Origin: Mesoaciditoga lauensis cd-1655R = DSM 25116 | GTDB lineage: Bacteria; Thermotogota; Thermotogae; Mesoaciditogales; Mesoaciditogaceae | DNA length: 64,000 nt | Direction: 5' to 3' | NCBI RefSeq assembly: GCF_000745455.1 | Contig: NZ_JQJI01000007.1 | Span: forward strand, 1 to 64,000 | Shown: piece after piece, positions 1 to 64,000 of the stretch | How the letters are laid out: the number at the start of each line of letters is the position of its first letter | Numbering within the stretch: the stretch's first letter is position 1 | The notes under the pieces: model-generated | What the model was told of the DNA's origin: nothing | Databases searched by the model: none | Seen by the model: the letters and a program-made list of their open reading frames with translations, nothing else | Program-made: the position numbers and the translations under genes

Positions 1-256
1 TTCCTGCCTTATGATTGGATAATCTCTTAGTTTTTGCTCTTTCGACATGCGTTTTCAAAATATGAGCCGCGTAACTTCGATTATAACCCGTTGTTTGAAT
101 GAACTCATCCAATATCTTTGTTTTATCCTTCTTAGATGCTCTCACATAACGCTTATGCAAGATATTCACCAGCTTTTTTCTCTCATTCATTTTCAGCTCT
201 TTCATCTTCTCACCCACTTTGAAATTGATAAGGTGTTTGAGAAGATTATCCGTCAT
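1..256 (-). CDS. IS transposase, N-terminal part (cut by window edge)
   Basis: Reading leftward from an ATG at 256, an open frame runs off the window. The translation contains MNERKKLVNILHKRY and ILDEFIQTTGYNRSYAAHIL, a helix-turn-helix type N-terminus that I recognise from integrase-core (DDE, rve-type) transposases of the ISNCY/IS481-like kind. The catalytic domain would lie outside the window. Alternative starts are GTG at 217 and ATG at 205; no clear ribosome site decides between them. Just upstream, a 19-bp motif is repeated (265-283 and 301-319), which fits a transposase-binding IS end. A tRNA gene follows closely, a common IS neighbourhood. Family assignment rests on about 85 residues only. 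Confidence 0.6.
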   Translation of the reverse strand, partial: MTDNLLKHLINFKVGEKMKELKMNERKKLVNILHKRYVRASKKDKTKILDEFIQTTGYNRSYAAHILKTHVERAKTKRLSNHKAG

Positions 257-264
257 TCACTCAT

Positions 265-327
265 GATTTCGTGTAGATTTTTATTTTGACTCATCGACTC
301 GATTTCATGTAGATTTTTTATGAGTCA
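265..327 (-). repeat. Probable IS end with paired direct repeats
   Basis: The motif GATTTCRTGTAGATTTTTA occurs twice (265-283 and 301-319), 36 bp apart. It is followed by TGACTCAT in one case and ATGAGTCA in the other, so the outer parts are inverted relative to each other. The position directly upstream of the partial transposase suggests the terminal transposase-binding region of that insertion sequence. No target-site duplication can be tested because the other end is outside the window. Confidence 0.4.
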
Positions 328-337
328 ATTCGGGCAC

Positions 338-367
338 TTGACAAAGACATATAAAATAGCGTAAAAT
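338..367 (+). promoter_or_regulatory. Sigma70-type promoter of tRNA-Ala
   Basis: A perfect -35 box TTGACA (338-343) and a -10 box TAAAAT (362-367) are separated by 18 bp. The predicted start near 374 lies about 15 nt before the tRNA. Confidence 0.6.
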
Positions 368-388
368 CCAATATGTGCAACGTAGCGT

Positions 389-464
389 GGGGCCGTAGCG
401 CAGTTGGGAGCGCGCTTGCATGGCATGCAAGAGGTCGTGGGTTCGACTCCCATCGGCTCCACCA
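389..464 (+). tRNA. tRNA-Ala (GGC)
   Basis: All cloverleaf arms are visible: acceptor GGGGCCG/CGGCTCC, D stem GCGC/GCGC, anticodon stem CTTGC/GCAAG with loop ATGGCAT (anticodon GGC), T stem GTGGG/CCCAT with TTCGACT loop, and an encoded CCA. The G·U-rich acceptor end and the GGC anticodon identify alanine. It has its own promoter upstream and a terminator immediately downstream, so it is a single-gene transcript. Confidence 0.95.
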
Positions 465-466
465 GA

Positions 467-494
467 AAAGCAAGGCTTAAAGCCTTGCTTTTTT
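467..494 (+). terminator. Intrinsic terminator after tRNA-Ala
   Basis: The stem AAGCAAGGCTT pairs with AAGCCTTGCTT across a short AT loop and runs into a tract of six T residues. It ends the tRNA transcript and could also act weakly leftward. Confidence 0.75.
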
Positions 495-538
495 ACTTTT
501 TGTGAAACAAAAAACCATAATGTATAACTCACTTTTAA

Positions 539-610
539 CGTGCGTCAAGTTTAAAAATTTACTCAACCTGTGCGTCAATGTTACAAGGTATTTCAAAAAG
601 AAATTAAATC
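539..610. repeat. Repeat-derived flank (3' exon side of the intron)
   Basis: On the minus strand, TTTGAAATACCTTGTAACAT and TTGACGCAC match the T1 flank at 14249-14280. A second GTGCGTCAAGTTTAAAAA motif at 539-560 resembles the outer end of the T4 repeats (14565-14590, 18265-18290). The segment is degraded repeat DNA with no credible gene. Confidence 0.5.
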
Positions 611-2593
611 GTAGGGTCAAGAGATGGCGCCCGGAGTTTAGGGAAAGCCTATCTGTTTCTCCCCGTTTCCTTTGGGAGTGCCTCACTAGCTTTGCCTTGC
701 TGCAGGTTTCCATCTCCTGCCACGTCAAACCGTACGTGCGGTTTTCCCGCATACGGCTTACCTATTTGCTTCATATCTTTAGCTATATGCTATCGAATGG
801 GAGTGCTTTCCGTCAGAGATATCTTATTTTGAAGTCGTTATATACCCCACTTCTTTTGATTATCTCTTTCGTACTCCACCTTTTCCATCCGAATCCATGG
901 CGGTGTTTTGCCCTCATGAGATGTATTCTTATGCGCTTTTCTATCCATCTCTTAATGTATGCAAAACATCTAGCTGAGTTTCCTATTCTGAAGTAATTTA
1001 ACCATCCTCTCAGTATTGGATTTATCTTCTTTATTATCTTTTCCAACTTTTGCGAGCGGTGGTGTTTGAATTCCGCTTTTATTTTGTTGACCAGTTTTAG
1101 CCTAGCTGCTTTGGTTGGTTCAATGTTTGGCCTGTATTTTCCATTTCTTCCCTTAAGCCTTCTGAATTCAAAGCCTAAAAAGCTAAAGCTCTCACCTTTT
1201 GTCAAATCCACTATTTTCGACTTTTCTTCGTTGAGTTTTACCTCTATCTTCTCATATTCTTCTTTGAGTCTTTTGTTCACCTGTCTTGTCAGTTTTTCGT
1301 TTGTTCTAATCAGTATTACCAAATCATCTGCATATCTGGCATATTCGAGTTGTGTACGTTTACCTATCTTCGTCACTTCTTTTGCTTTTTCTAACATTTT
1401 ATCCACGTCGTTTAGATATATGTTGGCAAGTAATGGCGATATGACTCCTCCTTGAGGTATGCCCTTCTTTCCGTTTGCTTTCAATATGAGCTTGAGTAGG
1501 TGTAAGACCTTTAGGTCGCTCACACGTTTTGCAACTTTCTCAAGTAGTATATGATGCCTTACATTGTCAAAGAATGATGATATGTCTAAATCTATTACCG
1601 TTGTCTTATCTTGCCATATGGCTTTACTCACATGAGAAATTGCCTGGTGCGCGCTTCTTTTTGGCCTAAATCCGTATGAACCTTCTTGAAAATCTGCTTC
1701 AAATATTGGTTCCAATATGAGCTTCATGGCTGCTTGCACTACTCTATCTTTTATGGTTGGAATGGAAAGAGTTCTTTTCTTTCCATTCGCTTTTGGTATC
1801 TTCACATTCTTCATCTTTTGCGGAAGATATTCTCCGTTTAACAGCTCTTCTCTTAATTTGGATAGATATTTCTCAACACCGATTTTGTCAATGTCTTCAA
1901 ATCTTATTCCATCTACACCACCTGAGGCGTTGTTTTTCTTTACCAGTTTGTATGCACTGAGAAGTGTTTCCATCTTTGTCACATGTACATACATACCCCA
2001 GAATCTCCATGTTGGTTCGCTCTTCGCCTTGATATATATCTTCCTACGCAAGTCCTTCAAGCTAACGGTCGTCATTGTCAGACACCTTGTCATCCTTTCT
2101 TGTAGCAAGAAATACAAACAGTAGGGCTCCTTCGCTCGAGGGATATTACTCCCCGTCATAACTACTACAAACCCATCCGCCACCTTCTCACCTTTGGGTC
2201 AACTTCCCTTCTTCAGGTTATATGACTTAATCGCTCAAGAGATTTCTCTCAGGGGTGAGGAAGGTTTCTCCAGTTGCATGGTATATCCTTGTTATCGTGC
2301 CGTCGCTAGTACCCCGCCAGGATGAATACAAGTCTCAGCCAGTATTCATGCATTCATGATGCTTTCACTCAGGATGAAAGAGCTCAGCTCCTGGTGCTTA
2401 AACTTCTTACGAGGCTACCTATGCCTTCATTTACATTACGGCCCGATAACTTGCTCAGCATCCATATGATGCCTTTGTCATTAGGCTTCAAAGGTTCAGT
2501 TTCCTTCCCCTTTGCTAATCAAGCTACGGGTCTCTGGCTTTTAACCCGATGGGCTTATCTCCCACTGAATATACCTACCTTTCCTGGACACAC
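611..2593 (-). mobile_element. Complete group II intron with maturase ORF
   Basis: Read on the minus strand, the intron begins GTGTG at 2593 and ends CCTAC at 611. Domain V is the hairpin AAGCCGTATGCGG/CCGCACGTACGGTTT (759-727). After a 3-nt linker, domain VI is a stem CAGGAGATGG/CCATCTCTTG closed below by GG/CC, with a single bulged A at 617, 7 nt from the 3' end: the expected lariat branch point. The domain VI loop is unusually long, about 80 nt. Both ends are confirmed by an intron-free relative of the insertion site at 14234-14290: joining the exons gives GGGTGA + GATTTAATTTC, matching GGGTGA + GAACTAATCCC there, followed by shared TTTGAAAT and TGTAACATTGACGC. The 5' exon ends 7 nt after the base of a T1 foldback, the target type used by group IIC introns; the class itself is inferred. 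Confidence 0.85.
813..2075 (-). CDS. ltrA: Group II intron reverse transcriptase/maturase
   Basis: The protein (420 aa) copies intron RNA into DNA at the target and assists splicing as a maturase. Visible are the RT finger/palm blocks (RTLSIPTIKDRVVQ, YGFRPKRSAHQAI), the catalytic motif YADD within YARYADDLVILI, and a C-terminal maturase thumb (ILRGWLNYFRIGNSAR, IEKRIRIHLMRAKHRHGFGWK). No HNH endonuclease domain follows, as in endonuclease-minus introns that home to single-stranded or hairpin-flanked targets. The start chosen is the ATG of MTTVSLKDLRRK at 2075, which has AAGGTG at good spacing; the open frame extends to 2183. It sits inside the intron with domains V and VI intact downstream, so the element looks functional. 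Confidence 0.9.
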   Translation of the reverse strand: MTTVSLKDLRRKIYIKAKSEPTWRFWGMYVHVTKMETLLSAYKLVKKNNASGGVDGIRFEDIDKIGVEKYLSKLREELLNGEYLPQKMKNVKIPKANGKKRTLSIPTIKDRVVQAAMKLILEPIFEADFQEGSYGFRPKRSAHQAISHVSKAIWQDKTTVIDLDISSFFDNVRHHILLEKVAKRVSDLKVLHLLKLILKANGKKGIPQGGVISPLLANIYLNDVDKMLEKAKEVTKIGKRTQLEYARYADDLVILIRTNEKLTRQVNKRLKEEYEKIEVKLNEEKSKIVDLTKGESFSFLGFEFRRLKGRNGKYRPNIEPTKAARLKLVNKIKAEFKHHRSQKLEKIIKKINPILRGWLNYFRIGNSARCFAYIKRWIEKRIRIHLMRAKHRHGFGWKRWSTKEIIKRSGVYNDFKIRYL

Positions 2594-2599
2594 TCACCC

Positions 2600-2773
2600 T
2601 CGAAGTACTTGTCAGAACATATGAGCTCTCCGTCTGAGGATTCAAAATATGAGGTTGAAAGGCACAGGACGTGCTGAGAAAGCGAAGCACTCATGGATGA
2701 GTGTCTGAGCGTGCCTCATATTTTGAATTAGGAAGGCGGAAAGAAGAGCGAATCCGTTCTGGCAGGACTTCGA
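2600..2773 (+). repeat. T1 foldback repeat, copy 1
   Basis: This is a 174-nt foldback. The basal arms CGAAGTACTTGTCAGAAC (2601-2618) and GTTCTGGCAGGACTTCG (2756-2772) pair. An inner stem joins 2639-2654 with 2714-2729. Inside it lie a hairpin GGCAC-AGGAC-GTGCT (2661-2675), the conserved unpaired GAGAAAGCGAAG (2676-2687) and a hairpin CACTC-ATGGAT-GAGTG (2688-2703). It lies beside the group II intron, forming its 5' exon on the minus strand. No open frame is conserved with the other copies. Confidence 0.85.
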
Positions 2774-2868
2774 AAAAAATCACCTTGACCGCTTGGAAAG
2801 CGGTAGTGAAATGTCAAAGGATGCTATTATTCGAAATATGTTATCCACACAAATTCGCAGAGAACTAA
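2774..2868 (+). repeat. Conserved 3' tail of the T1 repeat
   Basis: A tail of about 95 nt follows T1 here, at 17959-18056 and at 59919-60016. It contains a hairpin CCGCTT-GGA-AAGCGG, nested within TTGAC/GTCAA, and then TTATCCACA (2841-2849), identical to the E. coli DnaA-box consensus. The tail ends at CGCAGAGAAC in all three copies. Confidence 0.7.
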
Positions 2869-2939
2869 ATTTAGTTCATTCGATTATTTGCAATATTTAG
2901 CATTAACAACACTTTGTAGCATCAACGCACACGATGAGG

Positions 2940-3002
2940 TATAATGTCAACAGAACGGCTGTAAAATAGTAAAGTAGGACTTACATTTCTTAAAAAGGAG
3001 GA
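2940..3002 (+). promoter_or_regulatory. Putative -10 box and strong RBS of the ABC importer operon
   Basis: TATAAT at 2940-2945 lies about 65 nt upstream of the first gene of the importer operon. A -35 box is not convincing (TTGTAG at 2914-2919 with a long spacer). The ribosome site AAGGAGGA (2995-3002) is close to perfect. No riboswitch was recognised in 2869-3009. Confidence 0.45.
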
Positions 3003-3009
3003 ATTTATC

Positions 3010-4020
3010 ATGAAAAAGGTAGTCGTAATTCTTTCTGTAACACTTCTTTTCATGTTCGGAATGTATTCAACTGCTTTGAGTGCCTCTCATATGAAGGTCG
3101 CGTTGGTAATAGCGGGAGAGCTTGGAGACAAATCTTTTTATGATTCTTCTTATCAGGGCTTGTTGAAAGCCGAAAAGGATTTAGGCATATACGGAAAAGT
3201 TTTGCCTTGCAAGACAGATCCAGCAAACTACATGCCTCAAATGATAGCAGCTTCAACCAATTTTGATATGGTGGTAGTTGTGGGATACGAACTCATAGAT
3301 ACTCTCAAACAAGTGGCTCCCCAATTCCCAAAAGTTGATTACATTTACATAGATGATGTCGTCAAAGCAGGGCAAGTTACATCTATCGTTTTTAAACAAA
3401 ATGAAAGTTCCTTCATGGCTGGTGCACTCGCTGCAACGCTGACTGAAAGAAAAGGATTCCCAATGGTCAACTCCCAAAAAGTGATAGGATTTGTGGGTGG
3501 AGAAGACTATTCCGTTATAAGGGACTTTCTCATCGGTTATGAACAAGGAGCACATTACATCGATCCGAGCATAAAAGTCTTAACGGGATACGTGGGAGGA
3601 TGGGACGATCCGGCAACGGCGAAAGAAATCGCTCTTGATCAATTCCATCATGGAGCGGACATCATTTTCCAGGTTGCAGGGGGTAGCGGTCTTGGAGTTA
3701 TAGACGCCGCGAAACAGGCTCACTTCTGGGCAATAGGCGTGGATTCACCACAGGGTTATCTTGCACCCAACAACATCCTCACATCCGTCGTGAAAAATGT
3801 CGGAAATGCGGTTTACGATATGATAAAAGCAAAACTGAATGGCACTTACAAAAGAGGAACGATATACACTTACGGTATAGCGAACAACGGTGTTGGTTTG
3901 AGCTATTCCAGTGTGATGCTCAAAAACGTGCCGGCTGACGTTATTCAAAACCTTATACAGCTGAGAACTCAAATAATAACTGGAAAAATAAAGGTAAAAT
4001 CTTACTTCGATAAAAAATGA
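3010..4020 (+). CDS. BMP-family substrate-binding protein of ABC importer
   Basis: This 336-aa exported protein binds the solute for the three transporter genes downstream. It has a Sec signal (residues 1-25, hydrophobic LSVTLLFMFGMYSTALSAS). The mature part has the BMP/PnrA fold signatures: VALVIAGELGDKSFYDSSYQGL at the N-terminus, the VVVVGYELIDTLKQVAPQFP strand-helix unit, GFVGGEDYSVIRDFLIGYEQG and an IGVDSPQGYL segment. Family members bind purine nucleosides (PnrA, BmpD, NupN). Unlike most of them, no lipobox cysteine follows the signal, so it may be free periplasmic rather than lipid-anchored. The stop overlaps the next start (ATGA). The ligand is inferred only from the family. Confidence 0.85.
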   Translation: MKKVVVILSVTLLFMFGMYSTALSASHMKVALVIAGELGDKSFYDSSYQGLLKAEKDLGIYGKVLPCKTDPANYMPQMIAASTNFDMVVVVGYELIDTLKQVAPQFPKVDYIYIDDVVKAGQVTSIVFKQNESSFMAGALAATLTERKGFPMVNSQKVIGFVGGEDYSVIRDFLIGYEQGAHYIDPSIKVLTGYVGGWDDPATAKEIALDQFHHGADIIFQVAGGSGLGVIDAAKQAHFWAIGVDSPQGYLAPNNILTSVVKNVGNAVYDMIKAKLNGTYKRGTIYTYGIANNGVGLSYSSVMLKNVPADVIQNLIQLRTQIITGKIKVKSYFDKK

Positions 4021-5522
4021 AGACCATAGTTGAACTTGAATCTGTCACTAAAAAATTTGGAAAAATCATAGCTGTTAGCGAAGTGAATCTCTCCATCCAA
4101 GATGGAGAGATTCACTCGGTAATAGGAGAAAACGGCGCTGGAAAAACCACTTTGATGCGCATCCTTTATGGGATGTACAAACCAGATCGTGGAAGAATAA
4201 AAGTCGCAGGAGAATCCGTGAAATTCTCTTCACCTAAAGATGCTATTTTTAAAGGGATTGGCATGGTCCACCAAAATTTCATGCTCATAGATACTTTTAC
4301 GGTTTACGAAAACGTTGTGCTTGGTTCCGAACCTAAAAAAGGTATCAAATTTGACAGAAAAAAAGCCAAAGAAAAGGTAAAAGAACTAGCAGCTATGTAT
4401 AAAATGAATTTAGATGTTGATGAAAAAGTTGGAAGGCTGTCCGTAGGGTTGCAGCAAAAAGTGGAGATACTGAAGCTACTTTACCGAAACGCGAAGATCC
4501 TCATATTCGATGAGCCGACAGCTGTTTTAACTCCACACGAATCGGAAATACTTTTTGAAATATTGAAACGATTCAAAAAAAATAGCAAAACGGTCATTTT
4601 CATTTCCCACAAGCTTAAAGAAGTAAAAGAAATCTCAGACAGAATAACCGTTATGAGAAATGGTAGAAATCTGGGCACTTTTGAGAACAAAAATCTTTCT
4701 GAAGAGAAATTAGCCGAAATGATAGCGGGCAGAAAGCTCTCACATTTTTCTCCTCCGACGGTCGAAGTAGGAAAAACCGCTTTAAAAGTAAAAGATGTTT
4801 CTTTCATAAAAAATGGCATATCTGTCTTGAAAAATGTAAACTTGGAAATAAGAGAAGGCGAAATAGTTGGAATCGCTGGTGTGGTAGGAAACGGTCAAAG
4901 CGAATTGGAAGAAATAGTCAGCGGGATGACAATTCCAACAAGTGGTAAGGTTTTCTTTTATGGAGAAGAGATAACAAATCTAAGCGTGAGAAAAAGAAGG
5001 GAAAAAGGCATGGTTTACATTCCGGAAGATAGAATAAAAACCGGCTTAGCCCCCCTTGCTTCGATAGAGGAAAACATGCTTATGGGGCATCAAAATAAGA
5101 AGCAATTCCTTGGAAAGATGGCCCTTCTTAAAAGGAAGAACATAAAAGAATTCACAACATCGCTGGTGAAAAACTATGACATAGTTTGTAAATCTCCCAA
5201 TGAGCAAGCGGGAACGCTCAGCGGTGGCAACATGCAAAAGGTAGTTATAGCGAGAGAATTTTCACACGATGCGCGTTTTCTCGTGATATCGCAGCCCACA
5301 CGTGGTGTGGACGTTGGAGCAATAGAGTTCGTCCATAAAAGAATAATGGAGATGAAGAAAAAGGGTATCGCAATTCTGTTAATTTCATCCGATTTAGATG
5401 AAATTTTCGCCCTTTCAGATAAAATAGTCGTTATGTACGAAGGAAGGATAAATTACGTGACGAGCAGAGAAAATGCTCAGCCAACTGAAATTGGATTGGC
5501 TATGTTGGGGATGAGGAAGTAA
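4017..5522 (+). CDS. ABC transporter ATPase, two-domain nucleoside/sugar type
   Basis: This 501-aa cytoplasmic ATPase carries two fused nucleotide-binding domains, as in NupO/YufO and RbsA. Domain 1 has Walker A GENGAGKTT, Q-loop VHQNFML, signature LSVGLQQKVEIL and Walker B ILIFDEPTA. Domain 2 has a degenerate Walker A (GVVGNGQSE), signature LSGGNMQKV and a Walker-B-like LVISQPTRG in which the usual catalytic Glu/Asp is replaced. Such asymmetry is normal for this subfamily. The start overlaps the binding-protein stop by 4 nt and its stop overlaps the permease start, so the subunits are translationally coupled. Confidence 0.9.
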   Translation: MKTIVELESVTKKFGKIIAVSEVNLSIQDGEIHSVIGENGAGKTTLMRILYGMYKPDRGRIKVAGESVKFSSPKDAIFKGIGMVHQNFMLIDTFTVYENVVLGSEPKKGIKFDRKKAKEKVKELAAMYKMNLDVDEKVGRLSVGLQQKVEILKLLYRNAKILIFDEPTAVLTPHESEILFEILKRFKKNSKTVIFISHKLKEVKEISDRITVMRNGRNLGTFENKNLSEEKLAEMIAGRKLSHFSPPTVEVGKTALKVKDVSFIKNGISVLKNVNLEIREGEIVGIAGVVGNGQSELEEIVSGMTIPTSGKVFFYGEEITNLSVRKRREKGMVYIPEDRIKTGLAPLASIEENMLMGHQNKKQFLGKMALLKRKNIKEFTTSLVKNYDIVCKSPNEQAGTLSGGNMQKVVIAREFSHDARFLVISQPTRGVDVGAIEFVHKRIMEMKKKGIAILLISSDLDEIFALSDKIVVMYEGRINYVTSRENAQPTEIGLAMLGMRK

Positions 5523-6556
5523 TGGAAAAATACAAAGGGATCATCATAATAACAGTTTCATTTCTTTTAGCACTTGTCGTGGGTGGGCTTTTAATGTTGC
5601 TTTACCACGTTTCGCCGATAGACGGCTACAAAGAAATGGTAATTGGCGCATTGGGAAATAAATTCGTGTTGTATTCCACCCTGGCTAGAATGGTTCCCAT
5701 TCTTTTGACTGGTCTTTCAATTGCCATATCCTTTCACGCAGGAATATGGAACATAGGAGCGCAGGGGCAACTTTATCTAGCTGCTTTTATGGTAGCGGCT
5801 ATGGGAGTTACATTCCATGGAATTCCTTCCGTGCTTTATCTAACTCTGGGCGTTAGTGTTGGACTTCTTGTGGGTGGGTTATGGGCATGGATTCCTGGGT
5901 ATTTAAAAGTGAAGTACAACGTAAATGAAGTTGTTTTAACCATAATGATGAATTCCATCGCCGTGTACTTCACTTTGTACATGGTAAATGGCCCGTTCAG
6001 GACTACAGAAGGCTCTTTAGGAGCGACTAACATCATAGACAAAGCGATGTGGCTCAAACACTTAAATCCCCTTTCCAACTTAAACACCGGCATATACATA
6101 GCATTGGCCGCAACGGCTGTCATAATTTACCTAATGCTCTTCAGCAAGTACGGCTATGAATGGAAAATGTCCAGGTTGAATATCAGATTCAGCATCTACG
6201 GCGGTGTAAACGTTAAGAAGAACTTGATCATGGCAATGGTAATAAGTGGCATGTTGGCAGGATTAGCAGGGACCATTCTTGTTATGGGAGATTATCATCG
6301 TTTCTTAAACGGAATATCTCCCGGTTATTCCTGGACGGGCATGATACTGGCAATGATGGTGAATTACGATCCTATTGGTGTGATCATCACTTCTTTCATA
6401 TATGCCGTGATGGCTTCTGGAGGATTGCAAATGGAATTGGCTTTGGACATTCCTCAAGAGCTGGTGCAGATAATATTCGTTCTCTCTGTTATGTTTGTAA
6501 CGGCCGGCTATTCCATGGCAAACAGGGTAGCCAATCGCATTCAGGAGGAGGGCTAA
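5522..6556 (+). CDS. ABC transporter permease 1 (BPD_transp_2, NupP-like)
   Basis: This 344-aa integral membrane protein has about eight to ten hydrophobic segments and belongs to the branched-chain/ribose/nucleoside permease superfamily. The characteristic EEA-like coupling region GISISFHAGIWNIGAQGQLYLAAF is represented by AISFHAGIWNIGAQGQ near residues 64-79; NEVVLTIMMNSIAVY follows. The longer of the two permeases, it corresponds to NupP/YufP. It starts on the A of the preceding TAATG and is followed after 1 nt by the second permease. Confidence 0.88.
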   Translation: MEKYKGIIIITVSFLLALVVGGLLMLLYHVSPIDGYKEMVIGALGNKFVLYSTLARMVPILLTGLSIAISFHAGIWNIGAQGQLYLAAFMVAAMGVTFHGIPSVLYLTLGVSVGLLVGGLWAWIPGYLKVKYNVNEVVLTIMMNSIAVYFTLYMVNGPFRTTEGSLGATNIIDKAMWLKHLNPLSNLNTGIYIALAATAVIIYLMLFSKYGYEWKMSRLNIRFSIYGGVNVKKNLIMAMVISGMLAGLAGTILVMGDYHRFLNGISPGYSWTGMILAMMVNYDPIGVIITSFIYAVMASGGLQMELALDIPQELVQIIFVLSVMFVTAGYSMANRVANRIQEEG

Positions 6557-6557
6557 G

Positions 6558-7445
6558 ATGTACATTTACAGGTCGACCATAGCAACTCTTACGATGATAA
6601 TGCTGCCGGTACTTGGTGGAATGTGGACGCTGCAAGCGGGAATATTGAACATCTCCCAGGAAGGTGCAATGGTGATGGCCGCTTTTTTTGCGGTTCTTGG
6701 TTCTTACTTATTTTCTTCTTTTTGGATGGGATTGCTTTTTGCCATTTTGGCATCCCTGGTGATAAACCTTATATATGCCGTCTTTTGCATCAACCTTCGT
6801 GCAAACATTTGGGTTATAGGAATGGCCTTGAACATATTCGCATCAAGCTTAACCATTTTACTTTTGAAAAGCATCTTTGGGGTTAAAGGATCTTTCACTT
6901 CATCTAAAATTCAGCAGATTCCATTCATTCATCTTGGAAACCTTGGATTTTTGAACGCATTTTTTAACGATTTCTCGTTGGTTGTATGGATAACAGTAGG
7001 ATTGGTTATATTTTTCAAATATGTGGATTCGCACACAACTTTCGGGCTCCATTTGAAAGCCGCTGGAAAGAATTGGCAGGCTTTAAACAGTGCAGGCGTT
7101 TCTTCTACGCTCGTCAGATACGAAAGTATCCTCATAAATGCGGTGTTGGTTGGAATATCCGGTGCTTACCTTTCAATAGGATATCTAAAGCTCTTTAACA
7201 AAGATATGAGCGCCGGGAGAGGTTGGATAGCGGTGGCCGCCGTGATATTTGGAGATGGAGATTTCACATGGACCTTGATAGCAACTATTGCCTTCGGGTT
7301 TATGGATGCTCTTGGGATATCCCTTCAATCTTATGGATTAAATTCAAACTTAACCCTCATGTTTCCGTACCTGGCAATTGTTGCAGCTTTAATATATCAA
7401 GGCGTAAAGAGTTTCCAGAAAAAGAAAAAGGCTAGTTCAACTTAG
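6558..7445 (+). CDS. ABC transporter permease 2 (BPD_transp_2, NupQ-like)
   Basis: This 295-aa membrane protein is the partner permease (NupQ/YufQ type). It keeps the family region LQAGILNISQEGAMVMAAF near the N-terminus and the conserved late segment GISGAYLSIGYLKLF. It forms the heterodimeric channel with the upstream permease and completes a four-gene binding-protein/ATPase/permease operon. Its stop codon overlaps the cheB stop on the other strand by 4 nt (7442-7445), leaving no room for a conventional terminator between the two converging operons. Confidence 0.88.
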   Translation: MYIYRSTIATLTMIMLPVLGGMWTLQAGILNISQEGAMVMAAFFAVLGSYLFSSFWMGLLFAILASLVINLIYAVFCINLRANIWVIGMALNIFASSLTILLLKSIFGVKGSFTSSKIQQIPFIHLGNLGFLNAFFNDFSLVVWITVGLVIFFKYVDSHTTFGLHLKAAGKNWQALNSAGVSSTLVRYESILINAVLVGISGAYLSIGYLKLFNKDMSAGRGWIAVAAVIFGDGDFTWTLIATIAFGFMDALGISLQSYGLNSNLTLMFPYLAIVAALIYQGVKSFQKKKKASST

Positions 7446-8473
7446 TGAACTAACTCCATAATCTTGTTCCCAATCTCATTCACATCCAAAACGTAGTCTG
7501 CCAAACCAGCATTAACAACGGATTTCGGCATTCCGTAAACGGTAGCCGTTCTTTCGGATTCAGCGATAACCGTTATCTTGTTTTTATCGAATTTTTTCAA
7601 TCCCTCTGTACCGTCTTTACCCATGCCTGTTAATATCACACACAAAACACTTGCACCTTCACTTGCAGCGGATTCAAGAGTGAAGTCTATCGCCGGCCTC
7701 ACGCTGTTCATCTTCGGGCCGTCAACAGGCTCAACGGTATAAGATGCGCCTTTGAAAACCTTCATATGTTTATCACCTGTAGCCACATAAACTGTTCCAC
7801 CTTTGATTTCCATTTTCTCTGTAACCTCAACCACCCTTAATTTCGATTCATCATCTAGTCTTTTTGCCAGAGCGGCTGTGAATTTTGGCGGCATGTGTTG
7901 GATTAAAAGGATTGGTAAGGGGAAATCTGAGGGAATGTTTGGAACAACAAGATCCAGCGCTTTTGGTCCTCCCGTTGAAGAACCTATCACAACCATGTCA
8001 TAGTTTTTCCTACTTCCAACTGGCTTTTCTTCTTTAAAAGTCTTCTCTTTAGTTGGCAATGAAGTGGAAATTCTCATGGATGAAGCAGCCAATATTATCT
8101 TTTCAGCCAGTTCATCGGCTACCTCATTGAAATTCAAGGAAATTGCTCCTCCAGGTTTTGTAACGAAATCAAAAGCACCCATTCCCAAAGCATCCAAAGT
8201 TACCTGAGCATCTTTTTTCGTCAAACTGCTGACCATTATCACAGGCATCGGAAATTTTTTCATGATCTCTTTTAAAGCTTCTATTCCATTAACCACTGGC
8301 ATTTGAACATCTAACGTCATGACATCCGCGATTCTTTTTGAAGCTATGGATATGGCATCTTTTCCATTCCTACCTATTGCCACAACTTCAAAACCTCTAT
8401 CTAACAACGAATCCCTTATAACTTTTCTCATAAACGCAGAATCATCTATGATTGCCACTTTTATTTTTTTCAT
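7442..8473 (-). CDS. cheB: CheB-type protein-glutamate methylesterase
   Basis: This 343-aa cytoplasmic chemotaxis enzyme has an N-terminal receiver domain (acidic pair in VAIIDDSAFM, phosphoacceptor Asp in VMTLDVQMPVVNG, Lys in FVTKPGG). The C-terminal methylesterase domain contains GSSTGGPKAL (catalytic Ser), LLIQHMPPKFT (His) and ILTGMGKDGTEG (Asp). It demethylates or deamidates chemoreceptor glutamates when phosphorylated. The start is the ATG at 8473, preceded by GGAGGTG; an upstream TTG at 8491 is less likely. It overlaps dgkA by 32 nt and is last in its operon. No other che gene is present in the window. Confidence 0.92.
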   Translation of the reverse strand: MKKIKVAIIDDSAFMRKVIRDSLLDRGFEVVAIGRNGKDAISIASKRIADVMTLDVQMPVVNGIEALKEIMKKFPMPVIMVSSLTKKDAQVTLDALGMGAFDFVTKPGGAISLNFNEVADELAEKIILAASSMRISTSLPTKEKTFKEEKPVGSRKNYDMVVIGSSTGGPKALDLVVPNIPSDFPLPILLIQHMPPKFTAALAKRLDDESKLRVVEVTEKMEIKGGTVYVATGDKHMKVFKGASYTVEPVDGPKMNSVRPAIDFTLESAASEGASVLCVILTGMGKDGTEGLKKFDKNKITVIAESERTATVYGMPKSVVNAGLADYVLDVNEIGNKIMELVH

Positions 8474-8921
8474 TCTTTTTGCCACCTCCAAGGACCAAAA
8501 CGATCACCAGGAATAGATAAACAAGAAAAACCGTTTCTGAAACCCAGTAAAGATCGTAGCCAAATCTCTTTCCGAATACCCCTATTGCAACCACGATGGC
8601 AAAAATTGCTGCCATCAAAACGCCACCTGCGGCCATATCCTTCATGTGCTTAACGGCTTCGCTGTACTGAGGATTTACGAAATCCAGCAACTCTTCGAAA
8701 AAAGTATTCAAAATTTCCGTTATCATAACAAGTGCAATGGCCAAAAAAATCCAAAGCATATTCTCCGCATCTATTCCTACTGCCACGGAAAAGATGATCG
8801 CTCCCAAGGCCGCTGCAAAGTGAATTTTCATGTTTCTTTCTCTTTTTAAAACGTATGCTAACCCTTGGAAAGCGTATTCAAAACTTTTAAGAATGGTTCG
8901 CCTATGGTTGCTATTCGACAT
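8442..8921 (-). CDS. dgkA: DgkA-family lipid kinase (diacylglycerol/undecaprenol kinase)
   Basis: This 159-aa small integral membrane kinase recycles undecaprenol or diacylglycerol at the inner membrane. Core family residues appear as EILNTFFEELLDFVNPQYSE and then HMKDMAAGGVL, i.e. the E-NT-E-D and KD signatures. There are three core membrane helices, plus a fourth hydrophobic segment (LYWVSETVFLVYLFLVIVLVLG) near the C-terminus that many family members have in similar form. It lies 16 nt after korC and overlaps cheB. Confidence 0.85.
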   Translation of the reverse strand: MSNSNHRRTILKSFEYAFQGLAYVLKRERNMKIHFAAALGAIIFSVAVGIDAENMLWIFLAIALVMITEILNTFFEELLDFVNPQYSEAVKHMKDMAAGGVLMAAIFAIVVAIGVFGKRFGYDLYWVSETVFLVYLFLVIVLVLGGGKKNEKNKSGNHR

Positions 8922-8937
8922 AAATTAGCGCCCTTTT

Positions 8938-9579
8938 TTACTCAAATGCCGCTCCACTTCCATGCGAGTAAGGTATTTTAAGCTTCTCGCGTAAGGTGTA
9001 GACTTTGTCTGAAAGATGATACCCTTCATCCAGAGCTTTCAAATTCGTATCCGCGTATTTGGAAGGGACATGTTCCAGAATGGCTTTCTTTAAGTTGTCA
9101 TAGCTTACTATCTTAGTGGAGGCAGCAACTACACCAAGATTTATAACATTTGCATAAACTTTTCTTCCAAAGAGTTCTTCTGAGATCTTGGTTATTGGGA
9201 AAGATATGATTTTTCTGGTAACACTTTGTATGAATCGCGGAATTTCTCCGCACATAGATGAATCCACAAAGAGAATGCCGTTATTTTTTAGAAATTTTGA
9301 ATGTTGTTTTAAAGCAAGATCGTGCATGGCAAAGATCATATCGAAATTTCTTGCCTTTGGAAAGTCTATAGGCTCGTCTGAAAAAAGCACATCGCATAGT
9401 GTCAATCCACCTCTAACTTGCGCCCCGTAAGCTTGTGTTTGAATAACCCATTTTCCATCCTTAACAAGCGCATCGGCTAAAATGGTACCCATTAAAACGT
9501 TTCCCTGTCCTCCCAAACCGCTTATGCGAATGCTAAATGGTATCGCTGTGGATTTAGACATATACACATTACTTTCCAT
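8938..9579 (-). CDS. korC: 2-oxoacid:ferredoxin oxidoreductase, gamma subunit
   Basis: This 213-aa gamma subunit belongs to a 2-oxoacid (2-oxoglutarate or 2-ketoisovalerate-like) ferredoxin oxidoreductase. Conserved points are IRISGLGGQGNVLMGTILA at the N-terminus and QAYGAQVRGG. With the TPP-binding beta subunit upstream it would take part in oxidative decarboxylation of 2-oxoacids to acyl-CoA with ferredoxin reduction. The ATG at 9579 (MESNVY) overlaps the korB stop by 11 nt and has GGGGGCAGG ahead; a later ATG at 9561 is possible. No alpha (korA) or ferredoxin (korD) gene adjoins, so the complex must be completed from elsewhere. Confidence 0.85.
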   Translation of the reverse strand: MESNVYMSKSTAIPFSIRISGLGGQGNVLMGTILADALVKDGKWVIQTQAYGAQVRGGLTLCDVLFSDEPIDFPKARNFDMIFAMHDLALKQHSKFLKNNGILFVDSSMCGEIPRFIQSVTRKIISFPITKISEELFGRKVYANVINLGVVAASTKIVSYDNLKKAILEHVPSKYADTNLKALDEGYHLSDKVYTLREKLKIPYSHGSGAAFE

Positions 9580-10402
9580 TGTTGCCTGCCCCCAATCTTT
9601 GACGAATTTTCTCGTATTCATCCACATATCCAGGTTTGTCTATCTCAACGAATTCACCTATCACTATCTTTCCTTCAAGCTCTTCCTCTTTCATTTTCTT
9701 CGCTTGAGAAAGCAAAACCGAATTTTCCTTGAAGTATTGCAACATCCCCGGTCCACTATCAACTTTGTTGTACCTACCGTAATACGTTGGGCACTGGGAA
9801 ATGGCTTCTATGACAGACATTCCCCTATGTTCCAAGCCTTTTTGTATGTATTTAACGAGCAAAGCGTAATGGTATGTTGTTGCCCTGGCAATATATGTGG
9901 CTCCAGATACTTTTGCCAATTCGACGGTATCGAAAGGAGTTTCAATATCCCCGTAAGGAGAGGTCGTAGCGTAAGAACCGGTAGGAGTTAAAGGAGAATA
10001 TTGTCCACCAGTCATGCCGTATATGTTGTTGTTAAATATTATAACTGTCAAGTCCATATTCCTTCTGCAGGCATGAATGAAATGGTTACCACCAATGGCC
10101 ATGGAATCACCGTCACCTGTCATCACTATGACGTTCAAATCCGGCCTGGCAAGTTTAACACCTGTGGCGAAAGCTATTGCCCTTCCGTGTAAGGTGTGCA
10201 TGGTGTTGAAATCAAGATAGCCCGTGGCCCTTGAAGAACACCCTATTCCGGAAACAACTGCTATATCGTCTTTGTTGTACTCCAAATTCTTTATAGCCTC
10301 GATAGTTGCTTTCAAAACGATTCCATTTCCACAGCCAGGGCACCATACGGTGGGCATGTGGGTGTTTCTCAAGTACTTTTGCGCTTCACTCCTGTTCACC
10401 AT
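9569..10402 (-). CDS. korB: 2-oxoacid:ferredoxin oxidoreductase, beta (TPP) subunit
   Basis: This 277-aa subunit holds thiamine pyrophosphate. VWCPGCGNGIV near residues 19-29 and GDGDSMAIGGNHFIHACRRN with NNNIYGMTGGQ (the TPP/Mg2+-binding region) are diagnostic for KorB-type subunits. It pairs with the gamma subunit downstream (overlap 11 nt). Its start lies 3 nt after the engB stop, so it is in the tsaE-lon-engB operon, an unusual place for central carbon metabolism genes. Substrate specificity cannot be read from the sequence. Confidence 0.88.
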   Translation of the reverse strand: MVNRSEAQKYLRNTHMPTVWCPGCGNGIVLKATIEAIKNLEYNKDDIAVVSGIGCSSRATGYLDFNTMHTLHGRAIAFATGVKLARPDLNVIVMTGDGDSMAIGGNHFIHACRRNMDLTVIIFNNNIYGMTGGQYSPLTPTGSYATTSPYGDIETPFDTVELAKVSGATYIARATTYHYALLVKYIQKGLEHRGMSVIEAISQCPTYYGRYNKVDSGPGMLQYFKENSVLLSQAKKMKEEELEGKIVIGEFVEIDKPGYVDEYEKIRQRLGAGNNGK

Positions 10403-10405
10403 TTA

Positions 10406-10984
10406 TCACCTCTCTACGTAATAGCGTAATTTTGAGTCTAATTCCTTAAGGCCTTTTCGACTGACGGTGGAAACTGGTATGATATCTTCTGCACCTGCAA
10501 AAGCCCTTTCCATTTCCTTCATTTTCCGAACCAAATCGTTGTTTTTCACTTTGTCTATCTTAGTTGAAACGATTATAACTCTTTCTTCCATTGCTAAAAG
10601 CCACTCGTAAGCTTCCACATCCGATTTTTGAATGGGAATCCTGGAATCCACAAGAAGAAAAGAGGCCTTTCTGGGCCTTGAAGTGGTAAAATACGACTCT
10701 ATCAATTCTGACCATCTTTGACGTTCGGCTTTGGAAATCTTGGCATAGCCGTATCCTGGAAAGTCCACCAAATGATATTTCTCGTTGATTTTAAAGAACA
10801 CCAACGATCTGGTTTTACCAGGCGTAGAACTTGTTTTGGCCATTTTTCTCCCAAAAAGCGCGTTCAACAAGGATGATTTGCCAACGTTAGATCTTCCCAA
10901 AAAGATCACTTCTGATTTCAGAGGTTTTGGGAAATCTGCGATTCTTCTTGCATCAACATCAAGTTCAACTTTTTTTACAAACAT
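10406..10984 (-). CDS. engB: Ribosome biogenesis GTPase EngB/YsxC
   Basis: This 192-aa GTPase assists late assembly of the large ribosomal subunit. G1 GRSNVGKSSL, G2 Thr in STPGKTRSL, G3 DFPGYG and G4 STKIDK are all present, and G5 is in PVSTVSRKG. Length is typical. It overlaps the lon 3' end by 20 nt and has AGAGGT before the ATG. The lon-engB pairing is common in many bacteria. Confidence 0.95.
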   Translation of the reverse strand: MFVKKVELDVDARRIADFPKPLKSEVIFLGRSNVGKSSLLNALFGRKMAKTSSTPGKTRSLVFFKINEKYHLVDFPGYGYAKISKAERQRWSELIESYFTTSRPRKASFLLVDSRIPIQKSDVEAYEWLLAMEERVIIVSTKIDKVKNNDLVRKMKEMERAFAGAEDIIPVSTVSRKGLKELDSKLRYYVER

Positions 10985-13343
10985 TTTTTACCTCTAATAC
11001 AAGTCTTAGAACTTCCTCCACATTGGAGACGTAATGAATTTTAACGCCTTCAACCACGTCTTTCTTCATCTTTCTAACCATAGGTTCATTCGCTTTTGGC
11101 ACTATTACTTCTTTTATTCCCATTCTTTTGGCTGCTAATATCTTTTCTCTCAATCCCCCAATAGCCAGCACATCACCGTTAAGCGTTATCTCGCCTGTCA
11201 TGGCAATATCATTTTTTGCAGCTTTGTTCATGATAGATGAACAAAGCGAAGACAATATCGTAACGCCTGCAGATGGACCATCTTTCGGAACAGCCCCTTC
11301 AGGAACATGAATGTGAAAATCATGTTTTTCAAAAAACTCTTTCTTCGAATCACCACACATTTTCTTGCAAAGCGTCATCGCTATCGCAGCGGATTCCTTC
11401 ATGACATCCCCAAGATTTCCGGTAAGAATCATCTTTGAACTGCCGGGAACTATCAGCGATTCTACGCTTAAAACCGCTCCGCCAACACTTGTCCATGCAA
11501 GCCCAATAGTTTCTCCCACGCGTGGTGATGAGGGAAGTTGAGGTTTTACAAGGAAAGGCGCGCCGATAAATTCTTCTAAATTCCCCACTTTGATTTTAAC
11601 ATTCTTTTCGCCCTCAACCAATTTTCTGGCCACTTTTCTCAAAAGCTTCGCGAGCATTCTCTCCAAATTTCTAACACCAGATTCCAAAGTGTACTCTTCT
11701 ATTAGCCTTTCAAGTGCTTTTTTGCTTATAGAAAAGTTGAAATTTTTCAATCCATAGTCAACTTTGAGTTTAGGTATGAGATGCCTTTTTGCTATCTCTA
11801 TTTTTTCTTGAAGAGTGTATCCTGGTATCTCTATTATTTCCATTCTATCGAGCAATGCGGGCGGAATCGGATCCACCGTGTTAGCAGTCGTCACAAAAAC
11901 CACATCAGATAGATCAAACGGTATCTCAACGTAGTAATCCACGAAATGAGAATTCTGTTCTGGATCCAAAACTTCTAACAACGCGGCAGCAGGATCTCCC
12001 TGAAATGAAATGCCCATTTTATCTATTTCATCCAAAAGAATAAGCGGGTTGTTCGTTTTTAACTTCTTCAAAGTTTGAATTATCCTACCTGGCATTGCAC
12101 CCACATACGTTCTTCTATGTCCTCTTATTTCCGCTTCATCGCGCATTCCACCTAAGGAAATCTGACCGAATTTCCTGTTTAATGCCTTTGCAAGAGATCT
12201 ACCAAGAGAGGTTTTTCCAACGCCGGGAGGTCCCACCAAGCACAAAATAGGCGATTTAGCAGTTCCGCTGAATTTCTTCACGGCTATGTAATCCAGAATT
12301 CTTTCTTTGACATCGTCCAGCCCATAATGATCTGCGTTCAATATAGATTCGGCTTTTTTTATGTCAAATGATTCCTCCGTTTTTTCCATCCATGGCAGTT
12401 CTAACAACCACTCTATGTAAGTGCGGGAAACGCTCGCTTCCGCAGAGGAAGGATGCATTTTTTCCAGTCTTTCTATCTCCTTCAAAACGGTTTCTTCCAC
12501 GTCGGCTGGATATTCTTTTTCCTTTAACCTACTTTTAAGTTCATAGGCTTCATCTGTTTTCATTCCAAGCTCATCTTTAATAGTTTCCAATTTTTCCCGC
12601 AAGTAATATTCCTTTTGCGTTTTATCTATCTTATCTTTTACCTTCTTCTCTATCTTACCCTCAAGTTCCAAAAGCTCCAATTCTGAATTCAAATGTTTAA
12701 GTAGCTCTATCATTCTTTCTTTTGGATCTCTAATTTCCAAGAAATGCTGCTTTTTCTCTAAGTCGGCCGATATGAATGAAGCGATAGTATCCACCAGCTT
12801 GTCCGGTTCTTCGAAAAGGTCTATTTCCTTTAAGGCTTCTTTGGGAAGCCGATTTGTCATCTCAAAATACTTTTTTGCCGTTTGCTTTACAAGTCTCATC
12901 AAGGCCAAAACTGATTTCGTTTTTCTTATCTTTTTATCCCATATCTTGAAATTACAAACGAAGTATGGTTTCCTTCGAATGAACTTTTCTATCTTTACAC
13001 GCGAAACCCCCTCTGCAATGGCTTTAAATCCTCCATCAGGAAGTTTAGCTATTTGCAATAACCGTGCAAGAATACCCACTCTGTAAACATCCTTAGGAGT
13101 GGGTTGCTCAACATCAGGATCCTTCTGGGCAACCAATATCAAATATCTTTCTTCAGTGTTGATAACTTCTTCCAGCGCCTTGATGGCCATTTCTCTACCA
13201 ACGTAAAAAGGAGTTAAAGAGGATGGAAATGCCACCTCTTCACCTTTCAACGGTATACAAGGCAACGAAGAAGGAAATTCTTCTTTTTTCTCTTCGCTTT
13301 CTATAAAATCTTCCAATTTCTTATATTTCGGCAAAAATCTCAC
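10965..13343 (-). CDS. lon: ATP-dependent protease Lon
   Basis: This 792-aa homo-oligomeric cytoplasmic AAA+ protease degrades misfolded and regulatory proteins. In order it has a LonN substrate-binding domain (about 20-210), a coiled-coil linker, the AAA+ module with Walker A GPPGVGKTSL and Walker B LILLDEIDKM, and the C-terminal protease domain with the catalytic Ser in KDGPSAGVTI and Lys in GGLREKILAAKRMG. Length matches soluble bacterial Lon. It starts with GTG at 13343 inside the tsaE 3' end and overlaps engB at its own end. Confidence 0.96.
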   Translation of the reverse strand: MRFLPKYKKLEDFIESEEKKEEFPSSLPCIPLKGEEVAFPSSLTPFYVGREMAIKALEEVINTEERYLILVAQKDPDVEQPTPKDVYRVGILARLLQIAKLPDGGFKAIAEGVSRVKIEKFIRRKPYFVCNFKIWDKKIRKTKSVLALMRLVKQTAKKYFEMTNRLPKEALKEIDLFEEPDKLVDTIASFISADLEKKQHFLEIRDPKERMIELLKHLNSELELLELEGKIEKKVKDKIDKTQKEYYLREKLETIKDELGMKTDEAYELKSRLKEKEYPADVEETVLKEIERLEKMHPSSAEASVSRTYIEWLLELPWMEKTEESFDIKKAESILNADHYGLDDVKERILDYIAVKKFSGTAKSPILCLVGPPGVGKTSLGRSLAKALNRKFGQISLGGMRDEAEIRGHRRTYVGAMPGRIIQTLKKLKTNNPLILLDEIDKMGISFQGDPAAALLEVLDPEQNSHFVDYYVEIPFDLSDVVFVTTANTVDPIPPALLDRMEIIEIPGYTLQEKIEIAKRHLIPKLKVDYGLKNFNFSISKKALERLIEEYTLESGVRNLERMLAKLLRKVARKLVEGEKNVKIKVGNLEEFIGAPFLVKPQLPSSPRVGETIGLAWTSVGGAVLSVESLIVPGSSKMILTGNLGDVMKESAAIAMTLCKKMCGDSKKEFFEKHDFHIHVPEGAVPKDGPSAGVTILSSLCSSIMNKAAKNDIAMTGEITLNGDVLAIGGLREKILAAKRMGIKEVIVPKANEPMVRKMKKDVVEGVKIHYVSNVEEVLRLVLEVKNVCKKS

Positions 13344-13788
13344 CTCGTCTTAAGAGCTCTTCATATCTCTTCCCCACAGCCTCTATCTCAACGTTTCTTC
13401 TGCTTTCGTTCACAAATTCCAAATTCACCTTGAAAAACTCTTTTGGGCTGTAAAATTCCAATTTTTCAGGCCATTCAACGACACACACACCTTCCGATTC
13501 GAAGTACTCTTCAAGGGGAAATTCCTCAACTTCTTCCTCGCTCAATCGGAACAGGTCAACATGATAAACCTTCAACAGTGCATCATATTCATTCACAATC
13601 GTAAAGGTAGGGCTGGTAACCTGATAAGGATTTCCATCCAGCCCTTCTACTAAATAGCGCGTAAATGTAGTTTTTCCACTTCCCAGATCCCCATACAACA
13701 AAACTATGCTTCCTTTAAAAAGCAAGGAAGCAAGTTTTTGAGCTATATGGGCTACTTTACTTTCATCAACGTTTTTAAAAATCATCAT
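13321..13788 (-). CDS. tsaE: tRNA threonylcarbamoyladenosine biosynthesis ATPase TsaE
   Basis: This 155-aa ATPase works with TsaB, TsaC and TsaD in t6A formation at position 37 of ANN-decoding tRNAs. Walker A GDLGSGKTTF, the switch-like VTSPTFTIVNEY and the segment HVDLFRL are family hallmarks, as is VVEWPE. It is the first gene of the seven-gene operon down to cheB; the lon start lies inside its 3' end. Upstream (13789-14066) there is only degraded repeat DNA. Confidence 0.93.
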   Translation of the reverse strand: MMIFKNVDESKVAHIAQKLASLLFKGSIVLLYGDLGSGKTTFTRYLVEGLDGNPYQVTSPTFTIVNEYDALLKVYHVDLFRLSEEEVEEFPLEEYFESEGVCVVEWPEKLEFYSPKEFFKVNLEFVNESRRNVEIEAVGKRYEELLRRGEIFAEI

Positions 13789-13878
13789 CGAAGTGATTAT
13801 ATCATTATCTCAATTAACTCACAAACATATTGAAAAGTGAGTCGTAAGGAGTGAAAAAGCTTTTATTTGTTTTTTTCG

Positions 13879-13921
13879 CATCTCGTATGGTTTTTCATAT
13901 GCTTTGACGGAAATATCAAAT
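13879..13921 (-). repeat. Degraded T3 fragment
   Basis: On the minus strand the segment resembles the 5' arm of T3 (TATGAAAAACCATACGAGATG against TATGAAGACGCCATACAAGATG). Only one arm survives, so it cannot fold into the full element. The rest of 13789-14066 is AT-rich; an ACATTACGAAAGATATTACA block at 13951-13970 has a weaker relative at 60040-60060. Confidence 0.45.
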
Positions 13922-14066
13922 GGTAGAGTACTCATGTTGTGCGTGAACATTACGAAAGATATTACAAGAGACATTACAAAAATTCTCTATAAGAACATGT
14001 GAGCAACATTTGAATACAACGTTTTTGATTTAGGATCCGCTTTCCAAGCGGTCAAGGTGATTTTTT

Positions 14067-14239
14067 TCGAAGTACTTGTCAGAACGGATTCGCTCTTCTT
14101 TCCATCTTACAATTCAAAATACGAGGCACGCTCAGACACTCGTCCGTGAGTGCTTCGCTTTTTCGGCACGTCTTGTGCCTTTCAACCTCATATTTTGAAT
14201 TTCCAGATGGGAGCTCATATGTTCTGACAAGTACTTCGA
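14067..14239 (-). repeat. T1 foldback repeat, copy 2
   Basis: This is a 173-nt foldback in minus orientation with the most perfect arms of the family: 18 bp of CGAAGTACTTGTCAGAAC pair with their exact complement. The inner hairpins are GGCAC-AAGAC-GTGCC and CACTC-ACGGAC-GAGTG, with the core GAAAAAGCGAAG (one change from the other copies). Its flank at 14240-14290 is the intron-free relative of the group II intron insertion site. It lies between phoH and tsaE, both on the minus strand. Confidence 0.85.
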
Positions 14240-14314
14240 GGGTGAGAACTAATCCCTTTTGAAATGCTCTGTAACATTGACGCGCAATGTGAGTAGAGTA
14301 ACATTCGTTATCTC

Positions 14315-14597
14315 TTCTCTTTAGCCTCGTATCAATACTTCGAAACCCCCTTCGTCGGCTTCGTCGCCACTTCCCCCGCAAGCGGGGGCAGACTTCTTAT
14401 ATAAAATGACTCCGCCGACACTTCTCCCACACGTAGGGGCAGATTTTTCAATTTGGAAAGTGGTTTTCTTGAGTCTCATCCCAAAACCGGGAGGAGTGGT
14501 GGCGTTAGCCAGCGAGGAGGGTTTATTTCCCCTCTTAACTTTCAATACTGAAGACTTTCCAATTGATTTTTTAAACCTGACGCACAAAATGGCTTAT
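14315..14597 (+). repeat. T4 GC-rich palindromic repeat, copy a
   Basis: This repeat carries CCCCCTTCGTCGGCTTCG, the hairpin CCCCCGCAAGCGGGGG and a second, imperfect copy of the same module (CCGCCGACACTTCTCCC). A conserved outer end follows (AACTTTCAATACTGAAGACT, then ...AATTGATTTTTTAAAC...GACGCACAAAATGG). An unrelated segment of about 80 nt at 14455-14530 appears to be inserted. The element fills the gap between T1 and the phoH stop. Open frames across it are not conserved between copies. Confidence 0.6.
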
Positions 14598-14615
14598 GGC
14601 AATACATCATAATGA

Positions 14616-15872
14616 TCAAAGTATCTCCGATGCCAAAGTGGCGAGCTCTGATCTAACTCCATGTGTCAACTTGACATGTCCGGCGATAGCATACTTCGAA
14701 AACTTCATGCTGCTGTACGACAAACCGTTGGATGAAGCGTCCAAGTATGGGCTATCTATTTGAGAAATATCCCCTGTTAATACTATCTTCGTCCCCGTCC
14801 CAACACGTGTAACGATCGTTTTGACCTCATGAGGGGTTAAATTTTGTGCTTCGTCCACTATTATAAATTGATGCGGAATGCTTCTTCCTCTCGTATAGCT
14901 TAGAACTTCTATTTCAAGGAATTTTGGATGCTCAAGCTTAGATAGCGACTTTCCAACGTTATCAAACAAAAATTCCAAATTGTCATAGATAGGTTGAATC
15001 CATGGACGCATTTTTTCCTCCGCGCCACCGGGTAAAAATCCTATGTCCTTTCCCACCGGAACTACCGGCCGTGTTACTATCATCTTTTTGTATTTCTTCA
15101 AATCTTCGGTACTGTACAATCCAACCGCCAATGCCAACAACGTTTTTCCAGTGCCTGCTGGTCCAAGCAGCGTCACAAAAGCCACATCATCATCCAAAAG
15201 AAGATCCAGGGCCATAAGTTGCTCTTCATTCAAGGGGTGTATACCCCAAATCTCGGTATCAAAACCAACTTGAATTGGAATTAGCTTTTTGTTCTTCATT
15301 CTGTATATTTTGGAATTTTTAAAGATGACGAATTCGTTTTCAAAAAGATCGTTTAACCCAACGGACTGTGGATTCCCATTCGATGGAGGATCGAAGTCCA
15401 CTTTCCTGTAACCGGCGAGAATTTTATTTTCCTCCGTTCTATCCGTTAAATAATCTTGGGCAACAATCCCTATCGCATCCGCTTTTATTCTCATATTTAT
15501 ATCTTTACTTACCAACACCGTTTTCAAAGTGCTCTTTTTCGCTATTTGCATGGTATAAAGCAATATCCAATCATCGGCAACTCTATCGGATAAGAAATAC
15601 GGCATCTGCTTATGATCTTCGATAACCTCTATTTTAATCGTTCCGCCGTTTTCCAACTTTATTCCATCGCAAAGCCGGCCATTTTGTCTTAATTTATCAA
15701 GTTTTCTCGCAACTTCACGCGCGTTTCTTCCAACTTCACCATCTCGCCCTTTTAGCTTGTCTATTTCTTCTATAACGGTAAGGGGAATTATAACGTTGTT
15801 ATCCTCGAAAGCCAAAAAAGCGTCTGGATCATGAATCAAAACATTTGTGTCTAAAACATAATTTTTTATCAT
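14616..15872 (-). CDS. PIN domain-PhoH family ATPase (YlaK-like)
   Basis: This 418-aa protein joins an N-terminal PIN ribonuclease domain (acidic residues in YVLDTNVLIHDP, TVIEEIDKLK and DDWILLYT) to a C-terminal PhoH-type P-loop ATPase (GPAGTGKTLLALA, IIVDEAQNLTPHEVK, TGDISQID). The PIN-PhoH architecture is thought to act as an RNA helicase-nuclease. The ATG at 15872 has GGAGGTG in front. It appears to be a single-gene unit flanked by a terminator hairpin upstream and by repeats downstream. Confidence 0.9.
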   Translation of the reverse strand: MIKNYVLDTNVLIHDPDAFLAFEDNNVIIPLTVIEEIDKLKGRDGEVGRNAREVARKLDKLRQNGRLCDGIKLENGGTIKIEVIEDHKQMPYFLSDRVADDWILLYTMQIAKKSTLKTVLVSKDINMRIKADAIGIVAQDYLTDRTEENKILAGYRKVDFDPPSNGNPQSVGLNDLFENEFVIFKNSKIYRMKNKKLIPIQVGFDTEIWGIHPLNEEQLMALDLLLDDDVAFVTLLGPAGTGKTLLALAVGLYSTEDLKKYKKMIVTRPVVPVGKDIGFLPGGAEEKMRPWIQPIYDNLEFLFDNVGKSLSKLEHPKFLEIEVLSYTRGRSIPHQFIIVDEAQNLTPHEVKTIVTRVGTGTKIVLTGDISQIDSPYLDASSNGLSYSSMKFSKYAIAGHVKLTHGVRSELATLASEIL

Positions 15873-15892
15873 ATTACACCTCCAAATAAAGA

Positions 15893-15918
15893 CAAATCGC
15901 GCCTTAGGGCGCGATTTG
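15893..15918 (-). terminator. Terminator hairpin after the 5'-nucleotidase gene
   Basis: CAAATCGCGCC (15893-15903) pairs with GGCGCGATTTG (15908-15918) over a 4-nt loop, an 11-bp GC-rich stem. On the minus strand it is followed by a T-rich stretch. It separates the nucleotidase gene from phoH. Confidence 0.7.
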
Positions 15919-15927
15919 AAAACTCAT

Positions 15928-17580
15928 TTATTTTTCTTCTTTCCAACGAGGCTTGAATGGATAAGATTCTATAGGACTTATGTGTTGGATATACTCTTTT
16001 ACGACGTCCGCCAGAACGTAATTGGTGTTGTATTGCTCTCCATTTTTGAGCATCGTATAGTTGTCTCCACCACTTGCCATGTAATCGTTTGTGGCAATAA
16101 GATAAACTTTGTTTGGATCTATTGGTTTGCCTTGAATCTTTATGTCTTTGACTCCTTTAGGAGTTACCACATAAGTCAACCCCCATGGATTGAGCCTTGC
16201 TCCTGTATCATTTGCATGAGGCATAGCTCCCCATTCTATGGCTTTAAGAAGATCAGAGCCTTTGAGTTTCACAAGCACAACGGTGTTTCCAAATGGGAGC
16301 ACTGTGAGAACGTCTCTGTACGTGATCGTTCCAGGAGCTATTGAAGCTCTAATTCCTCCTCCATTCTGAAGCACAGCTTGAACGCCTTGATCTTTGAACT
16401 TCCAAGCAACCGCATCGGTTATGAGATGTCCAATGAGGCTGTCTCCTTTTCTCGTTATTTCTCCCGCGTTGGAGAAGTTAACTTTTGAAAATCCTATTGG
16501 TTCGTTCAGTTTTTTAGCTCCAAGTTGTTTGTAAGCAGCCAAAAGATCTTGGATATTCTTATCAGGTTTTATTTCCTTCCCAACGTAGGTGTATGTCACC
16601 TTACCGTCTTTATCCTTATGGTAAACTTTGAGGTTTATTGGGATGAGTTTGTAGGTGTAATCGGTTACCTTTCCATCTTTGATTATCAGATCAAGCCTGG
16701 CAACGTACTTTGAGAAAGAACCGGCTTGGATTATCAAGGTACCCTTAACATTTAAAGGCTCTGTGACTACTGTATGGCTATGCCCATCTAAGATTGCTGT
16801 TATTCCTTTAACACTTTCAGCCAACGAAACACTTCCACCATATGGGTCGTTTGGTTTGTTAGTCGTTAAAAGATTTCTCATGGTTAAAGGATCATCGGAA
16901 ACTCTTGAACCCGCAACCAAACCTTTTCCAAATATACCGAGATGCGTAAGTGCCAAGACTACACCATCTTTTCCCATCATAGTATGAAGCAATGGAACGT
17001 ATTTCTTTGCGGTATCTATAGGAGATAAGAAATTGTACATCTTAACATAGCTTGGGTTTCCTATGTATTCTGTGGTTTTCGTTGTAAGGCCAAGGATAGC
17101 AACTTTAAGATCTGGGAAAGTTTTTATTATGTAAGGTTTTCCTAGTGTTTCATCAGTTCCCTTGTAAACAACGTTTGCCGACAAAAACGGGAAGTTAGCC
17201 CATGTCATTTGTCTCATAAGGACAGACCAAGGATGATCAAATTCATGGTTTCCTATGGCCATGGCATCCAGACCCATTGCGTTCAAAGCTTCTATGTCTG
17301 GTTTGGCATTGAGCAAGTCTGATTCCGGCACACCAGTGTTAACGTCGCCAGCATGTAAGAAAAGCACGTCCCATCCGTTTGCTTTTGCTTCAGCTCTCAC
17401 CTGATTTACCACACTTGCAATAGCCGCAAAACCACCTATGTCTGGATTGTGCCACTCATTGTATGCCCAAGCGTGGCCATGAGTATCGTTGATTTCAAGA
17501 ATAACGAGATGGGCAGCAAGTGCTACCAAAGACAGAGAAATCATCAAAATTGCCAAAATTAACAGAGACTTCTTTAACAT
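15928..17580 (-). CDS. Secreted 5'-nucleotidase/UDP-sugar hydrolase family enzyme
   Basis: This 550-aa periplasmic metallophosphoesterase has a Sec signal (KKSLLILAILMISLSLVALA). The N-terminal metallophosphatase domain has the metal ligands in LEINDTHGHAW, FLHAGDVNTG, AIGNHEFDHP, ALTHLG and DGHSHT. The C-terminal nucleotide-binding domain contains QNGGGIRASIAPGTITYRD and VLPFGNTVVLVKLKG. It would release nucleosides or phosphate from nucleotides outside the cytoplasm, which fits the nucleoside-type importer at 3010-7445, though the two are not linked. There is a good ribosome site (AGGAGGGAG) and a terminator downstream. Confidence 0.9.
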   Translation of the reverse strand: MLKKSLLILAILMISLSLVALAAHLVILEINDTHGHAWAYNEWHNPDIGGFAAIASVVNQVRAEAKANGWDVLFLHAGDVNTGVPESDLLNAKPDIEALNAMGLDAMAIGNHEFDHPWSVLMRQMTWANFPFLSANVVYKGTDETLGKPYIIKTFPDLKVAILGLTTKTTEYIGNPSYVKMYNFLSPIDTAKKYVPLLHTMMGKDGVVLALTHLGIFGKGLVAGSRVSDDPLTMRNLLTTNKPNDPYGGSVSLAESVKGITAILDGHSHTVVTEPLNVKGTLIIQAGSFSKYVARLDLIIKDGKVTDYTYKLIPINLKVYHKDKDGKVTYTYVGKEIKPDKNIQDLLAAYKQLGAKKLNEPIGFSKVNFSNAGEITRKGDSLIGHLITDAVAWKFKDQGVQAVLQNGGGIRASIAPGTITYRDVLTVLPFGNTVVLVKLKGSDLLKAIEWGAMPHANDTGARLNPWGLTYVVTPKGVKDIKIQGKPIDPNKVYLIATNDYMASGGDNYTMLKNGEQYNTNYVLADVVKEYIQHISPIESYPFKPRWKEEK

Positions 17581-17661
17581 ACATCTCCCTCCTTTTGTTT
17601 AGTGTATTTCTATTCTATCACATTGATTTTAGAAAAATGTGAATTTGCTTGGGGCATCTTG

Positions 17662-17784
17662 CGTTTTTAGGGTTCTCATCAGTTTAGTGTGGGTAAAGCA
17701 TACCGATTCTCTATTCTGTCTGTTGGTGCAGCTGAACAAAATCATTCCAAAATACCTTGTTATCAAGTAAAAGAACAAGCATCC
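17662..17784 (+). repeat. Conserved 5' flank of T1, form B (copy 3)
   Basis: About 120 nt from GTTTTTAGGGTTCTCATCAG to AAAAGAACAAGCATCC match 59621-59744 closely. The T1 at this locus therefore moves or was duplicated with a larger unit (17662-18056, about 395 nt). Copies 1 and 2 have a different 5' flank. Confidence 0.65.
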
Positions 17785-17958
17785 TCGAAGTACTTGTCAG
17801 AACATATGAGCTCCCCATCTGGAGATTCATAAATATGAGGTTGAGAGGCACAGGACGTGCCGAGAAAGCGAAGCACTCATGGACGAGTGTCTGAGCGTGC
17901 CTCATATTTTGAATTGTAAGATGGAAAAAGGAGCGAATTCGTTCTGACAGGACTTCGA
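17785..17958 (+). repeat. T1 foldback repeat, copy 3
   Basis: This 174-nt T1 has arms CGAAGTACTTGTCAGAAC and GTTCTGACAGGACTTCG, the hairpin GGCAC-AGGAC-GTGCC, the core GAGAAAGCGAAG and the hairpin CACTC-ATGGAC-GAGTG. It lies in the divergent gap between the 5'-nucleotidase and the aldo-keto reductase, so promoters of both may be close to or within the repeat block. Confidence 0.85.
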
Positions 17959-18056
17959 AAAAAATTACCTTGGCCGCTTGGAAAGCGGTAGTAAAATGTC
18001 AAAGGATGATATCTATTATTCGAAATATGTTATCCACACAAATTCGCAGAGAACTA
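17959..18056 (+). repeat. Conserved 3' tail of T1 (copy 3)
   Basis: This is the same tail as after copies 1 and 8: CCGCTTGGAAAGCGG hairpin, then TTCGAAATATG and TTATCCACA (18030-18038), ending at CGCAGAGAAC. It runs directly into a T4 repeat. Confidence 0.7.
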
Positions 18057-18292
18057 AGATTTGTCATCTCTTCTCTTTGGTTTCGTATCAAAACTCGAAC
18101 CCCCTTCGTCGGCTTCGCCGACACTTCCCCCACAAGTGGAGGCAGACTTCTTATACAAAATGGCTTCGTTGATATTTCCCTACAAATTGGCAGAATATCC
18201 ACAAAAGGAAAGAAAGGTTTATTTTCCATATTAACTTTCTATACCGAAAACTTTCCAATCGATTTCTTAAACTTGATGCACAAGATGAGTAA
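18057..18292 (+). repeat. T4 GC-rich palindromic repeat, copy b
   Basis: It contains CCCCCTTCGTCGGCTTCGCC, the hairpin GTCGGCTTCGCCGAC and the imperfect hairpin CCCCCACAAGTGGAGG, then ATATTTCCCTACAAATTGGC and the outer end AACTTTCTATACCGAAAACT...CGATTTCTTAAACTTGATGC. It ends about 55 nt before the aldo-keto reductase start. Confidence 0.6.
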
Positions 18293-18349
18293 AGTTTTTT
18301 CCATCAAAAATGATGTTAAAATTTAATGGAGAAAGGAGTGAATGATGCC

Positions 18350-19162
18350 ATGAAAAAAATTGAACTCGATAAAACAGGAACATATCTTCCAGCTGTCGGA
18401 ATAGGAACATGGGGAATGGGAGGAAAGTTTGAAGCAGATCGTTCAAACGATGACGAAGCGGTTCAAGCGATAATCGAAGCTGTTAAATTGGGAATGACTC
18501 ATATAGACACTGCGGAGTTTTACGGAAACGGGCACACAGAAGAGATAGTGGGTAAAGCATTAAAACACCTCAAAAGGGAAGACGTGTTCATCACGTCAAA
18601 GATATGGCCTACACATTTGAATTATCATGATGCCTTCAACTCCATTGAAACCACTCTAAGAAAACTCGGCACGGATCATGTGGATCTTTATCTAATTCAT
18701 TGGCCTCCAACTGAAACAACTGTTGAAGAATCAATGGAAATCATGAATTCTATTTTAGAAAGAGGTTACACACGCTACATAGGTGTTAGCAATTTCTCAA
18801 TCCAAGAGATGAAAAAAGCCATTAAGAGTTCAAAAGCCCCCATAGTGTGCAATCAAATAAAGTACAACGTCGAAGACAGAAGTGCCGAAGAATCAGGCCT
18901 TATCGATTACTGCAAAAGTAATGGCATAAGCGTCGTCGCTTATTCTCCATTGAACAGGATGGAAATAAGCGAAACCACCAAAGAAAAATTGAAAACGATC
19001 GCCCGGAACCATAACGCAACGATGGTGCAAATAGCCCTTGCATGGCTCATATCAAAAGATGTTTTTGTAATTCCAAAATCCATTGATAAAAGCCATTTAG
19101 TTGAAAACGCCAGGGCCGGCGAAATAACTCTAAGTAAAGCTGATATGGAAATGTTGTCGTAA
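18350..19162 (+). CDS. Aldo-keto reductase
   Basis: This 270-aa NAD(P)H-dependent oxidoreductase has a TIM-barrel AKR fold. The catalytic tetrad is visible: Asp in HIDTAEFYG (Tyr in the same segment), Lys in FITSKIWP and His in YLIHWPP. Also present are GVSNF, YSPLNR and IPKSIDKSHLVENA for cofactor phosphate binding. The start chosen is the ATG at 18350, with AAAGGAG 11-14 nt upstream; the frame opens at 18326. It lies 35 nt before two small envelope protein genes. Substrate unknown. Confidence 0.88.
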   Translation: MKKIELDKTGTYLPAVGIGTWGMGGKFEADRSNDDEAVQAIIEAVKLGMTHIDTAEFYGNGHTEEIVGKALKHLKREDVFITSKIWPTHLNYHDAFNSIETTLRKLGTDHVDLYLIHWPPTETTVEESMEIMNSILERGYTRYIGVSNFSIQEMKKAIKSSKAPIVCNQIKYNVEDRSAEESGLIDYCKSNGISVVAYSPLNRMEISETTKEKLKTIARNHNATMVQIALAWLISKDVFVIPKSIDKSHLVENARAGEITLSKADMEMLS

Positions 19163-19196
19163 ACCTTTCAGGGGAAGTGAAAGGAGGGGATAAGCA

Positions 19197-19832
19197 ATGA
19201 AGAAGGTGTTCGTTTTAACGCTCCTGATAATTGGAATGTCTCTTTTTGTTTTTGCAGATGGTTTTTTGTATCCCACCGCCGATGTTTTGCAAGGAGGTCA
19301 AATCGATCTTTCGCTTAGGACTTTACATCTCGGAATAGGAGCCGGCGTAGGGGGCAACTTTGAATTTGGATCCGCGTTGTCTTTTTACGATTTGGGAGTG
19401 TATTTCAAGGTTCGTCCCTTGAAAAACACGGTAATCGGAATTTCTTATTTGCCATTCAACCTTTGCTTGTTAGGTTCATGCGAATTTGCCCATATATTCA
19501 ACATTTACGGAGTCCACAAATTTGGAAACCAAGATTTCAACGTAAACACAGGCGTAAAGCTCATGATGGCGGCTGGCTCTAATGTGATAGATGGATTCGC
19601 GGTCCTTCAAAAAAAGGTACATTCCGCCTTTTTCGTAATGGAAGGCGGTGTTGAAAAGCCCTCTTCATCTCAAAACGTGAATTTCAATTTTAGCACCGGA
19701 GTTTACGAAAGATTTGGATGGTTCATCATAAAAGGAGGGCTTGTATGGGGTAACGCGAGCCTAAGCCAAGAATCACTTATGAATCCTGTTCCATACCTCG
19801 GCATAGATCTGATCTTAGATCTCAAGAGGTGA
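19197..19832 (+). CDS. Exported hypothetical protein, probable beta-barrel
   Basis: This 211-aa protein of unknown function begins with a clear Sec signal (KKVFVLTLLIIGMSLFVFA, cleavage after FA-DG). The mature part is rich in short alternating hydrophobic segments with Gly and aromatic residues (LHLGIGAGVGGNFEFGSALSFY, VIGISYLPFNLCL, GVYERFGWFIIKGGLVWG), a pattern like a small outer-membrane or periplasmic beta-barrel. It has a strong GAAAGGAGGGG ribosome site. The next gene encodes a protein of similar size and style and overlaps or abuts it, suggesting a pair. Confidence 0.6.
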   Translation: MKKVFVLTLLIIGMSLFVFADGFLYPTADVLQGGQIDLSLRTLHLGIGAGVGGNFEFGSALSFYDLGVYFKVRPLKNTVIGISYLPFNLCLLGSCEFAHIFNIYGVHKFGNQDFNVNTGVKLMMAAGSNVIDGFAVLQKKVHSAFFVMEGGVEKPSSSQNVNFNFSTGVYERFGWFIIKGGLVWGNASLSQESLMNPVPYLGIDLILDLKR

Positions 19833-19834
19833 GG

Positions 19835-20443
19835 ATGATGAAAACAGCGATGTTGACAACGCTTTTGTTAATAACGATCTTCACTCTGAGTTTTTCATGG
19901 ACATTCTTGGAAACTCCCAGAGCTTTTGTGTTAGATGATGGCATCTTCCAATACTCAAACGTAAACGCATTTTCACAAAGTTCATGGCTTATGGGAATAG
20001 GTGGTTTCTCTCAGATTGGATTTGTGAATTCTTCTTTCTTAGGACAATTCCAACTGTTAAAAGATCCTTTCAATCTATCAATAGGCATGAAAATCGTATT
20101 CAACGAAACGAGTTCTGTTTTTGTGGCCGTTGGAAAAGAGTTCAAGTTTATAGATCTCTCCACATCGCTTTCTTACGTTAGCCCACAATCTTCCCCAAGT
20201 TATTTCGCTTTTCACGTGTTAACGGACATCCCATTAAGCATCTGTGATATTAGGTTGGAATACAAAAACGGAGAGCACTCTAACAGCTTGGCAATTGGAA
20301 TCGCCGCAAAATTCCTGGCAAGCAAAGAAATTAAATGGTTGTTCAAGTCTTTAAGTGTGGGAATAGGGATTGGATGGGACTTTGTAAATGACAAAGACAT
20401 TTTTCCTTCAAAAACGTACTTCGTCTTTCAATATACAAGGTAA
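19835..20443 (+). CDS. Exported hypothetical protein, partner of preceding gene
   Basis: This protein of about 202 aa has an N-terminal signal (LTTLLLITIFTLSFSWTF) and the same Gly/aromatic beta-strand pattern (SSWLMGIGGFSQIGFVN, SLSVGIGIGWDF, ending FVFQYTR). The function is not recognised; a barrel in the outer envelope is inferred. The start could be GTG 19829 (overlapping the previous stop) or ATG 19835 or 19838; AGAGGTGAGG precedes the two ATGs. No terminator is seen before the repeat block that follows. Confidence 0.55.
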   Translation: MMKTAMLTTLLLITIFTLSFSWTFLETPRAFVLDDGIFQYSNVNAFSQSSWLMGIGGFSQIGFVNSSFLGQFQLLKDPFNLSIGMKIVFNETSSVFVAVGKEFKFIDLSTSLSYVSPQSSPSYFAFHVLTDIPLSICDIRLEYKNGEHSNSLAIGIAAKFLASKEIKWLFKSLSVGIGIGWDFVNDKDIFPSKTYFVFQYTR

Positions 20444-20502
20444 CAAGCCGTAAGCACATAGCGGCAAGAATGGATAGTAAGATGATAGGCTTATATGCGT
20501 TG

Positions 20503-20772
20503 AGTTCAAGAAATCAATTGGAAAGTTTTCGGTATAGAAAGTTAATATGGAAAATAAACCTTTCTTTCCTTTTGTGGATATTCTGCCAATTTGTAGGGAA
20601 ATATCAACGAAGCCATTTTGTATAAGAAACCTGCCACCCCCCTGGGAGAAATGTCAACAGAACTATTTTTATATAAGAGGTCTGCCCCCATTTATGGAGG
20701 AAGTGTTGGCGGAGCCGACGAAGGGGGTTCGAGTTTTGACAGAAAACCAACGAGAAGAGATAACGAATCCTA
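20503..20772 (-). repeat. T4 GC-rich palindromic repeat, copy c
   Basis: This is the reverse-oriented T4. It starts at the conserved outer end (TTGAGTTCAAGAAATCAATT, GGAAAGTTTTCGGTATAGAA) and carries two module copies, the second ending GTTGGCGGAGCCGAC and GAAGGGGG. The duplicate module (20630-20680) shows internal expansion. A 95-residue open frame across it is treated as non-coding. Confidence 0.6.
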
Positions 20773-20784
20773 TTCTACTATTTG

Positions 20785-20841
20785 TTGAAGTTTCTGTCAA
20801 AACGTATGAAAACGCCATACCAGATGCGAAATAACAGAGTT
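20785..20841 (+). repeat. Truncated T3 (5' arm only)
   Basis: TTGAAGTTTCTGTCAAAACG, then CATACCAGATGCGAAATAAC and CAGAG match the 5' arm of T3. The sequence then jumps to the T-rich spacer before a T2. The 3' arm is missing. Confidence 0.6.
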
Positions 20842-20864
20842 TTTTCTTCTCTCTTCCCTTTATC

Positions 20865-21034
20865 GAAACACTCGCCAGCACTTATGAACTCTCCATCTGA
20901 AGACTCTAAAAACGAGGTTGAGAAACACACGGATGTGTTGAGAAAGCGAAGCACTCATGGACGAGTGTCTGAGCGTGCCTCGTTTTTTGAGTCGTAAGAT
21001 GGGTAAAAGAGTGAATCATGCTGGCATGTGTTTC
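20865..21034 (+). repeat. T2 foldback repeat, copy A
   Basis: This 170-nt foldback has arms GAAACACTCGCCAGCA and TGCTGGCATGTGTTTC. It has an intermediate stem CCATCT/AGATGG, an inner stem GACTCTAAAAACGAGG/CCTCGTTTTTTGAGTC, the hairpin AACACA-CGGA-TGTGTT, the core GAGAAAGCGAAG and the hairpin CACTC-ATGGAC-GAGTG. Stem sequences differ from T1 but every stem is preserved. Confidence 0.85.
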
Positions 21035-21073
21035 AGATCAAATGCTTTTCTTCGCTTTTCTCTTCCCTTTTTT

Positions 21074-21242
21074 TGAAGTTTTCGTCAAAACATATGAAGA
21101 CGCCATACAAGATGCGAAATAACAGAGTTGGAGGCACACGATGTGCCGAGAAAGCGAATCTAACAGGATGTTTGTATGCAGCGGGCTCTGTTATGAGCAT
21201 CTTGTATGGATATACGTCTGAATCAGTTTTGACAAAACTTCA
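21074..21242 (+). repeat. T3 foldback repeat, copy A
   Basis: This 169-nt foldback has arms TGAAGTTTTCGTCAAAAC and GTTTTGACAAAACTTCA. It has inner stems ATACAAGATGC/GCATCTTGTAT and AATAACAGAG/CTCTGTTAT separated by a symmetric GA/GA internal loop, the hairpin GGCAC-ACGAT-GTGCC, the core GAGAAAGCGAA and a small hairpin AACA-GGA-TGTT. It follows T2 copy A after a T/C-rich spacer of about 40 nt. The T2-T3 pair fills the convergent gap before glnA. Confidence 0.85.
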
Positions 21243-21349
21243 AAATTTTCTTTTGTCTTATTAAGCCTCACAAAAAACTTCAAAACGCTATAATTTTTCG
21301 CTCATACAAAATCAAGAAAAATTTTCCTTACATTCACAATGAAAATAAT

Positions 21350-22720
21350 TCAAATTCCAAAGTACAAATCATACTCCAATGGGTGAGGCACCCTGGAAAT
21401 TTTCCTTATCTCTTCTTTCTTTTTCTGTATCCACATCTGCAAAAATTCTTCAGGAAACGCTGGTAAAAGGAATTCATGGTCTTTTTGTAACTCATCTAAA
21501 GCTTCTTCTAAAGAAGATGGCAGATCCCTAACATTTGAAGGCATTTCATCTCCTTCAAACGGCCCAAAGCCTTCTTTTGTTGGATCGAGTTTGCGTTTTA
21601 TTCCATCCACGCCTGCCAGAAGCATGGCCGCCATCGTAAAATGGGGATTAGATGTTGCATCCGGAGTTCTGAACTCAATTCTTCTTACTTCTTTAGAAGC
21701 AACGTAAGCGGGTATCCTTATAGCAGCATTTCGATTCCCCAAAGCAAAGATGGGTTTGGTTGGGGCTTCGAATCCAGGAACAAGTCTTCTGTAAGAATTC
21801 GTTGAAGGATTGGTAAGTGCGAGAAGGGCAGGAGCATGCTTTAAAATTCCCGCTAAGTAGGAAAGCGCCACATCTGACAACGAATAAAGCCCTTTTGGAT
21901 CATCGAAGATGTTTCTTTTGCCGTTAAGAAGCAACTGATGAACGTGCATGCCGTTTCCAGCGTACCCTTCAATCGGCTTGGGGAGGAAAGATGCAACGTA
22001 TCCGCTATCATTGGCAACGTTTCTCACAACGTATTTGAGAAGTGGGATCCAATCGGCAGCTTGCTTTACATCGGAAAGATTGAATTCTATTTCGTATTGT
22101 GAGGCTCCAACTTCATGATGATGGTACTTTATGTTCATTCCCAAATCGGTCAAGATCCCAACCATTTCGTTTCTCAAATCGTATTTGGAATCAAATGGTG
22201 GTGTTCTATGATATCCTTTGTCTGCCCCTACCATGGGTTCTTGAGATAAAGGCCAGCTTACCTCTTCACTTTCTATTTCAAACATCACGCTTTTCGGAGA
22301 AACCTCATGAATCACCGAATCAAAGAGGTTGAACTCCATTTCTGGAGCGACAATCATCTCAGTTGCTATACCTATTTCTTGAACATATTCCAACGCCTTG
22401 TTAAGAACGTTTCTTGGATACCAATCGAAAGGTTTCGAACGATCTGGAAGCCATACATCACAGATGAAAGAAATGGTTTCTTCATCTGCAAATGGTTCTT
22501 CAAACCCAGTTTTTATATCTGGTATTGCCACCATATCGCTGAACGACGTGTGAGCGTATCCAAAATTTGAGGCATCAAAGCCAACACCTCTTTTAAACGT
22601 CTCTTCGGTAACATGTGCTATGGGCAGCGTTACATGTCTGAACGTTCCATCGACATCGTAGATTTTCATGTCCACATATTCGTATTCTTTAACTTTTTTC
22701 AAGACCTCTTGTAAGTTCAA
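21350..22720 (-). CDS. glnA: Glutamine synthetase, type I family
   Basis: This 456-aa enzyme makes glutamine from glutamate, ammonia and ATP (dodecamer). Recognised landmarks are GVGFDASNFGYAHTSFSDM (variant of the usual FDGSS...ESDM), APEMEFNLFD, HHHEVGASQYEIEF, GNGMHVHQ, LVPGFEAP, NRNAAIRIP and RIEFRTPDATSNPHFTMAAML. Several positions depart from canonical GlnA (FDASN for FDGSS, HQLLL for HxSL, PDA for PDP/PDS), so a GlnA-like gamma-glutamyl ligase remains possible. The start is TTG at 22720, sharing TTGA with the GGDEF stop and preceded by AAGGAGGAGG at proper spacing. Confidence 0.85.
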   Translation of the reverse strand: MNLQEVLKKVKEYEYVDMKIYDVDGTFRHVTLPIAHVTEETFKRGVGFDASNFGYAHTSFSDMVAIPDIKTGFEEPFADEETISFICDVWLPDRSKPFDWYPRNVLNKALEYVQEIGIATEMIVAPEMEFNLFDSVIHEVSPKSVMFEIESEEVSWPLSQEPMVGADKGYHRTPPFDSKYDLRNEMVGILTDLGMNIKYHHHEVGASQYEIEFNLSDVKQAADWIPLLKYVVRNVANDSGYVASFLPKPIEGYAGNGMHVHQLLLNGKRNIFDDPKGLYSLSDVALSYLAGILKHAPALLALTNPSTNSYRRLVPGFEAPTKPIFALGNRNAAIRIPAYVASKEVRRIEFRTPDATSNPHFTMAAMLLAGVDGIKRKLDPTKEGFGPFEGDEMPSNVRDLPSSLEEALDELQKDHEFLLPAFPEEFLQMWIQKKKEEIRKISRVPHPLEYDLYFGI

Positions 22721-24111
22721 CTTGCTTCCTCCTCCTTTGATATGCAAATCCCTTTGCCACTTCTTTTTGCCTCATACATTGCCTTATCGGCAAAGCTTAT
22801 GGTTTCTCTTATTGAAGAACCGATGCTGGCTATCCCAGCAGAAAAGCTTATGGAATTGTCCAGCGAATGTTTTCTCAGTCGCTTCACCACTTTTTCAGCT
22901 TGCTTGATATCAACATCTTTCAAAATGAGCAAGAATTCATCCCCGCCGTACCTCAATACCGTATCTTGCGCTCTCAAAATATTGCCAGCTAACGATGTAA
23001 ACTTTTTCAAGAGTCTATCACCGGCTTCGTGGCCAAAGGTATCGTTTACGTACTTGAACTTGTCCAGATCTACCATTACCAAAACGCCTTCTTGCTTTTC
23101 AAGCTCTCTTATCATTCTTCTATTTTTCACACCAGTTAGCTCATCGTTGTACACCAACTCCTTCAAGCGTTCTTTCAGTTGAAAATCTTCCAAGAGCAAT
23201 TCCATCTGCCTTCTAAACTGTTTTAAAAGTGGAATAATGATTTCAGAAAATCTCCTCTTAGTGAATTTGTTGTCCAAGACGAAAAGATTTTTGTTTCCGT
23301 ACTTTGTAGAGATTGGTATCAACACGATATCGCTTTCAACCATCAAAGTTTCTTTTATGGTGGAAGGAATTTCATCAATTGAAACAACTTTTAAATCGTC
23401 CACGTCTAAAAACTTTCCTTCATTCGAAGAAACGTGAAATTTTATCAAAGAAACGTACTTTTGCAATCTGGACTGAGGAAGTTCATCAGAAATTTGGCTT
23501 GCAAAATCTTCTAACGAGTACTCATCGTAGTCTTGCGAACATATAAAATTTGATTCCCTTTCGTCGAAGGCTCCCATTGCCCTTTTCCCAACAAAGTAAA
23601 TCCCATTTCTTTCAAAGAAGAGCGCCCTATCGAATGCAAAACCATATTTCGCAGTTAACGCCTTCATTAACAGATGCAACATTCTGTTCATGTTTTCGCT
23701 TTGCAAAGCATCAGTTACAAGGTACGAAATATTTTCAAGTATCGAAAAGCCTTCCACCACGTCCAAAATGTCTTTGAAAACTTCAAAAGTGTTTACCACT
23801 TTAAAGGCCAGCTTCATTTCATCTAAGGCATCCGCGTACGGTACTTTCAACACGCGCTTTTTGTCTTTGAAGAGTTCAACGTACTGTCTTTCTTTAACAC
23901 TTGTGAATTCAATCGTTGGCATTTCGCGATAAATTCTGTAATATATCTTTGCGAAGTCCAAAAAAGAAAAGGGAATTTCTGAAAATTTCTTCGAAAAAAC
24001 TCCTTTCATTGTCAGACGTCCAATGCTCTCCGCTATGTAAACATAGTGGGGAAAGACGCGCCGCCTTTTTATTTCTTTTTCAAGCTTAACCTTTAAATCC
24101 TCAATTTCCAT
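22717..24111 (-). CDS. GGDEF-domain diguanylate cyclase
   Basis: This 464-aa protein has an N-terminal part (about 1-290) with no domain I can name; it has no strong membrane segment. The C-terminal GGDEF domain starts after a short helix (LKELVYNDELTGVKNRRM), with LVMVDLDKFKYVNDTFGHEAGD, the active-site RYGGDEFLLIL and a product-inhibition I-site RAQD five residues before GGDEF. It should make c-di-GMP and be feedback-inhibited. It overlaps the cupin gene by 11 nt and glnA by 4 nt, so it is co-translated with a nucleotide-salvage and a nitrogen-assimilation enzyme. Confidence 0.88.
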   Translation of the reverse strand: MEIEDLKVKLEKEIKRRRVFPHYVYIAESIGRLTMKGVFSKKFSEIPFSFLDFAKIYYRIYREMPTIEFTSVKERQYVELFKDKKRVLKVPYADALDEMKLAFKVVNTFEVFKDILDVVEGFSILENISYLVTDALQSENMNRMLHLLMKALTAKYGFAFDRALFFERNGIYFVGKRAMGAFDERESNFICSQDYDEYSLEDFASQISDELPQSRLQKYVSLIKFHVSSNEGKFLDVDDLKVVSIDEIPSTIKETLMVESDIVLIPISTKYGNKNLFVLDNKFTKRRFSEIIIPLLKQFRRQMELLLEDFQLKERLKELVYNDELTGVKNRRMIRELEKQEGVLVMVDLDKFKYVNDTFGHEAGDRLLKKFTSLAGNILRAQDTVLRYGGDEFLLILKDVDIKQAEKVVKRLRKHSLDNSISFSAGIASIGSSIRETISFADKAMYEAKRSGKGICISKEEEAS

Positions 24112-24451
24112 ATTTTGGGATCACGCAAATGAATTCTAAAACGTCATCGGTATCGTTAACGAATTGATGTTTTTCATTCGGTGGAACAAAGACGTAATCA
24201 CCAGCTTCAAACGGCTTTTGTTCGTTTTCAAGGCGCAAAAATCCTTTTCCTTTAAGTATGTAAACTTCGTGTTCCCAATCGTGAGTGTGAAATGGTGAAA
24301 ATCCACCAGGCTTAACCGTAAAATGCCTCATTATGAAATTTGGTGCACCGTTATCTGGGCCTATCAACACACGTTTCTCCACGCCTTTCGCGATCTTTCC
24401 ATCATCATATACCTCTGGTGTAACATCTTCATGCTTTCCAACTATCGCCAT
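24101..24451 (-). CDS. Small cupin-domain protein
   Basis: This 116-aa single cupin barrel has both metal-binding motifs: HTHDWEHEVYILKGKG (His, His, Glu) and EKHQFVN (His), with GDYVFVPPNE between. It is probably a cytoplasmic metal-dependent binding or isomerase-like protein; the specific role is unknown. The start is the ATG at 24451, whose A is shared with the tdk stop (TAATG), with GGGAGGTGG upstream. Confidence 0.82.
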   Translation of the reverse strand: MAIVGKHEDVTPEVYDDGKIAKGVEKRVLIGPDNGAPNFIMRHFTVKPGGFSPFHTHDWEHEVYILKGKGFLRLENEQKPFEAGDYVFVPPNEKHQFVNDTDDVLEFICVIPKYGN

Positions 24452-25047
24452 TATTCTTCCACCTCCCAACAGTCTTTGCAACGTGGTTCGTATTTTATCT
24501 GTATATCTTCGCCTTCAACCTTAAAAACTGGATCACTTTTGGAAGCCGGCATCCATTTTCCGTTTTTCAGAATAAGCCTTTGGGTTCTCGTTGCATCTTC
24601 GCCACATACTACGCACACGGCTTTCAACAACGCGATTTCATCTGATATCGCAGCTATCTTCATGACGCTTTCAAAAGGTTCTCCCCTGAAATCCAAATTC
24701 AGACCAGCAACTATCACATCCGTTCCGTGATTGACGAATTCTTTTACAACGTCGACTATTTTATCGTCGAAGAACTGAACTTCATCAAAAGCGACGTAAT
24801 CAAATCCTTCATCAACGTATTTCAACGCGTCCGAAGCGACATCTACCACTTTTGCTTCAAGAGAAGTTCCCGCACGGGATATAACTTTTTCTTCTTTTGT
24901 ACGTGTGTCTGAAGAAATTTTGAATATAACTCCTCTTTGCCTTGCGATGGTTCTTCTTACTACCCTCCTTATCAGTTCTTCCGTTTTGCCAGAATACATT
25001 GGACCTATAACCACTTCTATTTTCCCTTTTTTGTCTCTCAACGTCAT
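24451..25047 (-). CDS. tdk: Thymidine kinase, type II
   Basis: This 198-aa kinase phosphorylates thymidine to dTMP for salvage. The P-loop GPMYSGKTEELIRRV, the Walker-B-like VAFDEVQFF, the lid region and a four-cysteine zinc ribbon (CVVCGEDATRTQR with CKDCW at the C-terminus) identify the bacterial type II family. The start is taken as the ATG at 25047; TTG at 25041 (AGAGGG 6 nt upstream) and TTG at 25074 are alternatives. It is the first gene of tdk-cupin-GGDEF-glnA. Confidence 0.93.
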   Translation of the reverse strand: MTLRDKKGKIEVVIGPMYSGKTEELIRRVVRRTIARQRGVIFKISSDTRTKEEKVISRAGTSLEAKVVDVASDALKYVDEGFDYVAFDEVQFFDDKIVDVVKEFVNHGTDVIVAGLNLDFRGEPFESVMKIAAISDEIALLKAVCVVCGEDATRTQRLILKNGKWMPASKSDPVFKVEGEDIQIKYEPRCKDCWEVEE

Positions 25048-25263
25048 CCCTCTTTCTGTATCCTTTTCGTGCAATTATACAACCAAATTCCTCTTCAACT
25101 TTCCTCACGTTATGCTTCTCACATCGTCTATTCTACAACAAATTGAAAACATATCAAGGCCTCTAAAATGTTCTTAATGGAAAAGTGAAAAGTCATAAGT
25201 GATGGTTATTTTCAATGAAAGTTTTTTCTTATTTTGCTCTTGACTTTCTAGAATATCCAAATA

Positions 25264-25360
25264 AAATAGTGAATCCGTGCTGGCTGGGTTTCGAATTAAT
25301 TATGCTTTTTCTTCGCTTTTCTCTTTCCCTTTTGAAGTTTCTGTCAAAATATATGAGTAA
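25264..25360 (+). repeat. Remnant of a T2-T3 junction
   Basis: The segment TCCGTGCTGGCTGGGTTTCG, AATTAATTATGC, a T/C-rich spacer and GAAGTTTCTGTCAAAATATA match the end of T2 and start of T3 at 43728-43806. Both elements are truncated here. Confidence 0.55.
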
Positions 25361-25417
25361 ACAGTAAATAGTGAGAAGTGAGAAAAAGTGATAAACAGTG
25401 AATAAATATCGTACATT

Positions 25418-25516
25418 AAGATGGAGAAGACCCCCTACGTCGGCTTTGCCGCCACTTCCCCCGCAAGCGGGGGCAGACTTATATAAAAATGATTCCATCG
25501 ACATTTTACTTTTATG
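25418..25516 (+). repeat. T4 GC-rich palindromic repeat, copy d
   Basis: This short T4 has CCCCCTACGTCGGCTTTGCC, the perfect hairpin CCCCCGCAAGCGGGGG and CAGACTTATATAAAAATG. The outer end seen in copies a to c is missing. Confidence 0.55.
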
Positions 25517-25566
25517 ATGAGAAATCGAATCTACCAGGTTTTTTCCACCTTTTCTCCTTTTGAATC

Positions 25567-25736
25567 GAAACACTCGCCAGCACTTATGAACTCGCCATCT
25601 GAAGACTCTAAAAACGAGGTTGAGAAACACACGGATGTGTTGAGAAAGCGAAGCACTCATGGACGAGTGTCTGAGCGTGCCTCGTTTTTTGAGTCGTAAG
25701 ATGGGTAAAAGAGTGAATCATGCTGGCATGTGTTTC
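25567..25736 (+). repeat. T2 foldback repeat, copy B
   Basis: This 170-nt copy is nearly identical to T2 copy A (20865-21034), including both arms, the AACACA-CGGA-TGTGTT hairpin and the core. It lies upstream of T3 copy B in the same tandem arrangement. Confidence 0.85.
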
Positions 25737-25775
25737 AGATCAAATGCTTTTCTTCGCTTTTCTCTTCTCCCCCTT

Positions 25776-25944
25776 TGAAGTTTTCGTCCAAACATATGAA
25801 GACGCCATACAAGATGCGAAATAACAGAGTTAGAGGCACAGGATGTGCCGAGAAAGCGAATCTAACACGACGTTTGTATGCAGCGGGCTCTGTTATGAGC
25901 ATCTTGTATGGGTATACGTCTGAATCAGTTTTGACAAAACTTCA
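25776..25944 (+). repeat. T3 foldback repeat, copy B
   Basis: This 169-nt copy has an isolated change (GTCCAAAC for GTCAAAAC) in the 5' arm and GGCAC-AGGAT-GTGCC as its first hairpin. The T2-T3 unit 25567-25944 has the same total length (378 nt) as 20865-21242. It ends about 60 nt before the sbcC stop. Confidence 0.85.
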
Positions 25945-26003
25945 AAAATTCCCTTTGCCTTGCTAAAACCCTCAAAATTCTTTCAAAGCATGACTTAAAA
26001 TCG

Positions 26004-28862
26004 CTATTTTACAACGCTAATTTCGCCTTCTTTTTCAATGAAGATCACCCTTTCGGCCATTTCTCGAAAAGTTTCATCATGGGTGATTATGATAACTTGT
26101 TCCATATTTTCAAACAGTTTTGGAAGATACTCAGAGAGAGCTCTTCTTCTTTCTTCGTCCAAACTTATGGTGGGTTCATCGAAAATCACAAATCTGGAGT
26201 GGGAAAAGACTTCATTCAAAGCAGCTCTTATGGATAAAGCAACTATCATCTGTTCGCCACCGGAGAGTTGAGGAAAGTTTCTGTCGGAAGATCTGTTTCC
26301 CATCGGCGTGATAAGGTGAACATCATAATCGCTTTCCCATTTTATGATGTCCATCTTGTTGGTCAAAGATTGATATTTTAAGGTGGCTTTTGAAGATATG
26401 TAATTCCTATATCTTTGTGCTACTTCACTTCCCATGCCGTTAAACATTTTTCTCAGTTCAGCGATGAATTTCCTCTTCTTGTTAAGCACGCTCAAGCTTT
26501 TCTCTATTTCGCCGATCTTCTCCCTTTTCTCCTTCAAATCTTTGGATTTGTTTTTCAAATCCTCGACCATTTGACGAAATTGACCCATTCTTGCATTCAT
26601 CTCATTCATTCTTTTCTCGATGTCTTTTAACTCGCTTTTTATCTTTTCATGTTCTTTTTCATCGTAAAGCTCTGAAACTTCTTTTAACTTACTTGATATC
26701 TTTTCCAAATCAGATTCAACGGTACTTTTTTCACCTTCAACTCTTCTTATCATTTCTTCTATATTTTCTAGCTCTTTAGCCTTTTCAAAATTGCGATTGT
26801 ACTCATCGTGAGAAAATTTGAGCATCTTTATCTTTTCACGTTTTTTTAGAAGGTTCTCCTTAAAGGTGCTTAATTCTTTTTCCATATCCGGTAAGGTTTT
26901 GATCGTTTGTGAAATGGAGAGAATGTCTTTTTCCAGTTCTTTCATTCTTCTAAGATGTGTTTCTTGCTGGCGAGAAACATCGCTTAAACTTTCATTTTTC
27001 AATTTAAGCGTTTCCATTAGCTCTTCAACATGCTTTTCGAGCATATGTTTTCTCTTTTCGACTTCTTTTTTTTCTCCAGTGAGAGAACTCATTTTCGATT
27101 CAGATTCGACGATCTTTTCCTGTATGGCTTTTCTGATCTTTGGCATATCGCTAATTGAAAGATCTTCAGAATAGCCCAAAACCTCTTTTAATTTTTCAAT
27201 GCCCTTCTTTTTTTCAATTTCAAGCTCATCTACCCTTTTTTCATCTCTTTCAAACATCTCTTTGTTTTTCTTTTCTTGCATGAGCCTTTCTTCAAATGTC
27301 TTCATAGAGGAAAGCTCTTTTTCGGTCTTTTCTATTTTGAATTTCAAAAGCTTAAGCTCCGTTTCGAAGGCTTCACGCTTTTCCTGGAAATAGAGAGGTA
27401 CATCTTTTCCTTCAAGATTTAAACATTTTTCACTTAAAATCGGACAAATCCCATTTTTCAGAGAGCTTTCGGAATCGTTCAAGTTGTTTATTTTTTCTAT
27501 GATGGCGTATTTTTTGGCATTTAACGATTTCAACTCTTTTTCTTTTTCTTTCAGTTTTTCAATTTTCATTTCCAGTTCTTCTATTTTTTCTTTTGAAAAA
27601 GGCTGCATGTTGTGCTGGATTTCCTTTTTCCTTGACTCTATTTTCAACACTTCATCCACAAGTTCATTTACCGTTCTTGAAAGATTTTTATTTTCCTCTG
27701 CAAGCTGAAAATTTTTCTCGATCGTGGAAGAGATATCAGATATCTCTTTAATGATCTCCTCTTCTTCCATCTTTTTAGCTCTCAATTTTTCTTCTAACTC
27801 TTTTATTTCCTTCGAAAGTTCCCTTCCTTTTTCCTCTAGAGAGGAAAGGGCAACACCTAGTTTCTCGATTTCTTTCTTCATTTCTGAAATTTCTTTTTCT
27901 TTTTGTTTCAACTCATCTATCTCTTTTTCTTTTAAAGTGACGTATTCTTCATCTCTTTCAATCTCTTTGTATATCTTTTCGTATTCATCATGAGCGTTCC
28001 TGGACTTTTCACATATATCTCTTGCCTTTTTAGAATTTTTCAGCCTTTCCTGTAAATCCATTAAACTTTCACGTTTTTCTTCAAACCTTCTTGTTTCTTC
28101 TTCTTTTTTTCTCTCAAGGCTTTCGAGTTCTTTGTATATTTTCTCGATTTCCTCAAGAGTTTTTTCCTTTCGAGCCTTAAGTGACGATATGTTCAGAAGT
28201 TCTTCTTTTATCCTTTCAAATTCATCCGACGTATGTTTTAACATCTCCTCAACGCCTTTTAGTTTTTCAACGGATTCTTTCAACGTTTCCATCTTCGTGT
28301 TCAGCTTGATTTCCTCTTTTTCAACTTCGTCAAGGTAGGCTTTCAACTCATTTTGAGAGAGCTTTTTGTATATCTCAGTGTTAAAGAGTCCATCGAAGAA
28401 AGCCTTCCTTTTTGAAGGTGTTTCTGCGAAAATGGACGTCATGTCGTTTTGATGGGCCGTGATAACGCTTTTGTAGACTTCACCAATTTCCCCTTCAATA
28501 CCTGTAAGATGCCTTATCATGTTAAGGACTTCGCTTTGCGTTTTCCACTTCATGCCGTCAGGAGAAGACAATTCCCAGGTTGTGCGCCTCTCTTCTATTT
28601 TCCTCGTTATGAAATACTCCAAGCCATCTTGTGCTGTGAACGACACCTTTACCAGCGCGTAATTAGAATCGTTGAAATTCGTTATGAAATCCCTGTAATT
28701 ATTCTCCCATTTTATTCCGGCTATGGCGAAACCTAACGCCTGAAGGATGGTGCTCTTTCCAGCACCGTTGAGTCCCAATATAAGGTTGAGTCCTCTTGAA
28801 AAGTCCACTTTGCTTTTAACATGTGTTTTGAAGTTTTCAAGCTCAATGGTGTTTATCTTCAA
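26004..28862 (-). CDS. sbcC: Rad50/SbcC-type SMC-like ATPase
   Basis: This 952-aa partner of SbcD/Mre11 processes DNA ends, hairpins and palindromes. The N-terminal Walker A is GLNGAGKST, followed by two very long coiled coils and a C-terminal signature PQLSGGEQMIVAL, Walker B RFVIFDEPTISLDEE and ITHDETF. At the coiled-coil apex the hook is CPILSEKC rather than the canonical CPxC, giving six rather than two residues between cysteines. The TTG start at 28862 has GGAGGTG upstream and overlaps sbcD by 20 nt; the frame is open from 28934. Long palindromic T1-T3 repeats in this genome are the sort of DNA SbcCD cleaves. Confidence 0.92.
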   Translation of the reverse strand: MKINTIELENFKTHVKSKVDFSRGLNLILGLNGAGKSTILQALGFAIAGIKWENNYRDFITNFNDSNYALVKVSFTAQDGLEYFITRKIEERRTTWELSSPDGMKWKTQSEVLNMIRHLTGIEGEIGEVYKSVITAHQNDMTSIFAETPSKRKAFFDGLFNTEIYKKLSQNELKAYLDEVEKEEIKLNTKMETLKESVEKLKGVEEMLKHTSDEFERIKEELLNISSLKARKEKTLEEIEKIYKELESLERKKEEETRRFEEKRESLMDLQERLKNSKKARDICEKSRNAHDEYEKIYKEIERDEEYVTLKEKEIDELKQKEKEISEMKKEIEKLGVALSSLEEKGRELSKEIKELEEKLRAKKMEEEEIIKEISDISSTIEKNFQLAEENKNLSRTVNELVDEVLKIESRKKEIQHNMQPFSKEKIEELEMKIEKLKEKEKELKSLNAKKYAIIEKINNLNDSESSLKNGICPILSEKCLNLEGKDVPLYFQEKREAFETELKLLKFKIEKTEKELSSMKTFEERLMQEKKNKEMFERDEKRVDELEIEKKKGIEKLKEVLGYSEDLSISDMPKIRKAIQEKIVESESKMSSLTGEKKEVEKRKHMLEKHVEELMETLKLKNESLSDVSRQQETHLRRMKELEKDILSISQTIKTLPDMEKELSTFKENLLKKREKIKMLKFSHDEYNRNFEKAKELENIEEMIRRVEGEKSTVESDLEKISSKLKEVSELYDEKEHEKIKSELKDIEKRMNEMNARMGQFRQMVEDLKNKSKDLKEKREKIGEIEKSLSVLNKKRKFIAELRKMFNGMGSEVAQRYRNYISSKATLKYQSLTNKMDIIKWESDYDVHLITPMGNRSSDRNFPQLSGGEQMIVALSIRAALNEVFSHSRFVIFDEPTISLDEERRRALSEYLPKLFENMEQVIIITHDETFREMAERVIFIEKEGEISVVK

Positions 28863-30069
28863 CCTTTTCACCTCCGACGGCGGAAAAGAGATCATCCAAA
28901 ACCGCAAATGCCTCTTGCAAATCCTGTGATTCATGAAGCAATTTCAATCTTTCTAGAGCCCGCGTCATCTCGCCTGATTTAGATGCAAAAAAAGGATTGG
29001 CTTTTATTATCTCTTCTTCCAACATCTCAATTTCGCTGAATTCATTTTCTTTCTCATCATGCACAACGACATCACCAAGCTTTATGGAAATCTGTCCTTT
29101 TAACGCTCCCAGATTTTCTAATTCTCTTTCCACGCTCAACGTGTCGACATCTAAAAAAGTGCCAAAAGGAACCCTCACGTTTAACACGTAAAGGCATCCT
29201 TCTTCTACCGGCTTCTCTTCAAGAACTTTTCTGAACTCTCTAAAAAATTCAGCGTTGCTTCCTTCGTTAATCTTTATAGATGACTCTATCTTTTTTCTTC
29301 TAAAAGAATTGTAGAATACGCTTTCTTTTTTATCTGTATCGTAAATGAAAAAACCTTTTTCCCCACTTTCTCCAATATCCCAATATTCCGGTGCACCCGG
29401 AACGAAAAGGTTCACATCTTCGAATATTTTTTTGGTGTGGATGTGCCCACCGGCTATGTAATCGCACCTGGAAGATATAAGCGTTATATCATTCTTTTCA
29501 ATACAACCCGTAACCACGTCTGGATTTCCAACGGATGTGTGAATCAATATGACGTTCTGAGAATCTTGTTCAAGAACCGGTGCAAGCGCTTTTAAATATT
29601 CCGGAAAAAGGAAACCCTGATATCCTACGCCGTAAAATCGGACTCCCTTTATCTCAACCCAAGAACCTTTCTCGCCATCCCATTGAGGGTAGGATATTTC
29701 TCCGCTTTCTGAAACATTCGGGGCCAAAAGAAAGAGAAGGCCTTCCTGTGAGAGATATTCCAACCACGATTTTTCGCCAGCTTTAACCGTCCTATCGTGG
29801 TTTCCCTCTATGCAAAGGGCCGGTATGTCATTGTCTTCAAGCTTTTTCAAGATCTTTTCCGCATTTTCTAACACATCTGGAGAAAGCTCTTTTCTATCAA
29901 AAAGATCCCCACTTATCAAGAAAGCATCCACTTTTGCTTCGACAGCCTTATCAACTATGAAATCAAAAGCCCTGAAGTAATCTTCGTACCTTTCTTTTGA
30001 GTACGTTGAAAAGATCGAACCAACCGGCTTTCTTCCAAGATGAAGATCGCTACAGTGCAAGAATTTCAT
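28843..30069 (-). CDS. sbcD: Mre11/SbcD-type nuclease
   Basis: This 408-aa Mn-dependent nuclease subunit has the phosphodiesterase motifs FLHCSDLHLG, FLISGDLFDRK, IEGNHDR, LIHTSVG and GGHIHTKK in order. The remainder is the capping and Rad50-binding region, ending in a coil. The start is ATG at 30069, 1 nt after the FAD-gene stop; CGGGGTG precedes it. The gene is translationally coupled to sbcC downstream. Confidence 0.92.
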   Translation of the reverse strand: MKFLHCSDLHLGRKPVGSIFSTYSKERYEDYFRAFDFIVDKAVEAKVDAFLISGDLFDRKELSPDVLENAEKILKKLEDNDIPALCIEGNHDRTVKAGEKSWLEYLSQEGLLFLLAPNVSESGEISYPQWDGEKGSWVEIKGVRFYGVGYQGFLFPEYLKALAPVLEQDSQNVILIHTSVGNPDVVTGCIEKNDITLISSRCDYIAGGHIHTKKIFEDVNLFVPGAPEYWDIGESGEKGFFIYDTDKKESVFYNSFRRKKIESSIKINEGSNAEFFREFRKVLEEKPVEEGCLYVLNVRVPFGTFLDVDTLSVERELENLGALKGQISIKLGDVVVHDEKENEFSEIEMLEEEIIKANPFFASKSGEMTRALERLKLLHESQDLQEAFAVLDDLFSAVGGEKVEDKHH

Positions 30070-30070
30070 T

Positions 30071-31351
30071 TCAAACACCCCGAATTTTTCTTGCAAGCAT
30101 CTTTCCATGTGCTGTTGCGTAAGTTATCGAGCGCGTGTACCCACTGCAATCTCCTATGAATTTCAAATTTTCGTACTTCTCGTTGTCAAGCTTGTTGCTG
30201 TAAAATTTAACTTCTACAGCGTACATGAGGTTATCTGGATACGCCAATCCTTCAACAACATTCCCCAATTTTCGTATGAATTCGGAAATGGAAAGCGCTA
30301 TCCTTCTCGGAAGGACTAAATTCACATCCCCCAAAACGTAAGAGTTTTCACTTAAAGTTGGCTTGACACGGCCCAGCTTTTTCGTCCTTTTACAATTGAC
30401 AAAATCTTCGTAAGTTTGAACCAGAACTTTTCTTCCACCGGCCAGGATATTTCCAAGCTTTGCTATGTAAGAACCATATCCCACAGGATCGTTGAATGGT
30501 TCTGTAAAAGAGGTGCTACATAGAATGGCAAAGTTCGTATTTTCACTTGAAGCAACGGAAGTGGAATGGCCGTTAACGGTAACAAAGTCATCGTATTCTT
30601 CCAACACCACTTTTCCAGAAGGGTTGTTACAAAACGTTCGAACCATGTAGCCCGTTTTCGCGCGCATGCGCACTTTAAATTCGTACATTTCTTCGTTTAA
30701 TCTTTTAACCACATGATTGGGCACTTCATACCTTACGCCCACGTCTACAACGTTACCTGAAAGCACAAGAGCGGGATCCCTTTTTATGATCTTTTTGACC
30801 AGCAAATGTCCGCTTCTTCCAACGGAGATTACCGCCATGTCAAAACTGTCTTCAAAATTCCCAGCTCTCACCTTCGTTTTTCCATCTTGGGCTATTACAT
30901 CATCGACTCTTGCGTTGAAATGAAAATGAATGTTTGGAGCAGCGGAGAACTCATCGTATATCTTTTTCAAGATGATGGGCAACTTGTCGGTACCAATGTG
31001 AAAAAATTCAGATTTTACCGGTTCGAAACCTTCGGAATAAAAGCGATCGAAAAAAGGCGATTCTTCGGAAAATGACACTCCTTTCTTGATGTTGTTCCTT
31101 TCATTGCTCTCCAACTTGGACGTGTAATAATCAACGACTTCTTTTTGAAGTGGAAGAGGTATTTCGATATCGCCGCCCATATTGCTGGAAACGAACAACT
31201 TTCCATCCGATCTCACGCCACTTATGCTCGCACTGTAAACATCTTTTGAGCGCTCGAAAATATGAATTTCATGAGAAGTGCCAACAAGCTCACTGACGAA
31301 ACCTATCGCCGCAGCTCCAAATCCCACAACCGCTATTTTCAATCCTGTCAT
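30071..31351 (-). CDS. FAD-dependent dehydrogenase, COG2509-like
   Basis: This flavoprotein of about 426 aa has an N-terminal dinucleotide-binding fold (IAVVGFGAAAIGFVSELVG, then HIFERSKD) and a C-terminal FAD segment (FIGDCSGYTRSITYATAHGKMLARKI). It resembles the uncharacterised NAD(FAD)-utilising dehydrogenases related to GidA/BFPP-like proteins; no substrate is known. The start is taken as ATG 31351 after AAAGAAAGGG; TTG at 31342 is a possible alternative. It overlaps into sbcD, so it is transcribed with the DNA-repair pair. Confidence 0.75.
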   Translation of the reverse strand: MTGLKIAVVGFGAAAIGFVSELVGTSHEIHIFERSKDVYSASISGVRSDGKLFVSSNMGGDIEIPLPLQKEVVDYYTSKLESNERNNIKKGVSFSEESPFFDRFYSEGFEPVKSEFFHIGTDKLPIILKKIYDEFSAAPNIHFHFNARVDDVIAQDGKTKVRAGNFEDSFDMAVISVGRSGHLLVKKIIKRDPALVLSGNVVDVGVRYEVPNHVVKRLNEEMYEFKVRMRAKTGYMVRTFCNNPSGKVVLEEYDDFVTVNGHSTSVASSENTNFAILCSTSFTEPFNDPVGYGSYIAKLGNILAGGRKVLVQTYEDFVNCKRTKKLGRVKPTLSENSYVLGDVNLVLPRRIALSISEFIRKLGNVVEGLAYPDNLMYAVEVKFYSNKLDNEKYENLKFIGDCSGYTRSITYATAHGKMLARKIRGV

Positions 31352-31379
31352 CCCTTTCTTTAAATTCAAGTCTCCCCTA

Positions 31380-31425
31380 CCTTAAAAGTGGTAGCAATGG
31401 TTCTTACAGTTTGCCACTTTTAAGG
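31380..31425. repeat. 12-bp inverted repeat in divergent leader
   Basis: CCTTAAAAGTGG (31380-31391) pairs perfectly with CCACTTTTAAGG (31414-31425) around a 22-nt loop. It lies 29 nt upstream of the FAD gene start and about 190 nt before trpS. There is no T-run, so it may be an operator or leader structure rather than a terminator. The remaining gap to 31570 shows nothing I recognise. Confidence 0.5.
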
Positions 31426-31573
31426 AAAGTGTCAGTAAGCTGATGAGGAAGATAAAGACCTTAGACTAATTCGTGTCTTATGAGACCCACCATAATGTTA
31501 TCATAAAGGATTTATGAAGAGCCTCCTTTTTCTCCATTATATGCATATTTTCTGAAAACACAAATGGCAATTA

Positions 31574-31602
31574 TGGTATAATTTTCAAAAGCGTAGGAAG
31601 GA
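31574..31602 (+). promoter_or_regulatory. Extended -10 promoter and RBS of trpS
   Basis: TGGTATAAT (31574-31582) is an extended -10 element with no good -35 box. The ribosome site GGAAGGAG (31596-31603) lies 8 nt before the TTG at 31612. No T-box motif was found. Confidence 0.55.
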
Positions 31603-31611
31603 GTGGAAAAA

Positions 31612-32598
31612 TTGCGAATTGTCAGTGGAATGAGGCCAACCGGAAAGCTGCACGTTGGAAATCTGTTGGGTGCTCTGGAAAACTGGGTCAACCTGCAAGA
31701 AAAAGGAATGGAGAGCTTCTTTTTCGTCGCAGATTGGCACATGTTGACAACAGGATATGAAGATGTCTCAAATTTAGCAGAAAACACTGAAACCCTTGTA
31801 AGAGAATTCCTTGCATGTGGCATAGACCCAAAAAAGAGTGTCATTTTCGTTCAGTCGAACGTTAAAGAACATGCAGAGTTGCAATTGCTGTTATCGATGA
31901 TCGTGCCTCTTGGAAGACTTGAACGCATTCCAACCTACAAAGAACAGTTAAAAGAACTAAAAGAGCGCAACATCTACACGTTAGGATTTCTCGCATATCC
32001 AGTTTTGCAAGCCGCGGACATATTGGTATACAATGCCGATGGTGTACCGGTTGGAGAAGATCAAGCGTTTCATCTCGAGATAACAAGGGAAATAGCCCAT
32101 AAATTCAATTCACTTTACTCTAGAGTCTTCAAAGAACCAAAAACACTCCTTTCCAAAGTTCCAAAGTTGTTGGGCACAGATGGAAGGAAGATGTCTAAGA
32201 GCTATGGAAACGTCATAAACATAGATACAAACGAAAAAGAATTGAAAAATGCGATAATGCCTATGATGACCGATCCTGCAAGAAAAAGGAGAAACGATCC
32301 GGGCACACCCGAAAAGTGTAACGTATGGGCTTACCATAAAGCTTTTGGAACACCACAAGAAAAACTCGAAGAAATTCACGAAGGCTGTACCTCTGCAAAG
32401 ATAGGTTGTGTTGATTGCAAGAAGATCTTGTTGGAAAGCATGAAAAAGAAATTAAGCCCTATATGGGAAAAAATAGATGAGTTAAAAACGCATCCTCAAC
32501 TAGTCAAGGATGTGATAGAACAAGGAAACAAAAAAGCTCAAGCGGTTGCGAATGAAACGATGGAAAGAGTTAGAGAGGCGATGAACCTATACCGATAA
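31612..32598 (+). CDS. trpS: Tryptophanyl-tRNA synthetase
   Basis: This class I aminoacyl-tRNA synthetase of 328 aa charges tRNA-Trp. The HIGH-type motif is seen as PTGKLHVGNLLGAL near the N-terminus and KMSKS as DGRKMSKSYGN. GEDQAFHLEITREIA is also typical. The start is TTG at 31612 (MRIVSGMRPTGK), 8 nt after GGAG; the GTG at 31603 is inside the ribosome site. It is the first gene of trpS-scpA-scpB-rluB. Confidence 0.94.
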   Translation: MRIVSGMRPTGKLHVGNLLGALENWVNLQEKGMESFFFVADWHMLTTGYEDVSNLAENTETLVREFLACGIDPKKSVIFVQSNVKEHAELQLLLSMIVPLGRLERIPTYKEQLKELKERNIYTLGFLAYPVLQAADILVYNADGVPVGEDQAFHLEITREIAHKFNSLYSRVFKEPKTLLSKVPKLLGTDGRKMSKSYGNVINIDTNEKELKNAIMPMMTDPARKRRNDPGTPEKCNVWAYHKAFGTPQEKLEEIHEGCTSAKIGCVDCKKILLESMKKKLSPIWEKIDELKTHPQLVKDVIEQGNKKAQAVANETMERVREAMNLYR

Positions 32599-33299
32599 AA
32601 ACCGGAAATTCCCAGCTTAAAATCCATGCTGGAGAGTTCGAAGGCTCAATGGATCTGTTGCTGTTTTTGGTAAGAAAACACAAGATGAACCCATTAGAGT
32701 TGAAAATCTCAGAGATAACGGATGAATTTGTCGAATACGTTAACAGTATGGAGGAAGTTGATATAGACGCGACGAGCGATTTCGTGCTCATGGCTTCAAC
32801 GTTGATGAAGATCAAATCGAAACTCTTGCTTGAACCGTCTCCCAGTGCGGTTGAAAAGCAGAATTCGATCGCGCGGCGCCTTTATGAATATGCACTTGTT
32901 AAAGATGCGGCAAAAGAGTTGGAAGAACTATATCAGCGTCATTCCAACGAATACGTCGTATCGGTCCTGCCGCTAAGAAGTGAAGAGAAAAAAGCCGAGA
33001 AGATCCCTTCCGTATTCTGGGAAGTGCTTAAATCTGTAGAAGAGGAAATAAAGTTAAGAAACAAGGTTTACAAGATCTCGAAAGAGTCATACTCCGTTTC
33101 GAAGAAGCTGGAAGAGATCAAAGATTTCATCTCTAAAAAGCGAAAAACAAAGATACGTGATGTTCTGCTAAAAGCGCGTGATAGACTCGAAGCAGTTGTG
33201 ATATTCGTGGCTATGTTGGAGTTGCTAAGGATAAAATTCATTTCCCTGGATATCTCCAAAAGAGAGGTGTTCATGTACGAATCCAAAGCTAAGGGCTGA
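32589..33299 (+). CDS. scpA: Segregation and condensation protein A
   Basis: This kleisin subunit bridges SMC heads with ScpB and acts in chromosome segregation. The first ATG (32649) would cut the conserved N-terminal motif: in frame and upstream lies KIHAGEFEGS, matching the family FEGPLDLLL with MDLLLFLVRK following. The frame is open from 32574 but offers no ATG, GTG or TTG; ATA codons occur at 32589 and 32595, the first about 10 nt after GAGAGG. I annotate ATA 32589 as the start (236 aa), overlapping the trpS stop by 10 nt. The C-terminal winged-helix part (VVIFVAMLELLRIKFI) is normal. Confidence 0.85.
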   Translation: MPIKTGNSQLKIHAGEFEGSMDLLLFLVRKHKMNPLELKISEITDEFVEYVNSMEEVDIDATSDFVLMASTLMKIKSKLLLEPSPSAVEKQNSIARRLYEYALVKDAAKELEELYQRHSNEYVVSVLPLRSEEKKAEKIPSVFWEVLKSVEEEIKLRNKVYKISKESYSVSKKLEEIKDFISKKRKTKIRDVLLKARDRLEAVVIFVAMLELLRIKFISLDISKREVFMYESKAKG

Positions 33300-33300
33300 A

Positions 33301-33834
33301 GTGGAGGCCATAATCATGGCTTCACGAGGAGTGGCGATAAGCGATCTCATGCGCTTGACAGGAAAGAAAAGGGCTGAGATATTGGAAATATTGGACGATA
33401 TAGAAGAAGAATTTTCAAATGAACGTCACGGCGTGGAATTGAAGAACGTGGCGGGAAAATACGCTTTTTTCACGAAAGCAGAACATGCACAAAGTGTTTC
33501 AAACTTGAGAAGAAAATCGGTAAGCGAATTAACTCCTTCACAGATGGAAGTTCTGGCGATAATAGCCAAAAACCAACCGATAACGATGAAGGGTATTTAC
33601 GATTTCAAAGGAACTGTGCCCTTGTCCCAAATAAAAGAATTGCTTTCCATGCGCATGATAAGAAGGAGGAGAGACAAAAACCTAAAAGGCCGACCATACG
33701 TGTATTACACCACAGATGAATTTCTTAGGGCGCTGGGTATTTCCGATCTTTCGTCGCTTCCGAAAGGGGAATTCAAATTTGAGAATCCAGAAATATCTGA
33801 GGATATGCGGAGTAGCATCGAGGAGAAAAGCTGA
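33301..33834 (+). CDS. scpB: Segregation and condensation protein B
   Basis: This 177-aa partner of ScpA has tandem winged-helix domains. Visible are the N-terminal EAIIMASRGVAISDLMRL, the central SELTPSQMEVLAIIAKNQPIT followed by IYDFKGTVPLSQIKELL, and RPYVYYTTDEFLRALG. It begins with GTG 1 nt after the scpA stop, with AAGGG upstream. Its 3' end overlaps rluB by 56 nt in another frame. Confidence 0.92.
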   Translation: MEAIIMASRGVAISDLMRLTGKKRAEILEILDDIEEEFSNERHGVELKNVAGKYAFFTKAEHAQSVSNLRRKSVSELTPSQMEVLAIIAKNQPITMKGIYDFKGTVPLSQIKELLSMRMIRRRRDKNLKGRPYVYYTTDEFLRALGISDLSSLPKGEFKFENPEISEDMRSSIEEKS

Positions 33835-34507
33835 AGAATTGGTAAGAAGTGGACGAATCACGGTTAACGGGCAAAAGATTCAAGACTACGTCCAAGTTAC
33901 AGAAAAAGATGATGTGAAACTCGATGGAAAAAGACTTTCTCCAAGAGAAAAAGTGTATTACATGTTCAACAAACCAATGGGATACATAACGACAAAAAAC
34001 GATCCGCAGGGCCGAAAGACGATCTTCGACATCCTGAAGAAAGTGGAAACAGATGTCTTCCCGGTAGGAAGGTTAGACAAAGATACATCTGGTTTGCTCT
34101 TGTTGACAAACGATGGAGAAATTTCGCAGGTGTTGCTTCATCCACGATACGAAATAGAAAGGGTGTATATCGCCAAGGTAGCCGGAATATTTTCAAACTC
34201 AACGGCTGAGAAAATGCAAGACGGTATAAAATTGCCTTATGGTTACGTTTCAAAGATGAAGGTGAAAACGTTGCAAGTAAATGAAAAAAACTCCATCCTG
34301 AGAATAATCATAAAAGAAGGAAGAAAAAGGGAAATAAGGAGGGCTTTAAAGTTCGTCGGTCATCCCGTTCTCTCTCTCAAAAGAATATCATTTGGACCTA
34401 TTTTGTTGGATGAAACATTGAAAGTGGGCGAATACAGAAAGTTATCTTCCAACGAGATAAGAGCTTTAAATGAGCTAAAAAAGAAAATGAGACCCTTCAA
34501 TAAGTAG
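33779..34507 (+). CDS. rluB: 23S rRNA pseudouridine synthase, RsuA/RluB family
   Basis: This 242-aa enzyme isomerises uridine in rRNA. It has an N-terminal S4 RNA-binding domain (IQKYLRICGVASRRKAEELVRSGRITVNG) and a catalytic domain with the Asp in GRLDKDTSGLLLLTNDG. KPMGYITT and IKEGRKREIRRAL are also present. The start is TTG at 33779, with AAAGGGG at 9 nt. ScpA-ScpB-RluB is a widely conserved neighbourhood. RluB, RluE or RluF specificity cannot be fixed. Confidence 0.9.
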   Translation: MRIQKYLRICGVASRRKAEELVRSGRITVNGQKIQDYVQVTEKDDVKLDGKRLSPREKVYYMFNKPMGYITTKNDPQGRKTIFDILKKVETDVFPVGRLDKDTSGLLLLTNDGEISQVLLHPRYEIERVYIAKVAGIFSNSTAEKMQDGIKLPYGYVSKMKVKTLQVNEKNSILRIIIKEGRKREIRRALKFVGHPVLSLKRISFGPILLDETLKVGEYRKLSSNEIRALNELKKKMRPFNK

Positions 34508-34531
34508 GGTCCCACTTTGAAAAAATGTTGA

Positions 34532-34626
34532 GGGGGGATAGGGGGGTATCCACTGTCGAAAAGATGATAACATACCTTATGTATCATTTAAGTTATTTAA
34601 CGAGAAAAATGTGGTGAAAATATATT
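34532..34626 (+). promoter_or_regulatory. Leader/promoter region of the TPR gene
   Basis: The gap after rluB holds two runs of six G (34532-34537 and 34541-34546) and a possible promoter, TTAACG (34597-34602) and TATATT (34621-34626), spaced 18 bp. The ribosome site GAGAGGAG follows. No hairpin terminator for rluB is obvious. Confidence 0.35.
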
Positions 34627-34650
34627 TTCTAACGAGAGGAGTGCGTGTAG

Positions 34651-36885
34651 ATGAAAAGAAAAGTTTTCTTGTTGTTCATAATTATGCTGGCAGGTGTCGT
34701 TATGATGTCTTCTGTGATGGCCGCCAGCGTGGATCAAAACGGAGTAGACATGTTAATGGGGGCAAAAAACTCCCTACAGCTTTACAAACAATACGGTGAC
34801 ACGTCTGGCGTGTCAAGCGTGATTTCTCAGCTTAAACTCTTTCTCTCAAAGTACACCGAACCTGCCCAATACGTTGGGCAAGCTTATGAACTCTTAGGGG
34901 ATGCATACTATCTTTTGGGTAAATACAGCGACGCAATACAAAACTACAAAAAAGCGTTAACGTACCTTCCAAAGAATTCCGTAGATTACGAGTACACAGT
35001 CTATTCGCTGGGCTATTCGTATATGAGCATTTCAGATAACACCCATGCCATCTCTTACTTTTCTTCCCTTTACAATTCACCAAAATACGGTGATGAGGCA
35101 AAAGTATTGGTGGGAAGCATATACGTAACGTTGGGGAAATACTCAGAAGCGAAAAAGATTCTTGCGAAAGTTCAAACTAACGCTTGGAAAGCTTGGGCAA
35201 TGTTCTATCTTGGGAAAGTGGCTTTCAATACCAACGATTTCAAAGGCGCTCACAAACTGTTCACGAGCGTTTCAAATTATTCCAACGATCCAAACGTGTT
35301 GGAACCAGCCGCTTATTACGCCGCTTATTCATTGTTAAACTTGAACGAAATTCAACAGGCTATAAAGACGGCAAATGATGCAATTAAAAATTATCCCCCA
35401 ACGGTTTGGAGCGCGGATCTCTACACCATCCTTGGAGAAGCTTACTACAGAAATGGCCAATATTCGCAAGCTCTCATAGCTTTCGAAAAAGCCGTGCAAC
35501 TTGCTCCAGCAAACAGCAAACTTTACAAAGCGCTTAACGCTAAGGCATGGGCCGAATACAAGCTTGCGAAATATAAGGACGCCATTTCGGATTGGGAAAC
35601 CGTGTTGAAAAAATCAATGGATACCAGTTTAAGGCTCTCCGCAGGGTTAAGCGCAGGAGCGACTTACAGAGAAGAAAAGAACTTTGATGCAGCCTTGAAG
35701 CTTTACAAAGAAATGGAACCCATCTTCACTTCTCAAAAGAATCAGATCATACTTCAAGAAGGTAAAACTTACCTTGAAAAAGGTGATTATTCTACGGCCA
35801 TTTCCATATTCAAAAAACTCTCAAGCATAGTGGATCCGGTTAGCGATTCCGCCGCTTATTGGCTTGGATATGCATACAGCATGGAAAACAAATACGACGA
35901 TGCGATAAAAGCTTTGAACCAGTTGATAGCAAGCACGAAAGACGTCAACATGAAGGCGAAAGCTTACATGTTGAAAGGTGATATTTACTTCGAGCAATCC
36001 GATTACAAAAATGCGGAAAGCTCTTATGAAAACGCTGTCGCGTTGGGAACAAAGGAAACTAAAAACGTCGCAGAATACAACCTTGGGCTTATCTATTACA
36101 ACGCTAGCCAATATTCCAAAGCGCTTCCTTACTTAAGTGACGTTATGAACAACAGAATTCTCGATCCAGATCTCGCTTTAAACGCGGCATACTACTTGAG
36201 TCAATCTTACATGAACTTGAAAAATTACACTTCAGCGTTGAAAACTTATGACTGGATAATAAAATACGATTTCGAAGGGCGATATGTCTCATCTGTGTAC
36301 GTTCTAAAAGCCGTCGCGATGGAAAAACTTGGAGAGTATTCGAAAATTCCATCTTACGTTGATAACGTGCTGGCCGCAGCACCAAACGTTTCGACGAAAA
36401 ATGATTTGCTCTTTCATAAGGCATATGCTTACCTGATGACCAACGATCTGAAAGATGCCCATTCTATAGCTTCTTCCTTGCTTAAGAAGAAGATGTCAAC
36501 GGATGCAATGGGAGGAATACTTTACATAGAGGCAAAATATTATCAATCTCAAAACGACGTTACATCAGCGGCAAAGTATTTCAAAGAAGTTTACACGAAT
36601 TATCCTTCCAGCAGCGCTGCACCAGACGCAGCTTACGAGCTTGGAATGATGTATTACAGAATCGGAAAGTACGCCAGTGCCAAAGATGCGTTCTTTAACC
36701 TGGTTTCGCTCTTTGGAAGTGATCCACGTGTTCCTCAAGCTTTCTATTACATAGGAATGTCGTACGAAAACCTCGGCCAGATTTCTGCTGCCGTTCAGGT
36801 TTACCACACTATACTGACGAAATTCCCAAGTTCTGGCGCCGCATCTTTGGCCAGAAAGAGGCTTTCCGCTTTGGGAAAGCGGTGA
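34651..36885 (+). CDS. Exported TPR-repeat protein
   Basis: This 744-aa protein has a Sec signal (VFLLFIIMLAGVVMMSSVMAAS, cleavage after MAA) followed by tetratricopeptide repeats over almost the entire length, at least a dozen units such as AYELLGDAYYLLGKYSDAIQ and AYYLSQSYMNLKNYTSALKT. Such solenoids are protein-interaction scaffolds; in the periplasm they resemble BamD/CpoB-like assembly factors. The next gene starts on the GTGA of its stop and encodes an outer-membrane-like protein, suggesting a joint role in envelope assembly. The exact function is unknown. Confidence 0.85.
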   Translation: MKRKVFLLFIIMLAGVVMMSSVMAASVDQNGVDMLMGAKNSLQLYKQYGDTSGVSSVISQLKLFLSKYTEPAQYVGQAYELLGDAYYLLGKYSDAIQNYKKALTYLPKNSVDYEYTVYSLGYSYMSISDNTHAISYFSSLYNSPKYGDEAKVLVGSIYVTLGKYSEAKKILAKVQTNAWKAWAMFYLGKVAFNTNDFKGAHKLFTSVSNYSNDPNVLEPAAYYAAYSLLNLNEIQQAIKTANDAIKNYPPTVWSADLYTILGEAYYRNGQYSQALIAFEKAVQLAPANSKLYKALNAKAWAEYKLAKYKDAISDWETVLKKSMDTSLRLSAGLSAGATYREEKNFDAALKLYKEMEPIFTSQKNQIILQEGKTYLEKGDYSTAISIFKKLSSIVDPVSDSAAYWLGYAYSMENKYDDAIKALNQLIASTKDVNMKAKAYMLKGDIYFEQSDYKNAESSYENAVALGTKETKNVAEYNLGLIYYNASQYSKALPYLSDVMNNRILDPDLALNAAYYLSQSYMNLKNYTSALKTYDWIIKYDFEGRYVSSVYVLKAVAMEKLGEYSKIPSYVDNVLAAAPNVSTKNDLLFHKAYAYLMTNDLKDAHSIASSLLKKKMSTDAMGGILYIEAKYYQSQNDVTSAAKYFKEVYTNYPSSSAAPDAAYELGMMYYRIGKYASAKDAFFNLVSLFGSDPRVPQAFYYIGMSYENLGQISAAVQVYHTILTKFPSSGAASLARKRLSALGKR

Positions 36886-38267
36886 TAGATGTGAAGGGCT
36901 TTGCTTTTGTGGCGGTCTTGGTACTGTTGGCCGCCACCCTCTTGGCCCAACCTATTTTGTTGGAAATAAATACGAACTTCACCGCACATAAGTTGGAGCC
37001 ATCTGGAAGCTTTGTATCTAAAAGCTTGAAAATAGTGCCTCCAAAATCGATCGCAGGAATGTGGATTTACCAAATGCGCGTTCCTCTTTTGTCCACAGAA
37101 GGCATTTCAAAAACAACTGAACCTGGAGGGTTAATTTCCTTTCCATTCAAATCTTTTGCCGTAGAAATCTCCAAGAAGAGGCCTTTGAAGTTCGCAACAG
37201 TTTCCATGCAGAGGGTATTCTCTGGCGAAGTTGAAGTGAGCGTACCGTTATCCTTGAATTTCCCGACCATAGTTTCGAGCCAAAAAATTCCAGAATTCGC
37301 AGATGCTTTCAGGAAAGTGCAAAAATTCAAGGTCGAAGATTTGAACGTTGAAAAGGAAATATCCGTTTCCATTGCTTCCTGGGAATCTAAACATTTGGTG
37401 AAAAACTCCGTGATGTTACTTGAAATGAAGAAGAAGGTAAGTGCTTATTCACCACTTGGCGGGTTGGAAACGATAGGAAAGTATTTGGAAGAAAACAAGT
37501 ACGCTTTCTGGGCAAATCAAGATCACCTGGGAATGGAAATGGATACACCTTTGATGTCAAATTGGGTGGCTTACGACTACAACAACGCTCAAATAAGCAA
37601 TCTTTCGCTGGCGTTCAACGCGGGTCCATTTTCCACGCTCTTTTCAATGAAGAATGGAAACGTTTCCGCATTTGTAAGAACGGGGTATGGCTTCATGATA
37701 GGAGGGTCCATTTCCTCTAACTCGACTATTTCGGTATTTTCATCGTTGCCGATTTCTCTTGGAGACATTGAAAGTTCAATTGGTGGTGAATACGTGGTGA
37801 ACTCTTCACCAACGATATTCTATCCTAGTGTAACCGTAACGTATAAAATTGCGGACTTTTTACCATACGTTTCTTATTACTATGAAAATCACATACCAGT
37901 TGTACACCTTGGTTTTGTAAAGGGAGAAATGAACATGGACGCAAATGTGACGATTGAATCCACGCCTGATACGAGTTTGAATTTTAAATACTTTGGGCCA
38001 TTTGGAGTCTTCGGTAGCACGGTGGGATTAAAAGGTCAAACGTACAGTGCCGATCTGGCTTTCAGCTCAAAGCCGGTTGGATTTGATCCACTACAGTTCT
38101 CCTTTGATACAAACGCGTATATAAATTCAAATGGGTATTACGAAGTAAGTGGGAAGATCGATGCAACGTTCAAACTTTTCTTTTCCTATATAAGCACATG
38201 GGTAAAAGGAACGTTTAACGGTATTGATAAACCCGTCTTCTCTTACGGTTTGGAGATGGGATTTTGA
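36882..38267 (+). CDS. Putative outer-membrane beta-barrel protein
   Basis: This 461-aa exported protein has a signal segment (FAFVAVLVLLAATLLAQP) and a C-terminal half of alternating beta-strands (SLAFNAGPFSTLFSM, FVRTGYGFMIGGSI, FLPYVSYYYENHIP) that ends in Phe (SYGLEMGF), the classic outer-membrane insertion signature. The family is not recognised. It starts at GTG 36882 overlapping the TPR stop by 4 nt; GTG 36891 is an alternative. Coupling to the TPR gene suggests the two proteins work together. It may be a toga or porin-like component, by inference. Confidence 0.65.
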   Translation: MIDVKGFAFVAVLVLLAATLLAQPILLEINTNFTAHKLEPSGSFVSKSLKIVPPKSIAGMWIYQMRVPLLSTEGISKTTEPGGLISFPFKSFAVEISKKRPLKFATVSMQRVFSGEVEVSVPLSLNFPTIVSSQKIPEFADAFRKVQKFKVEDLNVEKEISVSIASWESKHLVKNSVMLLEMKKKVSAYSPLGGLETIGKYLEENKYAFWANQDHLGMEMDTPLMSNWVAYDYNNAQISNLSLAFNAGPFSTLFSMKNGNVSAFVRTGYGFMIGGSISSNSTISVFSSLPISLGDIESSIGGEYVVNSSPTIFYPSVTVTYKIADFLPYVSYYYENHIPVVHLGFVKGEMNMDANVTIESTPDTSLNFKYFGPFGVFGSTVGLKGQTYSADLAFSSKPVGFDPLQFSFDTNAYINSNGYYEVSGKIDATFKLFFSYISTWVKGTFNGIDKPVFSYGLEMGF

Positions 38268-38506
38268 GCGAGAAAGAATACGATGTGTACGTTCAAATTT
38301 CAAAAAAGGAGGTACACACGCTTAACTACATACTCGAAGCTGAAGATAACCTTATAAACGTCAGACATATCGATCCGGCTTCTGGATTGTTGAAGATAAT
38401 AGTTGTAGACGATTCGTTAGAAGACGTGCTGAAGCTTTTAGATTCTCTAAAAGACGAATTAAATTTAAAAGTGGTGAAATATGAGCCGAATCCTGGAATT
38501 CTTTAG
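38264..38506 (+). CDS. DUF4911-like small protein
   Basis: This 80-aa cytoplasmic protein (DVYVQISKKEVHTLNYILEA, then VRHIDPASGLLKIIVVDDS) has an alpha/beta make-up with no signal or cysteines. I recognise it as DUF4911-like, a small family of unknown function. It starts with TTG inside the TGA of the preceding gene, with GGAGATGG upstream, and overlaps the next gene by 26 nt. Confidence 0.65.
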   Translation: MSEKEYDVYVQISKKEVHTLNYILEAEDNLINVRHIDPASGLLKIIVVDDSLEDVLKLLDSLKDELNLKVVKYEPNPGIL

Positions 38507-39545
38507 AAAACCCATCCCTCGGGAAGTGTTAAAGAGTGTTCATGACATTCCTTATGATAAATTCAAAGTTTTAGGTTTTGACACTTTTATATTCGATTAC
38601 GATAACACACTCGCACCCTTTGGAAAAAAAGTTTCTGAGGACATTATAGATATGTTTAGAAAATTGATAAACAAAGGGTTTAAGGTGGCGGTTGTAACGA
38701 ACGGTCCTTTTAAAAGGGTGAAAAATTTGGAAGAAAAAGTTGAAGGGTTACGCGTGTTTGCGCGCGCAAGGAAACCCGGCTTGAAAACCTTGAAAATGGC
38801 TTTAAGAAAGATGAATTCCAAACCAAATCATACGGTATTAGTGGGAGATCTGTTCTTTACAGATGTAATAGCTGGAAATAGGCTTGGAATGTATACCATC
38901 TTAGTTGCCCCTTATCCAGGAGTGGGATTTTTTCTGAAATCGGTAGCTTTGATGGAAAGAATATCGTACAAAATAATTTTTTACACTTTTGGATGGCCTT
39001 TTAGAATAAGCGAATTAGTCGCCCCGAACGAGTGGAAAAAGAACATATTCGAAATAGATTACGATAACCTCATATCACACGGAGTGAAGATGTTTGTCTT
39101 TGATATGGATAACACTCTCGCAAAATGGAGGGCAAGCAACCTTGACGATAAAGCACTTAAACTTATTCAAGAACTTTCAAAAAAGGCGAAAGTTGCGATA
39201 TTATCGAATGGGAGCTCTCCGTCTCTTAATTGGGCTGCACGAAATGCCGATATTACAGTTGTGAGAAGTGCTCACAAGCCACTTACACGCAAACTTGTCA
39301 AGCTCATGAGGAAGTATGGACTTTCGAAAAGCGAAGTGGTTATGATAGGCGATCAGCTTTTTACAGACGTGTTAGTTGCGAATCTTGCGGGAATTTATTC
39401 GATAAAAGTTCAGCCGATTTCAAACGAGGAAATATGGTTCACAAAAATTTTGAGATTTTTTGAAAGAACGGTGAAACCGTTGATAAAACCCAAACCCAAG
39501 ATCAAACGCAGGGCAAAAGCAGAGATCCGGGGTGATAAAAAATAG
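38481..39545 (+). CDS. Tandem YqeG-like HAD phosphatase (two domains)
   Basis: This 354-aa protein is built from two copies of a YqeG-type HAD-IIIA domain. Copy 1 (about 30-165) has the nucleophile motif FDYDNTLAPF, motif II VVTNGPF and the late motif VLVGDLFFTDVIAGNRLGMY. Copy 2 (about 205-330) has FDMDNTLAKW, ILSNGSS and VMIGDQLFTDVLVANLAGIY. All key Asp residues are present in both, so both may be active. Single-domain YqeG proteins are about 170 aa. The ATG is preceded by GTGGTGAAAT. The substrate is unknown. Confidence 0.8.
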   Translation: MSRILEFFRKPIPREVLKSVHDIPYDKFKVLGFDTFIFDYDNTLAPFGKKVSEDIIDMFRKLINKGFKVAVVTNGPFKRVKNLEEKVEGLRVFARARKPGLKTLKMALRKMNSKPNHTVLVGDLFFTDVIAGNRLGMYTILVAPYPGVGFFLKSVALMERISYKIIFYTFGWPFRISELVAPNEWKKNIFEIDYDNLISHGVKMFVFDMDNTLAKWRASNLDDKALKLIQELSKKAKVAILSNGSSPSLNWAARNADITVVRSAHKPLTRKLVKLMRKYGLSKSEVVMIGDQLFTDVLVANLAGIYSIKVQPISNEEIWFTKILRFFERTVKPLIKPKPKIKRRAKAEIRGDKK

Positions 39546-41023
39546 GGCCACTTATTTCCAAAAAGAAAAAAACGATACCTGAAATTTCATCTTTGCTTTC
39601 TTCTTTTACCTTAAAATTAAACTCCGCTGAGAGCGTGTATGACTGTGTCGAAGAGTTGAGAAAAACTTCTGCAAACTTCTTCGATATCTCGTGGTATTCG
39701 TTTATCTCTCTCCAAGAGAAGTTTGGAAAAGAAGCTGACAGACAAGTTTTGGAATTTGCAGTTTGGTCCTTGAAAAAACATCGTCTTTCTGTGACACCTA
39801 TCGGAGACTCAATGGTCATGTTTGTTCCACTTTTCAGCAGGAACCAAGATATCGGTGTGTTGATCTTTGGATTGAAAAGCGATATGAACGATATTACCAG
39901 GGGAGTCACCGATATAGAAAGTTTTCTTGCTTTTGAAACTTCTATGGTTATAGAAAACATGTTCTTGACCAAAGAACTTTTGAAGAAAAATGAGGACATA
40001 GCCGAAGCAAAATTCTATCTTGAAAACGTACTTAATTCGCTAAAATACGCAGTTGTTGTGGAAGATATTTACAGAAACGAGGAATTCTCCAACATTCCTT
40101 ATCAAAAGCTTGTAGAAGAAAATCCCGACTTAAAAGAACAGTTAAGAGAAATGATAAACATGTCCTTTGCGGACAGGACAGAAATCTCAAATGAAATGGA
40201 GATAGGAAAGGCTTTTTACAGCGTTCACGTTGTGCCCGTAAAACTTTCATCAGGCTTAAAAGTTGTGGTTTCAATTCAAAACATAACCAATACCAAAGAG
40301 TTGGAAAGACTCCAAAAAATAAACAGAATGAAAAACGATTTTGTTGCAAGTATCTCCCATGAATTGAAAACGCCTCTTTCTGCCATTTTAGCTTATTCTG
40401 AAACCATTCTCGATTCAATTGAAGACTTAGATGTGGACACTTTAAGGCAATTTATTGGAACCATTAAGAATGAAGGTGAACATTTGCAGTCAATAGTTAG
40501 CGATATGTTAGAATTCTCAAAGCTGGAATCCGATAGCTTCCCGATGAACTTTAAAAGGGTAGATCTTTTGAAAATTTTAAGAGAGTCTTATGAAGGATCG
40601 ATGGCAAAAGCGCTTGAAGGGAACATAAAATTTGAGCTTTCAATCCCAGACGATCTTGAAGAAGCTTACATCACGGCAGACTCAAAAAGGATAAGAGAAG
40701 CCATAGACAACCTGGTGGTAAACGCTTTTAAATACAACGACAGTCCTTCGCCAGAGGTCAAAATAATTCTGTATGACGAAAAAGATAACTATGTGGTGGA
40801 AGTTTATGACAACGGAAGCCCAATACCAGACGAAGAGAAAAACCATATCTTTCAAAAATTCTACAGAATTGAAACGATGAAAGCAAACGCATCTGGAACA
40901 GGCTTAGGCCTTGCGTTGGTAAAAGAAATAGTCGAAAAGCATCATGCGAAAATATGGGTAGAAGATAACAACGGTTGTAGTTTCAAAATATCATTTCCAA
41001 AGAAAGATTGGCTGAATTCGTAA
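39542..41023 (+). CDS. Sensor histidine kinase (GAF/PAS-HisKA-HATPase)
   Basis: This 493-aa soluble kinase (no clear membrane helices) has an N-terminal GAF-like region, a PAS-like middle (KYAVVVEDIYRNEEFSNIPY...VVVSIQNITNTKELE), a HisKA H-box ISHELKTPLSA, N-box NLVVNAFKYND and G2 box GTGLGLALVKEI. No response regulator adjoins. The first standard start is TTG 39593, which has no ribosome site and would trim the first helix. GGGGTGAT (39529-39536) lies 5 nt before an in-frame ATA at 39542, giving IGPLISKKKKTIPEISSLL, so I take ATA as the start; it overlaps the HAD stop by 4 nt. Confidence 0.85.
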   Translation: MGPLISKKKKTIPEISSLLSSFTLKLNSAESVYDCVEELRKTSANFFDISWYSFISLQEKFGKEADRQVLEFAVWSLKKHRLSVTPIGDSMVMFVPLFSRNQDIGVLIFGLKSDMNDITRGVTDIESFLAFETSMVIENMFLTKELLKKNEDIAEAKFYLENVLNSLKYAVVVEDIYRNEEFSNIPYQKLVEENPDLKEQLREMINMSFADRTEISNEMEIGKAFYSVHVVPVKLSSGLKVVVSIQNITNTKELERLQKINRMKNDFVASISHELKTPLSAILAYSETILDSIEDLDVDTLRQFIGTIKNEGEHLQSIVSDMLEFSKLESDSFPMNFKRVDLLKILRESYEGSMAKALEGNIKFELSIPDDLEEAYITADSKRIREAIDNLVVNAFKYNDSPSPEVKIILYDEKDNYVVEVYDNGSPIPDEEKNHIFQKFYRIETMKANASGTGLGLALVKEIVEKHHAKIWVEDNNGCSFKISFPKKDWLNS

Positions 41024-41042
41024 TAAGTGGGAGGGATGTAAG

Positions 41043-41900
41043 ATAGCCAAAACACTTGATGAGATTCTTGACGAGTTAGACTCCATACCAACACCAAATT
41101 TCGTCGTCTCCAAAGTTATGGAATTGGTTTCTCAGCCAAACGTTTCGGCATCTGAGCTTACTGAGGTCATAGAGAAAGATCCCAACTTAACCGTGAGAGT
41201 CATGAAGCTTGCCAACTCAGCCTATTACGGTTTGCCTCAGAAAATCTCTACACTTTCATATGCAGTTATGATATTGGGATTTAAAACCGTTAGAAATTTG
41301 GTTACAAGCATATACATGCACGATGCTTTCTTTTCTTCTAAATTGAAAACAGATAAAATAAGTGCTGACAAGATGTGGTGGCATCTTATAGCCACGGCGG
41401 TTGCCACAGAGAGCGTCTCAAATGCTGTAGGTTACATAAACAAGGAAGAAACGTTTTTGGTGGGTATGATCCATGATCTTGGTAAGATGGTAATGGCAAA
41501 ACTCTTCCCATCTTACACGGATGCGATAATAGAATTGGCCTCAAAAGCCTCTTTAACTTATTTTGAAGCCGAACAAAAACTCGAGCTTCCCGATCACGTT
41601 TCAATAGCCCGCCATCTTGTCGAAAAATGGGGATTTCCTGAAGAAATACGTGCAGCAGTTGCCTTTCATCATGAACCTGAAAAGGTTGAAGATGAAAACA
41701 TGAAAGATATCGTGTACATTTCGCATACCGCAGATATCGTCGCTAACATATTGGATCCCCATGCAGCTGGAAACTACGACATTCCGACCATAAACAAAAA
41801 AGTATGGTCTTATTTGAAATTCGATGGACCAACCTTTCTCAGCATTACAAGAGAAGCTCGTGGAATGACCAGAAAGGCTACGGAGTTTTTCAATTTATAA
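41043..41900 (+). CDS. HDOD-domain signalling protein
   Basis: This 285-aa protein consists mainly of one HDOD domain (inactive HD-GYP-like output module). Hallmarks are DSIPTPNFVVSKVMEL, IEKDPNLTVRVMKLANSAYYG, MILGFKTVRNLV, FLVGMIHDLGKMV and AVAFHHEPE. The first ATG (41118) falls in the middle of the conserved first helices. In frame upstream, ATA 41043 begins IAKTLDEILDELDSIPTPNF, with GGGAGGGA 6-7 nt before it, so ATA is the likely start. It follows the kinase by 19 nt and may act in the same signalling path. Confidence 0.85.
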   Translation: MAKTLDEILDELDSIPTPNFVVSKVMELVSQPNVSASELTEVIEKDPNLTVRVMKLANSAYYGLPQKISTLSYAVMILGFKTVRNLVTSIYMHDAFFSSKLKTDKISADKMWWHLIATAVATESVSNAVGYINKEETFLVGMIHDLGKMVMAKLFPSYTDAIIELASKASLTYFEAEQKLELPDHVSIARHLVEKWGFPEEIRAAVAFHHEPEKVEDENMKDIVYISHTADIVANILDPHAAGNYDIPTINKKVWSYLKFDGPTFLSITREARGMTRKATEFFNL

Positions 41901-41971
41901 CCCCCAATGTGCATCAAGTTCAAGAAATCAACCATCTTCTCATCATTCAACTGTTTACTACTTACGGATCT
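41901..41971. other. Short convergent gap with T4 end remnant
   Basis: The sequence GTGCATCAAGTTCAAGAAAT (41908-41930 region) matches the outer end of T4 copies b and c. No terminator hairpin is apparent between the converging genes. Confidence 0.4.
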
Positions 41972-42784
41972 CTATTCCTTCACCATCTTCAAAAGTTCTT
42001 TCGCATTTTGAGCCACTGCCACCCTTTTTATTCCTGTGGACTTTTTGTAGTTTTTAAATTCTTCCAACGTCGTTTCTCCAGTAAGAACTAACACGCCATA
42101 GATTCCACTGTTCTTTACCATTTCTATATCCGTGTAAAGCCTATCTCCCACGTAAACTATTTCGTTCTCGTCGACATTGTATTTTTTTGCAAGTCCTTCC
42201 ACCATTATGGGATTTGGCTTTCCGCCTACCCAAATGGGCTTTTTATCAGTTGTGAGTTCAAAAAGCTTTCCAAAGGATCCTGCATCCGGAATATATCCAA
42301 AGCTGGTAGGACACCTCAAATCGGGATGAACCAAAAGATATGGAACTCCTTCAAATATCAGCTGTGAAACCTTTTCTAGCTGTGAATATACCGCATCGGT
42401 GTTGAATCCAACGGCAATGACATCTGGATTCTCATCATCAAAGATGAACTTTTCCTTCAAATATTTCTTCACGCGCTCATTCAAAAATGGATATATCCTC
42501 TTTATGGATTTTCTTTCCAAAAAAAGCTCCAAGGAATCCAGCGAACTCATCATGTCATTTTCAGTGATGTTCATATTGAATATCTTCGAAAGTCGTTCCG
42601 CATGCATGACATTTGTTCTCGATGAGTTATTCGTTAAAAAACACACACTCTTTCCACTTTCTAAAAGGTAATTTAGAAGGTCTTTAATTCCCTCTAACGG
42701 TTTGGAATCTATGATCGTTGTTCCATCCAAATCAAACGCAAAGAGTTTTGCCTTTTTTAGCATCTCGATCAAATCAGAGTTCAA
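41972..42784 (-). CDS. NagD/PNPase-like HAD-IIA sugar phosphatase
   Basis: This 270-aa HAD-superfamily IIA hydrolase has motif I FDLDGTTIID, motif II FLTNNSSRT, a substrate cap with VHPDLRCPT and the late motifs GKPNPIM and YVGDRLYTDIEM. Relatives dephosphorylate p-nitrophenyl-like, nucleotide or sugar phosphates. The start is TTG at 42784, with GGAGGT 7 nt upstream, immediately after the AIM24-like gene stop; GTG 42799 would need no such site. Confidence 0.86.
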   Translation of the reverse strand: MNSDLIEMLKKAKLFAFDLDGTTIIDSKPLEGIKDLLNYLLESGKSVCFLTNNSSRTNVMHAERLSKIFNMNITENDMMSSLDSLELFLERKSIKRIYPFLNERVKKYLKEKFIFDDENPDVIAVGFNTDAVYSQLEKVSQLIFEGVPYLLVHPDLRCPTSFGYIPDAGSFGKLFELTTDKKPIWVGGKPNPIMVEGLAKKYNVDENEIVYVGDRLYTDIEMVKNSGIYGVLVLTGETTLEEFKNYKKSTGIKRVAVAQNAKELLKMVKE

Positions 42785-42785
42785 A

Positions 42786-43457
42786 TCAGTTACCTCCACT
42801 TTTAACTTTAGATTTCAACCATCCCACAAAAGCATCCAGATTCCTGGTTTGAATTAGAACCTTTCCACTTCCATTGAAATTGCACACCAAACCTTCTCCA
42901 CTAAAAAAGAAAGATTTCCAGTTTCCTGCCTTCTTTATATTGAAATTCAGAGAATCATCGAATGCCACGATATGACTGGTGTCTATTATGTATTCTCCTT
43001 CAACAAATTTCTCCACTATAGCGCCGTACGAACTGACAAAAAGCTTTCCATTTCCGCTGATTTTCAAAAGAAAAAGCCCTTCCCCACCGAAAAATGTCTT
43101 TGCTCCTCCCCATTTGGTATCTATTTCAATCTCACCCACAGACGCCAAATAAGATCCTGATCTCACAAATACTGTTTCTCCATTCAACTCCATAACATGA
43201 ACATCACCTACCATGGTAGGTGCAAGAAAAATTTCACCTTCGCCGTTTTCGGCGTAGAAAGTGTTCATAAAGAAGCTCTCTCCACCCAGTACACTGCGCT
43301 TCAAAGATGAAAAAATTCCTCCACGCGCCTTGGTTTCCATGGAAATGTTGGGCGACATTGAAACCATGGCCCCTGCTTCAGCGGTTATGCGTTCATCGCT
43401 TTCGAGTGTCACCTTGATCATACTGTACGACGGTTTACCCACTATTTGATACTTCAT
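42786..43457 (-). CDS. AIM24/TIGR00266-family protein
   Basis: This 223-aa protein consists of repeated beta-strand segments forming a TRAP-like/AIM24 beta fold (AEAGAMVSMSPNISMETKAR near the N-terminus, then LFLLKISGNGKLFVSSYGA and YIIDTSHIVAFD). The biochemical role of the family is unknown. The start is ATG 43457, with GGAGG at 8 nt. It is the first gene of a two-gene unit with the HAD phosphatase; the upstream gap carries repeats. Confidence 0.8.
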   Translation of the reverse strand: MKYQIVGKPSYSMIKVTLESDERITAEAGAMVSMSPNISMETKARGGIFSSLKRSVLGGESFFMNTFYAENGEGEIFLAPTMVGDVHVMELNGETVFVRSGSYLASVGEIEIDTKWGGAKTFFGGEGLFLLKISGNGKLFVSSYGAIVEKFVEGEYIIDTSHIVAFDDSLNFNIKKAGNWKSFFFSGEGLVCNFNGSGKVLIQTRNLDAFVGWLKSKVKSGGN

Positions 43458-43514
43458 ATCATTCACCTCCTCAAAAAGATATGGAAATTATGATCACTTT
43501 TCAAGCAAAAATGT

Positions 43515-43551
43515 TCAGATGTGAAATAACAGAGTTGGAGGCACAGGATAT
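43515..43551 (+). repeat. T3 internal fragment
   Basis: AGATGTGAAATAACAGAG and TTGGAGGCACAGGAT match the inner part of T3, ending abruptly before the spacer that precedes T2 copy C. Confidence 0.5.
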
Positions 43552-43574
43552 TTTCTTCTCTCCCTTTTTCTTTC

Positions 43575-43745
43575 GAAACGCTTGCCGGCACTTATGAACT
43601 CTCCAGCTGAAGACTCATAAAAACGAAGTTGGGAAACACACGGATGTGTTGAGAAAGCGAAGCACTCATGGACGAGTGTCTGAGCGTGCCTCGTTTTTTG
43701 AGTCGTAAGATGGATAAAAGAGTGAATCCGTGCTGGCTGGGTTTC
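43575..43745 (+). repeat. T2 foldback repeat, copy C
   Basis: This 171-nt copy has arms GAAACGCTTGCCGGCA and TGCTGGCTGGGTTTC. It carries substitutions relative to copies A and B in the arms, and pairing is largely kept with wobble pairs. The inner hairpins and core are unchanged. Confidence 0.82.
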
Positions 43746-43786
43746 GGATTAATTATGCCTTTCTCTGCCTTTCTCTCTCCTTTTTT

Positions 43787-43955
43787 TGAAGTTTCTGTCA
43801 AAACATATGAAGACGCCATACAAAATGCGAAATAACAGAGTTGGAGGCACACGATGTGCCGAGAAAGCGAATCTAACAGGATGTTTGTATGCAGCGGGCT
43901 CTGTTATGAGCATCTTGTATGGATATACGTCTGAATCAGTTTTGACAAAACTTCA
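43787..43955 (+). repeat. T3 foldback repeat, copy C
   Basis: This 169-nt copy has the 5' arm TGAAGTTTCTGTCAAAAC and the 3' arm GTTTTGACAAAACTTCA, with the same inner stems as copies A and B. It forms the third T2-T3 tandem unit (43575-43955) and lies just downstream of the large oxidoreductase operon. Confidence 0.85.
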
Positions 43956-44030
43956 AAACTCTTTTTTCAATGATCGCCTTTTCGCACTGATTAAAACCAT
44001 TACCTTCATGCACATCAAGAGTAAAAAACT

Positions 44031-44060
44031 AAAAAGGGCGCATCTTTACAGATGCGTCCC
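44031..44060 (-). terminator. Terminator of the Mrp/MBX-Nfn operon
   Basis: On the minus strand GGGACGCATCT and AGATGCGCCC form a stem with one bulge over a short GTAA loop, followed by TTTTTAGTTTTTT. It lies 17 nt after the NfnB stop. Confidence 0.8.
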
Positions 44061-44076
44061 TTGAACTCAAAACGAA

Positions 44077-46325
<2,249 letters not shown>

Positions 46326-46339
46326 CTAAACTTCCTCCC

Positions 46340-48178
46340 TTACTTTCTTGATGCGAGGTACATATCTACACCTTTGGCAGCGCGCAACCCCGCTCCAATA
46401 GCACTTATTATATCCTGTCTTCTATTTGAAAGGTCTCCCCCGAAGAACAATCCTTCTACGTTCGTCCTTCCAAAGTCATCGACAGGGACTCTTCTTCCAT
46501 CAAAACCGATTTTTTCTTGAATATCTTCTGGCAAGAAATCAAGATTTGGATGCTGCCCAATGGCAGCAACAACGTAATCCACTTTAACCCTCTTGTGCGG
46601 TGAATTTTCGTCAACCACAGGCCTTGGCCTGCCTCCTTTTGGATCAGGTACCAAACTCGCCAAAGCGTACTCGATCTCTTCCACCTTTTTCTCTCCGTAG
46701 ATCTTTATTGGAACACCAGCTTCTACAAATTCGACGCCTTCTTCGCGTGCTTCTTTTATTTCCTCCGGATCGGCCGGCATATCGACTATTCTTCTTCTGT
46801 AAACAACCGTAACTTCCGCTCCAAGCCTTATAGAAGACCTTGCAACGTCCATCGCGACGTTTCCACCGCCGATAACCACCATGTGTTTTCCTTTAAGATC
46901 CGGAGCTTTTTCTTCGTTAACCAAATGCATGAACGTCAAACCTTGCATAACTCCCGGCAAGTCTTCACCTGGTATCCTTAAAGTCATTGGTTTTGAGTTG
47001 CCAGTCCCTATGAAGACCGCATCGTAATCGGTTAACAATTTACCAAAAGGCACGTCTTTCCCTATCTTGGTGTTGGTTTTTAACTCTATTCCCAACGAAA
47101 GGATGGTGTTTATATCCTTCATGAGATCTTCTTTTGGAAGTCTGTACTTCGGTATTCCCCACATCATGGCTCCACCCGGCTTATCTTCCGCCTCGTATAT
47201 CGTTACATCGTAACCTAACAGTTTGGCGTAGTAGCCAAATGAAAGCGAAGCAGGACCCGCTCCGATGGCCGCAAGTTTCTTGCCGTTCGGTTTTTCCATC
47301 TTTTCTTCGACAACTTCGAGGTAATTTTCAACGTTGCTTGCCGAATAAGCTTTGAGCCAACGAATTGCCAACGGCTCACCCTGTATTCCAACCACACAAG
47401 CCTCTTCACACTGATGGGTACATACCTCTCCACAGACAAGTGGAAGTGGATTTCTCTTGTATATCCATTTCAAGGAATCTTCTGGATCCTCTTCCGCTAT
47501 TGCGCGTATGTATTCCGGAATATGCAACTGGTTTGGACACGCTTCCACACAAGCACCGCAACCCAAACAACGAGTTGCTTCTTTCTTCGCCTCTTCCTTT
47601 GAGTACGTGTAAACGAATTTCGCAAAAGAAAGTTTTCTCTTTTCCGCCGGTTCTTCACGTGGATCTGTTCTTTCAAACTCTATGGTCTTTCCCAGCAGAT
47701 CATCCGGTGTTCTAACGTAACCAGGATTATCTGCGTAAGTTTGGTCAGGTCTCCATATGAAGTCGTTTTTCACTACTTCAGGCTCTTCTTGTGCGGGCGT
47801 CGAAAGATCGGGGTGGAAGGCATGTATGTATTCTCTCGACATTTGAAGTGATCCCGTTGGACAAACATCCACACACTGACCACAGAAACAACATCGTCCG
47901 TAGTCTATAACGGGCCTGTATGTTTTGGCAAATTTGTTGACAGGCTTCACATCATCAGCTTCTACCATCGTTATAGCACTTGCGGGACAAACTGTGGCAC
48001 AGTTTCCACAACCAATACATTTGGAGTGATCGTTTGTATGAAAACCACGATAGCGTGGTGAGACACCTTCTATTTCAAAAACATCAAGATCTTCTTTTGG
48101 ATAGCGAACCGTGTGTGGCTTTTTAAAGAGATATTTCAAAGCGCTAAATGGCGCTAAACCATTTTTCTTTGAATCCAT
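46340..48178 (-). CDS. NuoI/MbxN-GltD fusion: ferredoxin-like domain plus FAD/NAD(P) reductase
   Basis: This 612-aa protein joins two modules. Residues about 30-120 form a NuoI/MbxN-type 2x[4Fe-4S] domain (PRYRGFHTNDHSKCIGCGNC, then YGRCCFCGQCVDVCPTGSL). After a linker comes a full GltD/NfnB-like unit: iron-sulfur region ATRCLGCGACVEACPNQL and CGEVCTHQCEEAC, FAD motif IGAGPASLSFGYYAKLLGY, NAD(P) motif VIGGGNVAMDVARSSIRLGA and GGDLSNRRQDIISAIGAGL. In place of the NuoEFG module it could pass electrons between NAD(P)H or ferredoxin and the membrane arm. The start is ATG 48178 with GAGGTGATC, 10 nt after nuoD. Domain positions are approximate. Confidence 0.88.
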   Translation of the reverse strand: MDSKKNGLAPFSALKYLFKKPHTVRYPKEDLDVFEIEGVSPRYRGFHTNDHSKCIGCGNCATVCPASAITMVEADDVKPVNKFAKTYRPVIDYGRCCFCGQCVDVCPTGSLQMSREYIHAFHPDLSTPAQEEPEVVKNDFIWRPDQTYADNPGYVRTPDDLLGKTIEFERTDPREEPAEKRKLSFAKFVYTYSKEEAKKEATRCLGCGACVEACPNQLHIPEYIRAIAEEDPEDSLKWIYKRNPLPLVCGEVCTHQCEEACVVGIQGEPLAIRWLKAYSASNVENYLEVVEEKMEKPNGKKLAAIGAGPASLSFGYYAKLLGYDVTIYEAEDKPGGAMMWGIPKYRLPKEDLMKDINTILSLGIELKTNTKIGKDVPFGKLLTDYDAVFIGTGNSKPMTLRIPGEDLPGVMQGLTFMHLVNEEKAPDLKGKHMVVIGGGNVAMDVARSSIRLGAEVTVVYRRRIVDMPADPEEIKEAREEGVEFVEAGVPIKIYGEKKVEEIEYALASLVPDPKGGRPRPVVDENSPHKRVKVDYVVAAIGQHPNLDFLPEDIQEKIGFDGRRVPVDDFGRTNVEGLFFGGDLSNRRQDIISAIGAGLRAAKGVDMYLASRK

Positions 48179-48188
48179 CAAGATCACC

Positions 48189-49328
48189 TCACCTATCGAA
48201 ATCCGGCGGGCATATATCCATTGAATGAATCCACACCGGTACATCTTCTATTCTCATATTCTTCATGGCCAAAAGCGAATAGTACAACCCAGATGAATAA
48301 GAAGGTCCTCTGACGTAAACCCTGTATGGTTGTATATCACCGTTGGAAACTATGTAATAGCCGAACTCTCCCTTTGAAGATTCAACCTTTGAATAATAGG
48401 TACCTGCTGGGACTCTGAACTGGAATGGATTAGGTATCTTTTCTCTGTATGGACCATCTGGTATCTGCTTTATGCATTGTCTTAAAATCTTTATGGATTC
48501 CTCCATTTCCAACCTTCTTTGAAGGAATCTGGAAAAGGCATCTCCATCTCCAGTTTCTGGGATATCAAAATCCAACTCATCGTAAACAAGGTAAGGTTGC
48601 GCCTTACGTATATCCCATTTTACTCCAGATGCCCTTAAATTCGGCCCCGTTATTCCATTTTCTATGGCTTCTTCAGCTGGTACATACCCAACCCCTTTCG
48701 TTCTCTTTTGAAGTATGGGGTTTCTGAATATGAGGTTATCGTACTCCGGGAGCCTTGATTCCAAATAGTCCAACAATTCAGACAACTTATCAAGCCATCC
48801 ATCTGGTATATCCATTTTGACACCGCCAGGATATTGGTAGATATGGTAAACACGCCCACCTGTCAGCCATTCGAAAAGGTCAAGGATGTAATCACGATCT
48901 CCTATTGACCAGTTAGGCGCTGTATAAAGACCTGTGGCTCCCCCAACTCCGGCAAACGAAAAGAGGTAAGCAGCTATCCTGGCCATTTCCAAAACGATAA
49001 CCCTTATGTATTGGGCACGTTTTGGCACTTCTATACCTGCCAGATGTTCTACTCCCATACAGTAAGCTACTTCGTTAACGTCAGGCTCTGGCACGCATAT
49101 CCTAGGTATCAAGGCAAGGTTTTGAGTCCAAAGCCTTCTTTCCATCAGCTTTTCAAAACCTCTGTGAAGCAATCCCGGATCAGGTGTCACGTTGGCAACT
49201 TTATGCCCTTCCATATCAAGGACGTAAGAAAAGTTTCCGGAGATACCTGGATGGTTTGGACCTATAAACAGTTCATAGGTTTTGTATTTATCATTTGTAT
49301 TCGATTCGTTCAGGGGCCTTAATTCCAT
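48189..49328 (-). CDS. NuoD/MbxL-like large subunit
   Basis: This 379-aa subunit is homologous to complex I NuoD and hydrogenase large subunits (GPNHPGISGNFSYVLDMEG, EVAYCMGVEHLAGIEVPKRA). Where [NiFe] hydrogenases have two CxxC pairs, this protein has RICVPE near residue 85-90 and DICPPD at the C-terminus, so one cysteine of each pair is lost. A functional [NiFe] centre is unlikely; a MBX/MBS or complex I-like coupling role fits better. The ATG at 49328 has AAGGAGG upstream and overlaps nuoC by 38 nt. Confidence 0.87.
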   Translation of the reverse strand: MELRPLNESNTNDKYKTYELFIGPNHPGISGNFSYVLDMEGHKVANVTPDPGLLHRGFEKLMERRLWTQNLALIPRICVPEPDVNEVAYCMGVEHLAGIEVPKRAQYIRVIVLEMARIAAYLFSFAGVGGATGLYTAPNWSIGDRDYILDLFEWLTGGRVYHIYQYPGGVKMDIPDGWLDKLSELLDYLESRLPEYDNLIFRNPILQKRTKGVGYVPAEEAIENGITGPNLRASGVKWDIRKAQPYLVYDELDFDIPETGDGDAFSRFLQRRLEMEESIKILRQCIKQIPDGPYREKIPNPFQFRVPAGTYYSKVESSKGEFGYYIVSNGDIQPYRVYVRGPSYSSGLYYSLLAMKNMRIEDVPVWIHSMDICPPDFDR

Positions 49329-49797
49329 GAGTCTCATCCTCCTTGAATTCGAAGAGTTCCTGGGAAAATGCCAACGTGTCGAAATCTTTTCTCAGCGGTG
49401 GTATATCCAACCATTCGTCTAAGAAGAAAGGTTTCAAGTTGGGGTTGCCTATGAAGTTTATTCCAAAAAATTCGTGAACTTCCCTTTCGTAAACCTGGCA
49501 TAAACCCCAAATAGACATCATTGACTCCATCTCTGGCTTGTTTCTTGGGATTCTCACCTTAACGAGCGCCTGAATTTTTTCCTCATAATTTTCCAGATTG
49601 TAAACCAATTCGAACTCTTGATCGTCTATCCAATCAACACAAGCAAGATGGATAAAAGTTTTAAAACCTGCTGTTTTCAGGTAAGAAAGCACTTCGGCGG
49701 TTCTTTCCCTTGGAACGGAAACTTCAAACTGCCAATCGCTAAGTGCTTTTGCATCAAGATGCATACTTTCCAATCTTCTCAATTGCTCATCAAGCAC
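49291..49797 (-). CDS. nuoC: NuoC/MbxK-like 30-kDa subunit
   Basis: This 168-aa subunit has the Complex1_30kDa signatures FIHLACVDWIDDQEFELVYNL, VKVRIPRNKPEMESM and YEREVHEFFGINFIGNP. It sits in the peripheral arm between NuoB and NuoD. The start is GTG at 49797, with AGAGGTGA upstream, overlapping the nuoB stop by 8 nt. In this operon nuoC and nuoD are separate genes. Confidence 0.88.
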   Translation of the reverse strand: MLDEQLRRLESMHLDAKALSDWQFEVSVPRERTAEVLSYLKTAGFKTFIHLACVDWIDDQEFELVYNLENYEEKIQALVKVRIPRNKPEMESMMSIWGLCQVYEREVHEFFGINFIGNPNLKPFFLDEWLDIPPLRKDFDTLAFSQELFEFKEDETHGIKAPERIEYK

Positions 49798-50335
49798 TTC
49801 TCGTCACCTCTTCAGGGTTTTGCAAAACAGGTTTTGTTCTCTTGAACAGCCTATCTTGATTTGCCTTGTACCAATCGTAATTCTTAACGTATTTTTCGTA
49901 TCCTTTAGCTTCGCCTTTTTCAACCAATTCTCTTAGTCTTTTAAAAGAATCCAAAATGGCTTCTGGCCTTGGCATGCAACCGGCTATGTAAAGATCAACG
50001 GGAAGGTATTTATCCAGTCTTTCTATAACGTTATACGAATCCCAATAAACTCCGCCGTTTATTGTGCAAGAACCAAATCCCAACACCCATTTTGGCGCAT
50101 GCATTTGTTCGTAAGTGTATATGAGCCTTTTCAAACTTTTCAACGAAAGGTATCCCGTTACCAACAAGATATCGGCCTGTCTTGGCGTGGCCATTGGGAT
50201 TATCCCAAACCTTTCCATATCCCACCGGGACGTCATAGTTGGTGGCAATTCCATAGCGCCACATCCAGTACAATAATGCAACATCCAAAACGAACGGCCT
50301 CTAAAGAAATTCGTCAATTCTTTCCATTCAGACAT
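49790..50335 (-). CDS. nuoB: NuoB/MbxJ-like subunit with N2 cluster
   Basis: This 181-aa subunit carries the proximal [4Fe-4S] cluster. The four ligands are in LHYCTGCGAME (two Cys), GFGSCTINGG and IAGCMPRPEAIL. It links the electron chain to the membrane arm. The start is ATG 50335, with GGAGGTG 8 nt upstream; GTG 50344 lies inside the ribosome site. Confidence 0.92.
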   Translation of the reverse strand: MSEWKELTNFFRGRSFWMLHYCTGCGAMELPPTMTSRWDMERFGIIPMATPRQADILLVTGYLSLKSLKRLIYTYEQMHAPKWVLGFGSCTINGGVYWDSYNVIERLDKYLPVDLYIAGCMPRPEAILDSFKRLRELVEKGEAKGYEKYVKNYDWYKANQDRLFKRTKPVLQNPEEVTRSA

Positions 50336-50348
50336 TTTTGGCACCTCC

Positions 50349-51239
50349 TCACAGTACCACGATAAGCGCTTGAATTACTCCAAGCAGCAACGGCACTTTC
50401 CACATGAATTTTACACCATCTTCTATTTTAAAACGCGGCAAAACGGCATTTATGAGCAAGGCTATGAAAAACAGTTCAAACTGCTTCGTCACAAAAATCC
50501 ATATATTGGAAGCTCCACCCAAGAAAAGATCAACCATTATTCCCGTTTCTAGATAAATTCCAACCGCATGTTGAAGCATTCCAAATCCAAGATATTTTCC
50601 ACCAAGCTCTACCATAGGACCGGATGCGATTTCTGCGGGTGCTATTGCCATATCAAATGGTTTCTCACCCAACATACCTTGTAACGCAATTTCGGCCGCC
50701 AAAAAGCCAAAAGGAAGCCTTACCATGTTCCAATTCAAGAAGCCTCCACCCTGAGCTGCCACGATGTTGGTCAAGGATCCGGTTTTCGCGAAGATGTAAA
50801 CGGAGAATATCACAGCCGCGAAGGGAAGTTCGTATCCCATCATCATGGTCAAAGCCCTGGCAATACCAATCGTGGCATTCGGGTTTCCGGATGAAGAAAC
50901 TCCCATTGCCATTCCCAAGTAAGCCATCGTCATCAAGTAGATGATCATGATAAGACTGGAATTATGAGGGAAAAGGTTTATCTGCCCCATGGGCAAAAAG
51001 ACCACAGCCGCAAGCAAAGCTGAAACACCGGCCACAAGTCCAAGATCGAACGCGAAGCCGTGGCTTACCGACTGCTTGGAAAACAGTTTAAAAACATCTA
51101 TAAAGTTCTGAAGAACAGGCGGACCGTATCTTCTGTGTACACGAGCGGTGATCTTTCTCGCGACACCCATGAACAAAAGTCCTACAACGAGAGAAAGCAA
51201 GCCAACGCCTATTCCCTCTACTATTTTAAGGAAGATCAT
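50349..51239 (-). CDS. nuoH: NuoH/MbxM-like membrane subunit
   Basis: This 296-aa membrane protein with about eight helices anchors the peripheral arm. Conserved pieces are ARVHRRYGPPVLQNFIDVFKL, the loop FDMAIAPAEIASGPMVELGGKY and RFKIEDGVKFMWK. The start is ATG 51239, with GGGGTGG upstream, overlapping the antiporter gene stop (ATGA). Confidence 0.92.
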   Translation of the reverse strand: MIFLKIVEGIGVGLLSLVVGLLFMGVARKITARVHRRYGPPVLQNFIDVFKLFSKQSVSHGFAFDLGLVAGVSALLAAVVFLPMGQINLFPHNSSLIMIIYLMTMAYLGMAMGVSSSGNPNATIGIARALTMMMGYELPFAAVIFSVYIFAKTGSLTNIVAAQGGGFLNWNMVRLPFGFLAAEIALQGMLGEKPFDMAIAPAEIASGPMVELGGKYLGFGMLQHAVGIYLETGIMVDLFLGGASNIWIFVTKQFELFFIALLINAVLPRFKIEDGVKFMWKVPLLLGVIQALIVVL

Positions 51240-53101
51240 GCTACCCACCCCGCTATCACGAATATTATCAGTCCGACAACGGCGAAGAAAGCGTATATTT
51301 GAGCGTTACTCACAAATATCTCCTTTATCGCCGAAGAGGTGGCAGCTGTCCAACTTGCCAAACCTCTGAAGAAACCATCGATCTTTATCTTAAAGAAAGG
51401 AGCAAAAATGCTTTCAACCGGTTCGTAGAACTTCCAACTGAATTGGTATGTTTCTGGAGTCAAATTCCATTCTTCTGGAATCTGACCAGCCGTGTAGTTG
51501 TCAGATTGTGAAACGTACTTGTGTTTCGCACTGATAAAGAAGAGGATGAAGCCACATGTGAAACTTATGGCCAAAGACCAACTAATCAACGGCATGTAGA
51601 CGTTGGAGAACATCCCCGTAACGTATCCATTTGCCATAACCGGTAATGGTTTCAAGCCCATCGAGTTGACAATTGCTCCTATCGGCTTTAAGATGTAACC
51701 AGGTTGAATTCCAAAGAATATCATGGCGAACATCAAGAAATATTCGACTATCTGCCCTATTACCGGCACTTCTTTGACATTGTCGTATTTAGCAGAACGT
51801 TGCCCAAGGAAAACAGAATGGAACGCCTTAAACAAGTACATGAAAGCGCCAGTCGAAGCTAAGAATAACATCACAGTTGCGAACGGAAGATGCTGTTTGA
51901 TCATCGCCTGATATATCAACCATTTTGAACCGAATCCGTTGAAGGGCGGTATACCAGCGGCTGAAGCTATGCCGATGAAAAACGTGAAGAACGTGACTGG
52001 CATCTTTCGCCACAAGCCACCCATTTCACTCATCTTGGATGTTCCTGTTCTTGATATAACAGCAGCCAGAGTTATGAAAAGTGCTCCCTTGAACAGCAAA
52101 TGGTTGAAAGCGTGATATATTCCCGCCGTAACTCCAACTGAGCTGAAAAGGGAAATGGCTGCAACTATATATCCAAGGTTGCTAAAAGACGAATACGCGA
52201 AGAGTTTCTTGACATCATCTTGAAAGAAAGCCAAAACCGTTCCCACAACCGCCGTGGTTACTCCTATCCACATGAATATGTAATTCGCCCAGGGAAGCCC
52301 AAAAGCGGTTGGCATACCCTTTTCCATCAGGGAAAGCGGCAAGAACAGCAACATTCCATATATACCGTACTTACTCATCACAGCTGATAAAAATGGTGTG
52401 AAAGTATCGGGCGCGTAAGCGTAAGCTGCGGGGACCCATGTATGGAATGGGAATATGCCTGCCTTTATCATGAAAGTCACAAAGAAAAGAGAAACTATTC
52501 CCAACACCCACCAGGGATGTGTTCCAACTATGGACGAAAGATATGCAACATTTGTGGAAATAGAAAAGCTTCCCGTTAGTCTCCAAAGCGTAAACACGCC
52601 GAAGAACATGGAGTAAGAGCCGGCGATACTCATAACCGCGTAATACAACGCAGCGTGTCTGGATGAGTTCTCATCTCTTCCACCAAGTACCGATACGACA
52701 GAAGCCCAACCCATTAATTCCCAGGCAAAGAAGAAACCTATCATATCGTTAGTGGTGAATATCCAGTTGTTAGCTGCCAATATCAAGAGAAGTAGAAATC
52801 CCTTCATCTTTGATTTATCTATCAACGAATAGAACGTCAAAACAGTTCCAAATATCACGCTTATGTAAAGCATGAATATGGAAAGATGCGTGACATTCCA
52901 ACTGAGAGGCACATTCCTGCCCATGAAGTTCAAGCCAAATGAATAGCTCTCTCCCACATGAACGGAAAAAAGCAGAAAAAGCGTTACGACAAAAGTTGAA
53001 AACGTGATAAGCCTATCAAGAAATTTTATCTTGTAGAGGATTGCGCTAACAGCCGCTCCAATCAACGGTGTGAACACAAGCCAAACGATACCGTAATTCA
53101 T
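51236..53101 (-). CDS. Antiporter-like subunit NuoL/MbxH type
   Basis: This 621-aa membrane protein with about 14 helices belongs to the proton-conducting NuoL/M/N-MrpA/D family. Typical segments are NDMIGFFFAWELMGWASVVSVLGG, MIKAGIFPFHTWVPAAYAYAP and KLFAYSSFSNLGYIVAA, with the Lys and Glu residues used in proton transfer. A C-terminal extension (about 500-621) with extra helices is present. It is the second antiporter subunit in the operon, as in archaeal MBX, which has MbxH' and MbxH. The start is ATG 53101 with GGAGGTG. Confidence 0.88.
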   Translation of the reverse strand: MNYGIVWLVFTPLIGAAVSAILYKIKFLDRLITFSTFVVTLFLLFSVHVGESYSFGLNFMGRNVPLSWNVTHLSIFMLYISVIFGTVLTFYSLIDKSKMKGFLLLLILAANNWIFTTNDMIGFFFAWELMGWASVVSVLGGRDENSSRHAALYYAVMSIAGSYSMFFGVFTLWRLTGSFSISTNVAYLSSIVGTHPWWVLGIVSLFFVTFMIKAGIFPFHTWVPAAYAYAPDTFTPFLSAVMSKYGIYGMLLFLPLSLMEKGMPTAFGLPWANYIFMWIGVTTAVVGTVLAFFQDDVKKLFAYSSFSNLGYIVAAISLFSSVGVTAGIYHAFNHLLFKGALFITLAAVISRTGTSKMSEMGGLWRKMPVTFFTFFIGIASAAGIPPFNGFGSKWLIYQAMIKQHLPFATVMLFLASTGAFMYLFKAFHSVFLGQRSAKYDNVKEVPVIGQIVEYFLMFAMIFFGIQPGYILKPIGAIVNSMGLKPLPVMANGYVTGMFSNVYMPLISWSLAISFTCGFILFFISAKHKYVSQSDNYTAGQIPEEWNLTPETYQFSWKFYEPVESIFAPFFKIKIDGFFRGLASWTAATSSAIKEIFVSNAQIYAFFAVVGLIIFVIAGWVA

Positions 53102-53120
53102 ACTTTTCAACACCTCCCCG

Positions 53121-54638
53121 TCAGTGTGCCACTATCGTTGGAATGACGTTTAAAACGTAGCCACTCATCTTGTGAGTGAATTCGCCAGCCGCCTGCGCTG
53201 AAAAGGTACCAACGAGTTGGGGAAGCACACCTATCGCGACTATTGAAACAGCCAATATGAATATCGGAATAGCAGGAATCAAAGGAGTTTTTATCTTTGC
53301 CTGCTTCGTATCCGACATGAACATGTAAGCCACTATTCTCAAATAGTAGAAAGCTTCGACCACAGAAGCAAAGAGTACCAATCCTATCACGAAATCGTAC
53401 CATCCACCTCTTTGAACCGATGCAGCCACTATGGCGAACTTCGACCAAAATCCTCCAAAGAGAGGGAATCCAAGCATGCTAAACGCCCCAACACTGAACG
53501 TCAAAGCTAAGAAGGGGTTTCTATTCCACAAGCCTTTGAAATCATCGATGTTTTCTCCAACACCGGCGGCCACCAATATGCCAACTATGAGGAACAACAT
53601 CGATTTCGCTATCGAATGATTTATAAGCTGGAAGATGCCGCCGTACACACCAAGTTCGTTTCCGATCGATAATCCAACGGCTATCAATCCCATTTGAGCC
53701 ATTGACGAGTAGGCCAACATCTTTTTCACGTTTTTCTGACTGAGTGCTGATAATTCTCCAATTACCACCGTTGCAGTGGCAAGGATGGCTATAACTGTCA
53801 TAAAATCTATTTTTCCGTACGTGGTAACGTAAGCTCCGCCACTTCTGCCGAAAACCGTCATCGCTATTCTGAACAGAGCGTAAACGGCGGAAACAGCTGC
53901 TATACCACTTAACGAAGCGGAAACACCGTTTATCGCGCCAGTGTAAGTATCTGGAACCCATCCGTTAAACGGGAACAACTCAGCTTCAACGGCTAAACCT
54001 GAAATTATCAGAATCCCTGCGAATGTTAAAAGTGCAGGAGTCGTTTGATTTATTCTCGCCGCTATTTCGGCAATGTTTAAAGTTCCAAGTTGCGTGTAAA
54101 TAAGTGTAACGCCCATAAGGTAAAGCGTTGAGCCAATCGAACTAACAACCAGGAATTTAAACGATCCTCCCAATGCCCTTCTTTCAGGGCCAAAAGCTGC
54201 CAGGGCGTAGGAAGATATGCCGGTTATTTCCATGAAGATGAAGAGGTTGAAAATATCTCCCGTAAGCACCATTCCACTGGCACCTGCTGTGAACATCAGG
54301 AAGAGAATGCTAAATCGAATGACATCTCCCCTTTTGATTGCCCATAAATTGTAAATGGCTATCAATAGTCCGATGACAGATATAACGGAGACGAGAAGCG
54401 CTGCCACGGGCCCAATGTATAGATTCTCACCAAAAGGAGGAAGCCAGTTACCCATAACCACTATGGCTGGATACTTATGTGCCAACAAAATGTAAAGGCT
54501 AAACGTTGCGTTGAAACCTATTGTTAGCAGTGTAACCCATTTCGCCAATTCCTTGGAGATTAATCCAAAGAGTGGTATCGAAAAGGCGAAAAGCAGGGGA
54601 ACACCTATGAGTAATGCTGCGTTGTTGAATATATTCAT
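53121..54638 (-). CDS. Antiporter-like subunit MrpD/NuoN type
   Basis: This 505-aa membrane protein of the MrpD/NuoM/N family has DIFNLFIFMEITGISSYALAAFG, AELFPFNGWVPDTYTGAINGVSA, KMLAYSSMAQMGLIAVG and HSIAKSMLFLIVG. It probably conducts Na+ or H+ together with the MnhC-type subunit. The start overlaps the mnhC-type stop by 4 nt. Confidence 0.9.
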   Translation of the reverse strand: MNIFNNAALLIGVPLLFAFSIPLFGLISKELAKWVTLLTIGFNATFSLYILLAHKYPAIVVMGNWLPPFGENLYIGPVAALLVSVISVIGLLIAIYNLWAIKRGDVIRFSILFLMFTAGASGMVLTGDIFNLFIFMEITGISSYALAAFGPERRALGGSFKFLVVSSIGSTLYLMGVTLIYTQLGTLNIAEIAARINQTTPALLTFAGILIISGLAVEAELFPFNGWVPDTYTGAINGVSASLSGIAAVSAVYALFRIAMTVFGRSGGAYVTTYGKIDFMTVIAILATATVVIGELSALSQKNVKKMLAYSSMAQMGLIAVGLSIGNELGVYGGIFQLINHSIAKSMLFLIVGILVAAGVGENIDDFKGLWNRNPFLALTFSVGAFSMLGFPLFGGFWSKFAIVAASVQRGGWYDFVIGLVLFASVVEAFYYLRIVAYMFMSDTKQAKIKTPLIPAIPIFILAVSIVAIGVLPQLVGTFSAQAAGEFTHKMSGYVLNVIPTIVAH

Positions 54639-55012
54639 CTTTTCGCCTCCTTGATCTTTCTGACATCCAAAGTTCCATACTTCTCGAATATCTTAACTCC
54701 TATTGTAAGAGCCAAAGCAGTGGTTCCCAGCCCTATAACAATTGCGGTAAGAACAAGCGATTGTGGGAGTGGATCGGCACTTACAACTTTTCCATTGACA
54801 ACCAGATGGTTTGTCGCGGTGTATATCGGCATCACAGCTTTTGGATGCCATGCTATGGCTATCATGAAGAGATTCGTTCCGCTTTCTATTATGTTTAATC
54901 CAACTATGATCTTGAAGATATTTTCATCTGTGAGGGTTATGTACAAACCAATTCCAAACAGTGAAATCGCACCTATAAGGTATATCCAGTTTTGGAGGAA
55001 TACTTCCATCAT
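54635..55012 (-). CDS. mnhC: MnhC/NuoK-like subunit
   Basis: This subunit of about 125 aa has three membrane helices of the MrpC/NuoK family (LIGAISLFGIGLYITLTDEN, IVGLNIIESGTNLFMIA, QSLVLTAIVIGLGTTALAL). It contains the conserved Glu in the second helix. The start is ATG 55012 (or 55009), within the overlap with the MnhB-type gene, after GAGGAG. Confidence 0.88.
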   Translation of the reverse strand: MMEVFLQNWIYLIGAISLFGIGLYITLTDENIFKIIVGLNIIESGTNLFMIAIAWHPKAVMPIYTATNHLVVNGKVVSADPLPQSLVLTAIVIGLGTTALALTIGVKIFEKYGTLDVRKIKEAKR

Positions 55013-55842
55013 GACCACTCCTCTTTAGTATCAACGATCATGGAATTCACAACCGCCGACAATTCTGCTCCAACTTTCATTCCTATCGCGATGTATATCA
55101 AAGCGATAAAGCCAGCGCTGTAAAGATCTCCTATTACACCCGTTGGCAAGAAATTTGCCAGGAATGAGTGTACACTGAACAAGCCCGTTAAACCTATTAT
55201 CACAAAAGCCATACCGGATAGGGATTCAAAAACTTTCAATCCCAGATGGTTTGGCTCATACCCATTTCTTCCAAGGAAAAGCCCTAATATACCTGAAGCT
55301 ATGACGGCACCTCCGGGGAAACCTCCACCAGGTGTCAAATGCCCATGAACGAATATGTAAATTCCGAAGAGGAATATAATCGCAAACGCAATTCTTGTAC
55401 CGACATACATTATCAAACTTGGCTCTGTTTTCTTCTTCCTCTTCTTTTCTTTTCCAAACAAAAGCATTGCCACACCCGTTGCGGCCAAAAACAGCACCGT
55501 AACTTCCCCAAGCGTATCGAAGCCACGATAATCAACGACAATGGAAGTTACGACATTCGCAGCTCCATCTTCAAGATTTTTGCTCTTTGCAAAAGTGATT
55601 GGAGTGTAAGGAACATCGCTACGAAGTGGCTTAATGCCTTTTGCAAAGAATTCTCCATCTTTCATCATCTTCGTGGCCGTTTGAACATTTTTAAGCACGT
55701 ACAAACGTGAAACCCTTTGATTAACGTTAACGGCCGTACCCTTTGGCATTTCAACAAAAACTGCGAAGAACCCTATCAAGAGAATCGCTACAACTGACAG
55801 AGCTGTTATCTTTTTGACAAGTTCAGGAGTGTCATTCCTCAT
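55009..55842 (-). CDS. MnhB-type subunit with N-terminal MbhE-like extension
   Basis: This 277-aa subunit has an N-terminal part (about 1-130) that resembles the MbhE/MrpA C-terminal region (NVVTSIVVDYRGFDTLGEVTVLF). The C-terminal part is a MnhB domain (HLTPGGGFPGGAVIASGILG, ESLSGMAFVIIGLTGLF). Fusion of these two parts occurs in MBH/MBX-type complexes. It belongs to the Na+/H+ antiporter module. The start ATG lies within the end of the MbhD-like gene. Confidence 0.85.
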   Translation of the reverse strand: MRNDTPELVKKITALSVVAILLIGFFAVFVEMPKGTAVNVNQRVSRLYVLKNVQTATKMMKDGEFFAKGIKPLRSDVPYTPITFAKSKNLEDGAANVVTSIVVDYRGFDTLGEVTVLFLAATGVAMLLFGKEKKRKKKTEPSLIMYVGTRIAFAIIFLFGIYIFVHGHLTPGGGFPGGAVIASGILGLFLGRNGYEPNHLGLKVFESLSGMAFVIIGLTGLFSVHSFLANFLPTGVIGDLYSAGFIALIYIAIGMKVGAELSAVVNSMIVDTKEEWS

Positions 55843-56086
55843 CTCTGGATTCTCCCTTCTTAACTTTTTTCAAAGCTATCACAAAAATGGCCGTTGAAAG
55901 CCCAGCACCAATGGCAGCTTCAGTTATGGCAACGTCTGGGGCTTGAAGAAAGAAGAACAAACCCGAAACTCCCAAACTCACGAATCCCATCGATATTATC
56001 GAAGAAAGCAATTTCTTTGAGAAGACGGCTATAAGGGCCAACATAATGATAACTACAACTACAAGGGTGGCAACGTATATTATCAT
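55832..56086 (-). CDS. MbhD-like (DUF4040) subunit
   Basis: This 84-aa, three-helix membrane protein is equivalent to the DUF4040 region of MrpA and to MbhD/MbxD (SSIISMGFVSLGVSGLFFFLQAPDVAITEAAIGAGLS, split here: SSIISMGFVSLGVSGL and QAPDVAITEAAIGAG). The AITEAAIGAG motif is diagnostic. It overlaps its neighbours by 4 and 11 nt. Confidence 0.87.
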   Translation of the reverse strand: MIIYVATLVVVVIIMLALIAVFSKKLLSSIISMGFVSLGVSGLFFFLQAPDVAITEAAIGAGLSTAIFVIALKKVKKGESRDEE

Positions 56087-56442
56087 TTTTCATCGCCACC
56101 TTCTGGGAACTTCCAGCCTCTTTCTTCACAGCTATCTGGATCGGTACCAGGATACAATTTAACTCCAACTCTGTAAGAAGCACGCGCAATGGCGTGACTG
56201 GAAATCGGGTTGGTCATCAAAAGAAAAACAGCCAAAGCCGCTGCAAAGAGTATCCATCCTTTGGCTATCAATCCTACTCCTATAGAAGTAGAGACAACAC
56301 CAAGCGTCGTTGCCTTTGTTCCAGCCTGAAGTCTGTTAAACAAATCAGGAAGTCTGAATATTCCCAAGGCACCAAGGAACAAGAAAAATACTCCTATAAA
56401 AACGAAAACGACTCCCAGCCATCCTAAGAAAGCATCCAACAT
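56083..56442 (-). CDS. mnhG: MnhG-like antiporter subunit
   Basis: This 119-aa, three-helix protein has LGALGIFRLPDLFNRLQAGTKATTLG, the MrpG/MnhG signature (IFRLPDLFNRLQAGTKA). The C-terminus is hydrophilic. The start is ATG 56442 with GAGGGGG; the frame opens at 56460 within the mnhF end. Confidence 0.88.
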   Translation of the reverse strand: MLDAFLGWLGVVFVFIGVFFLFLGALGIFRLPDLFNRLQAGTKATTLGVVSTSIGVGLIAKGWILFAAALAVFLLMTNPISSHAIARASYRVGVKLYPGTDPDSCEERGWKFPEGGDEK

Positions 56443-56443
56443 C

Positions 56444-56716
56444 TCAAAGCCCCCTCTCAAGATATCTGGCTATAACGAGGCCACCCAAAAACGAGAGAAT
56501 GGCGTAAACCATGGCAACGCTAAGAAGAACGAATTGAAAGAAAAAGAGGGCTAATATAACCCAAAAACCTGTCGTTATGGTTGTCCAGTTATCAAGCGCG
56601 ACCAATCTGTCGGAATTTGTGGGACCCATAACACCTCTCAAAGTTGCAAGAATAGTTGCAAGAGAAACCGTGGCAAACCATATGATCCATATTGCCATAG
56701 GTATGTGGATCCTCAT
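56444..56716 (-). CDS. mnhF: MnhF-like antiporter subunit
   Basis: This 90-aa, three-helix protein of the MrpF/MnhF family has LRGVMGPTNSDRLVALDNW, matching the RGPTxxDRVxALD signature. The ATG overlaps the mnhE stop (ATGA). Confidence 0.88.
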   Translation of the reverse strand: MRIHIPMAIWIIWFATVSLATILATLRGVMGPTNSDRLVALDNWTTITTGFWVILALFFFQFVLLSVAMVYAILSFLGGLVIARYLERGL

Positions 56717-57222
56717 TTGAACATCGCCTCCAGGATCTTCTCAAAACTTCCAGCTATTTCACGGCTAGCACCTTCCACATCTTTCGCTTTTACGGTTATC
56801 CAATGGATGTAAAGGTATTGTCCATCGATATCCAACGATAACGTGCCAGGTGTAAGAGTTATGGAATTTGCTAACCATACCCGTGCAACAGGGGATTTAA
56901 GATTCGTTTTGATTTTGACGATACCAGGCTTTATCGGCATCTTGGGGTTTAGAACGATAGAAGCCACATGCAAATTGGCCTTTATCATTTCCCACGTGAA
57001 AACGGGTAGATACCAAAAAAGAAGTACGCCTAGTCTCATAACGTTTTTCATTCCAGAAACACTTAACTGTTTGTAAGTTAACAATGCTCCTAGAAAAGCT
57101 ATAACAGTGCCCGCTTCCCATTCATGAATGGAAAAAGGATAAGTAAGCACTATCCAGAGGAAAAAATAAACCATCACGGCATAAAGATAACGACTGCCGA
57201 CCGAACTCTCCGCTCTTTCCAC
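56713..57222 (-). CDS. mnhE: MnhE-like antiporter subunit
   Basis: This 169-aa subunit is the first of the operon. It has two N-terminal membrane helices and a cytoplasmic tail with LANSITLTPGTLSLDI, the MrpE/MnhE signature. It starts at GTG 57222 with GAGGTGAT upstream. The gene order E-F-G-D-B-C-antiporters-NuoH-B-C-D-I matches the archaeal mbx order as I know it. Confidence 0.88.
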   Translation of the reverse strand: MERAESSVGSRYLYAVMVYFFLWIVLTYPFSIHEWEAGTVIAFLGALLTYKQLSVSGMKNVMRLGVLLFWYLPVFTWEMIKANLHVASIVLNPKMPIKPGIVKIKTNLKSPVARVWLANSITLTPGTLSLDIDGQYLYIHWITVKAKDVEGASREIAGSFEKILEAMFK

Positions 57223-57290
57223 GCTATCACCTCATTTGTGAAAAAGTTCTCATTATTTTGTGTGAAAAAACTTTTGATTTTCTCGGTTGT

Positions 57291-57318
57291 ATTATACCCC
57301 TCCCGGGTAATCGTTCAA
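57291..57318 (-). promoter_or_regulatory. Promoter of the Mrp/MBX-Nfn operon
   Basis: On the minus strand TTGAAC (57318-57313) and TATAAT (57296-57291) are spaced 16 bp. The start would be about 60 nt before mnhE. A short palindrome CCCGGG lies in the spacer. The rest of the gap up to 57480 is AT-rich with no further feature recognised. Confidence 0.6.
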
Positions 57319-57581
57319 AACATTTTTGAAAATTTTTGAAACAATTGTGGAAATCTATTGTTACCATATAAATGATAAAGTATGTTTTTTCTTTACAAGC
57401 AAAGATTATAATACTTCACGTTGTATGTGAAAGTAGCAGTTCAATTGGCGTGAAAGACGATCATTCTCGAATTATGCAAGTCGAATTAAAATTGAAAGTC
57501 AAGAGGAAAAATGAAACCTCTTAGGCTTGGGAAGAGATCTAACACGATTGCTTTCCAAATAATTTCGTTCCTAAAAGATGA

Positions 57582-57690
57582 GGCATCGATGAAGTTTTAT
57601 ATAAGTCAAGTCTTCCTCCATTTATGGTGGAAGTGTCGGCGAAGCCGACGAAGGGGGCAGAGTTTTGATATAAGGCCAAAGAAAAGGGGG
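57582..57690 (-). repeat. T4 GC-rich palindromic repeat, copy e
   Basis: This reverse-oriented short T4 has GATGAAGTTTTATATAAGTC, TCCTCCATTTATGGTGGAAG and GTGTCGGCGAAGCCGACGAA followed by GGGGGC. It occupies the divergent gap between the large operon and the ClC gene. Confidence 0.55.
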
Positions 57691-57821
57691 GAGCTAATCC
57701 TACATCCATTTGAGAATTCTGGCAAAACATCGGGATGTTTTATGCACAGAGTTATGTACTTTCACGTATTACGAGTATAATTTAACTGAAAAATTTGGTT
57801 TAGGATTTGGAGGGAGCAAAG

Positions 57822-59582
57822 ATGAGGAAGAAAAAGGACAATTTAGATCAATTCACCTTCTCAATGTTGGCAATTGTTGTGGGAATAGTTGCGGGTTTTG
57901 GGGCGGTATTTTTCAGAATCTTGATAGCTTTTATACACAATGAGATGTTCTTTGGGAAATTCTCAATATTTTACAATTCAAACGCGCATATTCCTCCATC
58001 AATATGGGGAAAATACGTAATACTTGTTCCAGTAGCGGGGGCGTTGGGAGTCGCGTTTTTGGTAAAAAACTTTGCTCCTGAAGCAAAAGGACACGGTGTG
58101 CCGGAAGTTATGGATGCGATCTACTACAACAAAGGGATTATTAGGCCTATAGTGGCTGCCATAAAGTCGTTAGCATCAGCACTTTCAATAGGAAGCGGCG
58201 GTTCCATAGGACGTGAAGGGCCTATAGTTCAGATAGGCTCAACCTTTGGTTCAATGATAGGGCAATGGGTTAAAATGCCTGCGTGGCAAAGAATAACATT
58301 GATAGGAGCTGGGGCTGGTGCAGGAATCGCAGCCACTTTTAACACTCCCATAGGTGGGTTGCTGTTCGCCATAGAATTGATGGTTCCAGAACTTAGTGTT
58401 AGAACATTTGTACCTATAGCCATTTCCACATCGACAGCAACTTTCATAGGGCGAATTTTCTTTGGGAACACGCCTTCTTTCATAATACCAGCTTTTGCAA
58501 TACCTAAAGATCAACTTACAAATCCTTATTTGCTTTTAACTTACATTGGCCTTGGATTGATCGTCGGTAGTGCTTCAGCGCTTTTCATAAAATCAATCTA
58601 CGGCTTTGAGGATTTCTTTGATAAGATGCCTGGAAATTACTACACAAGGCATGTGATTGGAATGCTTGCTCAAGGAACGTTAATGTATCTTCTTTTCGTT
58701 TACGCTGGCCATTACTATGTAGCTGGCGTTGGATACAGCACCATTCAGGACGTCCTGATGAATGTGCTTCTAAATCCATACTTTTTGCTCTTGCTTGCCT
58801 CTTTAAAATTGCTTGCCACCTCTCTAACGTTAGGATCAGGTGCATCTGGTGGTATATTTTCACCTTCCCTTTTTATGGGAGCTACTCTTGGATCTATGTA
58901 CGGCTCATTCTTGAACGTGATACATCCAGCCATGTCGGCAAACCCCGCCGCTTTTGGTGTGGTAGGAATGGCCGGTATGATAGGCGGAACAACGGGTGCA
59001 GCCATCACGGCAATAGTTATGGTTTTCGAAATGACAAGAAATTACAACGTCATCATCCCAATGATAATAACCGTTGCCATCGCTGATGGTGTGCGAAGAG
59101 TTATATCACCAGACAGCATATACACCAAAAAGCTTACAAGGCGGGGACATCTTATACCTGAAGTCTTCCATATGAACATTCTTTTGGTAAAACGTGTAAA
59201 AGATGTTATGGAAAAGAGAGTTATAGGCATACAAAAAGATATGAAAATAAGGGAAGTTATCGAAGAACATGGGGAAAGCGCAGTTCTAAGCTTCGTCGTT
59301 AAAGATGGAAACACCGTCGTTGGAGTCGTGACCTTGAAGTATCTTTTAAGACAATTGAATAAGGATATAAAAATAGAACAAGTTATGTCCAAAGATTACG
59401 TTATAGCCCAAGAAAACGATACGCTTTTTAAGATAATTGGACAAATGAGAAAAAGAAGATGCCCCACCGCCCTTGTAACTTTGAATGGAAAATGCGCATC
59501 CATTTCAGATGTGCTAGGAATAATAACAAAAGAAGAAATCGCAGAGGCAGCGGCAGAACAGGTGGAATTATTCACAAATTGA
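57822..59582 (+). CDS. ClC-family chloride channel/transporter with CBS domains
   Basis: This 586-aa membrane protein has the ClC core: SIGSGGSIGREGPIVQIGS (gating Glu in GREGP), VPELSVRTFVPIAIS and TLGSGASGGIFSPSLFMGATLG. The C-terminal cytosolic part (about 460-586) holds two CBS-like units (VMEKRVIGIQKDMKIREVI, VMSKDYVIAQENDTLFKII). It moves Cl- by exchange or channel activity. The start is ATG 57822, with GGAGG 8 nt upstream; the frame opens at TTG 57807. A -10-like TATAAT is at 57776-57781. Confidence 0.92.
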   Translation: MRKKKDNLDQFTFSMLAIVVGIVAGFGAVFFRILIAFIHNEMFFGKFSIFYNSNAHIPPSIWGKYVILVPVAGALGVAFLVKNFAPEAKGHGVPEVMDAIYYNKGIIRPIVAAIKSLASALSIGSGGSIGREGPIVQIGSTFGSMIGQWVKMPAWQRITLIGAGAGAGIAATFNTPIGGLLFAIELMVPELSVRTFVPIAISTSTATFIGRIFFGNTPSFIIPAFAIPKDQLTNPYLLLTYIGLGLIVGSASALFIKSIYGFEDFFDKMPGNYYTRHVIGMLAQGTLMYLLFVYAGHYYVAGVGYSTIQDVLMNVLLNPYFLLLLASLKLLATSLTLGSGASGGIFSPSLFMGATLGSMYGSFLNVIHPAMSANPAAFGVVGMAGMIGGTTGAAITAIVMVFEMTRNYNVIIPMIITVAIADGVRRVISPDSIYTKKLTRRGHLIPEVFHMNILLVKRVKDVMEKRVIGIQKDMKIREVIEEHGESAVLSFVVKDGNTVVGVVTLKYLLRQLNKDIKIEQVMSKDYVIAQENDTLFKIIGQMRKRRCPTALVTLNGKCASISDVLGIITKEEIAEAAAEQVELFTN

Positions 59583-59588
59583 GGTATT

Positions 59589-59618
59589 AAAAGGCTCTCT
59601 GGTTTGGAGAGCCTTTTT
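59589..59618 (+). terminator. Terminator after the ClC gene
   Basis: AAAGGCTCTC and GAGAGCCTTT form a stem over a 7-nt loop, ending in a T run. The stem begins about 7 nt after the stop codon. Confidence 0.85.
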
Positions 59619-59620
59619 AA

Positions 59621-59744
59621 GTTTTTACGGTTCTCATCAGTTTAGTGTGGGTAAAACATGCCGATTCTCTATTCTGTTTGTTGTTTTGGTTCTGAACAAA
59701 ATCATCCCAAAATATCTTGTTATCAAGTAAAAGAACAAGTACCC
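59621..59744 (+). repeat. Conserved 5' flank of T1, form B (copy 8)
   Basis: The sequence from GTTTTTACGGTTCTCATCAG to AAAAGAACAAGTACC matches 17662-17784 with scattered substitutions. Together with T1 and its tail it forms a unit of about 396 nt (59621-60016). Confidence 0.65.
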
Positions 59745-59918
59745 TCGAAGTACTTGTCAGAACATATGAGCGTTCCATCTGAAGATTCACAAATATGAGG
59801 TTGAGAGGCACAGGACGTGCCGAGAAAGCGAAGCACTCATGGACGAGTGTCTGAGCGTGCCTCATATTTTGAATCGTAAGATGGAAAAAAGAGCGAATCC
59901 GTTCTGACAGGACTTCGA
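59745..59918 (+). repeat. T1 foldback repeat, copy at 59.7 kb
   Basis: This 174-nt T1 has full arms, GGCAC-AGGAC-GTGCC, GAGAAAGCGAAG and CACTC-ATGGAC-GAGTG. It lies in the convergent gap between the ClC gene and nrdJ. Confidence 0.85.
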
Positions 59919-60016
59919 AAAAAATCACCTTGACCGCTTGGAAGGCGGTAGTAAGTAAAATGTCAAAAGATGCTATTATTCGAAATATGTTATCCACACA
60001 AATTCGCAGAGAACTG
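59919..60016 (+). repeat. Conserved 3' tail of T1 (59.9 kb)
   Basis: It holds the CCGCTTGGAAGGCGG hairpin, TTCGAAATATG, TTATCCACA (59990-59998) and an end at CGCAGAGAAC. The remaining 60017-60102 is AT-rich with a distant match to 13943-13983 and no terminator for nrdJ that I can see. Confidence 0.7.
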
Positions 60017-60102
60017 TTTTTACCCATCTTGTGTACAAACATCATGAAAGACATCACAAGAAACAATTACAAAAAACTTTAAAATGTGCTAACTCTAACT
60101 CA

Positions 60103-62628
60103 TCATCCAACTGTGCACTTCGACCAATTACAGTTCATGCACGTTACGCATCCTTCTTGGCTTACCAGAGAATTTTTCGACAAGCAAACTGGACAGTAGG
60201 TATTTCCTTCGTCGTCTATGTAATAGTCGTTGTACCATTTCAACCCATTTGCCACGACAAATTTTTCAACTTCCTCTGGAGTTTTCCGGCTGCCATCTAT
60301 ATGAATAACTTCTTCCTCTTCCTGGTATTCCTCGTAAGCTTCGCCCCAAAGTTGTGAGAAATCGTCTATTGCTTTTTTGATTTCGGCAGCTACTCCTTTT
60401 GAATACCCTCCTTTTACCTTTTGAAGCTGCTCAAGTATCTCTTCTATTGAAACACCGGAACGCAATGCCACAGAGGTGAGACGTCCTATTATCTCAGCCG
60501 TTTCTCCGCCGTTTGAGACGAACACTTCTATGGCTTCACCCGATGAATCAAAACTCACCGTTATGTAAGTAGTACCACTTTCATGTTTGTACTTTCTCGT
60601 CACAGATCTCAAGGTTTCTTTTCGTGGCCTGGCCCTTAACTTGTGATTTTCGTCCAATATGAAAAATTTCACGCGGGGAGCATCTTTGGTTTTTATCTTC
60701 TTGTTTGAATTCAAAACCTGGGTTTGCAAAGAACCATCTCTGTAAATGGTTACCCCTCTTACGCTAGATTTAAGAGCTTTAAGATAGATATCCAACACAT
60801 CTTCAACTGTCGCAGAGTTTGGCAGATTTATGGTTTTTGAGATGTTGTTATCCACGTAATTTTGAAAAGCTTCTTGCATTTTCAGATGATCGTCTGGAGA
60901 AATGTCATGACTTACAACAAAGACCTTTTTCACATCTTCCGGAATGCCATCTATATGCTTTAAACTTCCTTCTTTGATTATAAGCTCTCTCTTTTCCTGA
61001 GTTAAAGAATCGCCAAGCCTTTCGACAAGTACATCGTTTACGTACATTAACGCTTCTTTGCTTCCATCCGATTTTGTCATGTAACGTGTGTAAGCCAGCA
61101 AGAAGTTTGGCTCCAAACCAGAAGAGGTATCTGCAATGTTAGAGATGGAGCCTGTTGGTGCTACCGTGAGAACGGCTACGTTTCTATGGGCTTTTGAAAG
61201 GGTCTTAAAAGCCTTTCTTATTTCGTTATCCAGGTCAGAACTTCCCATGGCAAACGGAATGAATCCTTCTTCGTTTAAGTAACGGCTCTTTTCGAAGAAT
61301 GGGAAATTCCCCTTTTCCAAGGCCAGTTCATAGGAAGCCTTGTGAGACTGAAGAGCCAACTCCGCCGTAAGGTTAGAGGCGAATTTTCGTCCACTTTCAG
61401 AATTGTACGGTATGTTTAACTTGTACAAAAGGTTGGCAAATCCCATGATTCCCAGGCCAAGCCGCCTGGAACTTCTAACGGCATCGTCTATCTCTTTAAG
61501 AGGAAAGACGTTTACATCTATAACGTCATCCAGGAATCTTATGGCTATTGAGCAAGCCTCTTTGAAGGCTTCGTGGTCAAACGCGCCATCCTGATAGAAT
61601 TTGGCAACGTCTATTGACCCAAGATTACACGCTTCAAACGGTGGAAGCCCTATCTCACCACATGGATTGGTGGATTCTATTTTTCTAAAGGGATAGAGAG
61701 CGTTGTATTTGTTCATCTCATCAAGGATGGCCAATCCAGGATCTCCTGTTTTCCATGCGTTTTTAGCTATTTCTTCTAATATCTCTCTAACTTTTATCTT
61801 TCCATTCTCTTTCGATTTGGGGTGATGAAGCTCTATTTCGCCGTCTGTTTCGTAAGCTCTTAAGATCTCTTCTTTGTTTGGAATACCAACGGAAATGTTG
61901 AAAAATTTCAAGACAGACTCTCCGGTGTTGTCTTTTTTGGCATCAATGAACTCTTTTATGTCAGGATGATCTATGTTCAATATTCCCATAAGAGCTCCCC
62001 TTCGTTTGTAACCTTGTTCAACAACACCTATCGCCGAATTGAAAACGTGCATGAAACTCACTGGTCCAGATGATCTTCCGGATGTTCCCGCTACAAAAGA
62101 GCCTTTTGGTCTTAATCTAGAAAAGTTGGAGCCAACGCCTCCACCGGCCTTTGTTATGAGGGCGTAATCTTTTACGGCATCGAATATGCCATCTATGCTG
62201 TCTTCAACCGGAACGACAAAGCAAGCACTCAACATATGAAGGTGGTTACGCGATGAGAATATCTTCTCGTAATCTTTTAACTCCATTTTTTCAATGTCTT
62301 TTTGAAGCAACGCCATATCTACGCCACTGCCAGCGTTAAAAAGCGTTGGGCTGTTCGGAATGAAGATTCTTGCGTTTAAAATGTTGTAAAAGGTTTCTTC
62401 CCATTTTTTGATTTGAGAAAGTTTCTCTTCTTTCTTTTTCCCCTCAAGCTGTGGATTTTTCAATTCCGCTGTTGCTATAACTCTCGCGACTCTTCTGGCA
62501 ACGTCTGACCAACTGTTTTCCAGAAATTTTCCCTCTTGATTTTTCCAAAAATACCTTTCTTTCAGTATACGTTCTGCGTTTTTACTTGGCTCAATGTTAG
62601 AAAATTTTTCCATGATTTCAGATAGCAT
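60103..62628 (-). CDS. nrdJ: B12-dependent (class II) ribonucleotide reductase
   Basis: This 841-aa enzyme makes deoxyribonucleotides with adenosylcobalamin. Recognisable are NARIFIPNSPTLFNAG, the first active-site cysteine in MLSACFVVPVEDS, NPCGEIGLPPFEACNLGSI (active Cys and Glu), VAPTGSISNIADTSSGLEPNF and a C-terminal zinc-ribbon-like tail (CPVC...CVTCMNCNWSKC) that carries redox cysteines. No NrdB-type subunit adjoins, as expected for class II. The ribosome site GGAGGTT lies 8 nt before the ATG. Tandem NrdR boxes lie just upstream. Confidence 0.94.
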   Translation of the reverse strand: MLSEIMEKFSNIEPSKNAERILKERYFWKNQEGKFLENSWSDVARRVARVIATAELKNPQLEGKKKEEKLSQIKKWEETFYNILNARIFIPNSPTLFNAGSGVDMALLQKDIEKMELKDYEKIFSSRNHLHMLSACFVVPVEDSIDGIFDAVKDYALITKAGGGVGSNFSRLRPKGSFVAGTSGRSSGPVSFMHVFNSAIGVVEQGYKRRGALMGILNIDHPDIKEFIDAKKDNTGESVLKFFNISVGIPNKEEILRAYETDGEIELHHPKSKENGKIKVREILEEIAKNAWKTGDPGLAILDEMNKYNALYPFRKIESTNPCGEIGLPPFEACNLGSIDVAKFYQDGAFDHEAFKEACSIAIRFLDDVIDVNVFPLKEIDDAVRSSRRLGLGIMGFANLLYKLNIPYNSESGRKFASNLTAELALQSHKASYELALEKGNFPFFEKSRYLNEEGFIPFAMGSSDLDNEIRKAFKTLSKAHRNVAVLTVAPTGSISNIADTSSGLEPNFLLAYTRYMTKSDGSKEALMYVNDVLVERLGDSLTQEKRELIIKEGSLKHIDGIPEDVKKVFVVSHDISPDDHLKMQEAFQNYVDNNISKTINLPNSATVEDVLDIYLKALKSSVRGVTIYRDGSLQTQVLNSNKKIKTKDAPRVKFFILDENHKLRARPRKETLRSVTRKYKHESGTTYITVSFDSSGEAIEVFVSNGGETAEIIGRLTSVALRSGVSIEEILEQLQKVKGGYSKGVAAEIKKAIDDFSQLWGEAYEEYQEEEEVIHIDGSRKTPEEVEKFVVANGLKWYNDYYIDDEGNTYCPVCLSKNSLVSQEGCVTCMNCNWSKCTVG

Positions 62629-62653
62629 ATCAACAACCTCCCTACAAAATAAA

Positions 62654-62699
62654 AAGCTATATATAGTATATCACTTCAAAGATATACTACATATAGCGT
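62654..62699 (-). promoter_or_regulatory. Tandem NrdR boxes upstream of nrdJ
   Basis: CTATATATAG (62657-62666) and CTACATATAG (62687-62696) fit the palindromic NrdR box core and are 30 bp apart, close to three helical turns, the spacing known for NrdR operators. They lie 28-70 nt before nrdJ. NrdR, an ATP/dATP-sensing repressor, would bind here; its gene is not in the window. Confidence 0.8.
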
Positions 62700-62726
62700 T
62701 ATCATTTCAATTTTAATAAAAAGGAA

Positions 62727-64000
62727 TCAATAATGGAAATAGCTTCCCCCTATAAATTCTCTGATCAGCGATGTTGAGGGAATAACGTCGAAATCTACAA
62801 TTGGAAGGAAATAATCCAGGAACCTTATAAGCCTTCTGGCTTGACTGTACTGGGGCGTTGAATTATCCACTTGCAGCAGCAAACGAGTAACGAAATTTTT
62901 CAGCACAGCCAGTTCGTAAGGCAACGAAGAGTTGAACATCGTATCGGCCTGTTCTTGAAATGGAAATATGTTCTTTTCCTCTCCCATTCTTACAGCAGGC
63001 CACATTTCCAAGGTTTTTAAGGCATCGTGGCCTCTGAAATTGTAATCTCTTACCATTCTTCTTATTATTCTCACATCCGTTGTGGGAATTCTGTTATCAC
63101 CATCCAAATTCATCTGAGTCAATGCGCTTACGTATATCTTGTATTTCAAAGAATCATCGACTTTTGAAGTAAGAACGGGATTCAAGCCGTGAATGCCTTC
63201 AACTATCAATACGGTTTTTTCAGTGGGTTTTAACCAATGACCAACGTACTCTCTTTTTCCGGTTTTAAAATTGAACTTTGGAAGTTCAACGGATTTTCCT
63301 TCAAAAATGGCGTTAAGATTTTGGTTAAACAATTCTAAATCCAGCGCTTTTATGGATTCAAAATCAGGTTTCCCATCTGGCCCTATTGGAGTTTTATCTC
63401 TCTCAACGAAGTAATCATCAAGAGAAATAGGAATGGGTTCCATACCATTAACTCTCAATTGAAGCGCTAGTCTTTTTGAAAAGGTGGTTTTTCCCGATGA
63501 AGACGGTCCTGAAATCAAAACAAGCTTTACGTTCCCTTTTTCCGTTATCGTGTCCGCTATCCTAGAAATTTCCTTTTCGTGTAGCAACTCACACATCATT
63601 ATGAGTTCCCTTGAGCGGTTGTGGGCTATTATCTTGTTTAAATCCCCAACGGTTTCCATATCAACTATTTGAGCCCATTTCTCTCTATCCGCATACGCTT
63701 TTGCCATTTTCGGCTGTGGAACGTACTTTGGAAGGCTTGTTGGGGTGGTGATGTCTGGATGAACCAGTACGAATCCTTTATCCAATTTAACAAGATCAAA
63801 AAGGTTGATGTATGAAGTTGAAGGCACCATGTGGCCGTAATAATAGTTGAAATATTTTCCGCACCAATAAACGTTTATGGTGGATTTTGTTCGGTATTTT
63901 AAAAGCTCTATTTTGTCATCAAGACCATACTTTTCAAATAATTCCAGGGCATCGAATTTGTAAAGTTCTTCTTTTATAAAAGGTATATCTTTTTCGACCA
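62727..64000 (-). CDS. Uridine kinase/phosphoribulokinase-family protein (5' end outside window)
   Basis: About 423 C-terminal residues are present; the frame stays open to the right edge, so the protein starts outside. The P-loop LISGPSSSGKTTFSKRL and ISLDDYFVERDKTP define a uridine-kinase-like domain, followed by VLIVEGIHGLNP and RRMVRDYNFRGHDALKTLEMW. The N-terminal part (GKYFNYYYGHMVPSTSYINLFDL) resembles the TGS/ThrRS-like extension of long bacterial uridine kinases of about 550 aa. It probably phosphorylates uridine or a related substrate. The stop lies 27 nt from the NrdR operator. Confidence 0.85.
   Translation of the reverse strand, partial: VEKDIPFIKEELYKFDALELFEKYGLDDKIELLKYRTKSTINVYWCGKYFNYYYGHMVPSTSYINLFDLVKLDKGFVLVHPDITTPTSLPKYVPQPKMAKAYADREKWAQIVDMETVGDLNKIIAHNRSRELIMMCELLHEKEISRIADTITEKGNVKLVLISGPSSSGKTTFSKRLALQLRVNGMEPIPISLDDYFVERDKTPIGPDGKPDFESIKALDLELFNQNLNAIFEGKSVELPKFNFKTGKREYVGHWLKPTEKTVLIVEGIHGLNPVLTSKVDDSLKYKIYVSALTQMNLDGDNRIPTTDVRIIRRMVRDYNFRGHDALKTLEMWPAVRMGEEKNIFPFQEQADTMFNSSLPYELAVLKNFVTRLLLQVDNSTPQYSQARRLIRFLDYFLPIVDFDVIPSTSLIREFIGGSYFHY

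Follow-up and report, generated by a model that had tools for sequence, protein, structure and literature searches.

This locus raises the question of what the foldback repeats scattered through our 64-kb window (the whole stretch of DNA analysed, 64,000 nt) are: mobile DNA, structured RNA, or both, the choice left by a sequence-only reading which had described three subfamilies, T1, T2 and T3. Repeat search, folding and BLAST mapping recovered everything it had listed: full copies of T1 (four), T2 (three) and T3 (three), together with fragments. The T1 copies are found at 2600-2773 (+ strand), 14067-14239 (−), 17785-17958 (+) and 59745-59918 (+). The T2 copies, at 20863-21038, 25565-25740 and 43573-43750 (all +), are followed on the same strand by the T3 copies at 21073-21243 and 25775-25945, both 34 nt past T2, and at 43786-43956, 35 nt past T2. 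A T3 left fragment (positions 1-57 of the repeat, 20785-20841, +) and a T3 fragment (positions 38-70, 43517-43549, +) each lie ahead of a T2 copy, and there are a T2 right-end fragment (positions 142-178, 25261-25297, +) and a weak fragment match at 13871-13919.

The family extends well beyond the window, as the sequence-only reading needed it to: the whole genome holds at least 127 full foldbacks (T1/T2/T3 59/44/24, all three being minima from copies gathered by searching and fetching stretches), and these foldbacks make up approximately 1% of the genome. The length of 171-175 nt measured in 106 genome copies is close to the 169-174 nt given previously. The linker GAGAAAGCGAA was found 14 times in the window when up to one mismatch was allowed, versus 2.0 expected and at most six in any of 100 shuffles. 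In the T1 copy at 2600-2773 it occupies 2676-2686 (+), between hairpin 1 (2661-2675, GGA at 2667-2669) and hairpin 2 (2688-2703, GGA at 2695-2697); the GGA in both hairpin loops had been overlooked earlier.

The proposed plan of a long basal helix, inner helices, two small hairpins and an invariant linker proved right. An alignment of 23 copies drawn from several genomes had standard pairs in 93.8% of its paired cells, double changes at 24 of the 33 pairs and a covariation score of 0.521, versus 0.185 for shuffled and at most 0.109 for slid alignments. The strand carrying GGA folds approximately 7-11 kcal/mol better than the complementary strand, and was the stabler one in 43/43 T1, 37/39 T2 and 24/24 T3 copies, as well as in 20/20 copies from the related genus g10. 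This covariation, combined with the GGA strand outfolding its complement, supports a structured RNA. An internal loop UAUGA/GAAU with tandem G-A mismatches is present in T1, T2, T3 and the g10 genome G043, and both this loop and the linker are as well conserved as the hairpin loops.

With regard to the identity of this RNA, a search of Rfam at gathering thresholds detected nothing in the window apart from a group II intron and a tRNA; it missed the foldbacks, since the window copies score about 30 bits with TwoAYGGAY (RF01731), for which the gathering score is 43. The T2 copy at 20863-21038, for instance, matched RF01731 at 30.3 bits over model positions 1-168, under the gathering score. Two related genomes gave full-model matches of 40.9 and 40.5 bits (E approximately 1e-3), also below the 43-bit threshold, and copies of T2, G043 and G059 aligned to positions 1-168 of 168 with the consensus order kept. 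In genus g10 (family f7), five genomes contain 24, 19, 12, 10 and 3 dispersed RF01731 copies, several of which exceed the cut-off and reach 43-52 bits, and G043, one of the RF01731 carriers, also holds copies matched by our model R1 at E 2e-10. What ties the window foldbacks to RF01731 is the presence of these intermediates, and of true RF01731 copies, in related genomes, so the earlier view that the foldbacks were not a named RNA was wrong: it is well supported that they form a structured RNA module, with T1, T2 and T3 as its subfamilies, and are divergent relatives of TwoAYGGAY. They share with that family two A-Y-GGA-Y hairpin loops at a fixed GGA-GGA distance of approximately 28 nt and a long helix closing the structure. 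Tandem G-A mismatches in the closing stem, seen in each of the three subfamilies, and the full-length model alignment are further common features. They differ from TwoAYGGAY in their 30-bit scores, in other linker and helix sequences and in forming here the core of miniature inverted-repeat elements (MITEs) with at least 127 full copies. The TwoAYGGAY copies of g10 sit between duplicated terminator hairpins.

TwoAYGGAY dates from 2010 and has remained an orphan RNA family. The original report, in the parts covered here, considered it probably an RNA and probably neither cis-regulatory nor a riboswitch, and those parts hold no description of mobility (PMC2864571); Rfam gives its type as Cis-reg. 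Mobility of the class is likewise not reported in the sections of the TwoAYGGAY literature covered here, and our data advise caution, as a cis-regulatory type in Rfam does not stop a family from being a transposable repeat.

The foldback is enclosed in larger MITEs, which the sequence-only reading had overlooked. T1 is usually the core of MITE A, an element of approximately 360 nt with terminal inverted repeats of approximately 23 bp and a 7-bp target duplication, the latter found in 13/19 copies versus 1.2% of mismatched flank pairs. The complete MITE A in the window (13931-14293, −) surrounds the T1 copy on that strand and has both the approximately 23-bp repeats and the 7-bp duplication TACTCTA on both sides. 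MITE B has either T1 or T3 as its core, ends unlike those of MITE A but matching each other in inverted orientation, and a target duplication of approximately 8 bp, which was exact or had one mismatch in 3/5 copies. Two MITE B copies with a T1 core are present: 17671-18055 (+), with ends GGTTCTCATCAGTTTAGTGTGGGTA ... TTATCCACACAAATTCGCAGAGAACT and no recognisable target duplication, and 59629-60015 (+), with the 8-bp target duplication GTTTTTAC. The window also has its own A/B chimera, in which a MITE A left arm (562-610, +, completed by 2593-2599) is separated by a group II intron from the T1 copy at 2600-2773, which is followed by a MITE B right arm (2774-2866, +). That 2600-2868 is part of a single element, split by the intron and with its left end at 562-610, had also gone unnoticed.

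Mobility of the module is well supported by the terminal inverted repeats, the duplicated target sites and the copy number of at least 127. Together with the covariation and strand stability, these make "both" the best fit among the options listed earlier. The elements resemble other MITEs in being short, mostly non-coding and present in many copies with terminal inverted repeats and target-site duplications, and differ from them in that the same structured core is found in at least two kinds with unrelated ends, and in that conservation of this core exceeds that of most of the remaining element (T1 divergence 5-7%, versus 12-19% for most other parts of the same MITEs). In some MITE copies the ends are mixed or the core is inverted, and exchange between MITE kinds, inversion and internal deletions are all centred on the T core; the swapping of cores and ends is most simply explained by recombination between near-identical cores. 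Neither direct nor inverted repeat searches fixed the ends of the T2/T3 arrays, and a third kind of element, MITE C, was therefore not upheld for them.

No transposase responsible for the MITEs, and no autonomous IS sharing their ends, was found around the sampled clusters of ends, and the several clusters of A-type ends sampled for an autonomous parent of MITE A contained host genes only. The ends of MITE B resemble those of ISL3, but ISL3 was rejected as a source, as the genome has no PF01610 protein. An IS200/605 or RAYT origin was likewise rejected, as there is no Y1 transposase (PF01797 without match in the genome).

A foldback acting at the DNA level only would account for part of this: a cruciform or single-stranded hairpin could aid MITE mobility or recombination, with the RNA fold and GGA loops being by-products of descent. 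The events centred on the core are in line with this, as is the lack of strand preference among helix changes within families, where changes that keep a G-U pair on the strand with GGA were not favoured (57 vs 53 unique changes); the lack of orientation bias among T1 copies and of a sigma-70-like promoter in the three elements scanned also favour it. It does not explain why the GGA strand folds better in all three subfamilies and the related family, nor why the core is conserved above most of the MITE, left end included. The A(Y)GGAY loops are also kept while compensatory changes replace the stems between subfamilies and genomes, and a cruciform has no obvious need for the loop sequence of one strand. 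We consider a DNA-only role unlikely, though it is the alternative that survives best. We are fairly confident that the module is a mobile relative of TwoAYGGAY.

In both hairpins of this mobile module the loop reads A(Y)GGAY, in agreement with the loop consensus for CsrA/RsmE. Among the 106 copies, GGA is intact in 104 for hairpin 2 and 96 for hairpin 1, and the variable loop positions are almost always C or T; CGA replaces GGA in hairpin 1 of 9/24 T3 copies. Hairpin 1 of T1 and both T3 hairpins lack the first Y and thus have a five-base AGGAY loop instead of the classic hexaloop. The GGA-GGA spacing is 28 nt in 41/43 T1 and 37/39 T2 copies, and 27 nt in 23/24 T3 copies. A CsrA site has been described as an ANGGAN loop, with two sites being bridged at 10-63 nt (PMC7652899), and the module agrees with this in having GGA in ANGGAN-type loops (some being the shorter AGGAY) at 27-28 nt. 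CsrA-motif matches and tandem G-A pairs have also been reported for TwoAYGGAY (PMC4333381), and Rfam groups the family with the Csr-Rsm-binding RNAs in clan CL00106 (PMC5753348). The genome that holds the window encodes csrA (C64:5203-5358, E 3e-21), adjoining fliW.

Transcription of the module, CsrA binding and a titration or sponge effect are what we infer from these features. The module spreads as DNA: it lies at the centre of at least two MITE kinds, which would be mobilised in trans by transposases and have traded cores and ends. Scanning three elements revealed no promoter-like site, so an inserted copy would probably be transcribed by read-through, and the GGA strand would then fold into a long helix displaying two A(Y)GGAY loops at a spacing of 27-28 nt. 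As this geometry can be bridged by one CsrA dimer, each copy may be a bivalent CsrA site, and copies would either mark the host transcript or jointly compete for CsrA. Binding by CsrA, predicted from loop sequence and spacing, we rate at somewhat below an even chance, and the complete chain, from mobile TwoAYGGAY-related module through read-through to bivalent binding, as evenly balanced between right and wrong. A bolder version is speculative and probably goes too far: that a CsrA-binding RNA with two sites has been made into a mobile regulatory cassette by transposons, with approximately 250 GGA loops across the genome acting as cis CsrA sites on transcripts made by read-through and as a dispersed sponge, FliW being the other CsrA antagonist, and the TwoAYGGAY class being mobile as a whole. 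The likeness to CsrB, CsrC, RsmY and RsmZ lies in the repeated GGA hairpin loops that would suit a CsrA dimer, with T2-T3 arrays offering four sites in a row; those RNAs come from regulated sRNA genes and have many sites each, whereas here a unit has two sites, a scan of three elements found no promoter, and copies are scattered by transposition.

The GGA loops could instead be used by a different partner, either another RNA-binding protein or an RNase. The linker and the UAUGA/GAAU loop lie outside the known CsrA site and are equally conserved, and G008 (87% complete) retains 41 R1 matches with neither CsrA nor FliW found. CsrA is present in 44/53 genomes without R1 matches, and csrA presence or absence was rejected as a carrier marker, failing to separate carriers from non-carriers. 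Loop and spacing suit CsrA well, however, and with the Rfam grouping alongside Csr-Rsm-binding RNAs this leaves a partner other than CsrA rather improbable. Should CsrA bind, the sites of a global regulator are being scattered by mobile DNA; should it not, the RNA fold, abundant and well conserved as it is, still awaits its partner.

The T2/T3 arrays are mostly antisense to the gene whose 3' end adjoins them, with the downstream gene opposed for 30/34 T2 copies, and T1 copies show no orientation bias. REP units measure 20-40 nt and are usually associated with a Y1 transposase (RAYT). While this placement, the terminator hairpins flanking the g10 copies and the intergenic mosaic arrays of palindromic units recall enterobacterial BIME/REP elements, here serving behind genes as transcript stabilisers or insulators, this is very improbable, as T1, the most numerous subfamily, has no such bias, the genome has no RAYT-type Y1 transposase (PF01797), and the 173-nt units are several times longer than REP and have conserved internal loops. 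No exact match to the core was present in viral contigs, and the module is patchily distributed over two Thermotogota families.

The sequence-only reading had described ten full copies of a foldback of about 170 nt in three subfamilies (T1, T2 and T3) sharing one structural plan, and repeat searches, folding and BLAST located all ten in the window and confirmed the plan. In the stretches fetched from the Mesoaciditoga lauensis assembly (2.17 Mb, 65 contigs) there were at least 59 T1, 44 T2 and 24 T3 full copies plus 67 partial ones, T copies making up about 1% of the genome. Copies diverge by 4-9% inside a subfamily and by 23-45% across subfamilies, and one fold is preserved via two-sided helix changes: in 23 copies from several genomes, 24/33 pairs showed double changes, and the covariation score of 0.521 (0.185 when shuffled) collapsed when partners were slid; fitting the alignment to the model biased this result toward structure, yet the margin is large. 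The strand with GGA loops forms the more stable fold, its complement trailing by an average of about 7-11 kcal/mol; this holds for nearly all copies of T1, T2 and T3 and for 20/20 copies from genus g10 (the genus of genome G043), a comparison of four nearly independent groups within which same-subfamily copies are not independent. Helix substitutions carried no strand signature.

Searching Rfam at gathering thresholds gave no match for the T elements. With an E-value search, related copies from two genomes of another family scored 40.9 and 40.5 bits over the full TwoAYGGAY model (RF01731; gathering score 43), with E about 1e-3, and T2 from the window scored 30.3 bits (E 0.2-0.5), which taken alone is chance level. 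The T2 match counts for three reasons: R1, a model built from T1-T3, recovers the G043 copies at E 2e-10; RF01731 itself is above cut-off in G043 and its genus, where carrier genomes have 3-24 dispersed copies each; and T shares with TwoAYGGAY its loops, their spacing and its tandem G-A mismatches. Given this bridging and the shared features, T is best named a divergent relative of TwoAYGGAY, not a formal member. The distribution of both is patchy: R1 had matches in five further genomes of the window's family and in 0/4 genomes of genus g2, and RF01731 was present in 5/7 g10 genomes. Among 84,980 species genomes scanned for the exact core, with a pattern that leaves out T3-like and diverged cores, only Mesoaciditoga and Thermotogae MAGs matched, a result that puts the window within or close to Mesoaciditoga (Mesoaciditogaceae, Thermotogota).

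T1 is usually the core of a miniature transposon of ~360 nt, MITE A, consisting of 55 nt with the end CTCAACCTGTGCGTCAATGTTAC, T1, and 134 nt finishing GTAATGTTCACGCACAACATGAG. A 7-bp target duplication (at least 6/7 matching) flanked 13/19 complete copies versus 1.2% of mismatched flank pairs, and the right end occurred 108 times at up to three mismatches, its reversed control having zero matches. The ends of MITE B (GGTTCTCTTCA..GTGTGGGTA) are unrelated to those of MITE A; 3/5 copies have 8-bp duplications, and the core is either T1 or T3. Among classified full copies, A ends were found on 40 T1 and B ends on six T1 and three T3; mixed ends and inverted cores were each seen in single copies, and one T2 lay between A ends. 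The core exchange is most simply explained by homologous recombination between near-identical modules; no flanking duplication was seen in 3/4 chimeras inspected, and the window chimera (562-2868) has a possible AT-rich AAATTTA flanking match. T2 and T3, together with T3 fragments, also form arrays, the ends of which were not fixed by a direct or inverted repeat search. Across 22 MITE A copies T1 diverges by 5-7%, the right end by 9% and the remainder mostly by 12-19%, consistent with either selection on the core or its homogenisation. By test, T is built like TwoAYGGAY and travels like a MITE, and by inference it would work like a minimal two-site Csr/Rsm RNA. We found no earlier description of several MITEs sharing, as an exchangeable core, a conserved Csr-clan RNA, and the passages of the TwoAYGGAY literature consulted do not mention mobility.

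Hairpin 2 reads A(Y)GGAY, with C or T at the variable positions; GGA is present there in 104/106 copies, and in hairpin 1 in 96/106. The two GGA motifs lie 28 nt apart in T1, T2 and nearly all g10 copies, and 27 nt apart in T3. Published sites for CsrA/RsmE are ANGGAN loops, and two sites 10-63 nt apart are bridged by one dimer (PMC7652899). TwoAYGGAY is grouped with the Csr-Rsm protein-binding RNAs (Rfam; PMC5753348), and has been proposed, from its motif, to bind CsrA (PMC4333381). The M. lauensis genome has one csrA, adjoining fliW; FliW antagonises CsrA in Campylobacter jejuni (PMC7829508). CsrA is too common across the class to be informative on T carriers, and genome G008 (87% complete) keeps many modules, yet the searches found no csrA and no fliW there. 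The three elements scanned had no promoter-like site, so transcription would need read-through; the T2/T3 arrays for the most part point at the 3' end of the gene next to them, a bias somewhat overstated by counting array members singly, and read-through from that gene would therefore yield the wrong strand.

Within the left arm of one MITE A in the window, 6-7 nt from its T1 foldback, lies a group II intron (611-2592, minus strand) with an RF02003 match (2431-2567) and a reverse transcriptase and maturase (813-2183); its 5' side follows the hairpin, which would resemble class C introns at terminators. At six loci of genome G053 (L222, L224, L226, L227, L229, L230) the same terminator-like hairpin, whole or in part, stands on both sides of TwoAYGGAY elements, in direct duplications of 16-31 bp (scores 16-26, shuffled maxima 8-11.5); this is target duplication leaving a terminator on either side. 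At L140 (G043:C2:1505500-1510500) a putative IS110-like transposase ORF, identified by eye, adjoins a truncated T core, as if such an element had inserted into the foldback.

Elsewhere in the window, 143-nt inverted repeats (18138-18280 and 20496-20638, 94%) enclose two ORFs that lack a Pfam match as well as an aldo/keto reductase, possibly as a composite mobile unit. Another interspersed repeat, around CCCCCTTCGTCGGCTTCGCCGACACTTCCCCC...GGGGGCAGACTT (14344-14424, 18098-18178, 25429-25509, 57608-57657), is unrelated to T. In genomes G008 and G004 (L144-L155) the foldbacks that contain the core are larger and include an additional arm (GACCAAAGCGATAGCTGCGAAG plus another hairpin); they occur in many near-identical copies, frequently at contig ends. 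An A-like end variant, ATCTTCACGCACAACGTGAG, is identical at eight places (L167, L168, L169, L173), and lies 0-40 nt ahead of a long ORF in the three copies inspected.

Follow-up and report, generated by a model that had tools for sequence, protein, structure and literature searches.

The RNA family TwoAYGGAY (RF01731) was published from gut metagenomes, gamma-Proteobacteria and Clostridiales (PMC2864571). Gardner and Eldai found in it two matches to the CsrA site together with tandem GAs and proposed, without validation, that its members are CsrA-binding sRNAs; in 2014, CsrA-sequestering RNAs were described as known only from gamma-Proteobacteria, and TwoAYGGAY as a bioinformatic orphan that might be linked to CsrA (PMC4333381). 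The site recognized by CsrA/RsmE has the consensus (A/U)CANGGANG(U/A) (PMC7652899, PMC4894983). The window analyzed here, the first 64,000 nucleotides of a contig of Mesoaciditoga lauensis, contains the repeats T1, T2 and T3, which are diverged copies of one structured unit of about 170 nt (Table 1). On balance, these repeats are probably a structured RNA cassette related to TwoAYGGAY that travels as cargo of non-autonomous MITEs of several families and is predicted to bind CsrA and to compete with its mRNA targets. The initial annotation, which was concerned with the stems, missed both the status of the units as cargo of mobile elements and the functional signal in the loops.

Each unit is formed by a long stem that leads into a three-way junction with two hairpins, H1 and H2; the stem is interrupted by an internal loop of tandem GA and by an asymmetric bulge of 5 nt. 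The fold energies of T2 and T3 were −74.6 and −76.8 kcal/mol, respectively, and none of 200 shuffles was as good in either case (z values in Table 1). The UAUGA/GAAU loop is retained across Mesoaciditogaceae units of several genera, and the bulge GUAAA of T2 has the counterparts AAAGA in T1 and AUAUA in T3.

Table 1. Positions of the units, of their structural elements and of the carrier elements in the window.
Feature	Position	Strand	Support or remark
T2 unit, probable structured RNA, ~171 nt	20864–21034	+	Fold z −7.7; alignments; TwoAYGGAY covariance-model match 20883–21012, 30.3 bits (below the 43-bit cut-off)
T2 tandem-GA internal loop	5' side UAUGA 20883–20887; 3' side GAAU 21013–21016	+	
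T2 hairpin H1, AACAC-ACGGAU-GUGUU, CsrA-type AYGGAY hexaloop	20924–20939; GGA 20931–20933	+	AYGGAY in 47/48 and GGA in 48/48 T2 units
Conserved linker GAGAAAGCGAA joining T2 hairpins H1 and H2	20940–20950	+	Core pattern: 238 own-genome sites, control 3
T2 hairpin H2, CACUC-AUGGAC-GAGUG, second AYGGAY hexaloop	20952–20967; GGA 20959–20961	+	GGA in 94/95 T1/T2 units
T2 asymmetric 5-nt bulge GUAAA, 3' strand	21003–21007	+	Sequence and folds
T3 unit, ~170 nt	21074–21243	+	Fold z −9.9; alignment of 23 T3 units
T3 hairpin H1	21133–21147	+	CGA loop in the 21074–21243 copy
T3 hairpin H2 core (AACAGGAUGUU)	21162–21172	+	
T1 copies (n = 4)	2601–2773; 14067–14238 (−); 17786–17958; 59746–59918		
Second T2-T3 pair	25566–25945 (T2 25566–25736, T3 25776–25945)	+	97% identity with the first pair (378 nt compared)
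Third T2-T3 pair	43574–43956 (T2 43574–43745, T3 43787–43956)	+	93%; C-type right end ...CATGCACATCAAGAG
Truncated T3 5' half upstream of T2, in [T3'-T2] array	20786–20841	+	BLAST map; arrangement recurs at many loci
A-type MITE with T1 17786–17958 and small hairpin H3 17974–17988	17672–18057	+	Left end 17672–17785 in 25 places; 8–9-bp duplications in sister copies
A-type MITE with T1 59746–59918	59630–60015	+	
B-type MITE with T1 14067–14238 (−)	13929–14294	−	Target duplication TACTCTA on either side
Hybrid MITE: B-type left end 561–599, group II intron, T1 2601–2773, A-type right end 2774–2868	561–2868	+	

The initial annotation had reported compensatory changes in every main stem between the three units. 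The arms that it quoted for T1, T2 and T3 were all present exactly in the sequence, and the claim held in the three-way comparison, which samples few independent events; between T1 and T2 alone it did not, the 6-bp stem CCATCT/AGATGG and hairpin H2 being identical in the two. Hairpin H2 of T3 carries a U–U mismatch in its own genome. In a 10-unit alignment of T1–T3, 19 of the 43 predicted pairs had changed on both sides at least once without loss of pairing. Among 49 units of the T1 and T2 types, 18 pairs were changed on both sides compared with 10.8 ± 1.7 in shuffles (raw counts), and paired cells amounted to 96%, against at most 41% when the structure was slid; most of the changes among these units fell on the split between T1 and T2. 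A tree-aware test resembling R-scape (FastTree, Fitch, a G-test with APC, and 60 null alignments in which the same substitutions were randomly placed) found 0 of 55 pairs significant in the same 49 units.

When it was run with 63 homologues from Mesoaciditogaceae, a Marinitoga-like genus and two more genera, the tree-aware test found 15 pairs at E < 0.05, all 15 inside the proposed structure and none outside, and 28 of 44 pairs passed when the proposed set alone was tested, in an alignment that was made by the covariance model and is biased towards its structure. Matches of this model to the opposite strand of the palindrome had been discarded beforehand. Paired cells in the cross-genus alignment reached 90%, compared with at most 48% when slid. 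The absence of covariation, named at the outset as the result that would speak against a selected fold, was thus closely approached with T1 and T2 alone and was overturned with the homologues from other families.

These results bear on the possibility that the units are neutral passengers, that is, recent MITE copies of an old palindrome whose matched changes arose by template switching between the arms and not by selection. The lack of significant covariation within T1 and T2 and the free recombination of units, as seen in chimeras at loci L030, L065, L066 and L104, would agree with such an origin. However, the 15 pairs significant across genera do not, and correction of one arm by the other would remove the conserved bulge and the mismatched internal loops and would not favor G–U over A–C. 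Moreover, T1 diverged 1.6–2.7 times more slowly than the flanks of the same MITE copies (0.035–0.039 versus 0.061–0.094 substitutions per site), a difference to which homogenizing recombination between cassettes could contribute, and in B-type T1 the paired sites changed less than the unpaired ones (0.025 versus 0.060). A neutral palindrome is already disfavored and is considered the least likely of the rival explanations, with a very low probability.

The strand on which the fold is maintained was suggested by the kinds of imperfect pairs. G–U cells outnumbered A–C cells on the given strand (100 versus 40, p = 4e-7, an optimistic value as the copies are related), an excess that a duplex-level inverted repeat would not predict; within the genome the excess was weak (55 versus 35, p = 0.04), and it was absent from the raw family counts. 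This excess indicates that the plus strand of the unit is the strand kept folded and, together with the 15 significant pairs in the structure, supports the earlier claim that selection acts on a folded molecule, RNA or single-stranded DNA, and not on sequence alone. It does not separate the two molecules, G–T pairs being formed in DNA as well; RNA is favored over single-stranded DNA because the loops are of the CsrA type and the units are related to TwoAYGGAY, and the folded plus strand is probably RNA.

At gathering score, the search of the window against Rfam returned only tRNA and group II intron. A permissive search matched TwoAYGGAY to T2 with 30.3 bits (E 0.003–0.0095), which did not reach the gathering score of 43 bits, and weakly to T3 with 19.5 bits; other T units gave 27.9–29.2 bits or none, most of them having no reportable match. 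The cut-off of RF01731 was passed in just four of 103 Thermotogota genomes, all from one Marinitoga-like genus (g10) of another family, with up to at least 19 matches per genome and copies scoring 43.4–50.8 bits. A model (R1) built from Mesoaciditogaceae T units only, whose E-values are rough owing to a short calibration, gave matches at all nine of the cut-off-passing TwoAYGGAY loci (E ≤ 0.003) and at none of the 11 loci that served as controls. R1 also recovered additional copies in the Marinitoga-like genomes, with E down to 1e-13, and in genomes of genera g26 and g9, where it found at least one or two copies in each. The T units and the Thermotogota copies of TwoAYGGAY have in common the sequence GCGAAGC-hairpin-UCUGAGCG, and the three-way junction on a tandem-GA stem that characterizes TwoAYGGAY was found in the T units by covariance-model alignment, by folds and by the UAUGA/GAAU loop. 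The T units are thus divergent relatives of TwoAYGGAY that lie outside Rfam's membership threshold. Single or few unit homologues were found outside Mesoaciditogaceae and the Marinitoga-like genus, at loci L203, L204 and L205 (genus g9, family f6) and L202 (genus g26); the g9 copies retain the GA loop and GCGAAG/GCGAGG.

The loops of the two hairpins were compared with the CsrA consensus. Both inner loops of T2 are AYGGAY hexaloops closed by C–G (47/48 units in H1 and 47/48 in H2), each agreeing with the consensus (A/U)CANGGANG(U/A), whereas T1 has this hexaloop in H2 only (46/47) and a shorter GGA loop, the pentaloop AGGAY, in H1. T3 presents AGGAY pentaloops, with CGA for GGA in H1 of 9/23 copies; the H1 pentaloop of T1 and T3 is one base shorter than the hexaloop consensus. 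GGA was found in the H1 loops of 44/47 T1, 48/48 T2 and 14/23 T3 units and in the H2 loops of 47/47, 47/48 and 22/23, respectively. The hexaloop positions that vary between C and T are precisely the N positions of the consensus, the two GGA of one unit are about 28 nt apart, and GGA is retained in both loops of nearly all homologues from another family. By contrast, the small hairpin H3 downstream of T1 does not keep its GGA-like loop between genera and serves as an internal contrast to H1 and H2. This hairpin (CCGCTTGGAAAGCGG; window 17974–17988, homologues L012, L013 and L011) lies 15 nt past T1 and covaries between genera (TCGC/GCGA) in its stem, its loop having no kept GGA. The genome encodes csrA (C64:5203–5358) directly after a gene named fliW from its sequence, in a putative fliW-csrA operon. 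As csrA is also encoded by relatives that have no T units, the co-occurrence of csrA and T units is uninformative.

A structured RNA with the same fold may instead be bound by another protein or act in cis, in transcript insulation, stability or attenuation, its GGA loops not being CsrA sites. Such a role would be in line with the strong RNA-type covariation, CsrA binding being itself a prediction, and with the conserved linker GAGAAAGCGAA and the tandem-GA loop, which CsrA alone does not explain. It is nevertheless considered rather unlikely: 94/95 T1/T2 units keep the GGA of H2, with the N positions beside it varying in a way that CsrA sites tolerate, and a cis role would need a consistent orientation to genes, which was not seen. 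A role as terminator was rejected, as the 3' side of T1 has no U run in A-type elements and the units occur in all orientations, including between divergent genes.

The predicted CsrA-binding cassette is carried by MITEs whose ends are of three or more kinds. T1 elements have either A-type ends (GGTTCTCATCAGTTTAGTG...CGCAGAGAACT) or B-type ends (CTCACATTGTGCGTCAATG...CGCACAACATGAG), hybrids of the two being found at L031 and L034, and T2 and T3 are accompanied by C-type ends (ACTCTTAATGTGCGTCAAG...CACGCACGTTAGGAG), which bear a partial likeness to B ends. The elements are short and non-coding, with terminal inverted repeats (A about 385 bp, B about 365 bp, dozens of copies), and target duplications of 7–9 bp flank many A and B copies, such as TTTCTAAT (L051), TTATCAC (L039), TAATGGA (L035) and GTTAAATT (L028). 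A cassette of about 209 bp, CACCCT-T1-H3, is common to otherwise unrelated A and B elements. In the Marinitoga-like genomes, too, short inverted repeats enclose some of the units, e.g., TGTCCAATTAGTAAAG...CTTTACTTTTTGGACA. No autonomous copy or transposase with the same ends was noticed among the end-bearing loci that were read. ISL3 was rejected as the parent of the A-type MITE, as a search of the genome found no ISL3 transposase, and a phage, plasmid or viral origin of the units was rejected for want of any match.

A group II intron (window 600–2594, minus strand; RF02003 match, RT ORF 813–2183) lies inside a MITE arm, inserted 7 nt past the minus-strand T1 hairpin, in the manner of hairpin-targeting introns, and the other copy of the intron (L163, contig C14) is likewise preceded by a small hairpin, AGTTTCTTCGAAACT. 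This suggests a hairpin-targeting group II intron for which T1 is a landing site. The same arrangement, together with the location of the unit within elements that have terminal repeats and 7–9-bp duplications, would fit a device that acts as DNA only and whose hairpin would form while the DNA is single-stranded, in the course of replication or transposition, and would be recognized by a transposase or recombinase. This explanation is considered quite improbable, as the cassette is central and not terminal in elements with unrelated ends, its conservation extends beyond the palindrome to the loop sequences, and its GGA loops match the site of an RNA-binding protein in a relative of the TwoAYGGAY RNA.

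The core pattern of the unit was found at 238 sites of the genome (2.17 Mb in 65 contigs, a draft in which several contigs terminate within units), compared with 3 for the reversed control. Of 9 other Mesoaciditogaceae genomes, 5 contained relatives of the unit, and those of genus g2 contained none, in a search that scored limited candidates per genome, so that copy numbers there are lower bounds. Outside Mesoaciditogaceae, the contig pattern search gave 7 matches, equal to the chance expectation of about 7. With respect to neighboring genes, the units were found in every orientation, including between divergent genes.

Rearranged units were also observed. In arrays (window 20786–20841; L056, L064, L067, L070 and L072), T3 is cut past base 56, 71, 85 or 93 and is followed by a pyrimidine tract and then by T2; the variety of these T3'-T2 breakpoints suggests that template switching or recombination has occurred repeatedly at the hairpin. 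Integron attC sites were rejected as an explanation, as these differing breakpoints do not look site-specific. In chimeric units (L030:2180–2351, L066:629–799, L065:799–969, L104:1573–1743 and L147:1149–1493), the basal stem of T1 is combined with the interior of T2 in both arms, a single crossover lies at the conserved core, or T1 stands inverted between a left end of A type and one of B type. Another dispersed repeat, which contains a GTCGGCTTCGCCGAC palindrome as well as GGGGGCAGACTT... (18091–18300, 14344–14591, 20503–20736 on the minus strand, 25430–25491, and 57595–57657 on the minus strand), is often found beside T-bearing elements.

From the computed fold, covariation, kinship, loop conservation, MITE context and presence of fliW-csrA, we infer transcription of the units, CsrA binding and titration. 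The long stem, with its tandem-GA loop and fixed bulge, would be a rigid support for the three-way junction, from which the two short hairpins would present GGA in hexa- or pentaloops. A transcribed unit may bind one CsrA dimer through both loops, in the way that neighboring GGA hexaloops do in the flaA leader or in RsmZ. Units bound in this manner would compete with the mRNA targets of CsrA, and tandem arrays might bind several dimers. A promoter scan of one element revealed no convincing promoter. More tentatively, and with considerable doubt, it may be proposed that MITEs with several unrelated end types captured a predicted CsrA-binding RNA and spread hundreds of decoys in Thermotogota, whereby a global regulator is titrated, either as a strategy of the elements or as a dispersed CsrB adopted by the host.

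Among known repeats, bcr1 and similar MITE-like repeats of the Bacillus cereus group resemble the T units in being high-copy and non-autonomous with a predicted conserved RNA fold; to our knowledge, unlike the T units, they lack loops of the CsrA type and are not related to TwoAYGGAY. The sponge RNAs CsrB/CsrC and RsmX/Y/Z, compared here by features and not by sequence, similarly present GGA hairpin loops paired for bridging by a CsrA dimer, but concentrate many sites in one or few genes, whereas the T units have two sites each and are dispersed in hundreds. The flaA leader of Campylobacter jejuni, from the CsrA-FliW network, carries two GGA in adjacent CANGGANG-type hexaloops under a FliW-controlled CsrA, with a GGA spacing of 21 nt compared with about 28 nt in the T units; it is an mRNA leader and the T units are a mobile repeat. 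TwoAYGGAY (RF01731) resembles the T units in the two hairpins capped by AYGGAY (both in T2, H2 alone in T1), the three-way junction on a long stem, the tandem GAs and GCGAAGC-hairpin-UCUGAGCG, while the window copies differ in scoring below the gathering cut-off, in the AGGAY pentaloop of H1 in T1 and T3, and in being part of a set of about 240 copies borne by MITEs. If such a hundred-copy, mobile relative exists in a thermophilic phylum that branches deeply and has FliW-CsrA, the suggested link between TwoAYGGAY and CsrA would have a natural laboratory; the T units would also show a route by which such RNAs spread and raise the question of transposons manipulating a global post-transcriptional regulator.
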